Of a stretch of DNA of 64,000 nt, positions 1 through 64,000 are shown in pieces. The stretch lies in contig CM074865.1 of NCBI GenBank assembly GCA_037501455.1, forward strand, positions 34,020,501 to 34,084,500. The letters are read 5' to 3'. Within the stretch, counting starts at the first letter, position 1. Each line of letters starts with the position of its first letter. Both the position numbers and the translations under genes were made by a program. The notes beneath the pieces were generated by a model. It ran no database searches. It worked only from the letters and a program-made list of their open reading frames with translations, and was not told the origin of the DNA. Source of the DNA: Lantana camara (Eukaryota; Streptophyta; Magnoliopsida; Lamiales; Verbenaceae).

Positions 1-1791
1 GGTCGTAGGTCGCATTAACTAAAAGAAAATCCTAAAACCTCACCTTTTACCAAAAGTACCCATGGATGAGCGTTGGTGATCAAGAAGAAGTTAAACGGTG
101 GAACCAACACCTCTCGAACTCAAATTTGAGATAAACAAACATAAACTCATGACGTAGACTCGATCATGAACCAATTAGACGCTCGGCGACACATACGAAT
201 GCAAATGGATGCAACGCATATCATATAGATTCATACTTAGGCATATCAAATCAAATAATGAGATATCACATAAGGAATTCAAGAATTAAACTCATATCAT
301 ATGAAATAAACTCATGATGTGTCATATTATAGCATAACATAAGTGTTCATGAGTCTACAATGCATAACAGAGACAAACGAATCTAGAAAGAATCACACAT
401 AGCACTTAAACGCATATCAATTCAAGTCACGTTTACACTTATCAAATGGATCCATAAAATTAGAATAAATGACTAAACATGTTGTATAATCACATATTAA
501 CATGTTGAGGTCATAATTGGGGTGGGATAAATCGAATACAATCAAGAACGAAGCAAGAAATGAACAACGAAACGAAGCGGAGCACACAAAATCACACCAC
601 ACGAAACACACCCCAAAATAGAAGAAGGTAACGGGCGTTAGGTATGGCCATCCCAAAAGCCTTAATGCCCGTTAAAAGAAACAGGAGCAAAATTTCTCCA
701 AGGCTAGAGGAGGTAATGGGCGTTACCTCCCCAAAGGGGAAAAGACTTAACGGGCGTTAACCCCGTCGTCTGCTCCAAAACGAGAGCAGCCATGGCTGCT
801 CTCCCCTGCAACTCAACCAACAACAAGAGCAGCAAGGAAGAAGCATGAAAGCAGCAACAGATAAGCATGAAAAGGTCAAAGAAACATCATAGAAACAAGC
901 TCTAAAACTCCAAAATCAATCAAGCAAGAGATTCATCAAAATCCAAAATCCCTAACTATTCACACCAAAACTCATAGCATGCTTGAAACTCCATGAAAAT
1001 GAGAATAACATAGCTCTAAATGACCACAAGAATGAGGAGAGTAAAACCATATACTTACCTTTCAATTTGGAGAAGAAATGAAGATGTATGGAGCTCAAAA
1101 CTTGCAAAGTGAACAGTATCAGATTTCCCCCTTTTTCCTTCCTCTCGGTTCCACCTCGTTTTTCCCCTTTTTTGCTGAGTTTGAGTGTGTGGTTGGGAGA
1201 TAATAAGAGAGAGGGTTTAACTAAGGTCAAATAGGCTCAAGAATCAAGTCATTTGGTTAAGAAATGAAAGAGTTTTAGCCAAAATACTCCAAGGTGGCGA
1301 AGCTGTGCATGCTGTTCGGTTCGGAGGAAATACAGGGGTCCAAACTGGCTTAGAAAAATATGAATCTAGGTTCTTCATTTCCTTTCTTCCTTACAAGTCC
1401 AGCGCCACTTCCGGAATTCGAATCCGAATTCCCGATCTCAAGTTATGGCCTCCGAAATCCGAGGCGCGCTAAAACTCGTTAGGCCCTCAAATCCCAAAAA
1501 TAAGGAAATGGTCTCCGACCAATTCGAACAAGTATAAACGAATAAAATAAACACGTAAACAAGTTCATGAAATATATAATTCAAGCATATCACGTATTCA
1601 CATAGCTCGGAAAATAAATTCAGTATTAGAAATTAAATACGAAAGTTAAAACGAAAAATCTAAACATTTAGGGCACATAGGTCACTTAAACAATTAATTC
1701 AACGAAGAAATAAAATAAAAAAGGGAAATTAAAACATCAAAAACCCTCTCGTGATGTCATACCTGGCTTGCCGAAGAAACGAGGTGTCACA
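1..1791 (-). mobile_element. Partial gypsy-type LTR, family L copy A
   Basis: Read on the minus strand, an LTR begins at 1791 with TGTGACACCTCG and runs left out of the window. It shares landmarks with the other family L LTRs: a splice-donor-like GAAAG/GTAAGTAT (complement of about 1051-1066), a second donor block (complement of AAACCTCACC near 38-47) and a dyad cluster at 627-761. It interrupts copia C1a: the sequence right of 1791 (AGAGTTACCTAGATG) continues C1a, and the uninterrupted counterpart lies near 43811 in C1b. The left TSD lies outside the window. Whether this is a solo LTR or part of a longer element cannot be told. It contains no convincing gene. Confidence 0.8.
627..761. repeat. 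5-6-5 dyad cluster, copy A (4 sites)
   Basis: Four 16-bp dyads lie at 627, 661, 712 and 746. They read GGTAA-CGGGCG-TTAGG, CTTAA-TGCCCG-TTAAA, GGTAA-TGGGCG-TTACC and CTTAA-CGGGCG-TTAAC. Within-pair spacing is 34 and 34 bp, and the pairs are 51 bp apart. Arms are complementary or nearly so. The cluster lies about 1.03-1.16 kb from the LTR 5' end. Confidence 0.8.
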
Positions 1792-4700
1792 AGAGTTACC
1801 TAGATGACATGTTAATAAAGAATAGTTTCTGCTTTTCTAAGGGGTTTTTCGACCTCGCCTCCGGGGAGTCAACTGCGGTTAGTTAAGTCACCATTGCGTA
1901 AATCAAAATGTTTACGTAGATTTCATTTATTGGTTAGATACAGAAGAAAGTGGAATACATAATCTTAACTTATATTTATTTATTTATTTCAGTTTTATAA
2001 TAACGATCTATCTTAGTCCACTCCAAACTATATGTCTATAAGAAAATAGGCTAGTAACGGTTCAACTATGCTGACTAGGAAATGAATCTTGACATCGTGT
2101 TGAGACACAAAAGTTTTTGTACTCACTGAACCTTATTCGAAAATTCCGGAAACTATAACAAGTCAGGATTAGAAAGACGCTTATTCCAAATGGATCAAGT
2201 ATGACGAACTGGCTAGTCTTATATCCTGACATCTGTTTTAGATATTCTTAAGCATCAAATGCAGGAGATGCCTATTGATAAGAACATGTTTTGAAGACAG
2301 AATCGTACGATGGTACGAGCCAATCAGCAGGTTGTTAGTTATAAAGATGTCTGAAGGATCACCGGTTCAGAATCATATTATGAATATGATAACTAATTTG
2401 AACGAGATTGAAGGCCTTGTGCTTAAATAGATAATCTCAGCAATTATAATAGGATCTTATATTCTATCCTGAAGTTATTTGAAACGTTCAGGATTTTTTC
2501 AAATTTTTTTTTTTTAAAACCCAACCTGAACTAATGAATGACCTCAATATAGAAGAAAGGGTGATATAGACTAAGGGAAAATTTATCTTAAACCAGACAT
2601 CAATATCCACAGCCTAGAAAGGCAGTGCGTGAAGAAAAAGAAAAGGAATGGTTCCAATCTTAAGGTTTAGAAGAAAAAACCAGATCCGATAATGAAAAAT
2701 GTTTTATTTCGGTGGTAACGAGTATTGGAAAAGAAATTGTCCAAAATACTTAGTTTGTCTGTTTGCTACGCTGTTTAGATAAGATATGAAGATATCTTAC
2801 TCGTTGAAAGTATGTTTAGTTGGAAATTCACCAGACTCCTGGTGTGTAGATTGAGCTCAACTAATCATATTTGCAATTTGTTGCGAAGATTCAAACTAAC
2901 TTGGAAGTTTGAAAAACGGCTAACACATAACTACTGCTCAGGGATAATACAAGTGTAGTTGTATTAGCAGTAAGGACTATAAAGTCGTATTTTGGCAATC
3001 GAGTTTTAATATTATACATGCCATATATACAGAAATTTGATTTATTTGGGTTATTTGATAACTAATGGTTTAACTCTTTGTTTTGAATAAAGGTTTACCA
3101 TTAAACAAAATAAAAGGTTTATTTGCTCTGGCACAAAAAAAGATGGTCTTTTATATCCTAATTAAATCCTAATTTCAAGATTAACACTGAATAGCTTGAC
3201 TTACCATCTAAGAGGAAAAACTTCTACGTGCACCTATCTATTGGTCAACTGAATCTGAATAGGATCCAAAGACTGATTGTTGAGTCCTATTAACTTAAAA
3301 ATGGTATCAATCTACGAATCCTATTTAGAAAGTTAAAATGACCAAGTAGCCTTTTTGAGACAAAGGGTATTTAAGCCATGAATTTGCTTAAGTTAGTTCA
3401 TACGGACGTATGATATTATGAGTTTTCAAGCAAGAGAAAGTTTTGGGTACTTCATCATTCATTTGAACGATTACTCTAGATACAGTTATGTTTAGTTGAT
3501 GAGACTTAAGTCTGTATTTTTGAAGAGTTCAAAGAATATAAGACTCAAGTCAAAGAGTCAAATTAGAAAACATATCAAGGCACTTCGATTAGATCGAAGT
3601 AATAATAAGTATCTATGTTCAGAGTTAAATAGAATTTCTCAAATGAGATTAGATCTCAACTATCTGTATGAGATACGTATTAGCAAGGATGTATTGAGAA
3701 AGGAGAAATAGAACTCTGATAATGATGGTAAGATTTATGAAAAGTCCTGCTACTTTGGGGTCTTGCTCTCAAAACGACAATGCACATTAAACCTAGTTCT
3801 ATCTAAGTCAGTTCCTAAAACACTGATAGATCTGTAGCTCGGGTGAAAACCCTGTATCTCTTATCTTCGAATTTGAGGTAGCCTGGTCCACGTGTTAAGG
3901 ATGGATCCTGACGAGTTAGAACAAAGAACAAAGGTTTACTTGTTCTAAGGTTATCCTAGAAGAACAAGAGGAGGTGTATTTTGTAATTTGAGAAATCACA
4001 AAAGATGTTTGTGAGTATTTCAAAGATGATTTCATAAATAACCACAAAGGGTTGAAGCAAAATAGTGTTAAAAGAAAATAACAGTATTTGATACTGATTT
4101 CCATAAACCCGTGATAACTGAAAATGTATTAGATACATGTGATGTACCAAATACAACATTTGATGTAGAGACCTGTACATGAGAGCATCATTGTAGTGGG
4201 AGGGTTGTCAAGACACCTGACAAGATACGTAAGATTAACGCAAGTGGTAGAATCTGACGCATGTGATCCTGTCATATGTAATGAAGCTGTAGAAGATACA
4301 GACGCTGACCGTTTGCTCAAAATCCATGGAATCTTAGTTAGAATCTTAGTATTTTAACAAAGTCTTGAACTTGTAGAGGCGCCTGAAGGCATTAAACCCA
4401 TTAGATGCAATTACGTTCTACAAGAAAATAAAAGGAGAAATGGATGAAAAAGTAGAGACTCTAGAGCAAAGCTTTTGGCAAAGGGTCTTACCCAGAAAAG
4501 AAGAAATCATTTATGAGATCTTCTCGCCTATAGCAATGTTCAAGTCCATAAGAACTCTCCTCTCTATTGTTTCTCATTTTAATTATGAGATTAGATAAAT
4601 AGATGTAAAGACCATGTTCTCGAATGGGCACCTTCAAGAAGAAGAGATACATGGTACAACCTGAAGGCTTCACAGCCAGAAGTCAGGTGCATATAGTATG

Positions 4701-5691
4701 CAAATTTAATAGATCATTTTGTGATCTTAAGCAAGCATCTGGATCATGAAACATCAGAATTAAAGAGACAATTTAAATTCTTTGGATTTGAGCAATTTCC
4801 TGATGAACCATGAGTGTACAAAATAACATCATGATAATGTTGTAACACTTTAGTATTGTACGTAAACGATATTCTGCTCATTGGCAATGATGCAAGAATT
4901 TTGTCAGTGGTCAAGATTCGGATGTCAAATCAGTTTGACACGTAAGATCTAGGTTAGACCAATGTTATTCTAAAGATCAAACTTTTGTCGTGATCATTAG
5001 AAAAGAAGATTGGTTTATTATAACAAGCATATATAGATAAAATGCTGGTAAGGTATAATATAACAAATTCCAAGAAAGGTTCATTACCTTTTAGATATGG
5101 AATTTATCTATCTCGGGATTAGTGTCCTGAGACAACTGAAGAGATAGAAGATATGATTAGAGTTCCGAAGTTGAAGCTTTATGTATGTCGAGTTATGTAC
5201 AAGGCCAGATGCCTATTATGCAATAGATCTTGTCAGCAGATATTAGTCAAACCCTAGAATCTGACACTGGGTAGTAGTGAAAGCATATATTGGAGTACTT
5301 GAGAAGGACTTGAGATTATATGCTAGTCTCCCACAGTGGTGAGTTCATTTCCATAAGAGTGCGCGAATTCGGATTTTGAATCTGATTTCTATTCTGAACG
5401 TTAGACGTATGAATACGTGTTTACTCTAGAAAGTGCAACTACTAATTGGAGGTGTATTAAGCAGACTTACATTGCTTACTTCACCATAAAAGCTAAATGC
5501 ATGGTAGCTTGAGAAGCAGCCAGTTAGAAGTATTGGCTTCATGATTTCCTAGTTGTTGGCTCAGAGAAATGTCTAATAGATTCCTTCACTAAAGTATTGG
5601 CGCAAAAGAGTGCAAAACGAGTTTTGACACTCATGTGAAAGGAATAAGACTTGGATGTATGGCCAAATTGAATTTAGGGCAAGTGGGAGAT
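1792..5691 (+). pseudogene. Ty1/copia C1a internal region, decayed gag-pol
   Basis: This is the remnant of a copia polyprotein gene, entered part-way because copy A replaces its upstream part. The order gag, zinc knuckle, integrase, reverse transcriptase, RNase H can be followed through many stops and frameshifts. Visible pieces are a zinc knuckle near 2699-2745 (second Cys now Phe, His now Tyr), integrase core NDYSRYSYV near 3465-3490, a KHIKALR...SELNRIS stretch at 3570-3640 in a shifted frame, RT at about 4490-4990, and the RNase H side at 5090-5690. The RT catalytic box reads YVND (4859-4870) instead of YVDD. A polypurine tract AAGTGGGAGAT (5681-5691) precedes the 3' LTR. Several lesions are shared with C1b, so the parent family was already defective. 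It cannot encode working enzymes. Confidence 0.85.
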
Positions 5692-6773
5692 TGTTGGGAA
5701 TAGTGCCCTGAAAATTCAATTTCTTGGATTAATTAAACTGAATTTATAGCAAATTGTGAGTATTTCACATATTGATAATTAATGGCATGTGGTGGTATTC
5801 TTATATGAAATGTGTTTCATAGGAAAAGACTTTGAATACCGAAATCACGTGTCATTAAAATTCTAGTCAGTAAGATAAGAATATGTTCTTATCAAGAGTA
5901 TAGCGTGGTTATATAAGATGATTAGTCTTTCGTCATAGGGAATGGTGATTCCAATTATAACACGTTGATGATTTTCAATAGGATTGGAAACATCGAACTG
6001 GACCACTGAGATTATTCATTTTATACTGCTATCTAAAATGAATAAAATCTCAGGAAGCATTGTACTCTTAATCCTGACAAAATTTCGGCTTTAGGCATGT
6101 AGTGTTAGTCATTGTAATATACTCGAAGTGAGGTCTCGGTAACGGGTGGCCAAAATAGTTTGTGCGTTCGATGACTGCATGAAATGTGCTAAAGAGTTAT
6201 ATTGATCGAGGAATCTGTGGCCTTGTAAAAAGATATCCCTGAAATAGATTTATAAAAGTTCGAATTAAGACTTTGGCCAAAGCACTTCGCGTGATACGTC
6301 ACCGAAGTTGTATGTTGAATGTGTTTCACATACAGAGAATTTGAATTTATGGCGAATCAATAAATTTCAGATTAGAGATGAAAAATAAATGATAGTAGTT
6401 GCAATTTATTTTTCATGGATATCTACATGGAGGAGTGAAATGCGAAATTATTCTAGATCGAGATATTCGTGACTAATTTAATTAATTTTATAGTGCAACA
6501 ATATTTATTTAGTGGAATTAAATATTTTCAAACAGTAATTAATTACTATCATGAGATGATAACATATTATCCCGTTTGGAGCTAAAATTAATTAGTCCTG
6601 CAGGTCCCCCTACAAGCCCCAATTAATCAAAAACCCGAAGATAAAACATTAAAAGGAAAGAAAGAAATAAATTTTCCTAGTGTTTGAAAATATCCAAGGA
6701 ATTTATTTTAAGAAAATTCCAAAGAGTTGGAAATGCCCAAAATTTTATTTTGGAGAAAATGGAAATTTATCAA

Positions 6774-6775
<2 letters not shown>

Positions 6776-6832
<57 letters not shown>
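6776..6832. repeat. Poly-A plus (TA)n microsatellite
   Basis: A run of A of about 18 nt is followed by about 19 TA units, inside the C1a LTR. The C1b LTRs have only a short A-run here. Confidence 0.95.
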
Positions 6833-6837
<5 letters not shown>

Positions 6838-7147
6838 GATGACATGGCATGCTGACGTGACAAGTGGTTGACGTGTCAACTGACTTGTCAGGCCACGTCA
6901 GCGCCTGAGGGTGAGGTGGTGTTGACTCAGAGCCAACGCAGTCGCCACGCAGCACAAAAACCCTAGAGGCCACGTGTGTAACACACGCGCCACCTGAAGG
7001 TGGCGCGTGAGGGCGCGTCCGGCGACGGACTCGGCGGCATTGGACTCGTGGTGATGAGACCTTCAACATGGTGTATTCAAGAGTATGATACAAGTTGTAC
7101 ATGCAAGTGGGGATGTGAAATTACCATTTTGACCTCAAGTTTTTCTC

Positions 7148-7155
7148 TATAAATA
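7148..7155 (+). promoter_or_regulatory. TATA box of the C1a LTR
   Basis: TATAAATA followed by GGGGCC lies downstream of the GC-rich U3 block. The same motif is at 42201-42208 and 49293-49300 in C1b, so this is the family promoter. Confidence 0.7.
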
Positions 7156-7744
7156 GGGGCCTTGGGTCCTCATTTTTTCTCATAACTTTGGGAGAGGTTT
7201 TGGCTGAGTTTTTGGCTTTGAAACCATATCCCTTTTCTCCTAGTTAATTCCTAATTATTTTGGAATTAATTTTAATTAGGTGTTTATATATTTAATATAT
7301 AAAACACTTAATGTCGGGAGATTAAACCCTAAAAAGGGTTTTCTAGTTGAAAGTTTTATTTTCTCTAGTATTTAGAGAAATACTTTCGTAGCCCACACTC
7401 CAAGGGATTTCTGGGGATATTGCGGGGAAGCTCTGCCGGTCTCACAAAAGGGAAAGGAGCTGGAAAAATGCCGTTAGATAGCCATATTTGGAGTACGGTA
7501 ATATTTTACGATTGTATTATTTTGAGCATGATAAATTGTGTGCCATTAATTGTTAATTGCATGTTAAATATTTATCTGGTTAGTGATTTAAAATTTATTA
7601 TCAATTGCATGTATATACTTGAGTAGATTCGGCTAGTCTTTCGCTATGTATTAAAATGTTTTAGAAATATTTTAATACTTGTATTATATGAAAATTTTAA
7701 AATGTGGTTCCATACCATTAGTGTTTTGGGCCCACCACCCAGCA

Positions 7745-8260
7745 GGAACGATTCAGAGTCTTGACTGCTTATTCTAAGGCATAACCCCAGAATGAAGGTG
7801 GAAAATCAGTGAAACTCATCATGGAACAAACTACATCAAGTAAGGTTCGATTCCTTCTCTCAAAAACTCCATTAAGCTGAGGAGTTCCCAAATGAGTCCA
7901 CTGAGAGATAATTCCATTATCTCTGAGATGACTAAGGAATTCGTCACTAAGACACTCGCCACCTCGATCGGATCGAAGTGCCTTGATCTTCTGACTAACT
8001 TGGTTCTCAACCTCCTTCTAAAATTGCAAGAATTTCTCAAAACCTTCAGATTTATACTTCATTAAGTATACATAACCATAACGACTATAATCGTTTATAA
8101 AGGTTTTGAAATACTGATGGTTGTTTTGAGTACTTACACTAAGTGGCTCACAAACATTAGTATGGATCAAATCCAACCCCTTTGTGGCGCGTTCCACATG
8201 CCCATTGAATGGGGTTTTAGGCATTTTTCCTTTGAGACAGGATTCGCAAGAAGTTAACTG
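7745..8260 (-). pseudogene. Copia C2 integrase fragment
   Basis: Minus-strand reading gives a copia integrase core: KGLDLIHTNVCEPLS, INDYSRYGYVYLMKYKSE, IKALRSDRGGEC, then GTPQLNGVFERRNRTLLD. The second catalytic Asp (RSDRGGE) and the Glu (ERRNRT) are kept, but the first (normally HTD) reads HTN. In-frame stops occur after FEKFLQF and after FWGYALE. The frame is cut at 7745 where the C1a LTR ends, so C1a probably inserted here. Upstream pieces (PR, zinc knuckle, gag) follow to the right in the expected order. Confidence 0.85.
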
Positions 8261-8382
8261 TTTAAGGTCATTTTCAAAGAATGATCCTAAGTTAACTTGT
8301 TAATCCTATTCTTGGAAATATGTCCTAACCCAGCATACCATAAAGTTGCTAAAGCTTTGTTATCTCTTTTAAGTTTCTTTTC

Positions 8383-8760
8383 TCATTGTATATTGATGTT
8401 TTGAGTTAGGTAAAGTCCATTATTTAATGTACCAAGCATTCTAGAAGAATTGTTCTTCTTAGTATAATGGTTACCATTCTTAATATAAGTTTCATAATCT
8501 TCGCAATCAAGTATTGGAACTGAAATTATATTACGAATAATGTTTGGTACAAAAAGGACTTTATTTAAAACTAAATCAAAATCACCTAAATCTAATCTAA
8601 TTATGCCTAAAGCTTGAGCCTCAATGCTTGAGCCATCTCCAACCTTCAAGACACATTCTCCTCCCTTCAACTGCCGAACCTCACATAGCATCTGTACATC
8701 ATTACAGATATGAGATCCACAACCGGTATCAAGTACCCAAGAGTTAGAATTAATAGATCC
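8383..8760 (-). pseudogene. Copia C2 protease and pre-integrase region
   Basis: The minus frame shows WVLDTGCGSHICNDVQ, the copia aspartic protease active-site box (DTG), then LKVGDGSSIEAQALG, FVPNIIRN and YLTQN, typical of the protease to GAG-pre-integrase stretch. A frame of 102 codons is open from the Met at 8691, and the active site lies just upstream in the same frame. No catalytic loss is visible in the protease box itself. It is part of a broken polyprotein. Confidence 0.85.
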
Positions 8761-8765
8761 TTTCT

Positions 8766-9360
8766 TTAACGAGAAACATACCTTTCTTTAGAGTATCTTT
8801 GCACTCTTGGCAGTTTCTCCTCCAATACCCTGATTTGTCACAGTGGAAGCAAACATCCTCTTTTTGATTACGTCTTCTTTTGGGCTTTTCCCTTCTTGAT
8901 GCCGCCAATAGGCCTAAGGGGTTTCTTCTGCTTTTAGGTTTTTTTGCCCTTGACTTTAGAAGGCTTAAAAGAAGATGTAGCCGTGACCATCATGACCTTG
9001 TTGTCCTTCTTGATCATGCTCTCAGCAGTTACGAGTTGACTAATTAGGTCAGCTATAGTAGCATTTGCATGATTCATGTTGAAGTTCAGAACACAGAGGT
9101 TAAATGATGGTGGGAGCGAGACTAGCAACAAGTCCACTAAAAGCTCCTCTCTCAGTGGCATGTACATGGAGGTAAGCTTCTCAGTAAGACTAAGAAACTT
9201 GAGTCCATACTCGTTGGCACTCGAACTTTCCCTAATTCTCATCAAATTCCTTTTCGTTTCAGCTCAGCTTAAGATATGCCTCCTTATGGCTTTAGAAATC
9301 TCCATTTGAGATCTTTAGGCGCATGAGCTTTAAGATATTGAAGATTTCGTTCACATGGTT
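8766..9360 (-). pseudogene. Copia C2 gag with zinc knuckle
   Basis: The 103-codon frame at 8934-9245 reads ...LREELLVDLLLVSLPPSF...MIKKD, matching copia gag (LxxGEDLLVxLxLxSLPxxF). A zinc knuckle near 8814-8857 reads CFHCDKSGYWRRNC, CX2CX4HX4C with His replaced by Tyr. The reading frame breaks upstream near 9245-9290 and disappears by about 9360, where the L-element remains begin. Confidence 0.8.
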
Positions 9361-11889
9361 CTGATAGAGGGAAAGAAAGAACCACCTTTCTTGAAGTTTT
9401 CCGGCCGCCTCTCCCCCTTAAGAAAATAAAACATATATATATATATATTCCATCTCACTTCTTGAACTTGTTCTACCATTTCTCAAAACGAAGTATCTAT
9501 TCTTTCTAATTTTCTTGAAGTACTTAGCACTTCCGACCTTGTCCCGAAAATTCCCCCATCTTGGTTGGAAATCAAAACGAACACGAAGTCTACCATCCTT
9601 TCTCGAATGCTCACCTCCGGTTCTTGAATCACTTACCCTTTTCTGAAATTATTCTCACAATTTTTTTATTTTTTTTTCCTATCCAAATCTTGAAGGTCAT
9701 CATGTGTCAAAGTCTTCTTATCCTTCCACTTCTCCATTTTCAAGAAATCTCGTTGTTGATAACTCTTGTATTTTTGTTTCTTCTATTGAAAGTAACCCGT
9801 TTGAGCCCATCAATAACTTTGAAGTCATTTCCCCGGTCGGCTCTCCCCCTTAAGAATGTCTATTCTTACCCGTTGGCTCGTAACATCACTTCTTAACTTG
9901 AAATTCTTAATTCCTTAAATTTAGCTTCCTTGGTATAAGTGATTCTAACCACGCCACGTAGCCGAAAATTTTCTCACGTTACTTTTGCAATGATCGATAG
10001 GATCAACAACCCACTTCTACCAATCTAACTCTTGGCTACTTCTCCGACCTCTAAATTTCTCTTCCCCTTTTATCTTTTTTCAACCCCATTAATTCCTTGT
10101 CGTAATTCGGTTATATCTCGGTTAACGTAATGGTTGATACATGAATTGGGGAGAGTTCCTATCAAGAAAACACTTAACAATGCATGTCGGGTTAATATGC
10201 TGATGCATGTGTCACACTTGTAAGTAATAAAATACATAAGTTGGAAGAATTAAGCTCAATTAGGAATGCATATATAATTAAGGAAATTTAAATAATTTAA
10301 ACAACGTATGATGAACGTGCTCATGAATGAGTTGAACCTGTCACCGTAGTTGCATCTTTTAGCTTGACACTTTTCCTTGTTTGTTGATTTACAAGCTTGC
10401 CTTGAATTGGTTGGCCATTTCTTGTTACCCACGGTCTTTCCAATTCTTCAAAATCCCCAACATCAACTCGTACATTTCCATCACTCGAGAATCAAAATTT
10501 CTTGAACTCGATTCCGTCCCCAAGTATTCCCTCCAATTTATTGATTCTAAGTGTGGCTCGAGCCTTCACCTTATACATCTTCTTAACCAAAGTTTCCTTG
10601 TGTCAACTCGCATAACTTTGTAATCAACATTCTGATTCTTGAACTCAAATGCCTCTACTTCCATGAAGTTGATACCTTGCCTTCTTTTGAGGATTTAATC
10701 TCTAATTGTTATCTAAATCCCTCCCTAGCCAACACCTCCGTTGAAGTTCTCTAAATGTACACTTTCCGAATTTGAATCAGTTATATACTTTGTTTTCTTA
10801 CTTGCCTACACCTTAAGCATATAATTTCCCTCCAAAAGTTAATTGCATTTCTTTACCGTTTCCATTTGTTGTTCCGTATCTTCCAATTTAACTTCTTCCT
10901 TACTCGAAATCCATAGTGACTTCAATTCCCTTTTTTTTTTTTTTTTTTTTTTTTCTTTCTTAGTCTCTTCATTCTTCTTCATCGATCTAACCCCCTCAAT
11001 CCGATATGCTTAATACCCTCTGGAGAATGTCCATCCAAATTAATTGAACTTATCCTATCTTACCCGGGGATCCGATATAATTTAATTCCTCTCTTCCTTC
11101 TTTTACTCCAAACTTGGCTTCAATTAACTTGATTTACTTGGAAATCCTTCTTTGATGGTCCTTGTTATTGATTTTCCAATGAACCTTTCTTGCCTTAAAC
11201 TTACTTGAAGATTTTCATCTCCTTGTTGAATAGAATCTCAGATTTAACACCTTTCCAAGATTTCCTTCGTTCCATTCCTCGGTTTGCACAACCCCGTTAA
11301 GTTCGGTTGACTAACTTTTGATGTGGCATGGGTGTATGTGTTGACCTTATCGTGATTTAACATCATCTACCCCAACTCCACCTCTTTGAATTTTGTTCAA
11401 CTTCCCTAGAGCTTTTAAGTCATCCCACAATTCAACCATTCTATTCCGAACCCTGACCTTTGAACCATAGCTCCATTAAGGAAGACCACACTCTCACACT
11501 CCCCTATAATCCTGGTACATTCCTTCCATCTTCCATGGTTGAAAGTAAGGCGGGAGATAGTCCGTTGTTGCCGTGGAAATTGGCCGTGGTTTGATATAAT
11601 CTTTATAACCTATAACTCAATATTAATTCAAAGCTAAATGCATGCGGTTAGTACATGCTCGTGTCACATAATCAACACCAAAGACATGGATTTGATGCAA
11701 AATGTAACAATTAATTCAACAAAGTGGAATTTAAAACACTTTGAGCACACAAAGTTCAAGCAATTTTAATAGCAAAAAGTCAGCAAGTAATGCTAATAAT
11801 CAATGCAATGCGCAAGTTATCAAATTGTTCCTAAGCCGCACGACCTAGACTCACAAGACACGACGCTAGAACCTCGGTTTTGCAACCGG
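9361..11889 (-). pseudogene. Decayed internal region of minus L element (copy B)
   Basis: This is a stretch of about 2.5 kb between the C2 gag and the PBS of copy B with no coding frame I can assign. Two similar purine tracts on the minus strand (complement of TCTCCCCCTTAAGAA at about 9410 and 9842) look like polypurine tracts, but no 3' LTR follows either. There is a 24-nt T run at 10931-10954. Position and strand suggest leader and degenerate body of the element whose 5' LTR is 11910-14967. The left boundary is approximate. Confidence 0.45.
10931..10954. repeat. Poly-T tract
   Basis: A 24-nt T homopolymer inside the degenerate region. Confidence 0.95.
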
Positions 11890-11901
11890 GCTGTGATACC
11901 A
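11890..11901 (-). other. Primer binding site of copy B element
   Basis: GCTGTGATACCA is the complement of the Met-tRNA primer site TGGTATCAGAGC with one mismatch. It lies 8 bp from the LTR end at 11910, as in copy C. Confidence 0.8.
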
Positions 11902-13807
11902 CCTTAGGATGTAGCACCCGGAATGCTAGGTAGCCACATCCCCCGCACCATAGTTCAATTCACATATGATATGGACGACCCATACATGAATCAAGCCTAT
12001 AGCGAACGGGAGACAATAAAAAATGACTCACTTGCTAGGCGGGATAAACCCCAAACCAAACAATCAACTTAGAGCAATAAAAGTGGAAGCAATAATTCAT
12101 TCATTACTTATAGGTACCATATTTACATATCAAGTATAAATACTAATAGGTACCAACATACATATCAATACAATATCATACCACTTATCAAGACCAAAGC
12201 AAAAAGCAAAAGTATCAATAAGGTACATGCCAAAGTAAAATGACAATGCTAGACCCAAAGCGATAAAACTGGACTCGACCCCGCCTAGCACACAACCCTG
12301 CAAACTGAAAATGTGAGGTGTCAGTCTACACAAGACTGAGTGAGGGGTTTATAAATAAATATTAGCGCAAGTATCATGCAAGCCCTAATCTCTGGTAAGG
12401 TTTTATAAAATGAAACAATAAGTTCAAGAAAAACAATAGACTTGCCCGAGATTACAACTATTTCAATTTAACAATTCAATCAATTCAATTCAATCAATTA
12501 GTGGCCCGGCGAGTGAGGGAAATTCTCCAACCTTACTCCGATAGTGAACATTACCAATATTTAGATTATCAATGGTTAAGTGAGCATGCAAGTTATTACA
12601 GTGCACAATTAGCAGTTTCAATCCTTTTTTCCTCCGGTGATGGTGGGATTGCAAGGCCCCACCACCCAATCATGTTGTACGTCGGGAACATGACTCCCAC
12701 GTACGGGATTTCTTCATCCACCAAACCTCCTTGTGGACTCAGAGGTGATCCCAAATGGTGAGGATAGTGCAAGAGTTACCCGTCAGCCCTTGCTTCCCCG
12801 GTTGGCTCAATACACTATCCTCGGGCCTAAAGTGAACATGCTTTACTCGCCCAATCAATCAATCAATCAAGCAATCAATTCTTTCCGTGAAATTAGTTGG
12901 AAATCAATAAGGTTTGGAAAACTATAGGTATATATATACATTTTGGCCGAAAACTTCACATAAGGTTGTAGGGTTCTATGTATCTAGAATTAAACCTCAC
13001 CTGACGAGCGACAGAACAAGACAAGGATACAAGAAAGTGTGTATTCGATCAATGATCTCCGCCTTGGAGAAGAACTGGACAAGAAAGGAAACAACGTGAA
13101 CTCGTGAGATAAGACTCAATAATGAGACCAAGTATGACGCACGACAATGCTCTTGTAAATAAATAAACTATCCCAACACTTTAATAACCAAATAAATTGA
13201 TAATCAAGTAATACATAACATGTATGAGAACCAATTAACACTTAAGAGATGAAATAAATCTCAAAGAGTCATGTATTCACATCATTCCAATATTTCAAGT
13301 TCAATTCATATAAGGCATGGAGTCACACAATCACGTTTGAGCAATTAAGTACCCAGAAGTATCAAGTAGGAGCATACTTATCAATTAATCAAGTATATAT
13401 ATAATATAATTCACATATGGGAGCCAAGAGAGTGAAAGGAATGCAAGAAGGAAGGTTTTGGTGAAGTTTGGCAAAAGTTGACAGTTTTCGGAAACGTACA
13501 AGCTGTAGGAAAATGGAAATATCTTGAGTTGTACGAGTTAGAATTAATTTTTGTTTATTGTAAATGAAACTAGACACATAGGGCTTTCCAAGGATATATG
13601 GCTCGTTTTCTAGTTCAAAGCGAGGAGAAAATGGCGTAAACTTGAAGTTGGGTGAATGCAGTTTGTCGATAAAGTGGCGACAACAAAAAGAATTGATTAT
13701 ATCTTAGAAATGGGATAAGATATTGATGTTATTCCAACGAGGTTGTTCTAGACTTCAAGAGCTTTCCGTGGGTTCAAAAATAAGGTCAATCCGAGTTCAA
13801 ACGAAGT

Positions 13808-13928
13808 CGGCACGACCGTGTCAAGATTGGCCTGAAAGCTGACACGGCCGTGTTGTGCAGAAATATTCCAACTCGAAGTTCCAACACAGCCGTGTTGAGA
13901 ATGAACTAGGTTGGACACGGCCGTGTTG
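13808..13928. repeat. 5-6-5 dyad cluster, copy B (4 sites)
   Basis: Dyads at 13808, 13840, 13882 and 13913 read CGGCA-CGACCG-TGTCA, TGACA-CGGCCG-TGTTG, CAACA-CAGCCG-TGTTG and GGACA-CGGCCG-TGTTG. Within-pair spacing is 32 and 31 bp. The arm type (ACA/TGT) resembles copy G. Confidence 0.85.
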
Positions 13929-14498
13929 AAGCAAATTGGACGAAAAAATAGGGAAAAACAGGGCATACTTACGGAAATTGGCTCCCAAGCCTTCCCACAT
14001 CAAACCAAGACAAGAATTCACCCCAAAACTATCATATATCATGCATATATCTCACATATATCAATTAGCCACCATTTAATTCATGGAAACAAGCATAGCT
14101 CATCAAGAATTCATCCATGAAACTAATATGAAGTCAAATGATCAATCATGCTTCACACTTCATGAATCTAAGTTATAAATGTATGAAACTAGTTCAAAAC
14201 CAACATATAAAATCCATATAGCCACAAAGACATCACAAGAGTCATAAACCCTAACTTTGCTAACATAAATCCTCAAAGAAAATATGCATGCTCTTACCTT
14301 GAAGATGAGAAGATGAAGGGAAAGAGAAAGATAAAGTCTTGGAGCTCAAATTCTTGAAGAAAAATGGAATAAAACTTGGCTTCCTTCTCCATGGTTGGAT
14401 CGGTATAGAGGGAGAGAGAAATGGAAATATCTTTATCTTGTCTCAAGAATGAAAGGAAGGAGATAATATATGTATATGTGTATGTAAAATAGGAGGCA

Positions 14499-14500
<2 letters not shown>

Positions 14501-14538
<38 letters not shown>
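14501..14538. repeat. (AT)19 microsatellite
   Basis: An uninterrupted AT run lies in copy B near its LTR 5' side. Copies E and F carry AT runs at comparable positions. Confidence 0.95.
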
Positions 14539-14541
<3 letters not shown>

Positions 14542-14967
14542 TTGTATATACTTAAAGTGAGTCAAGATATATATGTATATGTGTATATATGTATGTATGG
14601 GATATAATTAAAGTGTGATGAAAAGTCTTGGCATTAAAACTTATTTGCACATAAGCCCTTGTCTCTTAGGAATTTACAAGTTAGAGATGTATCAACTTGA
14701 CATGTATGGGAGATGATTATATAACCATATATATATGTATATATACAGCTCTAAAAGAATATGCTGAAATGGAGTTGAATATATATATGTTATGCTAAAT
14801 CACTTAAATCATAATTGCAAGTATTCAAATCAAGGAAATTAAATAACGCAAATCTACTAAATATGAATCATGCCATAAATTACAAGTTGATAAAATTTCA
14901 TGTAGACACTTGATCAAATAATTCACAAATATCATGAAATACATAATTGAAAAACTGGGGCATTACA

Positions 14968-16716
14968 TAGTCACCCCACTACTCGTGGCCAGCAACTAGT
15001 TCCACTATTAAACTTAAATCTTATTGATGGAATGCCAGGAATTTAGTTCAAAATTTTCACCTTAATTTAAACACCTATTTTCAAAATTTGCTTAATATTT
15101 TTAAGGGAATTTTTGATTTAACTGGAGAGTTGTCCCATTCGATCTCACCAACATATATGTTATCCAGATTTTAGTCTTGATTAATGTAAATACAATTTAG
15201 ATACATTTCACATAAGCACATAGCAGATAATATGTCCTAGCATGATACTAATATGAGATGATCATGGGTTTTCCTATCTTATGCATGATATGTGGGAGCC
15301 ACTTCACAACCACAAGTTCTAACATACGTACATGCCACATAAAATAGTTTAAATCACACAATGGAATTGAAAAATAAAACGATATCCTATCTATTACAAT
15401 AATAGAAACCCTTCTAACATTTTAAGGGGTCTTCACTTATGGACTCCATGTTACTTGTTGTGTGGATCCTTCTTACTCCATGGGTGCATTGTCTCCAAAA
15501 TGAAAGAAAAAACATCACCACCTAAATCTACTCTCAAATTAAAATAAAAAGAAAAAGACATAAAGTAATAAGGCTTAATCTTCATATTGGACTTAGACAA
15601 ATACACGGGGCATACCCCGGCCGAAAAACAGTAATATGGAAAGTCATATAATAAACACATAACAGTAGGCACATAAGTGGGGCACCGACCCCAATTGAAA
15701 AACCCAACTATGGGGCTCCAACCCCAAATTTAAACCATCCATGTGCACAATGTAAAACATCACAAGATTAACCCATGATCACCTAATATTCTAAATTGCA
15801 AGAATTTAAATTTACAAATAATTTAAAATTCTCGCCTTTAAGTTCTAATAACTTAAAAACACGACTTAGATGCAATTCTTGTTCATGAATTCTTTCAAAT
15901 AGTCAAAAAAAAAAAAAAATTTAAATCATTAAAATTCTAATTAATTTCCAAAAATTAATAATTTTATCTTTTCATTATTTCAAAAATAATATGTACAATT
16001 TTTCACAAAAAATAAATTCCGTTTTAATTTCATAAAATCCCAATTTTAATTAATTATTTCAAAAAATAATTTTAATTTAATAAAATAGATTTTTACAGAA
16101 TTAAATCGGGATTTGATCTATCAAAACACGAACGAGAAAGCCATGGCCCGGCCTCGCCCGCACGCGGATGACCGGCATCCGTGCGGCGTCGCGTGCCCCT
16201 GTACACATTGCGCATGGTTGCCTGGGCCGGCAGGCATGGGGATGGGCGGGACGGGCGACAGGCAGCTCGGGCTGCCAGTATGCGTGCTACTGCACGGTTT
16301 GCGGGACACCCCGGACGACAATGCCTACAAGCGCTGGACGGACTACGTGCATGCCTGCGTGAGGCATGCGCCCAAGTAGATGCCGGGCGGTGGGCTGGTC
16401 GGCTCGGAGCTGGGCGTGCGAGGCCTTAGCACGCCCATGCATCGCGTTTTCGTTCATAATGCGATTTCGTGTTTTGCAATTTATTTCAAAAGCTCAAGAT
16501 TCAATCCATGAAATGAAAACACGATTCAATCAATTTGATTTAAAACAATTTTCAATCAAAATTTTAAGAAAATGATTTTTCAGAAATTTCAAGAAAAATT
16601 ACAGATTCGTTTTTCTAATATTTCTAAAAATTCAAGAATACTCAATTGCATCCAAATCTAAGAATTTCTACCAAATTCTTAATACGAAGATGAATCAAGA
16701 ATAGGCCTTGCAAGGT
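14968..16716 (-). other. Probable 5' leader of copia C2, noncoding
   Basis: This AT-rich region between the copy B LTR and the C2 primer site has no credible ORF. Two perfect 5-6-5 dyads occur 33 bp apart: TGGGG-CACCGA-CCCCA (15678-15693) and TGGGG-CTCCAA-CCCCA (15711-15726). A shorter CGGGG-CATA-CCCCG lies at 15606-15619. A sharply GC-rich island (16140-16450) is full of inverted repeats. It may be C2 leader, as the PBS follows immediately, but part could be another LTR. Confidence 0.5.
16140..16450. other. GC-rich, hairpin-dense island
   Basis: About 310 bp, visibly GC-rich, stands inside AT-rich sequence. Inverted repeats include CGGATG-ACCGG-CATCCG (16165-16181), GCCTG-GGCCGG-CAGGC (16220-16235), GGCAG-CTCGGG-CTGCC (16261-16276), CGTGC-TACT-GCACG (16283-16296), and TGGGCGTGC at 16411 pairing with GCACGCCCA at 16429. 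Short ORFs overlap in several frames on both strands, as expected from composition, and none shows a recognisable domain. Confidence 0.6.
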
Positions 16717-16729
16717 GGCTCTGATACCA
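16717..16729 (-). other. Primer binding site of copia C2
   Basis: GGCTCTGATACCA is the exact complement of TGGTATCAGAGCC, two bases from the LTR that starts at 16732. Confidence 0.9.
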
Positions 16730-17860
16730 CTTGTTGGGAAATACAAAACGGTAACACAGCAGAATTAAATTTTTTCTCCCAAAAAGCAAGATCTAGACTT
16801 GTAATTCTTATTCTCGATTCGTAAGGATTTCAAAAACTGAATTCGATCGAATCTTTCTTGACACGTTTGAGCCGCGCTCAAATACGCTTCAAGTGGCAAG
16901 TCCCTCGAACTTCCTCGAATCTTCAAGCCTCTGAAATCGCAGTCCTCTAGTGTAATAATCCACACCAACCTCGATCAATATCTAAACAGTGAGGATTCTA
17001 GTACTATATTTAGTGTTTAGGCTCTAAGGGATTTGTATGAAGTAATTTAGAAAACATCTTGTATCAATCTTCCCATGGGGTTTGAACCCCACCCTTAAAT
17101 TGTAACATCCCGCTCGTCCGGCCGTACAGGTACGCCTTATCGAGATTGTTACGTGCGTATTTAATTATTTTATATTATGCCTTTAAATGTTTAATTAATT
17201 GCTTAAGTGTTTATTATAATATTTATTTGCATTAATTGTTACGTATTTAAACGTTTTTCCCTGTTTGATCCCTTTCTTTATTCGTATGCCCCGTATCTGC
17301 TCCTAATTATGTGAAATTATGCGACAACGTGTTATGCATGAATTACGTGTTTCAAGAATTTGTTTAAGTGCTCATTAATTGTTTTTGACTTCGTTTAACA
17401 TGGTTCATAAACCGTTTTAATGGTTAAGGGATTCGAGGGCCTAATTCGCTTAGCGCATCTTGGGTTCCGAAGGGCGTAACTTGAGCTCGGGAATTCGGAT
17501 TCGAATTCCTGAAGAAGCATCAGACTCAAAACGAAGAATGAAAGCTAGAGAATCCAACTTTGTATTTTTCTAAGCCCGTTTGAACCCCGTATTTCGCCCG
17601 TATTAAGCCTCGCGTGCATTTTGACCCCCTTGCACTAAAATGACCATATCTCCCTCATTTGTTGACCAAATTAAGTGATCTTTGGGCCCACATTCTTCTC
17701 ATTTAATTTCCTTTCTTTCCTTTTCCCTTTCACTTCGTTCCTCAGCAGAAAAAGAAGGAAAAGGTAGCAGTTCAACCGAGACAAGAAGGGAGGGAGAGAA
17801 GCACTAGTCAATCTTCATTTCCAAGATCGTTTCTTATCCGATTCGGCTCAAATTTGAAAG

Positions 17861-20192
17861 GTAATTCCGGTTTTATATTCTCAATCCCTTGACCTTTCTT
17901 TTAAGTCCATAATTGCTGAATTATATGATCATTTGAGCATTCTTTGGTTAGCAACATGAATATTAAGGGTTAGAGCTTTTTGTGATGAATTTGCTTGAAT
18001 TATTGAGCTTTCTTTGAATTTGATCCATGCTAATTGAACCTTAGACATCATATATTATTTGTATGGACCGAATTTGCATGCTAGCTTAGGATTTATGAGA
18101 GTTTGATTTAAGAATTTTGGGTTTTTGTATGAATATGTGTATACATGGTCCCTTCTCCATTTTCTTGCATTTTGGTTCGGTTTTGGCATGACTTTTGGCA
18201 AGTATTTGATGTATATTTGTGTCATATTCCTTTCCTTTCTTGTTGGCTTGAGTTTGAGTGGGTTTTGGTCGAGTTTTGCTGTTGTTTTTGCATCTGCTGC
18301 TGCTGTCGCCAGAGGTCGCGCCCGCGACCGGGGGAAGAAGAAATCTGGTCGTGCCCGCGACCAGACAATGGCCCAACTTCGACCTGCTACAGTGCTCAAG
18401 GCTGTTGAAGAAGATGGTCGCGACCGCGACCCTTTTTGGCCTGTTTTTGGTCGCCCCCGCGACCTGTTTTTGCCCTACCTTCAAATTTTTGCTGCTTTGT
18501 TTGCTGGAGAAGCGACCACATTTAGGCATGTTTCCCTTTTGGGGGAAGTTTCGAACTGCTTCTCCCTTGTTTGTTTCGTTTGTCGTTTCTTTGTGTTTTA
18601 TGTGTTTTCCTTGCTTCTTTCTTATCCTGTATGCATATATAACTTGTGTATTATGTGTTAAGTGTTTAATTATGAATTTATCTCGTGAATTCCATGCTTT
18701 TACGTGAAATAAACGATCTACGTACTCTATATGTCTTATATATGCATGCATGCAAGAATATTACGTTTATTTGATTTGTATGATATTTAATTGCTCCTTT
18801 TATGACTTGTATGAATTGTATACATGTTATTTAATATGTTAAGCTTGTTATATGAAATATATGAATTCGTTTAACGTGAAATAAATGGCCTACGTGCTTC
18901 ATATGTGCTTAAACGTGCATGCATGAACCTATATGACGTTTAATTGCTTTGCAAGGTATTTTCTTGAGCCTTTCATGACTTGCATGCATGGTTAATTTAA
19001 TATATGGCATGCTATGTGTGTTATATGAAATTCATGAAGTCATTTAGCGTAATTTATGGAATTTAATACGTGTTATGAATTTGCATGCGTTAAATGACCT
19101 CTCATTGTAATTCTTATGCATTATTTGCATTCATATGCATATGCCGAGCGTTTAAATGGTTCATGTTGAGTCTAAGTATGTCCCTTGTCCTTTGTTTTGT
19201 CTTTAGGTCCGTTTCGTGGTTGACGAGGAGGTGTTTTAGAAGTGTTTTGGTTCATTGCGTCCGGTGTGGTCGACAAGGTGAGGTTTTCTTCCTTTTTAGT
19301 TAAATGACCTACAACCCTACATGTGTTTTAAGCCTGCATGCGATATACGTATATATAATTATGTAAATACGTGTTTGATTAGTATTTTGTGGGATTTGTC
19401 CCTTTTACTATGAATTATTGGAAAAAAACTTTTATATATATACGTAACCTATTTTATATTTATTTGATTTGAAAAGGGTTGGTGTGTGTGAACGTTTTGA
19501 AAATAGCGAGAAATACAACTTTGTATATAAGTCGAAAAATTCTGAAATTTCGAAATTAATAAGACTTTGAATTCTGACTTATGAATTGGGCCCGAGGAAG
19601 TGGTATGTGATTCTCGGGTCGACCATGGGGTCGCCGAGCTCACTCATCAACACAACCCCATTTTGACATAGGGAAATTCGCCCATCCTCAGGAGTTCGAG
19701 GGGAAGGCGGTTTCTCGGTTACCAGCGATTGCCGGGGAACAGGTAGGATCCCCCGGCTCACACATTCTGACGAGAGAACGGGGTTGAGTAAACGTTAACT
19801 CATCCCCAAAAGGTGAAATGGTGGATTATTTATGAGCTTTGCTTTATTTTGATTCTGTTTCTTCTTTGAAAGGAGTTAGGTGGGTTTGAACTCGTTCTCG
19901 CCGAGTCTTTGATTTTTGCTTATGTTTGTTGTTCGTGAAACGAGAGTGGACTTGGACAATTGCTAAAATTTGGTTATTTTGGGCTTTTACCCTAAAATCT
20001 TTTATATATTTATTATCAAGGGCTAAAATGATTTAGATTGCAAAAACCACGCCCCGGTTCATGAACTTTCTGATTTGAATATGCTCTGTTCTATTATTTA
20101 CGTACGTGTGAGTGTGTTAGCCCCCTCATGTGTCATTAGGACTGACCCCTCCTCGTTGTTTTCTTTTCCCCTTTTCGTTCTTTGAGTTGCAG
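17861..20192 (+). other. Predicted two-intron 5' leader inside LTR copy C
   Basis: A donor GAAAG/GTAATT at 17861, an acceptor ...TTTGTCTTTAG ending at 19206, a 71-bp exon (19207-19277), a second donor GACAAG/GTGAGG at 19278 and a second acceptor ...TTGAGTTGCAG ending at 20192 fit two introns. Equivalents are kept elsewhere: the GAAAG/GTAAG donor on the minus strand near 1060, 14297, 26880 and 60583; the short exon with a CAAG/GTGAGG donor at 30411-30477 and 33781-33844; the last acceptor at 31206. The dyad cluster lies in intron 1. This is inferred from signals only. Confidence 0.55.
18314..18464. repeat. 5-6-5 dyad cluster, copy C (4 sites)
   Basis: Dyads at 18314, 18347, 18416 and 18449 all have arms GGTCG...CGACC. 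Cores are CGCCCG, TGCCCG, CGACCG and CCCCCG. Within-pair spacing is 33 and 33 bp, with 69 bp between pairs. Confidence 0.9.
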
Positions 20193-20607
20193 GTTCTCTT
20201 GGAGGTTGTTCGTGCTGGGCGGCGGTTGTTTCTTTTGAGTTTTGGGTCATTTAGCGAGTTCATGCATTGTTTTAGTTTAGTATGTACCTTTGAATTTTTG
20301 AAATATGTATAAGACCTTAAATTTGGAATTTGGTATAATTGTTTTGCCTAACGCGATTCATTATGGTATCTCTGATTAATTTCTTAGCATGAATATTCGA
20401 ATGTATGAATCCTGGTGCTTCCGCATTTGTATTTGTTTATTTCGCGTACTCTGATTTAGGGTCTAGACCGCCTAGCCTAGGTGTGATTTTGTTTATCACC
20501 CGTTCGCCGTATCTTGGTGTGTGTGCGGATTGTCCATTTCGTTACACGTGTCGAGCTTCGGTGCGGGGGGTGTAGTGCCTTGTGCTCCAGGGTACTACAG
20601 CCTAAAG

Positions 20608-20620
20608 TGGTATCAGAGCT
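20608..20620 (+). other. Primer binding site of copy C
   Basis: TGGTATCAGAGCT, the Met-tRNA type primer site, lies 8 bp after the LTR end. It is followed by a leader (GGTTGCAAAAC...) that is shared with copy G at 63950-63990 on the other strand. Confidence 0.9.
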
Positions 20621-20811
20621 TCTGGTTGCAAAACTGGGGCTCTAGCGTCGTGTCGGGTCTGTCTAGGTCGTTCGGCTTAGGATTATATGCTTGTTTGCAT
20701 TCATTCTCACTTTTACGTGAATTATTTGAATTATTTGCATTAATTGTTTACATGAACATGTACTAAACCCTGCACACCTCGATATTTTGGAATTATTTTT
20801 CCTATTTCAGG

Positions 20812-21790
20812 ATGGCATCTTCATCTCGATATGAATCATCGAAAGGAATACAAGGGAAACAAGCAACCCCGATTTACAAGAAATTTAAAGAGTTCAATCC
20901 GCCGAAGTGGACCGGAGGTGATGAAGTTAAAGCCGAAAAGTGGTTGTCCGAGATACTAGAGATTTGGGAAAATTGTCCAGGATCATCACAAGAGAAGGTA
21001 GAGTGTACTTCCCATTTATTTCAAGGCCAAGCTTCAAATTGGATAAAAGAATTAAGATAGACAGTGGAAGAATCCGGAAAAGAGCTTGGTTGGGAGATAT
21101 TTACTCGGGAATTTTATTATAAGTATATTCCTCCAAGTGTGATGGTTAGAAGACTCCAAGAATTTTTGAATCTCGAGCAAGAGTTGAAGAAGGTGGATGA
21201 CCTCATAATGGAACTTGAAAGTTCGGGAGCCGGCAAAGATTGCCCTAAGGTTCGAAGTTATTTACAAGAACGTAGAGATAACATTCTTCAAATTTTCCAA
21301 GCCTCATCGGTACACGAATGATCCGAGGAAGTTAGAAGAACAGTTCAAGTGGAAATGGGTAATCAAAAGATGGAGTCTCACTCTCCTTATGTGGGACGAG
21401 ATTTGGGTTTGATTTCTAGCTCAAGCAAGAGACCCATATCTCAAATGGAGCTTTAAGAATTTGAAAGTGGCAACATTGACAAGAAGAAAAAGAAGAAAAT
21501 TCAATCATCGAAGAAGGGTTTGGTGCCCTCTCCGTCGAAGATGATTCAATGCTCTTATTGTCAAGGCCCAAATCATACGACATTGTAGGAAGAAATCAGG
21601 AAGATGCTACATATGTGGAGATTTGGGACATCTAGCAAACGGGTGCCCGAAGAATAGGAATTTGAAGCCAACGAAAAGCCGTGGTTCCAAGGCATCGAGT
21701 CAAGCCCAAGTTGAAGCAAGTGGAGATAAAGATTTGGATGCCAAGTTCGACATTTTCGTTACGGTGAAAGGTACACCAAAACATTTATGG
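20812..21790 (+). pseudogene. gag of copy C, decayed
   Basis: A gypsy-type Gag: Met at 20812 (MASSSRYESSKG), a conserved FNPPKWTGGDEVKAEKWL, FQGQASNW, then the retrotransposon-gag core FYYKYIPPSVMVRR. Two zinc knuckles follow: CSYCQGPNH (from 21550, cut by a frameshift) and CYICGDLGHLANGC (about 21605-21646). There are in-frame stops at 21058 (TAG), after SSVHE (about 21320) and near 21455, and one frameshift near 21590. It aligns by eye with the longer-frame gag of copy G. There is no pol downstream. Confidence 0.88.
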
Positions 21791-21995
21791 CATTTCATAC
21801 ATGCATCTTTTATTTTATTTCGGGGAAACCCATTTGTTTGTTTTTCTTCTAGTTTCTTTACTTTCGGTGCTTCTTGTTGTTGCTTTTGTTGCTTGTTCTT
21901 GTTGCTCTCGTTGTTTCCTTCTGTGTAGACTCTCTTTTGGGGAGAGTTTTGTAAGGTAGTGCCTGGGAGTGTTGGTGAGTTGTTGATGCTCTCGT

Positions 21996-22508
21996 TGTTC
22001 TATTATTTACGTACGTGTGAGTGTGTTAGTCCCCTCACCAGTCATTAGGACTGACCCCTCCTCATTGTTTTCTTTTCCCCTTTTCGTTCTTTGAGTTGCA
22101 GGTTCTCTTGGAGGTTGTTTGTGCTAGGCGGCGGTCGTTTCTTTTGAGTTTTGGGTCGTTTAGCGAGTTCATGCATTTTTTTAGTTTATTATGTACCTTT
22201 GAATTTTCGAAATATGTATAAGACCTTAAATTTGGAATTTGGTATAATTGTTTTGCCTAACGCGATTCATTATGGTATCTTTGATTAATTTCTGAGCATG
22301 AACATTCGTATGTATGAATCCTGGTGCTTCCGCATGTGTATTTGTTTATTTCACGCACTCTGATTTAGGGTCTAGACCGCCTAGCCTAGGTGTGATTTTG
22401 TTTGTCACCCGTTCGCTGTAGCTTGGTGCATGTGCGGATTGTCTATTTCGTTACACGTGTTGGGCTTCAGTGCGGGGGGTGTAGTGCCTTGCGCTTCGGG
22501 GTGCTACA
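21996..22508 (+). repeat. Truncated 3' LTR of copy C
   Basis: It is collinear with the last 0.5 kb of the 5' LTR (from about 20085). It starts abruptly in the LTR interior and ends GTGCTACA, followed by TSD TAAAT. Confidence 0.9.
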
Positions 22509-23222
22509 TAAATAGTCTAGGGTGGTTCGAACCCCCTTGTCTTGCAGTACAAGGTTTCCTAAACACTCAAAACTTTGAATTACTTGCTAGGTAACACAGG
22601 TATTCTACTTCGACCAAAAGTCTCCTTTGATCAACTTGCCCAACAAGAAACTCTATCTAACTCTCTTTGATATTTTCATTGGATATTTTATTTATTCATA
22701 ATAAATAAATTAATGCCAATAATAAATTAATTTATAATTAATTATTTATTAACATTTAAACTCCAAATTACGACTTAATAATAATTTATAATTAAAATAA
22801 AGTCTATTAAATAATTAATGAAAATTAATTATTTAATTTATCACACAAGAGCCCACAACCCTCTTTCAAAGTCTTGATTGGTTCGATCAACTAGTTTAAT
22901 CGATTTAAGCCTTAACCCTCGTGATCGGCCATTTGTGTGTGACACTCTAGGTTCTTTATTCAATTAGCAGTGATCCCGATTAATTAAGTCCTACTTAATT
23001 AATCTGTGACGCCCCGTGTTTTCGCCGTACAGGTACGCACGCGACACGTGTGAGTTTTGAGTGTTCGAATTATTTGCATGTTTTATCTGAATTATATGTC
23101 TAAGTGAACTATGTGAAATATGTGAATTAAATTACTTATGTGAAAACCTTAATTATATTCGCATTCATTTTATTTCCTAACTTATACACATTTTATTCCA
23201 TTTCATTTCATAAAACTCATTC

Positions 23223-23687
23223 TGTAATATCCTACATCAGTTGGGAATGAGAACAAAGCCTACCTTATAATAGGGAGTGGAAACCTTTCCTTATGGACTC
23301 GTTTTGAGCTATGGTCCTGCCCTGGCTCAGGAACAAATCCGTGAGGCGCTTAGGGCCAGCCCCCTTGGCAAAAGCGGACAATATCCACTTACTGGGATGA
23401 TTCTGTTCCTTCTATTTCAGTTGATATCAGAGCCGATGCCAGGAAGCTGATGTGCCAGCGAGGACGTTGGTCCCTCCAAGTGGGGGTGGATGTAATATCC
23501 CACATCAGTTTGGAAGGAGAACGAAGCCTGCCTTATATTAGGGGCTGGAAACCTTTCCTTATGGACGTGTTTTGAGCTATGGTCCCGTACTGGCTTATGA
23601 ACAAATCCGTGAGGCCCTTGGGGCCACGCCCCTTGGTCAAAGTGGACAATATCCACTTACTGGGCCGATCATGTTCCTTCTGTTTCA
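23223..23687 (+). mobile_element. Complete TRIM element, left arm
   Basis: LTR 23223-23419 (197 bp), internal 23420-23490 (71 bp), LTR 23491-23687 (197 bp). A primer-site-like TGATATCAGAGCC starts at 23422 and a purine tract GTGGGGGTGGA precedes the second LTR. No coding capacity. It belongs to a common plant TRIM type with an ATCCCACATCRGTT start. Sequence to the right lacks the CATTC TSD. Confidence 0.88.
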
Positions 23688-23708
23688 GTTGGTGATACCA
23701 TGTGCACC

Positions 23709-23892
23709 CATCCCACATCGGTTGGTAAGGAGAACTAAGTCCTCCTTATAAGGGGGATGGAAACCTTACCTTGCAGACGCGTTTTCCTTGGTGGCCTAAA
23801 CCATCCTGAAGAACAAATCCGTGAGGCTGTTTTGATTAAGGGCGTGCAAAGCGGACAATATCTGCATACTGGGCTGGTCCTGTACTGTTACA
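23709..23892 (+). repeat. Divergent TRIM LTR, left
   Basis: A third, more divergent TRIM LTR (CATCCCACATCGGTTGG...GTACTGTTACA) lies 21 bp after the complete TRIM. Its last 135 bp (23758-23892) match 28453-28587 in inverse orientation. Confidence 0.8.
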
Positions 23893-24209
23893 TGTTGGTA
23901 CCTATAAGTATCTATGATATGCATCTACTTACTTGTCTTGGTTTTATTTTATTTGCTTCCGCTCACTCTAAGTTAGTTTAGTTAGCTCTGCCTGGCTTAG
24001 TGAGTGAGTTGGTCTCCCTTTCGCTAAGGTTGGGATTCTAGTACGAACTTTCCATTTCATGACCAGGTTTGGATCTTAGTGCGGGGGATGTGCTCCCTAT
24101 GTTCGAGTGCTACATCCTTAAGTGGTATCAGAGCCCGATTGCAAAATCGGGCTCTAGTGTCGTGTTGAGTCTGTCTAGGTCGTACGGCTTAAGACAATGT
24201 GATTATGTG
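23893..24209 (+). mobile_element. L-family LTR end with PBS and leader fragment
   Basis: About 220 bp of LTR 3' end (ending GAGTGCTACA near 24114) is followed by PBS TGGTATCAGAGCC (24122-24134) and about 75 bp of leader with CGTGTTGAGTCTGTC. It is cut at 24209 by the minus-strand copy D LTR, head to head. Confidence 0.8.
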
Positions 24210-24811
24210 TGTAGCACCCCGGAGTGCAGGGCACTACTATAGCCCGACACATATAATGAAATGGGCACTCTGCACATGCACCAAGTTACAGCGAACGGGT
24301 GACAAACAAAACACACACATTAGCTAGGCGGTCTAGACCCTAATCCAGAGTGCACAGAATAAATCAAAACAAAAGCGAAAGCCACAGGATCAATTCATAC
24401 AATCATACATGCTCAAATCAACACAAGTTATACATAATATGCCCATCCAAGGCCTGATAAATCATACAAGGTTCTAAGCTCAAATTCTGAATCATAACTT
24501 ATACAAAGTTTCGTACATATCTTAAACATAATACCAATGCGAAATGTAAAGATGCAAAGACCCGGCTGACAAACTCGAACAAAACTACACAAAGGACCGC
24601 CGCCTAGTACGCACCAACCTACACCTGCAAACTTAACAAAATAGAAGAGGAAAAAGAAGACAACGAGGAGGGGTCAGTCCTTAAGACTGGTGAGGGGGCT
24701 AACACACTCACACATACGTATAAATAGAGCATAACATATTTAAAATTAGAGGGTTCATGAACCAGGGAGTGGTTTTTGCAATCCAAAACATTTAACACGT
24801 GATACTAGGTA

Positions 24812-24996
24812 TGTCACACCCCGGGCTCCGCGGGCTCGTTGGACGCGAGCGCAAGTTTCCAAGCCCACCGAGTATAACCTAGTATTGGGCCTAAACCACT
24901 GCCCAAAAGGGATATCCATTGGTTATACTTGGACTCTTTAACTTATATACTGACCTTAATTATCATATTTTCCCGATGTGGGACAGGGGTGTCACA
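24812..24996. mobile_element. Small 185-bp solo LTR nested in copy D
   Basis: TGTCACACCCCGGG...GGGGTGTCACA is flanked by TSD AGGTA (24807-24811 and 24997-25001). The copy G LTR shows the uninterrupted site near 58920. No 5S-rRNA-like promoter was seen, so I do not call it Cassandra. Confidence 0.88.
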
Positions 24997-26228
24997 AGGT
25001 ATAAGGAAAAGAGTTAAGGCTGAAGGCCAAAATCAACTAAATTTTAGTACTTATGAATCCACTCCTATTTCACAAACCAAGTTCAAAGTCACACACACAA
25101 CTCGGTGAGGACGACCTTCAAACCAACCTAACTCCATTCATAAATCAAAGATCTAAATCAAAAGCAAAACATAATTCAGAATCAAACAAACATACCTCTT
25201 CTTCGGGTGATGGCAGGGTGGTGCCACCCTGTCCATCGGGTATGGGTCGTAAGTTTCATGACGCTCACGCCCGAGGACTCCTTCCCCCACCAAGCCTCCT
25301 AGTGGGTTCAGGGTTGATCCTTAAGTGAGGAGACCATGCTAGGGACTACCCGACGGCCCACACCTTCCTGGGTGCCCTTCGCACAAATCTCCGGGGCCCA
25401 ATTCATAATTCATAGTTCATAAGTTCATAATTTTCAAAATTCAACTTATCTTTCAAAGTCATACCTCGCTAGTTTCAAAACACACACACCAACCCTTTTC
25501 AAAACAAATAAACGAAAATATAACTTACGTATACATAAAAGCGATTTTCAAACGTTTCATAACAAACGGGCCAATTCCCACGAAATACATATCAAACACG
25601 TATCAGGTCAAATGCAGGCTTCAAAATTCATGTAGGGTTATAGGTCGTATTAACTAAAAGAAAGAAACCTCAGCTTGTCGACCACAACGAACAAAACGAA
25701 CTGGAACATACCTAAGAGACCACCTCCTTTCCCTCGAGACAAAGCTCTGAACAAAACAAAGGGTGAAAGAAGGACTTAGACTCACACATGAACCATATAG
25801 ACACTCAGCATATGCATATGGATGCAAAAGATGCTTAAAAGATGCAACGAATTATCATATACCGCATGTAAATTCTTAAGAAATCATACGTCTCCTAAAT
25901 CAAGTTAAATAAATTCATAAATTTCATATAACATGCATAACATATCATACAACATATTAAGAAGATATTTCATATCATATAGGAGCAAGGAAAAGTCATA
26001 CAAGGCACATAACCGAAGTATGAAGTCATATACACACGTTAAGGTAGCATGTTGCACGTAGGAGAGCATAAATAAAAAAGGAACACATAAATCAAGCCAT
26101 AAATTCATAACATAGCACTTAACACATAATATGACATATTAACATAACATATAAGTCACAAACGAACCATAGAAGGCAATCAAAGCACGAACGAAAGGCG
26201 AAAAACAACCCATACCCACGCAGGGGAT

Positions 26229-26426
26229 GGTCGCTGCCGCTACCACTTTTCTTCATGGAAAGGTCGCGGCCGTGACCTCCAACTTGAAAACCAGGCCAAA
26301 ACAGGGCACATCCGTGATAAAAAATCAACTGAAAATGGTCGCGGCCGTGACCTGAACTCAAAACAAGGCTAAAAAGGGGTCGCGGCCGCTACCGAAAATG
26401 AACTAACCGGGATCGCGGCCGTGACG
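26229..26426. repeat. 5-6-5 dyad cluster, copy D (6 sites, one decayed)
   Basis: Sites at 26229, 26262, 26337, 26378 and 26411 have arms GGTCG or GATCG with TGACC, CTACC or TGACG, and core CGGCCG (CTGCCG in the first). A decayed site GGGCA-CATCCG-TGATA lies at 26304, exactly 33 bp before its partner. There are three pairs of 33 bp, with 42 and 41 bp between pairs. Confidence 0.88.
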
Positions 26427-27635
26427 AAGCACGCAGCAATAGCAAAATAGGGTAACAGTAGCCAAAAGCCACACAAAACCAATCCTAAATCAATCTAGCA
26501 AGCAAGGGAAAGATCATACAATTAATATACATCAAATTCTGACCATATATCATGCAAAAATCAAACTAACATGCAAAAGAAAGGAATAAATGGGATCAAA
26601 CATTCATACTCTTCAAATTTCACATAAAGTATTAATGCTAACCTCAATTAAATGCACCAAACTTCTGTAATGAGTTCATATAATCAATAATGGAAGTCTT
26701 AGGTTCATAAATGATGCATCAAACTAACAAGAATCAAGAGATTTCATGCCAAATTCATCAAATTTCTCTAAACCTTTACTATCCATCATATTATCCAAAG
26801 CATGCTTAATACTCCATGAAAATCAGAAAATGAGCACTCAAAACAAAGAGTATAAGATGGAGAGCAAGATTCCGGACTTACCTTTCGAATTTGAGGCGAA
26901 TCGGAGGTGTATGGAGCAAGAACTTGGCAAAGTGAATAGTATTTCCCTTTTTCTCTCTCTCTCTCTGATGAACTGCTGCTTTTCCTCTTTTTCCTTGGTT
27001 GGGGTCCCAATGGGGAGTAATTTCGTGGATATAGGGTTTAATTAGGGTCAAATAGGTTCAAATATGGGGCGATTCGGATAAGAAACGGGTCGGTTATGAT
27101 CAAAACAGGCGAACATGGAAAATCTGTCATACGGGTCGCGTTTCGGGCAAAATTTGGAGGTTCGAACGGGCTTAGAAAAATACCACACCAGGTTCCTTAG
27201 CTTCCTTCATTTTTTATGAGTCCGACGCTTCTTCTGGAATTCAAATCCGAATTCTCGAGCCCAGTTACGCCTTCCGGAACACAAGGTGCTCTAAAATGAG
27301 TTAGGCCCTCGTGTCCCTAACAAATAAAATGGTTCAAAAACCGTATCAAACGAACTCAAAACATAAAACGAACACGTAGACAAGTTTATAACAGACATAT
27401 TTCATGCATATCATGTAATCACATACTTAGGAGCACTATGGGGTCATACGGATCGAACGGGGAATCAAACGGGGTCGAAACAAACAAATACATAACAAAG
27501 TGTAATAAATAATTATTCAAATAATCAATTAGGCATATAAACAATTTAATATACACATAGAAGCATAAATAAATAAATAAAATGGGTACAAAACACTCTC
27601 AAAAGTGCGTACGACCGAAAAATCGGGATGTTACA

Positions 27636-28452
27636 ACCTCCCCTCCTTCAAAAGGACCTGCCCTCAAGTCCAAAACGGGGTCTTCTCTTCCGAACCGCGA
27701 AGCTCTCGAAGCCTCGCCGAACCACCGAAGCCAAGAGAATTTAGGTCCACTCATTGAAATGAGCTACCACTTAATTATACTCGAAATCTCTTTAGCCTTA
27801 GCAAAACGGACACGAAGTCCTTGGCCGTTTGCTCCCACTTCTAATTTGAATTCGGAAGTAGTTGGAGAAACTTACCGGTTCTTCTTCCCAAACACGTAGT
27901 TGGCAATACCCTTATTGAAACCTAACTCAGCGCAGACCACGGTACTCCGAAAAACATGAACACCACCTGGAAGCGAGCAAGGGTATTTATTTTCTACAGT
28001 TAACCGGTGCAGCTCACGGTAGATAAAATTCACCTTAAATCCCGTCTCTTCTAGATAGGACTAAGCACTCCACAAAGAAGTATCCGAACAAATGATACTA
28101 CCTTCTAAGATCTCATCAACTACGTTTTAAACTCGTGTCATTCCAGAATAAAGATCACGACCACTTCAATGTCCCTATTGGGATGGAAACGAATTCCAAC
28201 TTTCAAGAAAACATCAAAGAAGTCTGACTACGACCCTTGTCTTTTCAAGCTTGGCTCGATCCTTCGGTTGGCCTAAAGGTAAGACACAAAGCTTGTTGCA
28301 TCGTCCTGGAATAACCAACCACCTCCATGAAGGATATAGATGGGGTAGTCTTTAATCTGATACCCGAAAATATCGTTGAGCCCAAACGGACCTCCCAAGA
28401 GCAACCACCAACTCGGCACCCATGCCGAACAAACAACCCACGCCTTTGGGTA
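27636..28452 (-). pseudogene. Degenerate pol remnant of copy D element
   Basis: It is collinear by eye with 61346-62530 of copy G, including stretches corresponding to a gypsy RT K-DG-FRM...ELH/N...EDKYP segment near 28000-28090. No open frame remains. It is cut by the right-hand TRIM arm at 28453. Confidence 0.6.
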
Positions 28453-28587
28453 TGTAACAGTACAGGACCAGCCCAGTATGCAGATATTGTCCGCTTTGCA
28501 CGCCCTTAATCGAAACGGCCTCACGGATTTGTTTTTCCTGATGGGTTAGGCCACTAAGGAAAATGCGTCTGCAAGGTAAGGTTTCCA
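28453..28587 (-). repeat. Divergent TRIM LTR, right (truncated)
   Basis: The inverse counterpart of 23758-23892. Its 5' part is missing and it runs directly into the right TRIM. Confidence 0.8.
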
Positions 28588-28589
28588 AC

Positions 28590-29054
28590 TAAAACAGAAG
28601 GAACAGGATCAGCCCAGTAAGTGGATATTGTCCGCTTTAGCCAAGGGGGGTGGCCCCAAGCGCCTCACGAATTTGTTCTTGAGCCAAGGCGGGACTATAG
28701 CTCAAAACACATCCACAAGGAAAGGTTTCCACCCCCTATTATAAGGTAGGCTTCGTTCTCCTTCCCAACCAATGTGGGATATTACATCCACCCCGACTTG
28801 GAGGGACCAGTGTCCTCACTGGCACACCAGCTTCCTGGCACCGACTCTGATACCAACTGAAACAGAAGGAACAGGATCGGCCCAGTAAGTGGATATTGTC
28901 CGCTTTGGCTAAGGGGGGTGGCCCCAAGCACCTCACGGATTTTTTCCTGAGCCAGGGCGGGACCATAGCTCAAAACGCGTCCACAAGGAAAGGTTTCCAC
29001 CCCCTATTATAAGGCAAGCTTCGGACTCCTTCCCAACTGATGTGAGATATTACA
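28590..29054 (-). mobile_element. Complete TRIM element, right arm
   Basis: LTR 28858-29054 (197 bp), internal 28787-28857 (71 bp) with primer-site complement GACTCTGATACCA (28843-28855), LTR 28590-28786 (197 bp). All three part lengths equal those of the left TRIM. The outer end is followed by TSD CATTC. Confidence 0.88.
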
Positions 29055-29497
29055 CATTCATTTCATAAGCAACATATTTTCTAACTTACACTATTTATCT
29101 AATAGTAACATTATATTTCATGCATACACTTATATAAATATACATACTTATATATACGTACCTATACATTTTATACATTTCATACATACATTATATATAT
29201 TAGGATATAAAGTACATGTACTTATATACATATAATATATCATAATATCTCCATTTCAATTTATACATACACTAATATATCACCTAATATAATACATATA
29301 TATACACTACACCCATTCATTTCACACACTAAATCTCTAACACACACACAAACACCCTTCTCTCAACTCTTCACACGCACACACACACTCCATTTGATTC
29401 AAGCAAGAAAGAAGAGAAGGAGGAGCATCACCATTTCCATTCATCATCTTTATCATCTCCATCACTACAGTTTTTTCATTTCCTCCATTTCTTCAAG

Positions 29498-29500
<3 letters not shown>

Positions 29501-29569
<69 letters not shown>
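29501..29569. repeat. (TA)n-(TG)n compound microsatellite
   Basis: About 22 TA units are followed by 12 TG units in solo LTR E. Confidence 0.95.
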
Positions 29570-29906
29570 TGAATAGTTAGGGCTTTGGTGATTTGGGTGT
29601 GTATTCTTGTTTGTAAGCATGTTTATGTGTATATATATATGTTCTTATATGAATCTAATGTACGAATTCTTGGTGGTTGGGTAAAATATGATTACATGTA
29701 ATAAATGAGGGTTTGTGTGAATTGTTTTGGATGACCCAAGTGCCCAAATGTGTGTTTTATGTTGCCTTGTTGAGTTATTATGTGCATATTAATATTATAA
29801 GAATGTTTAGACTTGATTTACCCAGCTTTGGTTGTGTTGTAGTTGATTTTGGTGTTTTTCCTGAGCCCTACCCCTGTTTTCCCGTATTTTTCATCACAGA
29901 TCAGGC

Positions 29907-30107
29907 CCAAATGACCGTTTGGCTTCCAGTTCATTGCTGGAAATGGCCGTTTGGAACGAATCTGCACTCTTGTTCAACGAAACTCGAAACGACCGTTCTG
30001 GTCTCCAGTGTAAACTGGAAACGGCCGTTCCGAGTGGTTCTCCTTGGACTCGAGAGGGTCCAAACGGCTGTTTGGCTTCCCTTAAGAAACTGGAAATGGC
30101 CTTTCAG
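29907..30107. repeat. 5-6-5 dyad cluster, copy E (6 sites)
   Basis: Sites at 29907, 29939, 29985, 30017, 30060 and 30092 have arms of type CCAAA/TTTGG or GGAAA/TTCCG. Cores are TGACCG, TGGCCG, CGACCG, CGGCCG, CGGCTG and TGGCCT. Within-pair spacing is 32 bp in all three pairs; pairs are 46 and 43 bp apart. Spacers also carry CCAG...CTGG or CTCCAGT elements. Confidence 0.9.
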
Positions 30108-32507
30108 ACCCCTTCTGTTCGGTTTTCTTGTTTTACTTATTTTACGTGTTTACTTTGTGCTTTCTTTTTCGTATCCTTTCCTGGACTCTTTTATGTGTTA
30201 TAAATTATGAATATGTTGTTTCTCACACATGCATGAGTGAATTATACTTAGGATTCGTTTATCGTTTATGTAGGGCATTAATTGTGCACATGAACATTTT
30301 CATAACATATTAACATCAAATCTCATATCATATCATCTCATAAGCATGCTGTTCGTCGATTAATTGGTTCATAAGTCTTGAGTCTCATGTACACTGTACT
30401 TCTTGCACAGAGCTCGATCCCGAGGTTGAGGAGCAGGGTCCGCAGGCTTCTCTCTTTACTCTCTCTCTTTTGTCAAGGTGAGGTTTTATTTCAAGCTATT
30501 TAGAACCCATAATATCTCATGTGATAATTTTAGCTAAAATGTCCTATCTATACTTATATTTTAGAAAATGAATCATTGTACAAATGTTTTCAAACGCTTT
30601 CATGCAAATGTTTTGGCGAGATTATGCACATGTTATTGGGCCCCAGGGTAACGTGTGAATGGAGAGCGGTATGACATTGGACCGTCGGATAACCCATTGC
30701 ATATAGTACCCTTTGAGAATATCCTCGCGCGAACAGGAGGCTCGGGAGGTGGGATATTCTTGAGCCGGTGGTTAACCCATCGAAGGACCGGGTAGGAGTC
30801 ATGATCCCCCATCTCGATATTGTCTCATGAGATGGCTTGGGCCTTGCAAACCCTTCCACCGCCCCGGAGGAAGAAGGATGGAAAATTATAGTTATTTCTC
30901 ATGATTATGATTATGATTATGGATAATATGATTATGTTATGCATGAAGGCTTAATCAAGTTTTATGCACACACTATGGGAGTAAGGTTAGAGAATTGCCA
31001 CTCACCGGGTCACGTAATGATTATGAATTGTAAAGTAATAATTGTGTATTCGTAATTTCGAGCGATGTCTTTGCTAAACCTCCCACTTGGGTTATTCTAA
31101 ATCGTTACTCGGAGTTATGGATTGCATGTGCATGCGATATATTTATTATGCCCCTCACTTAGTCCTTGGACTGACACCCCCACGTTGTTTTTTTAGCTTT
31201 TTACAGGTGTGCTAGTTGGGGAATAAGGTCGTCGTGGAGTCCTTATTTTGAGTCTAGCATGTCTTTATATTTTATCGTCTCATGAATACTTTGATACTTC
31301 TGATTATGTAATAATCTATTTTGGAGAATTGTTGTAAATATTTGATAACCGTATTGGCCTTGGTTGTATCCCTTGAATTACATGCTTTTGTTGGAGATGA
31401 GTATGCTTTATAATATTATTATGCTTTTGCTTTAATCATTGCATCGTAATGTAATTGGTTTAAGGGTTAACCCCACTTAGCTGGGTTGAGTTCTTTTGAT
31501 CTTGTCAACTATTCGCCATGTGTTTGATTCATGTATGGACTTTCATTTCATGTATGGATCGGACTCATGGTACGGGGGATGTGGCACCTATCGATGCGGG
31601 TTCTACATAATCAGTGCACATATCACACTACCATGGTCTAGCAACAGGTGTGCGACCCCTAACTGAATAAGAATGTATAAATTCGAAGAACTTTTAAGTA
31701 ATTGATATAGGTGAAATAAGGTCCTCCTACAACCTATCTCTCAAGGTAAATCTAGGGTAAGGGAATAATTAGAACCCTAATAATCTTGATCTTAAAGCTA
31801 AGTGCATTTCACATCCATTTGATCTCAGTCCAAGAAACCCCTTTCTTAGTCTTGATCCACTGCCTTGGCCAAGGACTCCGAGATGGCATATGAATGACTT
31901 AAACAATAAGAGATCATCTTGCTAAAGCAAGTGTAGGTCCTTTATCGATTCTCATATGCTTTCATGTGCCACTTGTGTAGCCCCAATATAAGCCGTAATT
32001 CAGCTGTCTCAGGTGACATCCTTTTAGGCTTATTTCTTAAACTATAGAGTAGGCTCACATAAAGCATCGATGGAATCTCAAGTCTAAGGACTACTGAATC
32101 ACATCAATGACTCGTGAGATGTTTCCTAATCTGGAAGTTTCTATTTCTAGAAATAGAAAATTCCTTTCCCTGTGAAGACCCGTGTTTTCGTCGTACAGGT
32201 ACGTGTGCCACACGTGTGAGTTTTGAGAGTGAGAACTATGTATGCTTATTTGAATTATATGTCTAATTGAATTATGCAAATTATGTGATTTATTTTCCTT
32301 ATATGAACACCTTAATTATATTTGATTTCATTTTTATTTTCTAACTTATACATATTCCATTCCATTTCATTCATAACATATTCATATTTCATAAAACCGA
32401 TTCATTTCATTTTATAAGCATTTACATATTTTTCTAACTTGTATATATATTTATACTAAAACTATTTTATAAAATAGTAAATCTTTTACAATTCATGCTC
32501 ATGTATA

Positions 32508-32509
<2 letters not shown>

Positions 32510-32558
<49 letters not shown>
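32510..32558. repeat. (TA)n microsatellite
   Basis: About 24 TA units in solo LTR F. Confidence 0.95.
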
Positions 32559-32562
<4 letters not shown>

Positions 32563-33357
32563 TCACACATACATAATATAATATATAGTACTTGTACTTA
32601 TATACATATTATATACCATAATATCTTCATTCCACTATACACATACAACTAATATATCTATACTTATATTATACATTACATTACATACATATACACATAT
32701 ATGATATATCTTCCACTTTATACGTACACATATACATACAAATATATTATAACACATTACACTTATATACACTACACACACACACACACACTAAATCTCT
32801 AACACACACATACCCTCCCCCCAAAAAAATTTTCTCTCAACTCTTCACACACTTCATATACCAACATTCCATTTTGATCCAAGTAAGGAAGAAGAGAAGG
32901 AGAAGGAGGAATCTAAGCATCATCATCATCATCTTCATTATTCCATCATCTCATTCTTACCTTCTTCATTTCTCCCAAAGATTGTATTTATATATATGTG
33001 TGTGAGTGTGTGTAAATGTATGAATGTGTGTGTGTTTGATAGGGGTTTTGGAGTCTAAGTTTAAATTCATGCCTCTTGATGTGTTTATGCTTATATATGT
33101 AAGTATCCTTGAATTTATAGCTCTTAACACTTGGTTGTTGGTGAATTTAATGAACTTGTGTATATTTGAGGGTTTTGTGAATAGTGTGACTTGAATCTTG
33201 GTCTGAACATATGTTATATGATGCCTACTTGAGATATAATGTGTATATATGTGTTAAAATCATGTTATGATTTACATTTTCAGTTTTGAACTTGTTTGGA
33301 TTGGGTTTTGCTTGCTTTTTCCGTAGCTCCCCTGCATATCTCCTGCTGTCGAACTTT

Positions 33358-33572
33358 GGTTCTTGGCCTAGAACCTTTTACGTGCATTTTGATCCCAGAC
33401 GGGATCGCCTTGAAGGTGTAATGTCTGATCATCGATCCCAACTGGGATCCTTTTGAGTTCAAAACCAATCCCGACCGGGAGGGTGAGGCAGGAATGGCCA
33501 TGCACACTTAGCTGCTAGAGCTATATCCCGACCGGGACCCATTTTACACTAAAACTAATCCCGGCCGGGATG
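33358..33572. repeat. 5-6-5 dyad cluster, copy F (6 sites)
   Basis: Sites at 33391, 33434, 33467, 33524 and 33557 have arms GATCC, AATCC or TATCC with GGATC, GGAGG, GGACC or GGATG. The best core is CGGCCG. A different palindrome, GGTTCT-TGGCCT-AGAACC (33358-33375), sits 32 bp (centre to centre) before the 33391 site. The other pairs are 33 bp, with 43 and 57 bp between pairs. Confidence 0.88.
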
Positions 33573-35419
33573 CAGCCTTGGAAAGTCTATATGTGTTATT
33601 CCAATTCTTTTCGTTTCAATACTTGTTTACGTCGTCCGTGGGACATTAATTGTGCACATGAACATTTGTATGAATTATTGACATCAATGTTTCATATCAA
33701 ACCATCTCATAAGCATGCCGTTCATCGATTATTTGGTTCATAAGTCTAGAGTCTTATGTATACGTGTATTTCTTGCACAGAGTTCGATCCGGTTATCGAG
33801 GAGTAGGGTCCGTAGGCTTCTCTTCTCCACACTCTTTTGTCAAGGTGAGGTTTTAATTCTAGTTAAAAGAATCCATTATACCTCGTGTGACTATTTAAGC
33901 TAAAATGTAATATTTATACGTATATCTTGGAAAATGATTACTTATGCAAATGTTTTCATGAAAATGTTTTGACGAGAATCATGCACATGTTATTGGGCCC
34001 CAGGAAATGTGTGAATAGAGACCAGTAAGGCATTGGGCCGTCGGATAATCCATTGCACATAGTACCCTATGAGAATATCCTCGCGCGACTTAGGTGGCAG
34101 TGAGGCGGGATATTCTTGAGTCGGTGGTTAACCCATCAAAGGAGCGGGTAAGAGTCATGATCCCCCATCTCGATATTATCTCATGAGGTGGTATGGGCCT
34201 TGCAAACCCTTTCACCACCCCGGAGGAAGAAGGATGGAAATTATTATTATTTCTCCTGATTATGGTTATGATATGGACATTATGATTATATATTATGTTA
34301 TGCATGAACGCTTAATAAAGTTTTATGCACACACTATGGGAGTAAGGTTGGAGAATTGCCCACTCGTCGGGCCACGTAACGATTATGAATTGTCAAGTAA
34401 TAATTTGATATCCGTAATTCCAAGCGATGCTTTTCCTACACTACTCACTTGGGTTATCCTAAACTTTACTCGGAGTTATGGATTGCATGTGCATGTGATA
34501 TATCTATTATACCCCTCACCTAGTTCTTGGACTGACACCCCACGTTGTTTTTAGTCTTTTGCAAGGTACGCTAGGCAGGGAACAAGGTCTTCGTGGATTC
34601 TTTATTATGGTTCTAGAATGTCTTTACATTTTAGCATCTCATGAATACTTGATACACTTGAATTATGTAATAATCTATTTTGGAGGAGTATTGTAAATAT
34701 TTGATGGCGGTGTAGGCCTTGGTTGTTTCACTTGAATTTTATGCTCATGATGCATATTGGTATGTTTTCTAATATTATTATGCTTCCGCTTTAATTATTG
34801 CATTGTCTTGTAATTAGTTTAAGGGTTAGCCCAGCTTAACTACGTTGAGTTATTTTATCTTCACCTGTTCGCCACGTGTTTAATTCATTTATGGACTTCC
34901 ATTTCATATGTGGATTGAACTCATGGTGCGGGGAATGTGGCGCCTATCGATGCGGGTGCTACATTCTCATTCAGGAATCTTCTCACACGGGACACCTCAA
35001 TGTACTCGTTCAAATCAAGTGACCACCCTCATGTATCACGCACATATGAACTATACACTTTACATCCTATAAAATAAGGTGATCCTTCTTAAGGGCATAA
35101 GCACATAAGCAAGCCTCAAGCGAGTCAATTCAACACTCGCACTGTCTTTCGGACTTTCCGACTTGGAGTGCTTTCTAATCTTAACTTATTCGATTTAGGG
35201 CTCGTTTCATAAACCACTTCTCCTAAGTTGTTGAGTCTTATAAGTTAATTAGATTAGGGGAATTCTTACACATGCGTAGTTAAAGTAATCATGCAATCAA
35301 ATAAGAGCATACAAAAAAGTGTTGCCTTATGATTGAATCTTTTTGTTTATTATTCAAAAATTATCTATGATTTACAAAGGAAAAGCACTAAGCTAGTTTT
35401 AGGCGCGCTATTCCTAACA

Positions 35420-35678
35420 GTGCTACTTTTGTCACCTCAACATAAGTCAAAATTCATGTGTCTCTAGCGACTCCCTTTTAGACCTATATCTAAGATTACC
35501 TAGTTTACTCACTCGAGACATCAATGGAATCTCAAGTCAAAGGAGTAATTACTTACGCCATTGACATGTGAGATGTTCCCTAATCTGGAAGTTTCCTCTT
35601 CTAGAAGTGGAAACTTCCTTCCCCATTTAGGAATCTTCTCATGCGGGACAAATCAGTGTACTCGTTCTCATAATGAGT
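35420..35678 (-). repeat. C2-type LTR fragment, minus
   Basis: It matches the LTR segment 31980-32170 plus 34969-35010 (shared GGAATCTTCTCA...GCGGGACA), in the same orientation as the C2 LTR beside it. It ends at an inverted junction. Confidence 0.7.
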
Positions 35679-36640
35679 GATAGAGGAATAGTGCCCTAGA
35701 AAGCCGATTTGGAGTAATCTGCTTTGGGACTTTTCTTATACCACAAACAATCTTTGAATAATATACGGTCGATTATTATCATAGTCAAACACTTTTTAAT
35801 GTGTCATTATATGTTTTGTGTGTTTCCATTAGTGTATTAGAACTCCCCTAATCCCTAAGGATGTTAGGGACTTTGTCAATAGGTGAACGTCTAATGAAAC
35901 AAGCCCTAAATCAAAGCCGGATTAGAAATCACTCCAAGTCAATGAGACTAACAGACAGTGGGAGTGTCAACTTTGCCTCGATTAAGACTTGCTCGTGGGA
36001 TTACGTCGTTAAGAAGGATCATCCTGTTTCATGGGGTGTAAAGTGCATAGTTGATGCGTACGTAATACATGAGTGTGGTCATTATGAGAACGGTTACACT
36101 GAGGTGTCCAGCATGAGAAGATTCCTAAATGGGAAAGGAAGTTTTCACTTCGGAAAGAGGAAACTTCTAGATTAGGAAATATCTCACAGGTCAATGGCGT
36201 GCGTAAATTAATCCTTTAACTTGAGATTCCATCGATACTTTGTGTGATCTAACTCTGCAGTCTTAGGTATAAGCCTTAAAGGATGTCGCCTGAGACATCT
36301 GATTTGAGACTTATGTTGGGACTGCACAAGTGGCACATGGAAGCATATGAGAATCAATAAGGACCTACACTTGATTAAATGCAAGAAGATTTCTTATTGT
36401 ATAAATCGTTCATATGCCATCCTAAACCCTCGGCTGAGGTAGTGGATCAAGACATCAAGAAAAGGGTCCTTGGATTGAGATCAAATGGATTGAACTGATC
36501 TTAGCTATATGATTAAGATTAGTGGGGCTTTCATTATTCCAATGCCCTAGATCTTAATCGAGAGATGAGATGATAGGAGGATCGTACCTTACGGATGTAA
36601 TTGACTGAAAGATTCCTTCGAATATATATTCGTTGCAAAA
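35679..36640 (+). repeat. C2-type LTR, inverted partial copy
   Basis: It starts with an LTR-like AGGAATAGTGCCCTAG and then follows the C2 LTR in the opposite orientation, through AAGATTCCTAAATGGG (36118) to about 36640. The LTR 3' end is missing. With the preceding fragment it forms a head-to-head inverted pair. The 104-codon frame at 35861-36175 is not protein-like. Confidence 0.7.
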
Positions 36641-36990
36641 GGTAAAATTTAAATAAATGAAATAAAAAATAATTTACAGGGTAACCCACCCCACACGAGC
36701 CGCCACTAGTCAAACCACCATTGCGCCAACCCCACAAGAGTCACACAAGCCCCGATCGAGCCACCATCGAGCCCAAATTAATTGTTCAAATTTCTCGTGT
36801 AAGCCAAGGATCGAACTTGAATCCCCAAGGTGGAAGGCTGAAGTCCAAACTAACTTGGATAGCTATATTACTAATAATATTATGTCATTTTTTATATATA
36901 ACAACAATCAAATATTCATATACAAATTTGAATTACTAATTTAAGTATTTGTTATTTGTTAAAATATAAATATACTTAAATATGACTATT
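36641..36990. other. Unassigned AT-rich stretch
   Basis: No ORF, LTR end or repeat that I can name. Confidence 0.4.
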
Positions 36991-37026
36991 TGTATTAAAT
37001 ATATATGTGTATATATAATAAAATAC

Positions 37027-37031
<5 letters not shown>

Positions 37032-37084
<53 letters not shown>
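37032..37084. repeat. (TA)n microsatellite
   Basis: About 26 TA units. The equivalent tract in the second duplicate unit is much shorter. Confidence 0.95.
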
Positions 37085-37086
<2 letters not shown>

Positions 37087-37111
37087 ATACTACATTATAC
37101 AATAATATTTT

Positions 37112-37345
37112 GGGCAAATTACATCTACACCCCCTGAGGTTTGGCCTAATTACAAATCAGTCCCTCTTATTTCGTTTATTACATATTAACCCCTAAAAAT
37201 ACTGTTTCAATTACATTTTAACCCCTAAAGAGGGACTGATTTGTAATTGAAACAGTGTTTTTAGGGGTTGATATGTAATAAATGAAAAAAGAGGGACTGA
37301 TTCGTAATTAGGACAAACCTCAGGGTAGTTGGATGTAATTTGCCC
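37112..37345. mobile_element. Foldback MITE, Mutator-like
   Basis: A 234-bp palindrome-like element starting GGGCAAATTACATC and ending GATGTAATTTGCCC has long inverted arms and a 9-bp TSD TAATATTTT (37103-37111, 37346-37354). A 9-bp TSD is typical of Mutator-like elements. Unit 2 of the duplication preserves the empty site near 37530. There is no ORF. Confidence 0.92.
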
Positions 37346-37620
37346 TAATATTTTTGATGGGGTCTGATCCGATGTGGCAAACTCTAACACTTTAGAATTT
37401 GTTTGTGTGAGGGAAACAGGGATACACTATTTGTATTAAATATATATGTGTATATATAATAAAATACATATGTATATATATATAAAATGTTAGAGATATA
37501 TATATATATCTAACATTATATAACACTACATTATACAATAATATTTTTGATGGGGTATGTTCCGATGTGGCAAACTCCAACACTTTAGAATTTGTTTGTG
37601 TGAGGGAAACATGGATCAAA

Positions 37621-38691
37621 AAGTCCAGGTGAGGGTCACCAGAGGAGATGGGTTCTACCTGCTAGGAACAAACACACAGTTATAAGGCCAAGCTGGGGGA
37701 ATGGGGGGTGATACCCAGTTTGGCTCTGCAACGCTCAAGTCAGTTTCAGATGACGAATGAAGAAGATGAAGTAAAACAGAGCTTTAGTTGTGAGAGCTTG
37801 CTTACAGAGTGGGATGATCTCTGGGTATTTATAGTTGAGGGAGGGCCCTTTTGGTAATTACCACCCAGTGGTCCTGCATTGATGTTGCCCTAGACACGTG
37901 GCGTAATGAGGAGTCTCTGATAGGGATCTCCTGCAAAAACCTGTGAAAATGTTGGTGGCGGGCAACAGTGGCAGGTGCGCGGGTATGTACTATGTGTCAG
38001 AGAACCTTTTGGGGTTGTTACCGAGGGCCAAGCATGCTCGGGTTTTGATAAGGGCCTTAGGGCTCGCAGGTCCCAGGGGCACCTGGGTTCAAGGCACTGG
38101 TCATGAAGGGAGTAGGCTCACCCTCGTGGCTAGGTGAGAATGTCTTCAAGGGCTAGCTCCAAGTGCGGTCCCATGGGTCACCCGCGTAGGTCATCACCAG
38201 CCTGACTCTCTCGCTCGTGGGAGGCTAGAATCCTTGTAAATTTGGGGCGGTTATCCTCTCGAGGGGAACGTATAACCGTGAGAGAGAGTTTCAGGTGTCC
38301 TTGTAGTACCATGGTGTAACACTAGGATTGGGCCAAGTTCCGCACGCGTATACTGAGCATATTTTAGCCTCATCATTTTACCCCCCAATTCTGTAGCTCA
38401 TAGGGATGTGGGCTGTAGAATTCAAACTTTCAAAACTCCGAGGGTCGCTCCTTGGAGGGGAAGCTGTGCGCTCGAGGACTCTATTCTGAGACTGCATTTA
38501 ATGCAGTCGTTTCCATTTGACCGCTCGAGACTTAAACATTTAATGTTGTTGGGGCGAGTGGGTGCGCCTTTTTAGGAAACGGCGCGTGACTCTTGGGACG
38601 TGTGTTAGGGTTCGTAAAAGTGGGTAGTAACCTAGGCGGAAATGATTGCAACTTTTGAATTTATTGCACAAATCCCACCAACTCTTTTCCT
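37621..38691 (+). other. Noncoding region upstream of Tat T1 (possible LTR)
   Basis: About 1 kb without a plausible gene. It leads into the TATA box and gag-like gene of T1, so it may be a degraded 5' LTR and leader. I could not find a PBS or matching LTR ends. Confidence 0.4.
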
Positions 38692-38699
38692 TATAAATA
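38692..38699 (+). promoter_or_regulatory. TATA box upstream of T1 gag-like gene
   Basis: TATAAATA lies 232 bp upstream of the ATG at 38931, in a pyrimidine-rich leader context. Confidence 0.6.
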
Positions 38700-38930
38700 G
38701 CATTTTGTACTCATCGCATTTCTTTTCACGTAATCCTTCTCAGAGCACTCATAGTTTCTCATAGATTTCTTTGCATCTTCCAGAGCATTCAAGCATCCTT
38801 CAAGATTTTTAGGAACTTTAGGTATTTTCTTGATTCTTTTTCTTTTCTAACTTCTTCCTTTGCTAACCTTAGAATAGTAGGTCTCTTCTCCTCTCTTTCT
38901 TTCCACCATTTCTGTCACCTCATATCTATA

Positions 38931-40071
38931 ATGTCCAAAGAAATCATTAACGAAACGGTGAGGGAGATTGAGGATATGGCAAGTTCCAGTTCTCCCTCCC
39001 ATAATCCTACTCCCCACCATCAAACAATGGGGGAAATGTTTAGCGAGGCCAGAGATGAAGATCTCGATGCCGCCGTGTCAGCCATGGGGGAAAGGAATTC
39101 CGGCGGAGTTGACCATCTTTTTGAAGAGATGGATTTAGTTATTGAGGCAGAACGTCAAGGGGTTTCTTTACCCTTGATGGTGAGTTCCACGAATCCCCAC
39201 CGCCGTACGGTGACCGTGGCTATTCCGGGCCCTACTCAAGAGGATGAAGCTCCTGGGCCTTCATAGGAACCAAGTGTGAAATGCCGGAAAAAGAGCAAGA
39301 AATCTAAGAAAACAGTGGAAGGGGGGAGTTCCGGCATGCAAGCTACTGACAGGACCCCTGATGAGATCTAGAGCACAATATCCATGGGGGATTTGGTTAC
39401 AATGAGGGCCCCAATACATTGGGACGAGCAGTTTACATACCGGATACCGGAAGCACACGAGACGGCTAATAACCCACCCCTTGGAGAAATGACGGTGTAC
39501 ATGGATACTGTAGTGGAGGGAGGATTAAGATTCCCAATTTCGGTCCCAGTGGCGAGTATTCTCAATTTCTTGAACCTGAGCCCTTCACAAACTATCCCAA
39601 ATGGAATAACCCTTATTAACGCTTGCATAATTCTGATGAAATGTACAGGGAATGAGCCCTCAATCCATAACTTCAACAGTCTATTCTAGGTAGCCCGCTC
39701 ACCTCGCTCGTCTCCGAGGGTGGGTTTTTACTACGTCCAAGCAAAATCCAATTTGAAGCTCATTGATTCTCCCTCAACATCATACGGCACTGAATCGAAA
39801 GAAGAATACTTTTATGTGAAGCCTCCCGAGGTTGATGATTTTGGCGTCCCACGAGTGTGGGTAATTCATGGGGTGGAGCCCCTTGTAAAATCCCATCTGG
39901 AACCTGTGTTTAAGGTGGGCTCAAGATCTGGTCCTCGCAATGAGGAATGAGGGTTGGCTCATGTCGGCCAAGGACTTGATGGACAATGAGAAGTTGCTAT
40001 TCCTCTGTGGACTATTGAACCCACCTGGCATGATTAATAACCCTCCCGCTTGGAACTTGGAAAGAGATGGT
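38931..40071 (+). pseudogene. T1 gag-like gene, Transposase_28-type domain
   Basis: One frame starts at Met 38931 (MSKEIINETVREIEDM) and continues through in-frame TAG codons at 39264, 39369 and 39687 to about 39950. A shift then continues as EGWLMSAKDLMDNEK...GLLNPPGMINNPP up to 40071. The block LRFPISVPVASILNF...FNSLF...GFYYVQAKSNLKL resembles the plant 'putative gypsy type transposon' domain (PF04195), known from the gag-like ORF of plant Ty3/gypsy elements. Only three point stops and one shift break about 1.1 kb, so loss is fairly recent. Its precise molecular role is not established. Confidence 0.75.
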
Positions 40072-40167
40072 TAGATTCTAGGATACTAACTTTAGATTAG
40101 GGATGCTAACTTTGCTTCTTGTAAATCTTGACCAAGAAAGTCTCATCCCCATTTTTCTTTTCTTTGG

Positions 40168-40562
40168 TAGTCGTCGCAATATTGATGGCGGGCAGAGGTG
40201 GTATGCAAAATGTGGCGAACCTTTTGAACGCTCGGAGGTGCCCACAGAATCAATAATAGCAACAGCAACAATAGCAACAACAACAACAACAACGGCCCGG
40301 CTACTCGGGCAGCGGCCGAGGAGATGACCGCGGAGGCGGTCGTAGCGGTGAGAGTTCGAGCACCCTGGCCAGGGGACGAGGGGATAGCCGAGGGGCTACC
40401 CCTGATAACAGAATTATCCCCCGAAAAGGGGGTGTATCCATCCAACGAAACGGGGAGTGGCCTCCCCAAAACACTCCAAACGAACAACAGAGACAACGTA
40501 CTGGCGTGGTAATTACTGAACTCCCCAAGGGCGCAACCCCTCCCTTGAGGAAGAGAAAGAGG
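40168..40562 (+). pseudogene. T1 gag-like gene, Gln/Arg-Gly-rich part (before C1b)
   Basis: After an intron-like gap, a frame from ATG 40183 (MAGRGGMQNVANLLNARR) runs into a CAA/CAG-type polyglutamine stretch (with TAA and TAG interruptions) and then an Arg/Gly/Ser-rich segment. It ends in basic ATPPLRKRKR at 40562, where C1b is inserted (TSD AGAGG). The frame resumes at 49884 after the TSD copy. Low-complexity basic sequence fits a nucleic-acid-binding Gag tail, which is inference. Confidence 0.6.
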
Positions 40563-41682
40563 TGTTGGGAATAGTGCCCTGAAAATTCAATTTGTTGAAT
40601 TAATTAAAACTGAATTTACAGCAAGTTATGAGTATTTCACATATTAACAATTATTGAGGTGTGATGGTATTCTTATATGGAATGTGTTTCATAGGAAAAG
40701 ACTTTGAATACCAAAATCACGTGTCATTAAAGTTCTAGTCGGTAAGATAAGAATATGTTCTTATCAAGACGATAACGTGGTTATATAAGATGATTAGTCT
40801 TTCGTCATAGGGAATGGTGATTCCAATTATAACACGTTGATGATTTTCAATAGGATTGGAAACATCGAACTGGACCACTGAGATTATTTATTTTATACTG
40901 CTATCTAAAATGAATAAAATCTCAGGAAGCATTGTACTCTTAATCCTGATAATATTTCGGCTTTAGGCATGTAGTGTTAGTCACTGTAACATACTCTAAG
41001 TGAGGTCTCGGTAACGGGTGGCCAAAATACTTTGTATGATTCGGTGACAGCATGAAATGTGCTAAAGAGTTATATTGATCGAGGAATCTGTGGCCTTACT
41101 GGAAGGTAAGAGATATCCTTGAAATAGATTTACAAAAGTTCGAATTAAGACTTTGGCCAAAGCACTTCGCGTGATAACGTCACCGAAGTTGTATGTTGAA
41201 TGTGTTTCACATACAGAGAATTTGAACTAAAGGCAAATCAATAAATTTCAAATTAGAGATGAAAAATAAATGATAGTAGTTGCAATTTATTTTTCATGGA
41301 TATCTACACGGAGGAGTAAAATGCGAAATTATTCTAGATCGAGAAATTCGTGGATAATTTAATTAATTTTAGAGTGCAACAATATTTATTTAGTGGAATT
41401 AAATATTGTTAAACGGTAATTAATTATTATCATGAGATGATAATATATTAATCCGTTTGGAGCTAAAATTAATTAGTCCTGCAGGTCCCCCTGCAACCCC
41501 CAATTGAAAACCCAAAGAGAAAATATTAAAAGGAGAAAGAGAAATGAATTTTTTCAAAGTGTTTGAAAATAGTCAAGGGATTTATTTTAAGAAAATAAAT
41601 CAAATTCCAAAGAGTTGGAAATGCCCGGAATTTTATTTTGGAGAAAATAAAATTTTAATTTTTTTAATTAAAAAAAAAAATT

Positions 41683-42050
41683 GCCAACGTGGCAGGTGAC
41701 GTGGCACTGACGTGTCACGCCACGTCAGCAGTGTGGGTCCAGGTGGCGCTGACTAGGCGGCCGCGTGGCACGCCACGTGGACGGCCCAGATCACTCCACG
41801 TCAAGCGCGAGCAACGGTCCAGATTTGTCTGGACCGGGCGATCAACGGTTCGGATACCGGGTCAACGGGTCGGGCAACAAATCGGATCTTGGGTAGGGTC
41901 GGACTGGGTCCGGTTCCGGGTCGGACCAGACCCGGACACGTGGCCGAATGAGAATCGGCCACGTCAGTCCCAAACCCTAGCCGAGGGTACAATACAAGCG
42001 CCGCCTTTAGGCGGCGCGTGAGGGCGCGTGACACATCAGATGGGCGCGTG
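41683..42050 (+). promoter_or_regulatory. ACGT-box and hairpin-rich U3 block of C1b 5' LTR
   Basis: Eight ACGT cores occur at about 41687-41964 in contexts such as AACGTGGC, GACGTGGC, CCACGTCAG and CCACGTGG, which are G-box/ABRE-like bZIP motifs. Inverted repeats with 6-bp cores include CTGACGTG-TCACGC-CACGTCAG (41707-41728), GGTCCAG-ATTTGT-CTGGACC (41816-41835) and CCGGGTC-GGACCA-GACCCGG (41916-41935). It lies roughly 150-520 bp upstream of the TATA box. The 3' LTR repeats it at 48774-49140. The overlapping 110-codon ORFs are composition artefacts. Confidence 0.65.
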
Positions 42051-42200
42051 GCTGGCGGCGTTGGACTCGTGGTGACGAGACCTTCAACGTAGTGTCCTCG
42101 GTTTTCGTGTCCAAGTTGGCTACGCAAGTGGGGGTGTGAAATGACCATTTTACCCTTGCTTTTGTATCCGAAATGACTAAAATGCCCTCGGTTTTTCCCC

Positions 42201-42208
42201 TATAAATA
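42201..42208 (+). promoter_or_regulatory. TATA box, C1b 5' LTR
   Basis: TATAAATA followed by TGGGCC. It is the same position as in the 3' LTR (49293) and C1a (7148). Confidence 0.75.
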
Positions 42209-42793
42209 TGGGCCTTGGGTCCTCATTTCTCATATTCAGTTTTGGGATGGTTTTGGCCAAATTTTGGCTTTGAAACCAAGTCCCATTTTTCTCCTAGTTA
42301 ATTCCGATTTATTTCGAAATTAATTTTAATTAGGTGTTTGTATAAAACGCCTAATTTCGGGAGAATAAACCCTAAAAAGGGTTTTCTAGTTTAAAGTTTA
42401 TTTTCTCTAAGTATTTAGAGAAATAGTTTCGGAGCCCACACTCCGAGGGTGTCCCTGGGGTCATTGCAGGGCAGCTCTGCCGGTCTCACGAGTGGGCAAG
42501 GAGCTGGAAAAATGCCGTTAGATAGCCATGTTTGCAGTACGGTAATATTTTACAGTTATTTTATTTTAAGCATGATAAATTATGTGCTCTTAAGTGTTAA
42601 TTGCATGTTAGATATTTATCTGCTTAAGTGATTTAAAATTTATTATCAATTGCATGTATATACTTGAGTAGATCCGGCTAAGTCTTCCGTTTTGTATTAA
42701 AATGTTTTAGAAATATTTTAATACTTGTATTATAATAAAAATTTTAAAATGTGGTCCCGGACTACTACTGTTGTGGGCCCGCATCCCATCAAG

Positions 42794-42806
42794 TGGTATC
42801 AGAGCC
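42794..42806 (+). other. Primer binding site of C1b
   Basis: TGGTATCAGAGCC lies two bases after the LTR end. Confidence 0.95.
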
Positions 42807-45800
42807 GTGCTCTAGATATATACATGCATTGATATGATGCATGCGATGCATAATTTTAAATCTGATACTGTGCACGTAAATTCTGTCAAAGGAGGCTGGT
42901 TTTTAAGTGGGACCGTTGTGACCCCTCCAGTGTTTCCTGGGAATTTACGTGGAATGGTAATTTTCTAGGAATCGATTTCAATAATCTTCCTGGTTAATTA
43001 CCGAATCAGTAAACATGATTTAAATTATGAGATAATTTATTTATAACATGTTTACTTTATGCCATTTATTTTAAGCATGATAATTATGTGATAATTATAC
43101 CAGCATGCTTAATTGATTTAATTTATGGCATATTTATTTTGTGTCATTTAAAATTTTAAGCATGATAATTATGTGATAATTATATGAAAGCATGCTTAAT
43201 TATTTTATTTTATGGCATGATCATGATAATATGAGATATTATGATATTTCAATTATGTATATTTTATTTAATGCGATTAAATAGTATTGTTTAATAAAGA
43301 TTAGACGCGATGCATAATTGAACTAATATTTTTCGGCCTAATTAATAAATAGTTATTAAATTGCCTTAAAATATTATTATTTGGATTTTAAATATGATTT
43401 AGTAATCCTCGTGGGAGGGTATTAATTAGATCAATTACTTCCAACAATAAGACGCCAAAAGTGATTATTAAATAATCAACAGATAATCCACACCTTTTAA
43501 AAATTCAAGTGGGAGCGAGATGAAAAGAGTTGGATTCTCACGGCCTCCATTACCCGTCTATAGTATAGTGGATGTATACTACTCCCTTCGGCGGGTATAT
43601 ATTCGCGGTATACAAGATTAGACTTCTACCGATAGAATGAAATACGGGGAAGTCAGCTCGACCACGCCTCCGTGGAGTGTCTTGACCTACTCGTACGGAC
43701 TTCTAGGTAATGGTACACACTTGACTAAGTAATGTATTAACCTCCCTTCGGAGCTATGTTACATTTACTTAGAGGCCAAGGGTTGACGTGGTGGATTGAC
43801 ATTGTTTGGTAAGAGTTACCTAGATGACATGTTAATTAAGAATAGTTCTTGCTTTTCTAAGCGGTTTTCGACCTCGCCTCCGGGGAGTCAACTGCAGTTA
43901 GTTAAGTCACCATTGTGTAAATCAAAATGCTTACGTGGATTTCATTTATTGGTTGGACGCAGAAGAAAGTGAAATACATAATCATAACTTGCATTTATTT
44001 ATTTATTTCAGTTTTATAATTACGATCTCTCTTAGCCCACTCCAAACTGTATGTCTATAAGGAAATAGGCTAGTAAGGGTTCAACTACGCTGACTAAGTA
44101 ATGAATCTTGACATCGTATTGAGACACGAAAGTTTATGTACTCACTAAACCTTATCCGAAAATTTCGGAAACTACAACCAGTCAGGATTAGAAAGACGTT
44201 TATTCTAAATAGATCAAGTGTGATGATCTGGCTAGTCTTATATCCTGACATCTGTTTTAAATGTTCTTGAGCATCAAACACATGAGATGTCTACTGATAA
44301 GAGCATGTGTTGAAGACAGAGTCGTACGTAGGTACGAGCCATGAAAACGGTTGTCAGTTAAAGATGTTTGAAGGATCACTGTTTCATAATCATATTATGA
44401 ATATGATAGCTAATCTGAATGAGATTGAAAGCCTCTGTGCTTAAAGAGACAATCTTAACAGATAGGATACGATCCTATACTCTCTGCCTAAGTCATTTGA
44501 ACGTTCAAGATTATTTTAAATAATTTTTTAAAACCAATGAACGACCTCAATGTGGCAGAAAGGGTGATATAGACTAAGGGAAAAGTTCTCTTTAATCAGA
44601 CATCAATATCCACGGGCTAGAAAGCCAGTAAGTGGAAGAAAGAAAAGGAAAAGTTCCCAATCGAAGGTTCAGAAATAGAAAGTCAAATCCGACAATGGAA
44701 AAGTGTTTCTATTTCGGTGGTAATGGGTATTGGAAAAGGAAATTATCCAAAATACTTAGTCTGTCTGTTTGTTACGCCGTTTAGATAAGATATGAAGATA
44801 TCTTACTCGTTGAAAATATGTTTAGTTGGAAATTCACCGGACTCCTGGTATGTGAATTTGAGATCAACTAATCATATTTGCAAGTTGTTGCGAAGATTCA
44901 AACCAACCAGAAAGGTTGAAAAACGGCTAACACATAACTACTGCTCGGGGATAATACAAGTGTAATTGTATTAGCAGTAAAGACTATAAAGTCGTATTTT
45001 GGCAAAAGGGTTTTATTATTATACGTGCCATATATACAGAAATTTAATTTCTGTAAGTTATTTGATAACTAATAGTTTAATTGTTTGTTTTGAACAAAAG
45101 TTTACCACTAAGCAAAATAAAAGGTTTATTTGCTCTGGCACAATAAAAGATGGTCTTTTATACATCAATGAAAACCCTAATTCAAGTTTAACATTAAAAA
45201 GCTTGACCTACCATCTAAGAAGAAAAACTTCTTCGTGGCACCTATCTATTGGTCAATTGAATCTGAATAGGATCCAAAGACTGATTGTTGAGTCCTATTG
45301 ACTTGAAAATAGTATCAATCTGCGAATCCTATTTAGAAGGTTAAAATGACCAAGAAACCTTTTTGAGACAAAAGGTATTTAAGCCATGAAGTTGCTTGTG
45401 TCAGTTCATACGGATATGTGATCCTATGATTATTCAAGCAAGAGGAAGTTTTGGATATTTCATCATTCGTTTGAATGATTACTCTAGATACATATATTTT
45501 TATTTGATGAGACTTAAGTCTGTAATTGTTGAAGAGTTCAAAGAATATAAGACTGAAGTCAAAGAATCAAATTAGAAAACATATCAAGGCACTTCAATTA
45601 GGTCGAAGTAGTGATAAGTATCTAAGTTCAGAGTTAAACAGAATTTCTCAAATGAGATTGGATCTCAACTATATATATGAGATACGTCTTAGCAAAGATG
45701 TATTGCAGAAAAGAGAAATAGAACTCTGATAATGATGGTAAGATTCAAGAAGAGTCATGCTACCCTATGAATTTCGTTTTGGGGTCTTGCACACAAAACG

Positions 45801-47712
45801 ACAAACCTAGTTCTATCTAAGTCAGTTCCTAAAACACTGATGGATCTGTAGCTAGGGTGAAAACCCTGTATCTTTTATCTTCAGATTTAAGGTAGCCTGG
45901 TCCACGAGTTAAGGATGGATCCTGACAAGTTAGAATAAAGAACAAAGGTTTACTTGTTCTAAGGTTATCCTAAGAAAAACAAGAGGTGGTATATTTTGTA
46001 ATTTGAGAAATCACAAAAGATGTTTGTGAATATTTCAAAGATAATTACATAGATAACCGCAAAGGGTAGAAGCAAAGTAGTGTTAAAAGAAATAACAGTA
46101 TTAGATACTGATTTCCATAAACCCGTGATGACTGAAAATATATTGGATACATGTGATGTACCAAATACAACATGTGATGTAGAGATGTGTACACGAGAGC
46201 ATCATTATAGTGGGAGGATTGTCAGGACACCTGACAAGATACCTAAGATTAGCCCAAGTGGTTGAATCTAACGTATTTGATCCTATCACGTGTAATGAAG
46301 CTGTAAAAGATATAGACGCTGACCGTTTGGTCAATATCCATGGAATCTAAGTTAGAATATCTGTATTCTAACAAAGTCTTGAACTTGTAGAGCCGCCTGA
46401 AGGCATTAAACCCTATTAGATACAATTGGGTTCTACAAAACGATAAAAGGATAAATGGACCAAAAAGTAGAGACTTTAGAGCAAACTTATGGCAAGGGAT
46501 TTTACCCAGAAAGAAGAAATCATTTATGAGGTCTTCTCGCCTATAGAAATGCTTAAGTCCATTATCCTCTCCATTTTATCTCATCATCAATTATGAGATT
46601 AAATAAATGGATGTAAAGAATATGTTCTTGAACGGGCAACTTCAAGAAAAAGATATACATGGCATAACCTGAAGGCTTCACAGCCAGAAATCAGGTACAT
46701 ATAATGCAAGCTTAATAGATCGATTTATGATATTAAGCAAGCGTCCAGATTATGGAGCATCAGAATTATAAGGCAATTTAGATTCTTTGGATTTGTATAA
46801 TTGCCTGATGAACCATGAAGTGTACAAAATGACATCATGATAGCGTTGTAACGTTTTCACTTTGTACGTAATTAATATTCTGCTCATTGGGAATGATGCA
46901 AGAATTTTGTCAATATTCAAGATTCAGGTGTCAAATCAGTTTGACACGTAAGGCCTAAGTGATACCAATATTATTCCAAGGATTAGACTTTTGTCGTGAT
47001 CATAGGAATAAGGAGGTTGGTTTATCACAAGAAGCATTTATTGATAAGATGCTGGTAAGGTATAATATGACAAATTCCAAGAAAGGTTCATTACCTTTTA
47101 AATGTGGAATTTATCTATCTCGAGATCAGTGTCCTAAGACAACTGAAGAGATAGAAGACATGATTAGAGTTCCGTAGCGGAAGCTTTATGTATGTCATAT
47201 TATGTACAGGGCCAGATGTCTATTATATAAATAGGTCTAAGTCAGCAGATATTAGTCAAACCCTAGAATTTGATACTGCGTAGTAGTAAAAGCATATATT
47301 GGAGTACTTGAGAAGGACTTGAGATTATATGCTTGTCTACCACAGTGGTGAGTTCATTTCAATAGAGTATAGAGATTCAGACTTACAATCTGATTTGTAT
47401 TCTAGATGTTTGACATTAGAATACGAGTATACTCTAGAAAGAGCAACTGTTAATTGGAGAATGTTAAGCAGACTTGTATTGCTTACACCGACATGGAAGT
47501 CAAATACATGGTAGCTTGAGAAGCAACCAGTTAGATGTATTGGATTCATGATTTCCTAGTTGTTGGCTCAGAGAAACGTCTAAAAAAAAAAAAAAAAAAA
47601 ATTCCTTCGCTAAAGTATTCGCGTAAAAGAGTGCAAAACGAGTTTTGACACTCTTGTGAAAGGAATAAGACTTAGATGTATAGCCAAATTGAATTTAGGG
47701 CAAGTGGGAGAT
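42807..47712 (+). pseudogene. C1b internal region, decayed copia gag-pol
   Basis: A leader of about 1 kb is followed by traces of gag (MNMIANLNEIE near 44395-44430; SLPKSFE near 44485), a zinc knuckle near 44700-44750 reading CFYFGGNGYWKRK (second Cys now Phe, His now Tyr), integrase (about 45350-45730, DYSRY, then KHIKALQL...SSELNRIS in another frame), RT (46500-46945), and RNase H-side sequence (GIYLSRDQCPKTTEEIEDM, about 47105-47170). The RT catalytic box reads YVIN (46865-46876), losing both Asp. A 20-nt A run interrupts at 47582. The longest open frame is 100 codons. It cannot make active enzymes. Confidence 0.88.
47582..47601. repeat. Poly-A tract in C1b
   Basis: A 20-nt A run not present at the matching place in C1a (near 5571). 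Confidence 0.95.
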
Positions 47713-49883
47713 TGTTGGGAATAGTGCCCTGAAAATTCAATTTGTTGAATTAATTAAAACTGAATTTACAGCAAGTTATGAGTATTTCACATATTAACAA
47801 TTATTGACGTGTGATGGTATTCTTATATGAAATGTGTTTCATAGGAAAAGACTTTGAATACCAAAATCACGTGTCATTAAAGTTCTAGTCGGTAAGATAA
47901 GAATATGTTCTTATCAAGACTATAACGTGGTTATATAAGATGATTAGTCTTTCGTCATAGGGAATGGTGATTCCAATTATAACACGTTGATGATTTTCAA
48001 TAAGATTGGAAACATCGAACTGGACCACTGAGATTATTTATTTTATACTGCTATCTAAAATGAATAAAATCTCAGGAAGCATTGTACTCTTAATCCTGAT
48101 AATATTTCGGCTTTAGGCATGTAGTGTTAGTCACTGTAACATACTCTAAGTGAGGTCTCGGTAACGGGTGGCCAAAATACTTTGTATGATTCGGTGACAG
48201 CATGAAATGTGCTAAAGAGTTATATTGATCGAGGAATCTGTGGCCTTGCTGGAAGGTAAGAGATATCCTTGAAATAGATTTGCAAAAGTTCGAATTAAGA
48301 CTTTGGCCAAAGCACTTCGAGTGATAACGTCACCGAAGTTGCATGTTGAATGTGTTTCACATACAGAGAATTTGAACTTAAGGCAAATCAATAAATTTCA
48401 AATTAGAGATGAAAAATAAATGATAGTAGTTGCAATTTATTTTTCATGGATATCTACACGGAGGAGTAAAATGCGAAATTATTCTAGATCGAGAAATTCG
48501 TGGATAATTTAATTAATTTTAGAGTGCAACAATATTTATTTAGTGGAATTAAATATTGTTAAACGGTAATTAATTATTGTCATGAGATGATAATATATTA
48601 ATCCGTTTGGAGCTAAAATTAATTAGTCCTGCAGGTCCCCCTGCAACCCCCAATTGAAAACCCAAAGAGAAAATATTTTAAGAAAATAAATCAAATTCCA
48701 AAGAGTTGGAAATGCCCGGAATTTTATTTTGGAGAAAATAAAATTTTAATTTTTTTAATTAAAAAAAAAAATTGCTAACGTGGCAGGTGACGTGGCACTG
48801 ACGTGTCACGCCACGTCAGCAGTGTGGGTCCAGGTGGCGCTGACTAGGCGGCCGCGTGGCACGCCACGTGGACGGCCCAGATCACTCCACGTCAAGCGCG
48901 AGCAACGGTCCAGATTTGTCTGGACCGGGCGATCAACGGTTCGGATACCGGGTCAACGGGTCGGGCAACAAATCGGATCTTGGGTAGGGTCGGACTGGGT
49001 CCGGTTCCGGGTCGGACCAGACCCGGACACGTGGCCGAATGAGAATCGGCCACGTCAGTCCCAAACCCTAGCCGAGGGTACAATACACGCGCCGCCTTTA
49101 GGCGGCGCGTGAGGGCATGTGACACATCAGATGGGCGCGTGGCTGGCGGCGTTGGACTCGTGGTGACGAGACCTTCAACGTAGTGTCCTCGGTTTTCGTG
49201 TCCAAGTTGGCTACGCAAGTGGGGGGTGTGAAATGACCATTTTACCCTTGCTTTTGTATCCAAAATGACCAAAATGCCCTCGGTTTTTCCCCTATAAATA
49301 GGGGCCTTGGGTCCTCATTTCTCATATTCAGTTTTGGGATGGTTTTAGCCAAATTTTGGCTTTGAAACCAAGTCCCATTTTTCTCCTAGTTAATTCCGAT
49401 TTAATTCGGAATTAATTTTAATTAGGTGTTTGTATAAAACGCCTAATTTCGGGAGAATAAACCCTGAAAAGGGTTTTCTAGTTTAAAGTTTATTTTCTCT
49501 AAGTATTTAGAGAAATAGTTTCGGAGCCCACACTCCGAGGGTGTCCCTGGGGTCATTGCAGGGAAGCTCTGCCGGTCTCACGAGTGGGCAAGGAGCTGGA
49601 AAAATGCCGTTAGATAGCTATGTTTGCAGTACGGTAATATTTTACAGTTATTTTATTTTAAGCATGATAAATTATGTGCTCTTAAGTGTTAATTGCATGT
49701 TAGATATTTATCTGCTTAAGTGATTTAAAATTTATTATCAATTGCATGTATATACTTGAGTAGATCCGGCTAAGTCTTCCGTTTTGTATTAAAATGTTTT
49801 AGAAATATTTTAATACTTGTATTATAATAAAAATTTTAAAATGTGGTCCCGGACTGCTACTGTTGTGGGCCCGCATCCCATCA
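47713..49883 (+). repeat. 3' LTR of C1b
   Basis: 2171 bp, shorter than the 5' LTR by a deletion after AGAGAAAATATT near 48676. TATA box at 49293-49300. Ends CCCATCA, then TSD AGAGG. Confidence 0.95.
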
Positions 49884-50070
49884 AGAGGTTCCCAGATTCT
49901 GTGCCGGTTACAGGAAAGGGCAAGGCCGTCGTCTTGGGCGAGCCTGGAGATGGGGAGACCTCCTCTACCGAGGGGCAAAGAATCTGGGCGTTCGAGAGAA
50001 CGAGGAAAGCTCATATCAGTGGGCCCCTTCTTCAGGCCCTACACTGTTGATGGATTACCCCGCCACCAGA
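49884..50070 (+). pseudogene. T1 gag-like gene continued after C1b
   Basis: The frame interrupted at 40562 resumes after one TSD copy as FPDSVPVTGKGKAVVLGEPG and stays open to a stop at about 50048. Alternative frames continue to about 50204. Confidence 0.55.
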
Positions 50071-50302
50071 ACCCTGGTATATGGCAGCTTCCAGAGGTTT
50101 CAATTTACAAGCGACCACAGGAAACTGTTTGGTCAGAGCACCAACCAGGTGTTAGAGGATCTTTGCTATTCCTTCATCGCGGCAAGTACTACATTCCTCC
50201 ATAAGTGATCTCATACTCATAACTCCAGGTTTTCTCCCTCGGGAATTGTTTGGGCGTTAGCTAATTTTCTTCCACTTCTTTTTTTTTGACTCATTCCCGA
50301 GG

Positions 50303-50825
50303 GTGAAAAAACACCAAACTGACTCATTGCAGAGGGTGGAAAATTTGCATCAACGCTCACTGGCCTTTGTTGAGCATAAGGCCAAATACAAGAAGATGGC
50401 CAGAGTGGCCAATCTTGCCCAACTCAAGAAGGAGCTGGATAAAAAAGAGGAGTCCCACAAGAAGGTCTGTGCTGAGGTGACCAAGTACAAGGAGAGCAAT
50501 GCAAAACTGATCAAGGACTTGGATGAGAGGAGCAGGCAACTCAACAGTGCCGAGAAGAAGTTCACCGAGGCCACCAAAAAGGCCTGCGAGGAGGAGTTAA
50601 ACAGGGTGCTCCCCAATCGCATAGTCGAGTCTAACCGCGAGGCTTTGTTCAAATTCTGTCACTCCAAAGCTTTCCGATTCACGGCCAACTTGCACTGCTA
50701 CGATGAGGCTCAAAAAGCCTTTAACTTAGCTGTGGGTTAGTTTATCACACTAGGCCTGGCGGGCCCCACTGCTCAAGGGCACTGGTGCATATGCCTTCAA
50801 TATGATGAGGAATTGAACGCTCCAG
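50303..50825 (+). pseudogene. T1 coiled-coil part of gag-like gene
   Basis: A 145-codon open frame (stop at 50738) with heptad-like Glu/Lys-rich sequence (KKELDKKEESHKKVCAEVTK...AKLIKDLDERSRQL). It is followed by a conserved FKFCHSKAFRFTANLHCYDEAQKAFNLAVG block, a stop, and further readable sequence to YDEELNAPA near 50825. A possible splice acceptor TCATTGCAG ends near 50333. It matches T3 on the minus strand closely. It is cut at about 50828, where integrase sequence begins directly. Confidence 0.75.
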
Positions 50826-50827
50826 CC

Positions 50828-51490
50828 CGGGAGAGTGTTGATTTCAGATAATGGACCCCAATTCATTACCGCAGACACACGAGAGTGGTGCTCGGAGCTG
50901 GGAATTGAACAACGTTTTACTTTTGTGGGGCATCCTCAGGCCAATGGTCAAGCTGAAGTTACCAACAGGATCATCCTACCGCATTTGAAGACAATGCTCG
51001 AGAGTAAGAAAGGTGAATGGGCTGAAGAGGTGTAAGGAGCCTTATGGGCCTACCGCACAACCCCTCGAGCTGCCACAGGAGAAACTCCATATTCCCTTGT
51101 GTACGGTTCAAAAGCTATGATACTTGCGAAAATTGCACAAGAGTCCGCACGCTTTGCTTGTTTTGAACCTAACACTAACGAGGGAAACAGGGCGCTCGAG
51201 TTGGATTTTCTCGAGGAAAAAAGGGATAACGCTTAGACGCTTATCCACAAGTACAAAGCCTTAGTGGCTCGTCAGTACAACAACCGTATCAAGGAGAGAA
51301 CGTTCCAGTTGGGAGACTTGGTTCTAAAGAAGGTAAAAGTATCAAAGCATGTGGGTAAGTTGGACCCAAACTGGGAAGGTCCATTGAAGGTCACCCAAGT
51401 AAGAGCCAATAATATCTACATACTTGAAACGCTTCAAGGCGAGCGTCTCCCTCGGCCATAGAATGCACACAACCTTCAACGGTTTTATGT
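50828..51490 (+). pseudogene. T1 integrase fragment
   Basis: It starts inside the gypsy integrase core at VLISDNGPQF (second catalytic Asp kept), then HPQANGQAEVTNR (catalytic Glu kept), AYRTTPRAATGETPYSLVYG, and the C-terminal ARQYNNRIKERTFQLGDLVLKKV...KLDPNWEGPLKV. Stops lie at about 51033, 51234 and 51459. Protease, RT, RNase H and the integrase N-terminus are missing: a deletion fused the coiled-coil gene to integrase at about 50828 through a few shared bases. Confidence 0.85.
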
Positions 51491-51953
51491 TTAAATCTCT
51501 TGCAAGGCACACTTTGTAAAATCCCAAAGCTGGGCTCAATGTAATCCATTTTAAAAGCAAAGGAATTTACTTCTTTGAGACAAGAAAGTTACGTGCAAAG
51601 CGTATTTATAACACGCTATCCAAATCCGCCACTTGGTCTCCTAGGCAAATAGCCGCACAGGCCTAAGGCGAGCGGATACACTAAACAAGGGTCACCCTAC
51701 ACTTACCAAGTGCTGACTCCACGTTAAGCGTCCTCCATGTTGAAAAGCTTGGTAACATGTACGTCCATATCCCCAACCGCTAAGTCAGTTCTGGGATAAC
51801 AAAATAAGGGTAGCCCAACTAGATCCCATGTCTAGTTCGCGCATGAAACCTTAGCTGAGCAACTAGAACCCGCTTCTAACACACACTCGAAACATTTGGA
51901 ACACTTAGCAAGATTTCTTATGGAAAACTTCCTAAAAGAAAATTCTTAGGTGA
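51491..51953 (+). other. T1 3' untranslated region
   Basis: Noncoding, collinear with 53871-54310 of T2 on the other strand (for example CGAAACATTTGGAACACTTA near 51888). Confidence 0.7.
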
Positions 51954-52502
51954 CCAGGGAGCCCTCGAACACAGGACCCTCGCGCTTACGGAGATTTCTT
52001 GAAAGACATTCTCTAAGAACTAGGGCTCCCTCGGAAATAGGCCCCTCGCGCTTCTTGGCAGGGAGAATTTCTAGTGGAAAATTCCTCAAAAGAAATATTC
52101 TAGGTAATTTTCTAAATAACCAGGGCACCCTCCGAAATGGGTCCCTCGCGATAATTCACTGTTGAAATTCCTTATGAAATAATCCTTGCAGAGATTTCCT
52201 AAGGACTAAGGTGCCCTCGAAAGTAGGCCCCTCGCGCTGAATTTCTAATGGTAACCTCCGTAGAGGAATTTTATAAGAAATTTCTATAATCTAACCAGGG
52301 CGCCCTCGGAAACGGGCCCCTCGCGTTCTTTGATTATTGATTTTTCTTATGAAAAACTTAACCAGAGAACCCAAGGTAGCGTGTCCCTCGTGTTCATTTT
52401 ATTTCACTCTCGTGGATTTCCATTACTTGGTAAAATTCCTTGCAAGTTTTCCAAGGGACTCCACGGCTTAACCAGGGCACCCTTGAAAGCAGGTCCCTCG
52501 TG
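51954..52502 (+). repeat. Interspersed tandem repeats in T1 3' UTR
   Basis: Seven copies of a 31-bp core (best form CCAGGGCGCCCTCGG...GGCCCCTCGCG) start at 51954, 52020, 52120, 52206, 52295, 52362 and 52472. They are spaced 66-110 bp apart by AT-rich linkers. Variable 3' UTR tandem repeats are known for Tat/Ogre-type elements. Confidence 0.85.
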
Positions 52503-52928
52503 TTCCTTCACTTGGCTTAAATAATGCTAACCTTTTTGCCAGATTTTACTTAACATATTCTAAAACCTCTTATACTAGGTAAAAAAGGGATAAGCAAATA
52601 ACAGTAAATTGCAAAGGTAAAAAACAAAGAAGTATTCATTTCAAAGGCAAGGTTCAATCATTTAAAAGGAGCTTACGCTCGAGTACAAAAGATGGGCGTT
52701 AAAGCCAATGACAAGCAACAAGGAAATTTCAAGGTTTTCGTAAAGGCAACCGATAAAGACTCAGAAGACCCTCGATGGCAGCTATCTAATTCCAGTTTAC
52801 GAGATTGAACCCCTTGAAAAGATCACTGGAAGCCTAAACTAAACTAGTACACATGGTATCAGAGCATAAACAACTTACAGAGTATATGGGATACTACTGA
52901 GGGGCAATGTGTTGTGATGCTCCAGACT
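52503..52928. other. Noncoding stretch between T1 and T3
   Basis: No LTR end or gene recognised. It contains a primer-site-like ATGGTATCAGAGCA (52855-52868) that is not preceded by an LTR I can identify. Confidence 0.4.
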
Positions 52929-53870
52929 AAGTCTGAGCATCTTGGCCCTGGCTGCTTTCCAGGTCCACCACCTTAGAGTTAGGAGCATTGATAGGTGCTT
53001 GGGGAGCTTGGGGCTCAGTGGTCTCGACCGCAGGGGTGGGGGTCTCCTCACTGACCGGCGCTTGGGGGGCAGCATTGAAAGGACCCTCGGGGATAGGTAC
53101 ACCATCAGTGGCCCCCTATTAGTCTTCTCAGTAATAGGCTCCTCGACAGGCTCGTGCGTCACCATGAACTCCTCTTGTAGAAGAGTAATAAGCTCAGCAT
53201 ACTCCGGTTCCGTCAAGTTGTCTTTCGGGTTCCCCTCCGTAGCTGGAGCGTTCAATTCCTCATCATATTGAAGGCCTATGTTCCACTGCCCTCGAGCGGT
53301 GGGGTCCGCCAGGCCCAGTGTAATCAACTGACCCACAACCAAGTTAAAGGCCTTTTGAGCCTCATCATAGCAGTCCAAGTTGGTCGTGAACCCGAAAGCC
53401 TTGGAGTGACAGAATTTGAACAAAGCCTCACGGTTCGCCTCGAGTATGCGCTCGGGGAGCATCTTCTTGAACTCCTCCTCACAGACCTTTTTGGTGGCCT
53501 CAGTGAACTTCTTCTCAGCACTGCTGTGCTGCCTGCTCCTCTCATCCAAGTCCTTGATCAATTTTGCATTGTTGTCCTTGTACTTGGTCGCCTCAGCACG
53601 GGCCTTCTTGTGGGACTCCTTCTTTTTCTCCAGCTCCTTCTTGACTTTGTCATGTTCAGCCTCGAGGGACTCAAGCTGGGCCCACAATAAGTCAATCTGC
53701 TCCTGGAGTTCGGCAGGATTAGCCACTCGGTCCATCTTCTTGTATTTGACCTTACGCTCAGCAAAGGCCAGTGAGCGTTACTACAAAATTTTCACCCTCG
53801 GGATAACCTCCTAGAATGAGTCAAAAAAAAAGAAGAGGAAGAAAATCAGCTAACACCCAAACAATTTTCT
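52929..53870 (-). pseudogene. T3 coiled-coil gag-like fragment
   Basis: An open frame from Met 53735 with long Glu/Lys/Arg coiled coil (LESLEAEHDKVKKELEKKKE...LIKDLDERSRQHSSAEKK), the FKFCHSKAFGFTTNLDCYDEAQKAFNLVVG block, then an acidic DNLTEPEYAELITLLQEEF. One frame runs 286 codons, but after TEKTN (near 53115) the better continuation is a shifted Pro/Ala/Glu-rich tail (GVPIPEGPFNAAPQAPVSEE...) ending at a stop near 52929. So there is one late frameshift. It lies downstream of integrase on the minus strand, out of normal order, so it belongs to a separate copy joined to T2 near 53870. Confidence 0.78.
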
Positions 53871-54310
53871 TTTAGTGAGTTTTCCATAAGAAATCTTGCT
53901 AAGTGTTCCAAATGTTTCGAGCGTGTGCTAGAAGCGGGTTCTAGTTGCTTAGCTAGGGTTTCGTGCACGAACTAGACGTGGGATCTAGTTGGGCTACCCT
54001 TATTTTGCTATCCCAGAACTGACTTAGCGGTTGGTGATATGGACGTACATGTTACCAAGCTTTTTGACACGGAGGATGCTCGACGCAGAGTCGGCGCTGG
54101 GTAAGTGTAGCATGACCCTTGTTTAGTGTATCCGTTTGCCTTAGGCCTGTGCGGCTATTTGCCTAGGAGACCAAAGGGGGGATTTGAATACCGTGATATA
54201 AATACGCTTTACACGAAACTTTCTTATCTAAAAGAAGTAAATTCCTTTGCTTTTAAAAAGGATTATATTTAGCCCAACTTTGGGATTTTACAAAGTGTGC
54301 CTTGCAAAAG
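53871..54310 (-). other. T2 3' untranslated region
   Basis: It matches T1 51491-51935 in inverse orientation. It ends at an AATT microhomology junction with T3 instead of tandem repeats and an LTR. Confidence 0.7.
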
Positions 54311-55508
54311 ATTTAAACATAAAACCGTCGAAGGTTGCATACATTCCATGGCCGAAGGAGACACTCGCCTTGAAGCATTTAAAGTATGTAGATGTTATTG
54401 GCTCTTACCTGGGTAACCTTGAATGGACCTTCCTAGTTAGGGTCCAACTTACCCACATACTTTGATACTTCCACCTTCTTTAGAACCAAGTCTCCCAACT
54501 GGAACGTTCTTTCCTTGACACGCTTGTTGTACTGACGAGCCACTAAGGCTTTGTACTTGTGGATACGCGTCCAAACGTTATCCCTTTTTTCCTAGAGCAA
54601 ATCCAACTCGAGCGCCCTGTTTTCCTCGTTTGTGTTAGTCTCGAAATAAGCAATTCGCGCGGACTCTTGTGCAATTTCCGCAGGTATCATAGCTGAACTG
54701 TACACAAGGGAGTAGGGAGTTTCTCCTATGGCGGCTCGAGGGGTTGTGCAGTAGGTCCATATGGCTCCTTGCAGCTCTTCAGCCCATTCACATTTCTTGC
54801 TCTTGAGCATTGTATTCAAATGCTGTAAGATGATCTTGTTGGTAACTTCAGCTTGACTGTTGGCCTTAGGATGCCCCATGGAAGTAAAGCATTGTTCAAT
54901 TCCCAACTTCGAGCACCATTCTCGTATGTCTACGACAATGAATTCGGATCCATTATTTGAAATCAACACTCTCGGAATACCATATCTGCATATGATGTTC
55001 TTCCAGATGAAATCCCTGACTACACGAAAGGCGATTTTTGCAATCGCTTCTGCCTCAGCCCATTTGGTGAAGTAATCTACTGCCAAGATAACAAATTTCT
55101 TCTACCCTACGGCAATTGGCAGGGGCCCTATGATGTCAATGCCCCATTGATCAAAAGGCCAAGCGACATCCAATAGAAGCCACTCCTTAAAACTTTCTTG
55201 GCGAGGATACGCCCACCAGAGTGATTCCCACAACTTCCACTGTGAACATGCTCGACAAGTTCTTTGGCCTGTGAGGGCCTTAAACATTTTAGCAGAGAAC
55301 CTTGATATGATCGCTTGAAGAGCCTCCCTTCCTGGTTAAGGGAAAACCGAGGAGACTTGTTCCTGATTTTTCTTGCTTCCACTTTATCAGTAGGGCAGGT
55401 GCCTTCCCTAAGGAACCTTATTATATCATCGAGCCAGCAGGGCTCGGATGGATCAATCATGGTTACCTCCTGAGCGTATGCCCTTCTCTTTATCAGAGGC
55501 TCCTCCAT
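54311..55508 (-). pseudogene. T2 integrase (Ty3/gypsy, Tat lineage)
   Basis: Minus-strand pieces in order: the zinc-binding N-terminus HVHSGSCGNHSGGRIL, WPFDQWGIDIIGPLPIAVG (first catalytic Asp), VDYFTKWAEAEAIA, GIPRVLISNNGSEF (second catalytic Asp replaced by Asn), HPKANSQAEVTNK (Glu), and the C-terminal domain to about 54311. Frameshifts separate 55128-55508, 55102-55287 and 54592-55086. The longest frame is 164 codons. Confidence 0.85.
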
Positions 55509-55510
55509 TC

Positions 55511-56010
55511 TTAGAAAAGTAAGGGAGTGATCACATGATCCCTTGAGGGCGGTTGCAAATTTGGAGAGGGCATCTGAACGCTCGTTCTCCGCCCGCGGGA
55601 CTTGTAACAGGTGAAATTCCTTAAACTGGCAAATGATTTCTTTCGCTTTCTGCAGGTACTATACCATGGTGGTTTCTCGAGCCTCATATGTTCCTTCAAT
55701 CTGGCTCGCGATCAACTGTGAATCAACATAGGCTGTAATTCGAGAGGCTCCGCTTTGCAGGGCAATTTTTAGGCCTTGGATGAGAGCTTCATATTCCGTC
55801 TCATTGTTGGTAACTTGAAAATGAACTTGATTGCAAAGTCTATCTCAGCTCCCTCGGGGTCCCTAAGGGTCATCCCTACTTCTCCCCCTTGAGAGGTCAA
55901 GGAACCATCTGTGTGCAGCAGCCACAAGCCATCGTTTTTCGAAGAAATAGGTTTTAGACCAAAGCGTTTAACCAACAGTTCTGCCACCACCTGAGCTTGG
56001 ATAGTTGTTC
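55511..56010 (-). pseudogene. T2 additional (archaeal-type) RNase H
   Basis: LLHTDGSLTSQGGEVGMTLRDPEGAEIDFAIKF matches the second RNase H (aRNH) of Tat-lineage Ty3/gypsy elements, here between RT-RNase H and integrase. It is broken by shifts at about 55700-55770. Confidence 0.8.
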
Positions 56011-56039
56011 TGGGCTCAAAGCTGATGTCAAATTAGCTA

Positions 56040-56345
56040 AGCTCAATTGCCCATTTAATCAATCTTCCTTAAACATTAGGCTTTGACAAGACCTATCTCA
56101 GCGGTTGATCTATAAGCACTGTGATGGAGTGCGCTTGAAAGTACGGCCTTAACCTCCGGGATGCGTTTACAAGGGCGAAGGCGAACTTTTCTATCTCCAA
56201 GTACTTCTTTTTAGCACCCTGTAAAGTTTTGCTCAAATAGTAGACAGGAAGGTGTTTGCGCTCGCGGACTACCACAAGACCGCGCTCATTGCGTCTAGGG
56301 AAACCGAGAGCTAAATGAAGAGAGTTTCTCGCTCGATCGGTTTTG
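56040..56345 (-). pseudogene. T2 gypsy RNase H
   Basis: Reads ERKHLPVYYLSKTLQGAKKKYLEIEKFAFALVNASRRLRPYFQAH, the RNase H domain following RT. The frame is interrupted upstream and downstream. Confidence 0.82.
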
Positions 56346-57033
56346 TCAGCAATGGTGCCCAGAAAGGTAGGCCTTCATATCTTGCAATGATTTCTCACAC
56401 TCCTCTGTCCAGAAAAAGTTCCAAGCATTGCATAATATTTTGAAGAACAACAAATTCCTGTCCGTCAAGTGTGATATGAACCTGTTAAGAGAGATTATCT
56501 TTCCCACCAGGACCTGTACTTCCCTGACGTTTCGAGAGGAGGGGATTTCCATGATGGCTTTGATCTTTTCAGGATTAGCCTCAATTCTGCGTTGGCTAAC
56601 CACATATCCCAAAAACTTGCCCCCTCGAACTCCAAACGTATATTTGGAGGGATTCAACTTCATGCCATACTGGCATAATATGTCAAAGGTCCGCCTCAGG
56701 TCCTCTAGGTGAGAGTGCTCCTGATCCCTTTTGACAATCATGTCATCTACGTAGACTTCCATGGATCCTCCTATCTCACGCTCGAACATTCTATTAACCA
56801 AGTGTTGATATGTTGCACCCGTATTCTTTAATCCAAACGGCATGACCAAGAAACAATATACTCCAATATGCACTACGAAGGAAGTTTTTGGGCAATCCTC
56901 GGGTGCCATGAATATCTTGTAATATCCCTGGAACGTGTCATTCATGCTCATTAACTCGCAACCAGCCGTTGAGTCTACTAGTTACTCAATTCGAGGCAAG
57001 GTGTACGGATCTTTGGGGCAGGTTTTGTTGAGA
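56346..57033 (-). pseudogene. T2 reverse transcriptase
   Basis: A 201-codon frame (56346-56951) contains MPFGLKNTGATYQHLVNRMF, the intact catalytic box YVDDMIVK, and FLGYVVSQRRIEANPEKI. Upstream, NKTCPKDPYTLPRIE and LVDSTAGCELMS are readable with one stop. The gene is cut at 57033 by an inserted LTR (57034). Confidence 0.88.
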
Positions 57034-58294
57034 TGTAGCACCCCAAACCCCAAGGCACTACATCCCTCGCACTATAGCCCGATCCACATACGAAATGGAT
57101 AATCCGTACATAAACCGAATATATAGCGAACGGGTAACAATCAAGAAAATAACGAGCTAGGTGGGACACTCCCCAACAAGCACAAACCAAGACATGAAAA
57201 TAAAAGCGGAAGCATTTAGATTAATACGTATAGGTACCATATTTACCAAAATATATACATTGTAGGTACCAACATTAACTATCAATACATTATCATCTCT
57301 TATATAATATACTTCTCCAAGTGCCAAAAAGGTACTAACAATGGTCATAACAAGATATATCAAAAGTTCTAATCATGAAGATACAATGCTATACTCAGTG
57401 AAATGCAAGACCTGACTCAACTCCCGCCTAGCACGACCGCTGCCAAAAGTACTTGAAAAGTGAAGTATCAGTCTACTAAATATTGAGTGAGGGGCAATAT
57501 ATATATAACACATGTCACAGTCTCGGGTGAAGACTTGGAAATGAAATAAATATAAAGTTGAAGAATAGCTTGTTCTTTGCCCGAGATTACAACTATCCAA
57601 TTTAACATTTTATCTTGTCAATTTCATGAATCATGTGGCCCGACGAGTGAGGGTAATTCTCCAACCTTTACACCAACGTGAACAATACGTGCTTACTTGA
57701 ATAATTCAATACGCGATCATGCATTTCATTTAGTGCTCAATTAGACATGATCATGTTTGAATCATGCAATAACCCGAGGACAATCCGTGGTGCCGGACTC
57801 GTCCCCAGTCTCCTTCTTCCTCCGGGTGATAGTGGGTTTGCAAGGCCCAGCTATCCACGACATGGTGTACGTCGGGAACATGACTCCCTACGCACGGAAC
57901 TTCTTCCACCACTATCTCCTAGTGGCTTCAGGGGTGATCCCAATGAGGTGAGGATAGTTCAAGAGTTACCCGTCAGCCCTCGCTTTCCCGGTTGGCTCAA
58001 GAAACTACCCTCGGGCCCAAGTGCAATCATGAACTCGCCAAACATGCTTGAAATCATAAACAATCATGGCTTGCTTGCTTGAAAATATTTATAGTTTGAA
58101 AACGTTTATAGATATAATAAGTTTTGGCCGAAAATGTCACATAAGGGTTGTAAGGTTCTAAGTACCTAGAACAAAACCTCACCTTTGCTACAAAATAAAA
58201 CAAGGATATGCTCTAGGGAGCCTGCTCCTCGTCCACGACCTCGTAACCTATGCAAACAAGACATGTATACGTGAGACATGACTCAAAATGGACC
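57034..58294 (-). mobile_element. Partial family L LTR interrupting T2 RT
   Basis: TGTAGCACCCC... at 57034 is the LTR 3' end on the minus strand. It resembles copy B closely (shared TATAGCGAACGGG near 57120). Inserted in RT after TGAGA (57029-57033, candidate TSD). It is cut at 58294 by insertion of copy G, and its other part lies beyond the window. Confidence 0.8.
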
Positions 58295-61200
58295 TGTAAC
58301 ACCCCGGAGCGGAGGGCGCCACATCCCCCGCACCATTGCCCAACACGGGTATCGAAATGGGAACTCCGTCCCCGCATCGAACCATGGCGAACGGGTGACA
58401 AACAAAAATCAATTCTAGGCTAGGCGGTCTAGACCCTGAATAGAGTGCGCAACAAAATAAAATCGAAAGTGCGGAAGCTACAGGATCACAAAACAAACCA
58501 ATTACAGATATAAAAGCTCAGAAAGAGATATACATATTTCAACATGCATTGCCCACCCCGGGCTAACAGAAAATGCGTAGCTTCAAATTACAAAACATAA
58601 CTTATACTTATTTATACATAGTACCAAATATACGTAGTACCAAAGCGGGAAAGTAAATATGCAAATGCAAAGACTATACAAAGACTCAAAAGAATCCCAA
58701 GACTCGAACAACGACCGCCGGCTAGCCAGACTCCCAACCGGTTACCTGCAAAGCTCAAAACGAAAGGGGAAAAGAAAAGAAGCAACGAGGGTCAGTCCTA
58801 GAGACTGGTGAGGGGGCTACACACGCACACATACGTATAAGTAAGAGCATAGCATATTCAAATCAAAAATGTTCATGAACCGGGTGTGGTTTTTGCACTC
58901 CAAAAGGGTTTAACCCGTGATACTATATATATAAAGAAAGGTTTAGGGCCAAAGGCCAAAATCATCCAAGTTTTACCAATTAAGAGTCCACCCCGTTTCA
59001 CAAACCGTATCGGATACATAAGCATAACCAAAATAGCACGGCGGGAACGAATCCACACAGACTTACTCATATCAAAACAAAACTCATAAACAATCCCACC
59101 TCCACACCATTGGGGAAGAGAGGTGCCCCTCTCAATCCCACCACAGAACAAAACAGATGAACCTGAGGATCCCGCCAGGTTAGGAGAACTAGTCCCCCAT
59201 TGGTGGAGAAGTGTCCTAGGGTTGCAACCGGCGACCCCGATGGTCGTCCCGGGTCTCCCGAACCACACAACTCCGGGGCCCAAACAGATCACAGAACAAA
59301 CACACACACCTCTCACTAAACGGATACTTGTCTCAAAACTTTCTTGTCAAAACTTAACACGTACACACAACAACTCTCTTCGAAAGAGAATAAACAAAAC
59401 ATAGCTTGTATACATATAAAAGTCTTTTCAATGGATTTCGTAGCAAATGGGCCAATTCCTGCAAAATACATATCAAACACTTATTCATATGTATATATAG
59501 TTCGCATGCGGGCTTAAATTACAATTAGGGTTGTAGGTCATAATATCTAAAAGGAAAGAAACCTCACCTCCGAGAAGCAACGAGAACAAAGGAAGCAAAC
59601 GAACGTCTAGAAGACAACCTCGTCAACCAAGGAACGAACCTAAAGGCAAAACAAAGGCAAAAGACAACCTTAGACTCAATATGAACCACATTAGATGCTC
59701 GGCACATGTGGATGTATGTTTATGATGCAAAGAATACGAAATGAATGCACATTAGGTCATATAGGAGCATTCAAGGCATATAAGGTTCTATCTCATAACC
59801 GAGAGCAAAGAATATACCATAAATCCACAAAATCAAACTTAACATGTCATACAACAAGTTAATCATGCATATACATCATAACCAAGGCAAGAAGAACCAA
59901 CGAAAAGCAACGAAACGACGAAAGAAACCCCTCCCGGCCAAAACCTACTGAGTGGACACGGCCTTGTCCGGAATGCAAAGGAATCGGACACGGCCGTGTC
60001 CGGTTTAAATTAATTCAGGGTCCAAAGTCGAGAGCTTGACACGGCCGTGTCCACTTCCATTTAAAACATGACACGGCCGTGTCATGCGTTCGGATCTGGA
60101 AAAATATAACGCAGCAACAACAGTTTTTTGGCAAGAAAAACAGGGGATTTCGGTATTTGGCCTTGGGGAGTCTCTTATGCCTTCAAAAACACATAAATCA
60201 AGCATGAAAATAACATTAATCCAATATATATTTATACCATACAAGGAGAAACAAATTCAGCCACAAAACATGCAAGAATCAAAGCAAGAAAAGGGGAAGA
60301 ATGCATCAAGCCATATCATCAAATTCTCAAGTATTCATCCATGTCCAACTAATCATATCTCAACTACTAAGGAAGGAGGTGCAATAAAAACTTAGAATCA
60401 TGTTAAACGAGCAACATATATTCACCATAACTCAAGGAAATCAAGAAGGAAGCAAGAATCAACAAATTCCACCCAACCTCTACTAATCACAAGCTTGCAA
60501 GAACTCAAGAACCAACCAAAGGAATCATCTCAAATCCACATATAATAGATAAGAGAGAGTGTAGATTACAATCATAAGCTTACCTTTCGAATTTGAGAAG
60601 ATTCGGATGTGATTTGAGCTCAAAATCATCAAGAATGGCCAAAAGGGTTTCTTCCTTCTTTTCCCTTGGAGTTGAACGAGATTGATGAGAGAGGGAGGGA
60701 ATGGCTCGGTTCTAGGGGGGTTAAGGGCTGAAAATGGATGTTAAATCATGGCTCAAATCATGGTTAAGGCTTGGTTAGGGTTTAAGTGGGGTCCACAAGG
60801 CTTAATTAAGTCAAAAGGTAGCTTTAAGGCGCAAGGGGCTCGTTCCGGTCGAAAAACGGGGAATCAAATGGCCTTAGAAAAATATGAATCTTGATTCTTT
60901 GTCTTGATTTCTTCGTTACGAGTCCAACGCATCTTCCGGAATTCGAATCCGAGTTCCCTAGCTCAAGTTACTCCTTCCAGAACACAAGGTGCGCTAAAGC
61001 TCGTTATGCCCTTATGTCCCTAAAACATAAAACGGTTTTCAAAACCGTATCAAACGAACTCAAAAACAAGTAACGAACATAAAAACACATTCATAACACA
61101 TATAAGTCACGCATAGCACGTAGTCACAAAAATCGAAAATGAAAACGAACATAAACGGAGCAAGAACGAAACAAAGAGAACAAATACGTTCAAATAAATC

Positions 61201-61345
61201 ACATAAGGTCAAATACATTCAAGTAACCTAGATATATCACATAAAAGTATAATAAACACATAATTCACATAATTAAATAATTAAAAGTGCACAAAGCTCA
61301 CCCGTGAAGGCGTACCTGGAAAGGCCGAACGAGCGGGATGTTACA
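58295..61345 (-). repeat. 3' LTR of copy G
   Basis: 3051 bp. On the minus strand it starts TGTAACATCCCG (61345). Donor-like GAAAG/GTAAGC near 60583, dyad cluster, second donor block near 59563. Confidence 0.88.
59954..60084. repeat. 5-6-5 dyad cluster, copy G (4 sites, best preserved)
   Basis: Sites at 59954, 59986, 60037 and 60069 read GGACA-CGGCCT-TGTCC, GGACA-CGGCCG-TGTCC, TGACA-CGGCCG-TGTCC and TGACA-CGGCCG-TGTCA. The second and fourth are perfect 16-bp palindromes. Within-pair spacing is 32 and 32 bp, with 51 bp between pairs. Confidence 0.93.
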
Positions 61346-62788
61346 AACTCCCCTCCTTCAAAAGGACCTGTCCTCTGGTCCTAAGCGAGACCTAAGAGGA
61401 TACTTGAACGAACTTAACTCCACGCTTCCGCTGCGCCACTCTGATACAAGAGTTGTAACTCCTCGGGACATTTCTTCCTTAATTAGAAATAAGGATGACT
61501 CCTCACGTCCCGATTGCTCGGTGGTACTCACCAAATCCGAATGAATCCCTTTATTCTTAGCAAACTTTGGTTGCTCCCACTTCTGATTAACATTCAAAAG
61601 TAGTTGGGGAAAACTACCGATTCTTGGTGTTCGGTCTTCTACCGAAAGCACTTTAGACATTGCTACACAAAGTCTACAATGTCTCTTCTCGTGCCAACAC
61701 TATTACGTGTTCTTCAAGTCTCGAACCATGAGTGGAATTAGTCTCGTGACTAAGCACTTCTTGAGACATAGGCTCCAACCCTCCGTAGCAACGCACGACC
61801 GAAGTCTTCCTTAGTACCTCGATCGTAACGAAGATATTTGAGTATCCTCATGTAATCAAGGTAACTCTCTTCAAAAGCCTTATCCACTCGAACCTTGCCT
61901 CTTCCTTGTCTTTCATGTCATGGGACGACACTTGAGACTTAATCTCAGAGGCAATTCTCGGTTCTTCTACCAAAATGCGTAGTCGACTATACCCTTGTTG
62001 AAACCACGCTCAACAAAACCACAGAACACTGAAGAAGGACAAACGACTCCTCGAAGCAAGCTAGAAGGGTATTTATCTTCCACAATTAACCTGTGTAACT
62101 CACGGTAATATACTCATCCTAAATCCCGCCTTCTTCTTAGATGGGACTAAGATACTCCACAAAGAAGTATTCACAAGGATGAAATTACCTTCTAAGAGCT
62201 CATCAACTACGACTTAACTCCAACAACCTCGCTAGAATCCACCAAAAGAGAAACTCCAAACACAAAACAATTCCGGGATAAAGATCACGATAACCCCGAT
62301 GTCCTCATTGGGTGGAAACGAATTCCATCTTCAAAGAAACACCAAAGGTGGCTTACTTCGATCTTTGTCTCTTTAAGCTTGGCTCGGCCTCTAAGTTAAC
62401 TCAAAGGAAAGCCACGAAGCTTATCGCACCGTCCCGGAATTACCAACCACTATTACAAAGGATATCAACGGGCTAGCCTTCCATCTAACACCCGAAGATA
62501 CCGTTGAGCCCCGAATGGACCTCCTAAAAGCAACAACCCATGCCAACGGTAACATCGTTACCTTAACAAAACTAGGCGCCTTCAAGAACAACCACCGGAA
62601 AAGAACCAACCACTGAACGAGCTCGGCCCTCGCAGCTCACCAAACACATGACACTCTCCTCACCAAACTCTCTCCAAAGAGAGAGACAACACAAAAGAGG
62701 AAAGAAAAGAGAAAACATAAGCAAGCAAGCAAGTAATAACAAAACACGCAAGCACCGAGAACAACAAGAAAAAGGAAAGTAACACTAA
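61346..62788 (-). pseudogene. Degenerate pol remnant of copy G
   Basis: No open frame. Near 62060-62170 the minus strand shows AGFRM...ELHRLIVEDKYPS, matching the gypsy RT segment DGxFRMCIDYRELN...KYPLP. It is collinear with 27636-28452 of copy D. Near 62640-62720 it matches the post-gag noncoding stretch of copy C (CTCTCTTTGGAGAGAG-like). Confidence 0.65.
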
Positions 62789-63777
62789 TTAAATCAAATG
62801 CATGTATGTAGTGCCATGAATGCTTGGTGTACCTTTCACCATGGCGGTAGTGTCGAGCTTGGCATCCCGTTCTCCTTCTTCAATCATATCCACTTGGATT
62901 GAACTTGAAATCTTGAAATCGCGGCTCTTTAAAGTCCTTGAATTCTTAGTCTTCGGGCAACTTTTCACCATATGTCCCGGTTCTCCACATTTGTAACATC
63001 TACCCAACTTCTTTCGGCAAACATCTTCGGTGTGGTTAGGGCCTTGACAATAAGAACATCGATCTATCTCCAACAGAAGAGGCATCGGATCCATCTTTGG
63101 TAGGTGAAGTTTCTTCTTCTTCTTGATGTAGCCGACCCCTTGAAATTCTTGGATTTCCTCTCGGAACATAGGCCTCTTGTTTGAGTTTAAACTTGATCTT
63201 GGATCATACTCCTCCTTAGAAATGTGACGCTCCATCTCTTGCTTATTCATTTCATCTTGGACTACTCTTCTAACTTCCTCGGACCATTCATGCACTGGTG
63301 AATCTTGGAAAGCTTGTTGAATCCCGTCTCTACGCCTTTGTATATATCCTCGGACCTTGGGGCAATCTTGTTTTGCTCTTGAACTTTCTAGTTCCACTAT
63401 GAGATCATCCATCATCTTTAATTCTTGCTCAAAACCTAGGAATTCTTGAAATCTTCTAATCAATTCATTGGGAGGGATATACTTACAGCAAAATTCTCGG
63501 ATAAACATTTCCCAATGAAGCTCTTCTTCGGACTTCTTTAGATGTGATTTTATTTCCTTGAACCATTTTGAAGCTTCACCTTGTAGCAAACGGGAAGTGC
63601 ATCCTACTTTCTCTTGTGAGGGTCCCGAACAACTCCCCCAAATCCACAGTATCGTAGATAGCCACTCCTCGGCTTCAATACTATCGCCCCCAAGCCACTT
63701 CGGTGGATTAAAGCCTTCAAACTTCTTGGAGACCGAAGAAACTCGTTTCTCTTATTTTCCTTTTGATGAGGTATGTT
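62789..63777 (-). CDS. gag: Gypsy-type Gag of copy G, start codon lost
   Basis: The longest gag frame in the window: 266 codons from Met 63589 to the stop at 62789, preceded in frame by conserved KKFEGFNPPKWLGGDSIEAEEWL up to about 63740. It has the retrotransposon-gag core (FIREFCCKYIPPNELIRRFQEF), a Lys-rich linker and two intact zinc knuckles, CSYCQGPNHTEDVC and CYKCGEPGHMVKSC (both CX2CX4HX4C). Compared with copy C, the expected ATG is gone and a TAA follows SSKGK near 63750, so a full product is unlikely without an alternative start. Gag would package the RNA. Confidence 0.8.
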
Positions 63778-63988
63778 GATATGAAGAACTGAGATAAGAA
63801 AAATGATTCCAAAATATCGATGCATGCAGGGTTCAGTACATGTTCATGTGAACTATTAACATAATTAAGCCAAATAATTCAAGTAATTCACGTAAGAGAT
63901 GAGAATGAATGCAAACAATCACATAATCCTAAGCCGATCGACCTAGACAGACCTGACACGACGCTAGAGCTCCGGTTTTGCAACCCAG

Positions 63989-64000
63989 AGCTCTGATACC
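63989..64000 (-). other. Primer binding site of copy G (cut by window end)
   Basis: AGCTCTGATACC is the complement of GGTATCAGAGCT. The leader beside it matches that of copy C. Confidence 0.9.

Follow-up and report, generated by a model that had tools for sequence, protein, structure and literature searches.

Paired palindromic dyads at a near-constant distance, with spellings shared within each LTR, in old retrotransposon ends of Lantana camara

Much of the DNA in many plant genomes consists of LTR retrotransposons; for few of these is it understood how the LTRs are read and how their activity or silence is maintained. Tnt1 bears several BII boxes in its LTR, and we know of no switching of words among these boxes. 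Tnt1 is a Ty1/copia element whose BII boxes, in the excerpted text of one report, bind defence-induced factors (PMC3316501); the sites described below likewise form several boxes in a plant LTR, with protein binding putative. In Sirevirus LTRs, the repeated motifs (RMs) of Bousios 2010 are palindromes with a CGG-CCG core, clustered mostly in the upper half of the LTR, with a single word per element and high within-element identity (PMC2829016, partial text). According to the same partial text, RM carriers belong to Ty1/copia and the other Ty1/copia elements studied lack RMs, each element has at least eight copies, and the clusters start 200-400 bp into the LTR (PMC2829016). Beyond LTR elements, the targets of VANC proteins are short family-specific motifs (YAGTATTAY or AGTTGTCC), multiplied as tandem repeats (in one orientation for VANC21) in non-coding regions including introns and diverging together, so that related families have different words (Hosaka 2017, PMC5735166, in part). 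VANDALs are DNA transposons with a known element-encoded reader, and the available portion of that paper does not mention palindromes or fixed pairs among the targets (PMC5735166).

Here we analyse seven LTRs of one family (family L) in a 64-kb stretch of DNA, referred to as the window. Like Sirevirus RMs, their palindromes are clustered and repeated within the LTR, with one word per LTR; like VANC targets, they carry different words in related copies. They differ from the RMs in their fixed pairing, in a carrier that is probably of the Ty3 type and in word switching. The first-pass annotation of this DNA knew of no comparable module in a described LTR element; the RMs, as clustered, element-specific CGG-CCG palindromes, qualify this statement. 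On pairing at 31-34 bp the consulted portion of the Sirevirus paper, giving other arm layouts, is silent (PMC2829016). Among the matches listed from a literature collection covering few subscription papers, no title or abstract concerned paired fixed-distance dyads in Ty3-type LTRs.

The seven LTRs are old, diverged retrotransposon ends:

1..1791, minus strand, LTR A; 3' end past the window edge, sense from homology
11910..14967, minus strand, LTR B; followed by a primer binding site from 11901
17101..20599, plus strand, LTR C; followed by a primer binding site from 20608
24210..27635, minus strand, LTR D; preceded by the polypurine tract GAAGGAGGGGAG from 27649
29055..31608, plus strand, LTR E; start cut by another repeat, boundary approximate, sense from homology
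32171..34963, plus strand, LTR F; sense from homology
58295..61345, minus strand, LTR G; preceded by a polypurine tract from 61359
62792..63751, minus strand, gag ORF of the LTR G element; 320 amino acids, CCHC zinc knuckle
20857..21778, plus strand, gag remnant of the LTR C element; 51-55% identity to the G gag

The hallmarks of LTR retrotransposons are thus present, with primer binding sites after B and C (that of B presumably for initiator tRNA-Met) and polypurine tracts before D and G. Six of the seven LTRs start with TG (E is truncated) and six end with CA (A is cut off). Coding remnants were identified beside C and G and at none of the other five LTRs. Both gag sequences have a CCHC knuckle and sub-threshold matches to PF03732 (E 0.0014 and 0.026); in G the Retrotrans_gag match and that to Ty3_capsid (PF19259, E 0.13) fall below the curated cut-off, and neither sequence gave a copia-type gag match. 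The C and G remnants look Ty3-type, and the carrier of the dyads is probably of that type. Searches of solved structures returned zinc-knuckle chains only (best E 0.0034). In collections not known to include plant genomes, none of 1571 protein candidates for the gag reached E 0.001, and neither the gag nor the paired-dyad pattern matched viral contigs. The window holds no complete two-LTR element of the family, and no pol domain was found with its LTRs in the pieces searched; judged by sequence, these copies are broken or non-autonomous. Two further sets of coding pieces, reverse transcriptase and integrase at 54.6-57.0 kb and copia at 7.8-9.3 kb, were left unassigned to family L.

The seven LTRs contain 34 dyads forming 17 pairs, with four or six dyads (two or three pairs) in each, as the first-pass annotation had reported. 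In the following list, distances are from start to start within a pair.

627..676, minus strand, LTR A pair 2; 34 bp apart, word TAACG-NN-CGTTA
712..761, minus strand, LTR A pair 1; 34 bp apart
13808..13855, minus strand, LTR B pair 2; 32 bp apart, word ACACG-NN-CGTGT
13882..13928, minus strand, LTR B pair 1; 31 bp apart
18314..18362, plus strand, LTR C pair 1; 33 bp apart, word GGTCGCG-NN-CGCGACC
18416..18464, plus strand, LTR C pair 2; 33 bp apart
26229..26277, minus strand, LTR D pair 3; 33 bp apart, word resembling that of LTR C
26304..26352, minus strand, LTR D pair 2; 33 bp apart, member 26304-26319 degenerate (3/7 arm pairs)
26378..26426, minus strand, LTR D pair 1; 33 bp apart, member 26411-26426 with 4/7 arm pairs
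29907..29954, plus strand, LTR E pair 1; 32 bp apart, word AAACG-NN-CGTTT, second member with 4/7 arm pairs
29985..30032, plus strand, LTR E pair 2; 32 bp apart
30060..30107, plus strand, LTR E pair 3; 32 bp apart, second member degenerate (3/7 arm pairs)
33359..33406, plus strand, LTR F pair 1; 32 bp apart, word ATCCCG-NN-CGGGAT, first member deviant (GTTCTTG-GC-CTAGAAC)
33434..33482, plus strand, LTR F pair 2; 33 bp apart
33524..33572, plus strand, LTR F pair 3; 33 bp apart
59954..60001, minus strand, LTR G pair 2; 32 bp apart, word GACACG-NN-CGTGTC, near that of LTR B
60037..60084, minus strand, LTR G pair 1; 32 bp apart

Every distance reported earlier was reproduced: members of a pair lie 31-34 bp apart in 17/17 cases (mean 32.6, sd 0.8), and the gaps between pairs measure 41-69 bp without exception (n=10). 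Family fragments at 21996-22508, 23004-23213 and 57034-58294 stop short of the dyad region and were left out of the counts. The geometry itself had to be revised. The form initially proposed, perfect 5-bp arms around a 6-bp core CG[G/C][G/C]CG, fits 3 of the 34 dyads; perfect 5-bp arms occur in 14 and the exact core also in 14. Since the inner CG bases pair as well, the unit is better described as a 7-bp inverted repeat around 2 bp (7-2-7), with at least five of seven arm pairs in 30/34 dyads; the weakest are D4 and E6 (3/7) and D1 and E2 (4/7). The inner dinucleotides are CG at 50 of 68 places and TG or CA at 13, and CG is kept on both sides (CG-NN-CG) in 19/34 dyads. CGGCCG, the counterpart of the Sirevirus core (PMC2829016, in part), is found in 11/34 dyads (B 2/4, D 4/6, E 1/6, F 1/6, G 3/4, none in A and C). 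The four or six sites counted here are per LTR, in a window with no two-LTR copy, and the RM number of at least eight is per element.

When the same number of dyads was placed at random in the same spans, the joint probability that all odd gaps fall at 31-34 bp was about 6e-19. Because some weak dyads had been accepted for their position, blind scans weigh more than this figure. Scanning the seven LTRs for at least five of seven pairs and at least one inner CG yielded 35 hits, 28 among the 34 dyads and 7 elsewhere (9.6 single hits expected from shuffles). The comparison of the 31-34 bp spacing with shuffled sequence, which had been suggested as a check, gave 11 pairs in the window's LTRs against a mean of 0.02 (maximum 1) in 200 dinucleotide shuffles. 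A second scan ignored word, CG and place, and took at least three similar palindromes per 250 bp with 7-2-7 geometry and at least seven GC; over the 64 kb it returned 34 members, of which 28 belong to the seven clusters and 6 to both LTRs of another element; in 50 shuffles the mean was 0.02 (maximum 1). The palindromes of that other element are three related ACGTG-bearing sequences, which we take to resemble a G-box.

The dyads of one LTR are spelled alike, and the seven LTRs use five words, C and D sharing one and B and G another; the family-specific motif thus changes in concert among its copies. Similarity of the outer arms is 7.62/10 within LTRs (n=69) versus 4.13/10 between them (n=492). 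For the spacers, a comparison with few pairs and little power, the values are 5.38/14 within (n=13) and 5.07/14 between (n=123), a difference reached by 1453 of 5000 label shuffles. Across LTRs the spacers do keep a weak polar pattern (5.07 versus 3.93 shuffled, reached in 0/2000), suggesting that the seven LTRs share an old pair unit. Overall, word similarity does not follow LTR identity: for the 21 LTR pairs Spearman's coefficient is 0.10 (p 0.67) upstream and 0.05 (p 0.83) downstream. The least similar words (1.0/10) are those of E and F, LTRs with 66% identity upstream and 83% downstream, whereas B and G, at 45-47% identity, share theirs (7.2/10). Since the words differ most in the closest LTR pair, specificity may be able to switch fast. 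An exception is the second-closest pair, C and D (64-66%), with a shared word (8.0/10); this is what plain inheritance would give and counts against the switching reading.

The two arms of a dyad change together. Among 33 distinct dyads, 83.5% of arm cells are paired versus 60.7% after shuffling, cells with changes on both sides number 49 versus 18.9, and the covariation score is 0.564 versus 0.208 (each reached in 0/500 shuffles, a control that leaves relatedness among dyads in place), with slid controls at or below 0.16. Two other measures did not separate from shuffles: pairs changed on both sides (6 versus 5.5; 230/500) and further pair types (15 versus 12.4; 34/500). When arms were re-dealt within each LTR, own arms still paired at 189/238 positions against a mean of 178.9 (32/5000), a modest excess of self-symmetry.

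The arrays begin about 1.0-1.3 kb into LTRs 2.8-3.5 kb long, deeper than RM clusters, and are flanked by splice-like signals:

1051..1063, minus strand, LTR A, putative splice donor 1 (GAAAG/GTAAG), inferred from sequence only; homologues at B 14290-14302, C 17856-17868 (GTAATT), D 26874-26886 and G 60576-60588, decayed at E 29493-29505 and F 32975-32987
19195..19209, plus strand, LTR C, putative splice acceptor 1, chosen by eye from the alignment; homologues at A 116-134 (weak), B 13072-13086, D 25744-25756, E 30400-30413, F 33770-33783 and G 59637-59651
19273..19285, plus strand, LTR C, putative splice donor 2 (AG/GTGAGGTTT); homologues at A 36-48, B 12993-13005, D 25666-25678 (GC), E 30473-30485, F 33840-33852 and G 59560-59572
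20181..20194, plus strand, LTR C, putative splice acceptor 2, chosen by eye; homologues at B 12296-12309, D 24623-24636, E 31197-31208, F 34555-34567 and G 58744-58756

Strict GGTAAG occurs at donor 1 in 4/7 LTRs, and the 8-mer A[AG]GGTAAG is found eight times elsewhere in the window. The dyad clusters apparently lie inside a putative intron of the leader transcript. These signals suggest that transcription would start upstream of the dyads; no TATA box was seen at a common place in the LTRs.

We read the dyads as docking sites, arranged in pairs, for dimers of a sequence-specific factor that changes its specificity from one lineage to another, with a probability of roughly 0.6 on an evidence base of seven LTRs from one window. 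A word common to the outer arms of one LTR's sites and often different elsewhere argues for selection by a shared trans-acting reader; four to six sites with a common word and drifting spacers are a testable sign of one. Each dyad would be bound by a symmetric, dimeric protein, and the spacing of about 32-33 bp would set two dimers, or one tetramer, side by side, presumably cooperatively. The inner CG-NN-CG is found again in each lineage, and the outer five arm bases spell the word, often a different one in another LTR. Two or three pairs would then form the regulatory array of the LTR, which, placed in a leader intron, would most likely act as an intronic enhancer or an anti-silencing platform. 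The reader may be a protein encoded by the element or a set of transcription factors of the host; no candidate gene was seen in the 64-kb window. Of the two readings offered by the first-pass annotation, that of paired sites about three helical turns apart is the better. Its strict same-face phasing is not borne out: a range of 31-34 bp, covering about 100 degrees of rotation and differing between LTRs, is loose for rigid phasing.

More tentatively, the dyads may embody a switchable two-dimer docking code, in which the whole array is re-spelled symmetrically while CG-NN-CG, spacing and leader-intron place stay constant and a dedicated reader co-evolves. Such a code, if true, would be a recognition system comparable to VANC and its targets, built of paired palindromes in LTRs, and would be a sign that Sirevirus-like palindrome arrays extend beyond Sireviruses. 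If one protein family reads all the words, they would offer a natural series for specificity change in transposon regulators. A doubtful but serious competitor dispenses with the dedicated reader: each lineage would adopt any workable palindromic host factor site, the pairing being an ancestral layout. This reading overlaps the preferred one, so that the confidences in the two do not add up to one. The coincidence of the B and G words in distant LTRs is what a limited dictionary would give, and the presumed G-box-like ACGTG palindromes in the other element's LTRs fit as well. The recurrence of the inner CG-NN-CG across words (50/68 CG, 13 TG or CA) is less expected under it and suggests one family of readers.

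The alternative offered by the first-pass annotation was an RNA stem of 16 bp between the two dyads of a pair; in the transcript of the LTR such a stem might serve as structure, as a source of hairpin small RNAs or for dimerisation. We consider this unlikely: hairpins of true partners are no more stable than those of swapped ones (-19.79 versus -19.96 kcal/mol, n=17, p 0.87), flanks are no more complementary than expected at random (1.88/5 outer and 2.00/5 inner versus 1.99/5), and in 7/17 pairs the central 2 bp could form Watson-Crick pairs. Folding of the clusters does predict mainly partner stems for 8/17 pairs (both of B, both of G, one of D, two of E, one of F), but also self-folding of A2, C1, C3, E5 and F1 and pairing between the non-partners C2-C4, D3-D5 and F2-F3. 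Partner arms match slightly better than other pairs of the same LTR (5.26/7 versus 4.99/7), and maize Sirevirus palindrome clusters attract small RNAs (PMC10760457, partial text, citing Bousios 2016). No Rfam family reached threshold anywhere in the window. Neutral duplication in tandem, each LTR multiplying a palindromic unit that then decayed, would account for the 73-78 bp between successive pairs (B, D, E, one case in F), and for a spacing more uniform within LTRs than between them (equal tightness in 9/20000 label shuffles). It would homogenise dyads and spacers alike, whereas within-LTR likeness is seen in the dyads and not, in the low-power comparison above, in the spacers; with arms that covary besides, we hold it to be improbable. 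Least probable is a platform for CG methylation in host silencing, with the outer arms of minor importance, which leaves the symmetric LTR-specific arms and the fixed pairing unexplained and meets intact CG on both sides in just the 19/34 dyads. The CpG ratio of the cluster equals that of the rest of the LTR in F and is lower in A; it is higher in the other five, B, C (slightly), D, E and G.

The window appears to be made up of nested and broken LTR elements, among them seven diverged LTRs of one family (A-G).

LTRs A-G: position, strand, basis of the sense assignment, and position of a putative splice donor (donor 2)
LTR A: 1791 to window edge, minus strand, homology; donor 2 at 36-48
LTR B: 14967-11910, minus strand, primer binding site after LTR; donor 2 at 12993-13005
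LTR C: 17101-20599, plus strand, primer binding site after LTR; donor 2 at 19273-19285
LTR D: 27635-24210, minus strand, polypurine tract before LTR; donor 2 at 25666-25678
LTR E: ~29055 to 31608 (start truncated), plus strand, homology; donor 2 at 30473-30485
LTR F: 32171-34963, plus strand, homology; donor 2 at 33840-33852
LTR G: 61345-58295, minus strand, polypurine tract before LTR; donor 2 at 59560-59572

Dyads aside, pairwise identity is 40-66%, except for the downstream part of E/F (83%). The primer binding site of B and C begins TGGTATCA and resembles the initiator-tRNA site.

Read in the sense orientation, these LTRs contain 34 short palindromes, or dyads, four or six in each; the first begins 1.03-1.26 kb into the LTR (0.85 kb in truncated E). 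The regular spacing within pairs of dyads and variable spacing between pairs proposed in the first-pass annotation were borne out throughout (31-34 bp in 17/17 pairs; 41-69 bp in 10/10 gaps). A blind scan of the seven LTRs returned 11 pairs with 31-34 bp spacing, whereas 200 shuffles averaged 0.02; scanning the whole window gave 34 palindromes in clusters sharing an outer-arm spelling, or word (mean of 0.02 in 50 shuffles). Of these, 28 lie in the seven clusters and the remaining six belong to another element, in both of its LTRs. By these scans, the paired-dyad pattern is far beyond chance. The strict form initially described, 5-6-5 with a CG[G/C][G/C]CG core, is matched by only 3/34 dyads, and 7-2-7 with an inner CG-NN-CG is a better description; 19 of the 34 retain both inner CGs. 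In this sample of seven LTRs from one window, position or visual inspection guided the assignment of the weaker dyads and of some splice sites.

The LTRs of the other element, 95.8% identical to each other, each carry three related ACGTG-bearing palindromes in ~90 bp (41687-41778 and 48778-48869), which resemble a G-box. They suggest that word arrays also occur in other LTR families of the Lantana camara genome.

When the 34 dyads (33 distinct sequences) were aligned, 83.5% of arm cells paired, against 60.7% with the 3' letters redealt (reached by 0/500 shuffles) and 22-45% with the partner shifted 1-3 columns. Cells changed on both sides numbered 49 versus 18.9 in shuffles that leave the relatedness of the dyads in place (0/500). 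Pairs altered on both sides were not in excess (6 versus 5.5; 230/500), nor clearly were further pair types (15 versus 12.4; 34/500). Own arms outperformed arms exchanged among dyads of the same LTR (189 versus a mean of 178.9; 32/5000 permutations). Thus, dyad symmetry is maintained.

Within an LTR, outer arms match at 7.62 of 10 positions, compared with 4.13 between LTRs. About five words are found among the seven LTRs, B and G sharing one (7.2) and C and D another (8.0). Duplication or gene conversion of the pair unit might account for shared words, but would carry the spacers between pair members along, and these are not clearly more alike within LTRs than between them (5.38 versus 5.07 of 14; 1453/5000 label shuffles as high, with 13 within-LTR comparisons only). 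All LTRs have in common a weak polar spacer pattern, with a T-rich start and an AAACT-like end (0/2000 shuffles). The simplest reading is that an old pair unit was common to all seven LTRs and that its dyads, as opposed to its spacers, were re-spelled together. Selection exerted by a trans-acting reader common to the sites would produce such concerted change.

Word similarity and LTR identity showed no overall link (Spearman 0.10 and 0.05; n=21 LTR pairs). The closest LTRs, E and F, have the most different words; their identity drops from ~0.8 on both sides to 0.47-0.62 between sense positions 384 and 1282 of E, with the minimum (0.47-0.49) over the cluster. The next closest, C and D, kept the same word, which points the other way; across the cluster they have a low identity of 0.47-0.52, but the LTR minimum, 0.39, lies elsewhere.

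An RNA stem between pair partners had been offered as an alternative. A selected stem should make real partners out-pair swapped ones, and they do not (-19.79 versus -19.96 kcal/mol; p 0.87). Watson-Crick pairing of the central two bases is possible in 7/17 pairs, and the flanks lack extra complementarity. Partner arms do have a small matching advantage over arms from other pairs (5.26 versus 4.99 of 7; own arms, 5.56), and partner stems dominate the predicted folds in 8/17 pairs, the remainder giving self-hairpins, non-partner stems or other pairings; stems may perhaps form as a side effect. Most likely, judging from sequence, each pair would be a place in the transcribed leader where a sequence-specific protein docks as two dimers and influences transcription or silencing of the LTR. 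This reader could be of two kinds. Lineages may have adopted different host transcription factors, and the word shared by the distant B and G points to a limited dictionary. Alternatively, a dedicated reader may have co-evolved with its sites, by analogy with the account given of the VANC proteins encoded by VANDAL transposons (PMC5735166); recurrence of CG-NN-CG argues for one reader family.

Splice-like donors and acceptors are conserved in sense within LTRs A-G and suggest that the leader has two introns. This would be unusual for LTR retrotransposons of plants, which according to a review are generally intron-free, Ogre and EVADE being among the exceptions (PMC12786077). Putative donor 1 (AAG/GT) reads GGTAAG in A, B, D and G and GGTAATT in C, and is decayed in E and F. 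Putative acceptor 1 lies 0.8-1.3 kb downstream. Putative donor 2 reads AG/GTGAGGTTT in 6/7 LTRs, with GC in D, and putative acceptor 2 was seen in all six LTRs extending to its place. All seven occurrences of AGGTGAGGTTT in the window are in sense in this family (6/7 LTRs and a fragment at 58184); the donor-1 8-mer A[AG]GGTAAG is less telling (12 occurrences, four at donor 1). In every LTR the cluster falls within the interval from donor 1 to acceptor 1, and E/F identity falls from 0.83 to 0.60 near donor 1, returning to 0.86 near acceptor 1. An intron holding the clusters is plausible; spliced RNA could then serve translation and unspliced RNA replication. The short putative exon between acceptor 1 and donor 2 (~60-80 nt; 59572-59651 in G and homologous places) falls in one of the better conserved LTR stretches.

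Clustered LTR palindromes are described in Sireviruses, where each element has its own word and the core is CGG-CCG; the remaining Ty1/copia elements of that study reportedly lack them (PMC2829016). In maize Sireviruses such clusters are linked with small RNAs (PMC10760457). The dyad LTRs appear to be a variant of this kind, only partly matching the core and copy number of the Sirevirus motif as defined there, and their carrier leans away from that class. What sets them apart from Sirevirus motifs is a superfamily that, judged by gag, is probably another one, together with the fixed pair spacing and the evidence of word switching.

The carrier is probably Ty3-type, judged from the gag of C and G. 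Adjoining G is a gag ORF that encodes a CCHC knuckle (62792-63751; Retrotrans_gag match under the curated cut-off), and a remnant by C (20857-21778) is 51-55% identical to it. No coding region was identified beside A, B, D, E or F, and no pol was found for the family in the pieces searched. Both coding remnants are gag only; between gag and polypurine tract, the G element has ~1.4 kb with no recognised domain, the layout expected of an element that is non-autonomous and carries gag only.

An eighth family member, a truncated LTR (57034-58294), abuts the end of G, consistent with insertion of G into it; its dyad region would therefore fall outside the window. The end of C (20087-20599) recurs at 21996-22508, 94% identical, just 3' of the C gag remnant, as though gag and the 3' LTR end had been brought together by a large internal deletion. 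Short inverted repeats occur at several LTR ends or starts (20571-20599, 58295-58323, 24210-24238, 1757-1791), for example TGTAGTGCC...GGTACTACA, giving the LTR tips a hairpin-like appearance.
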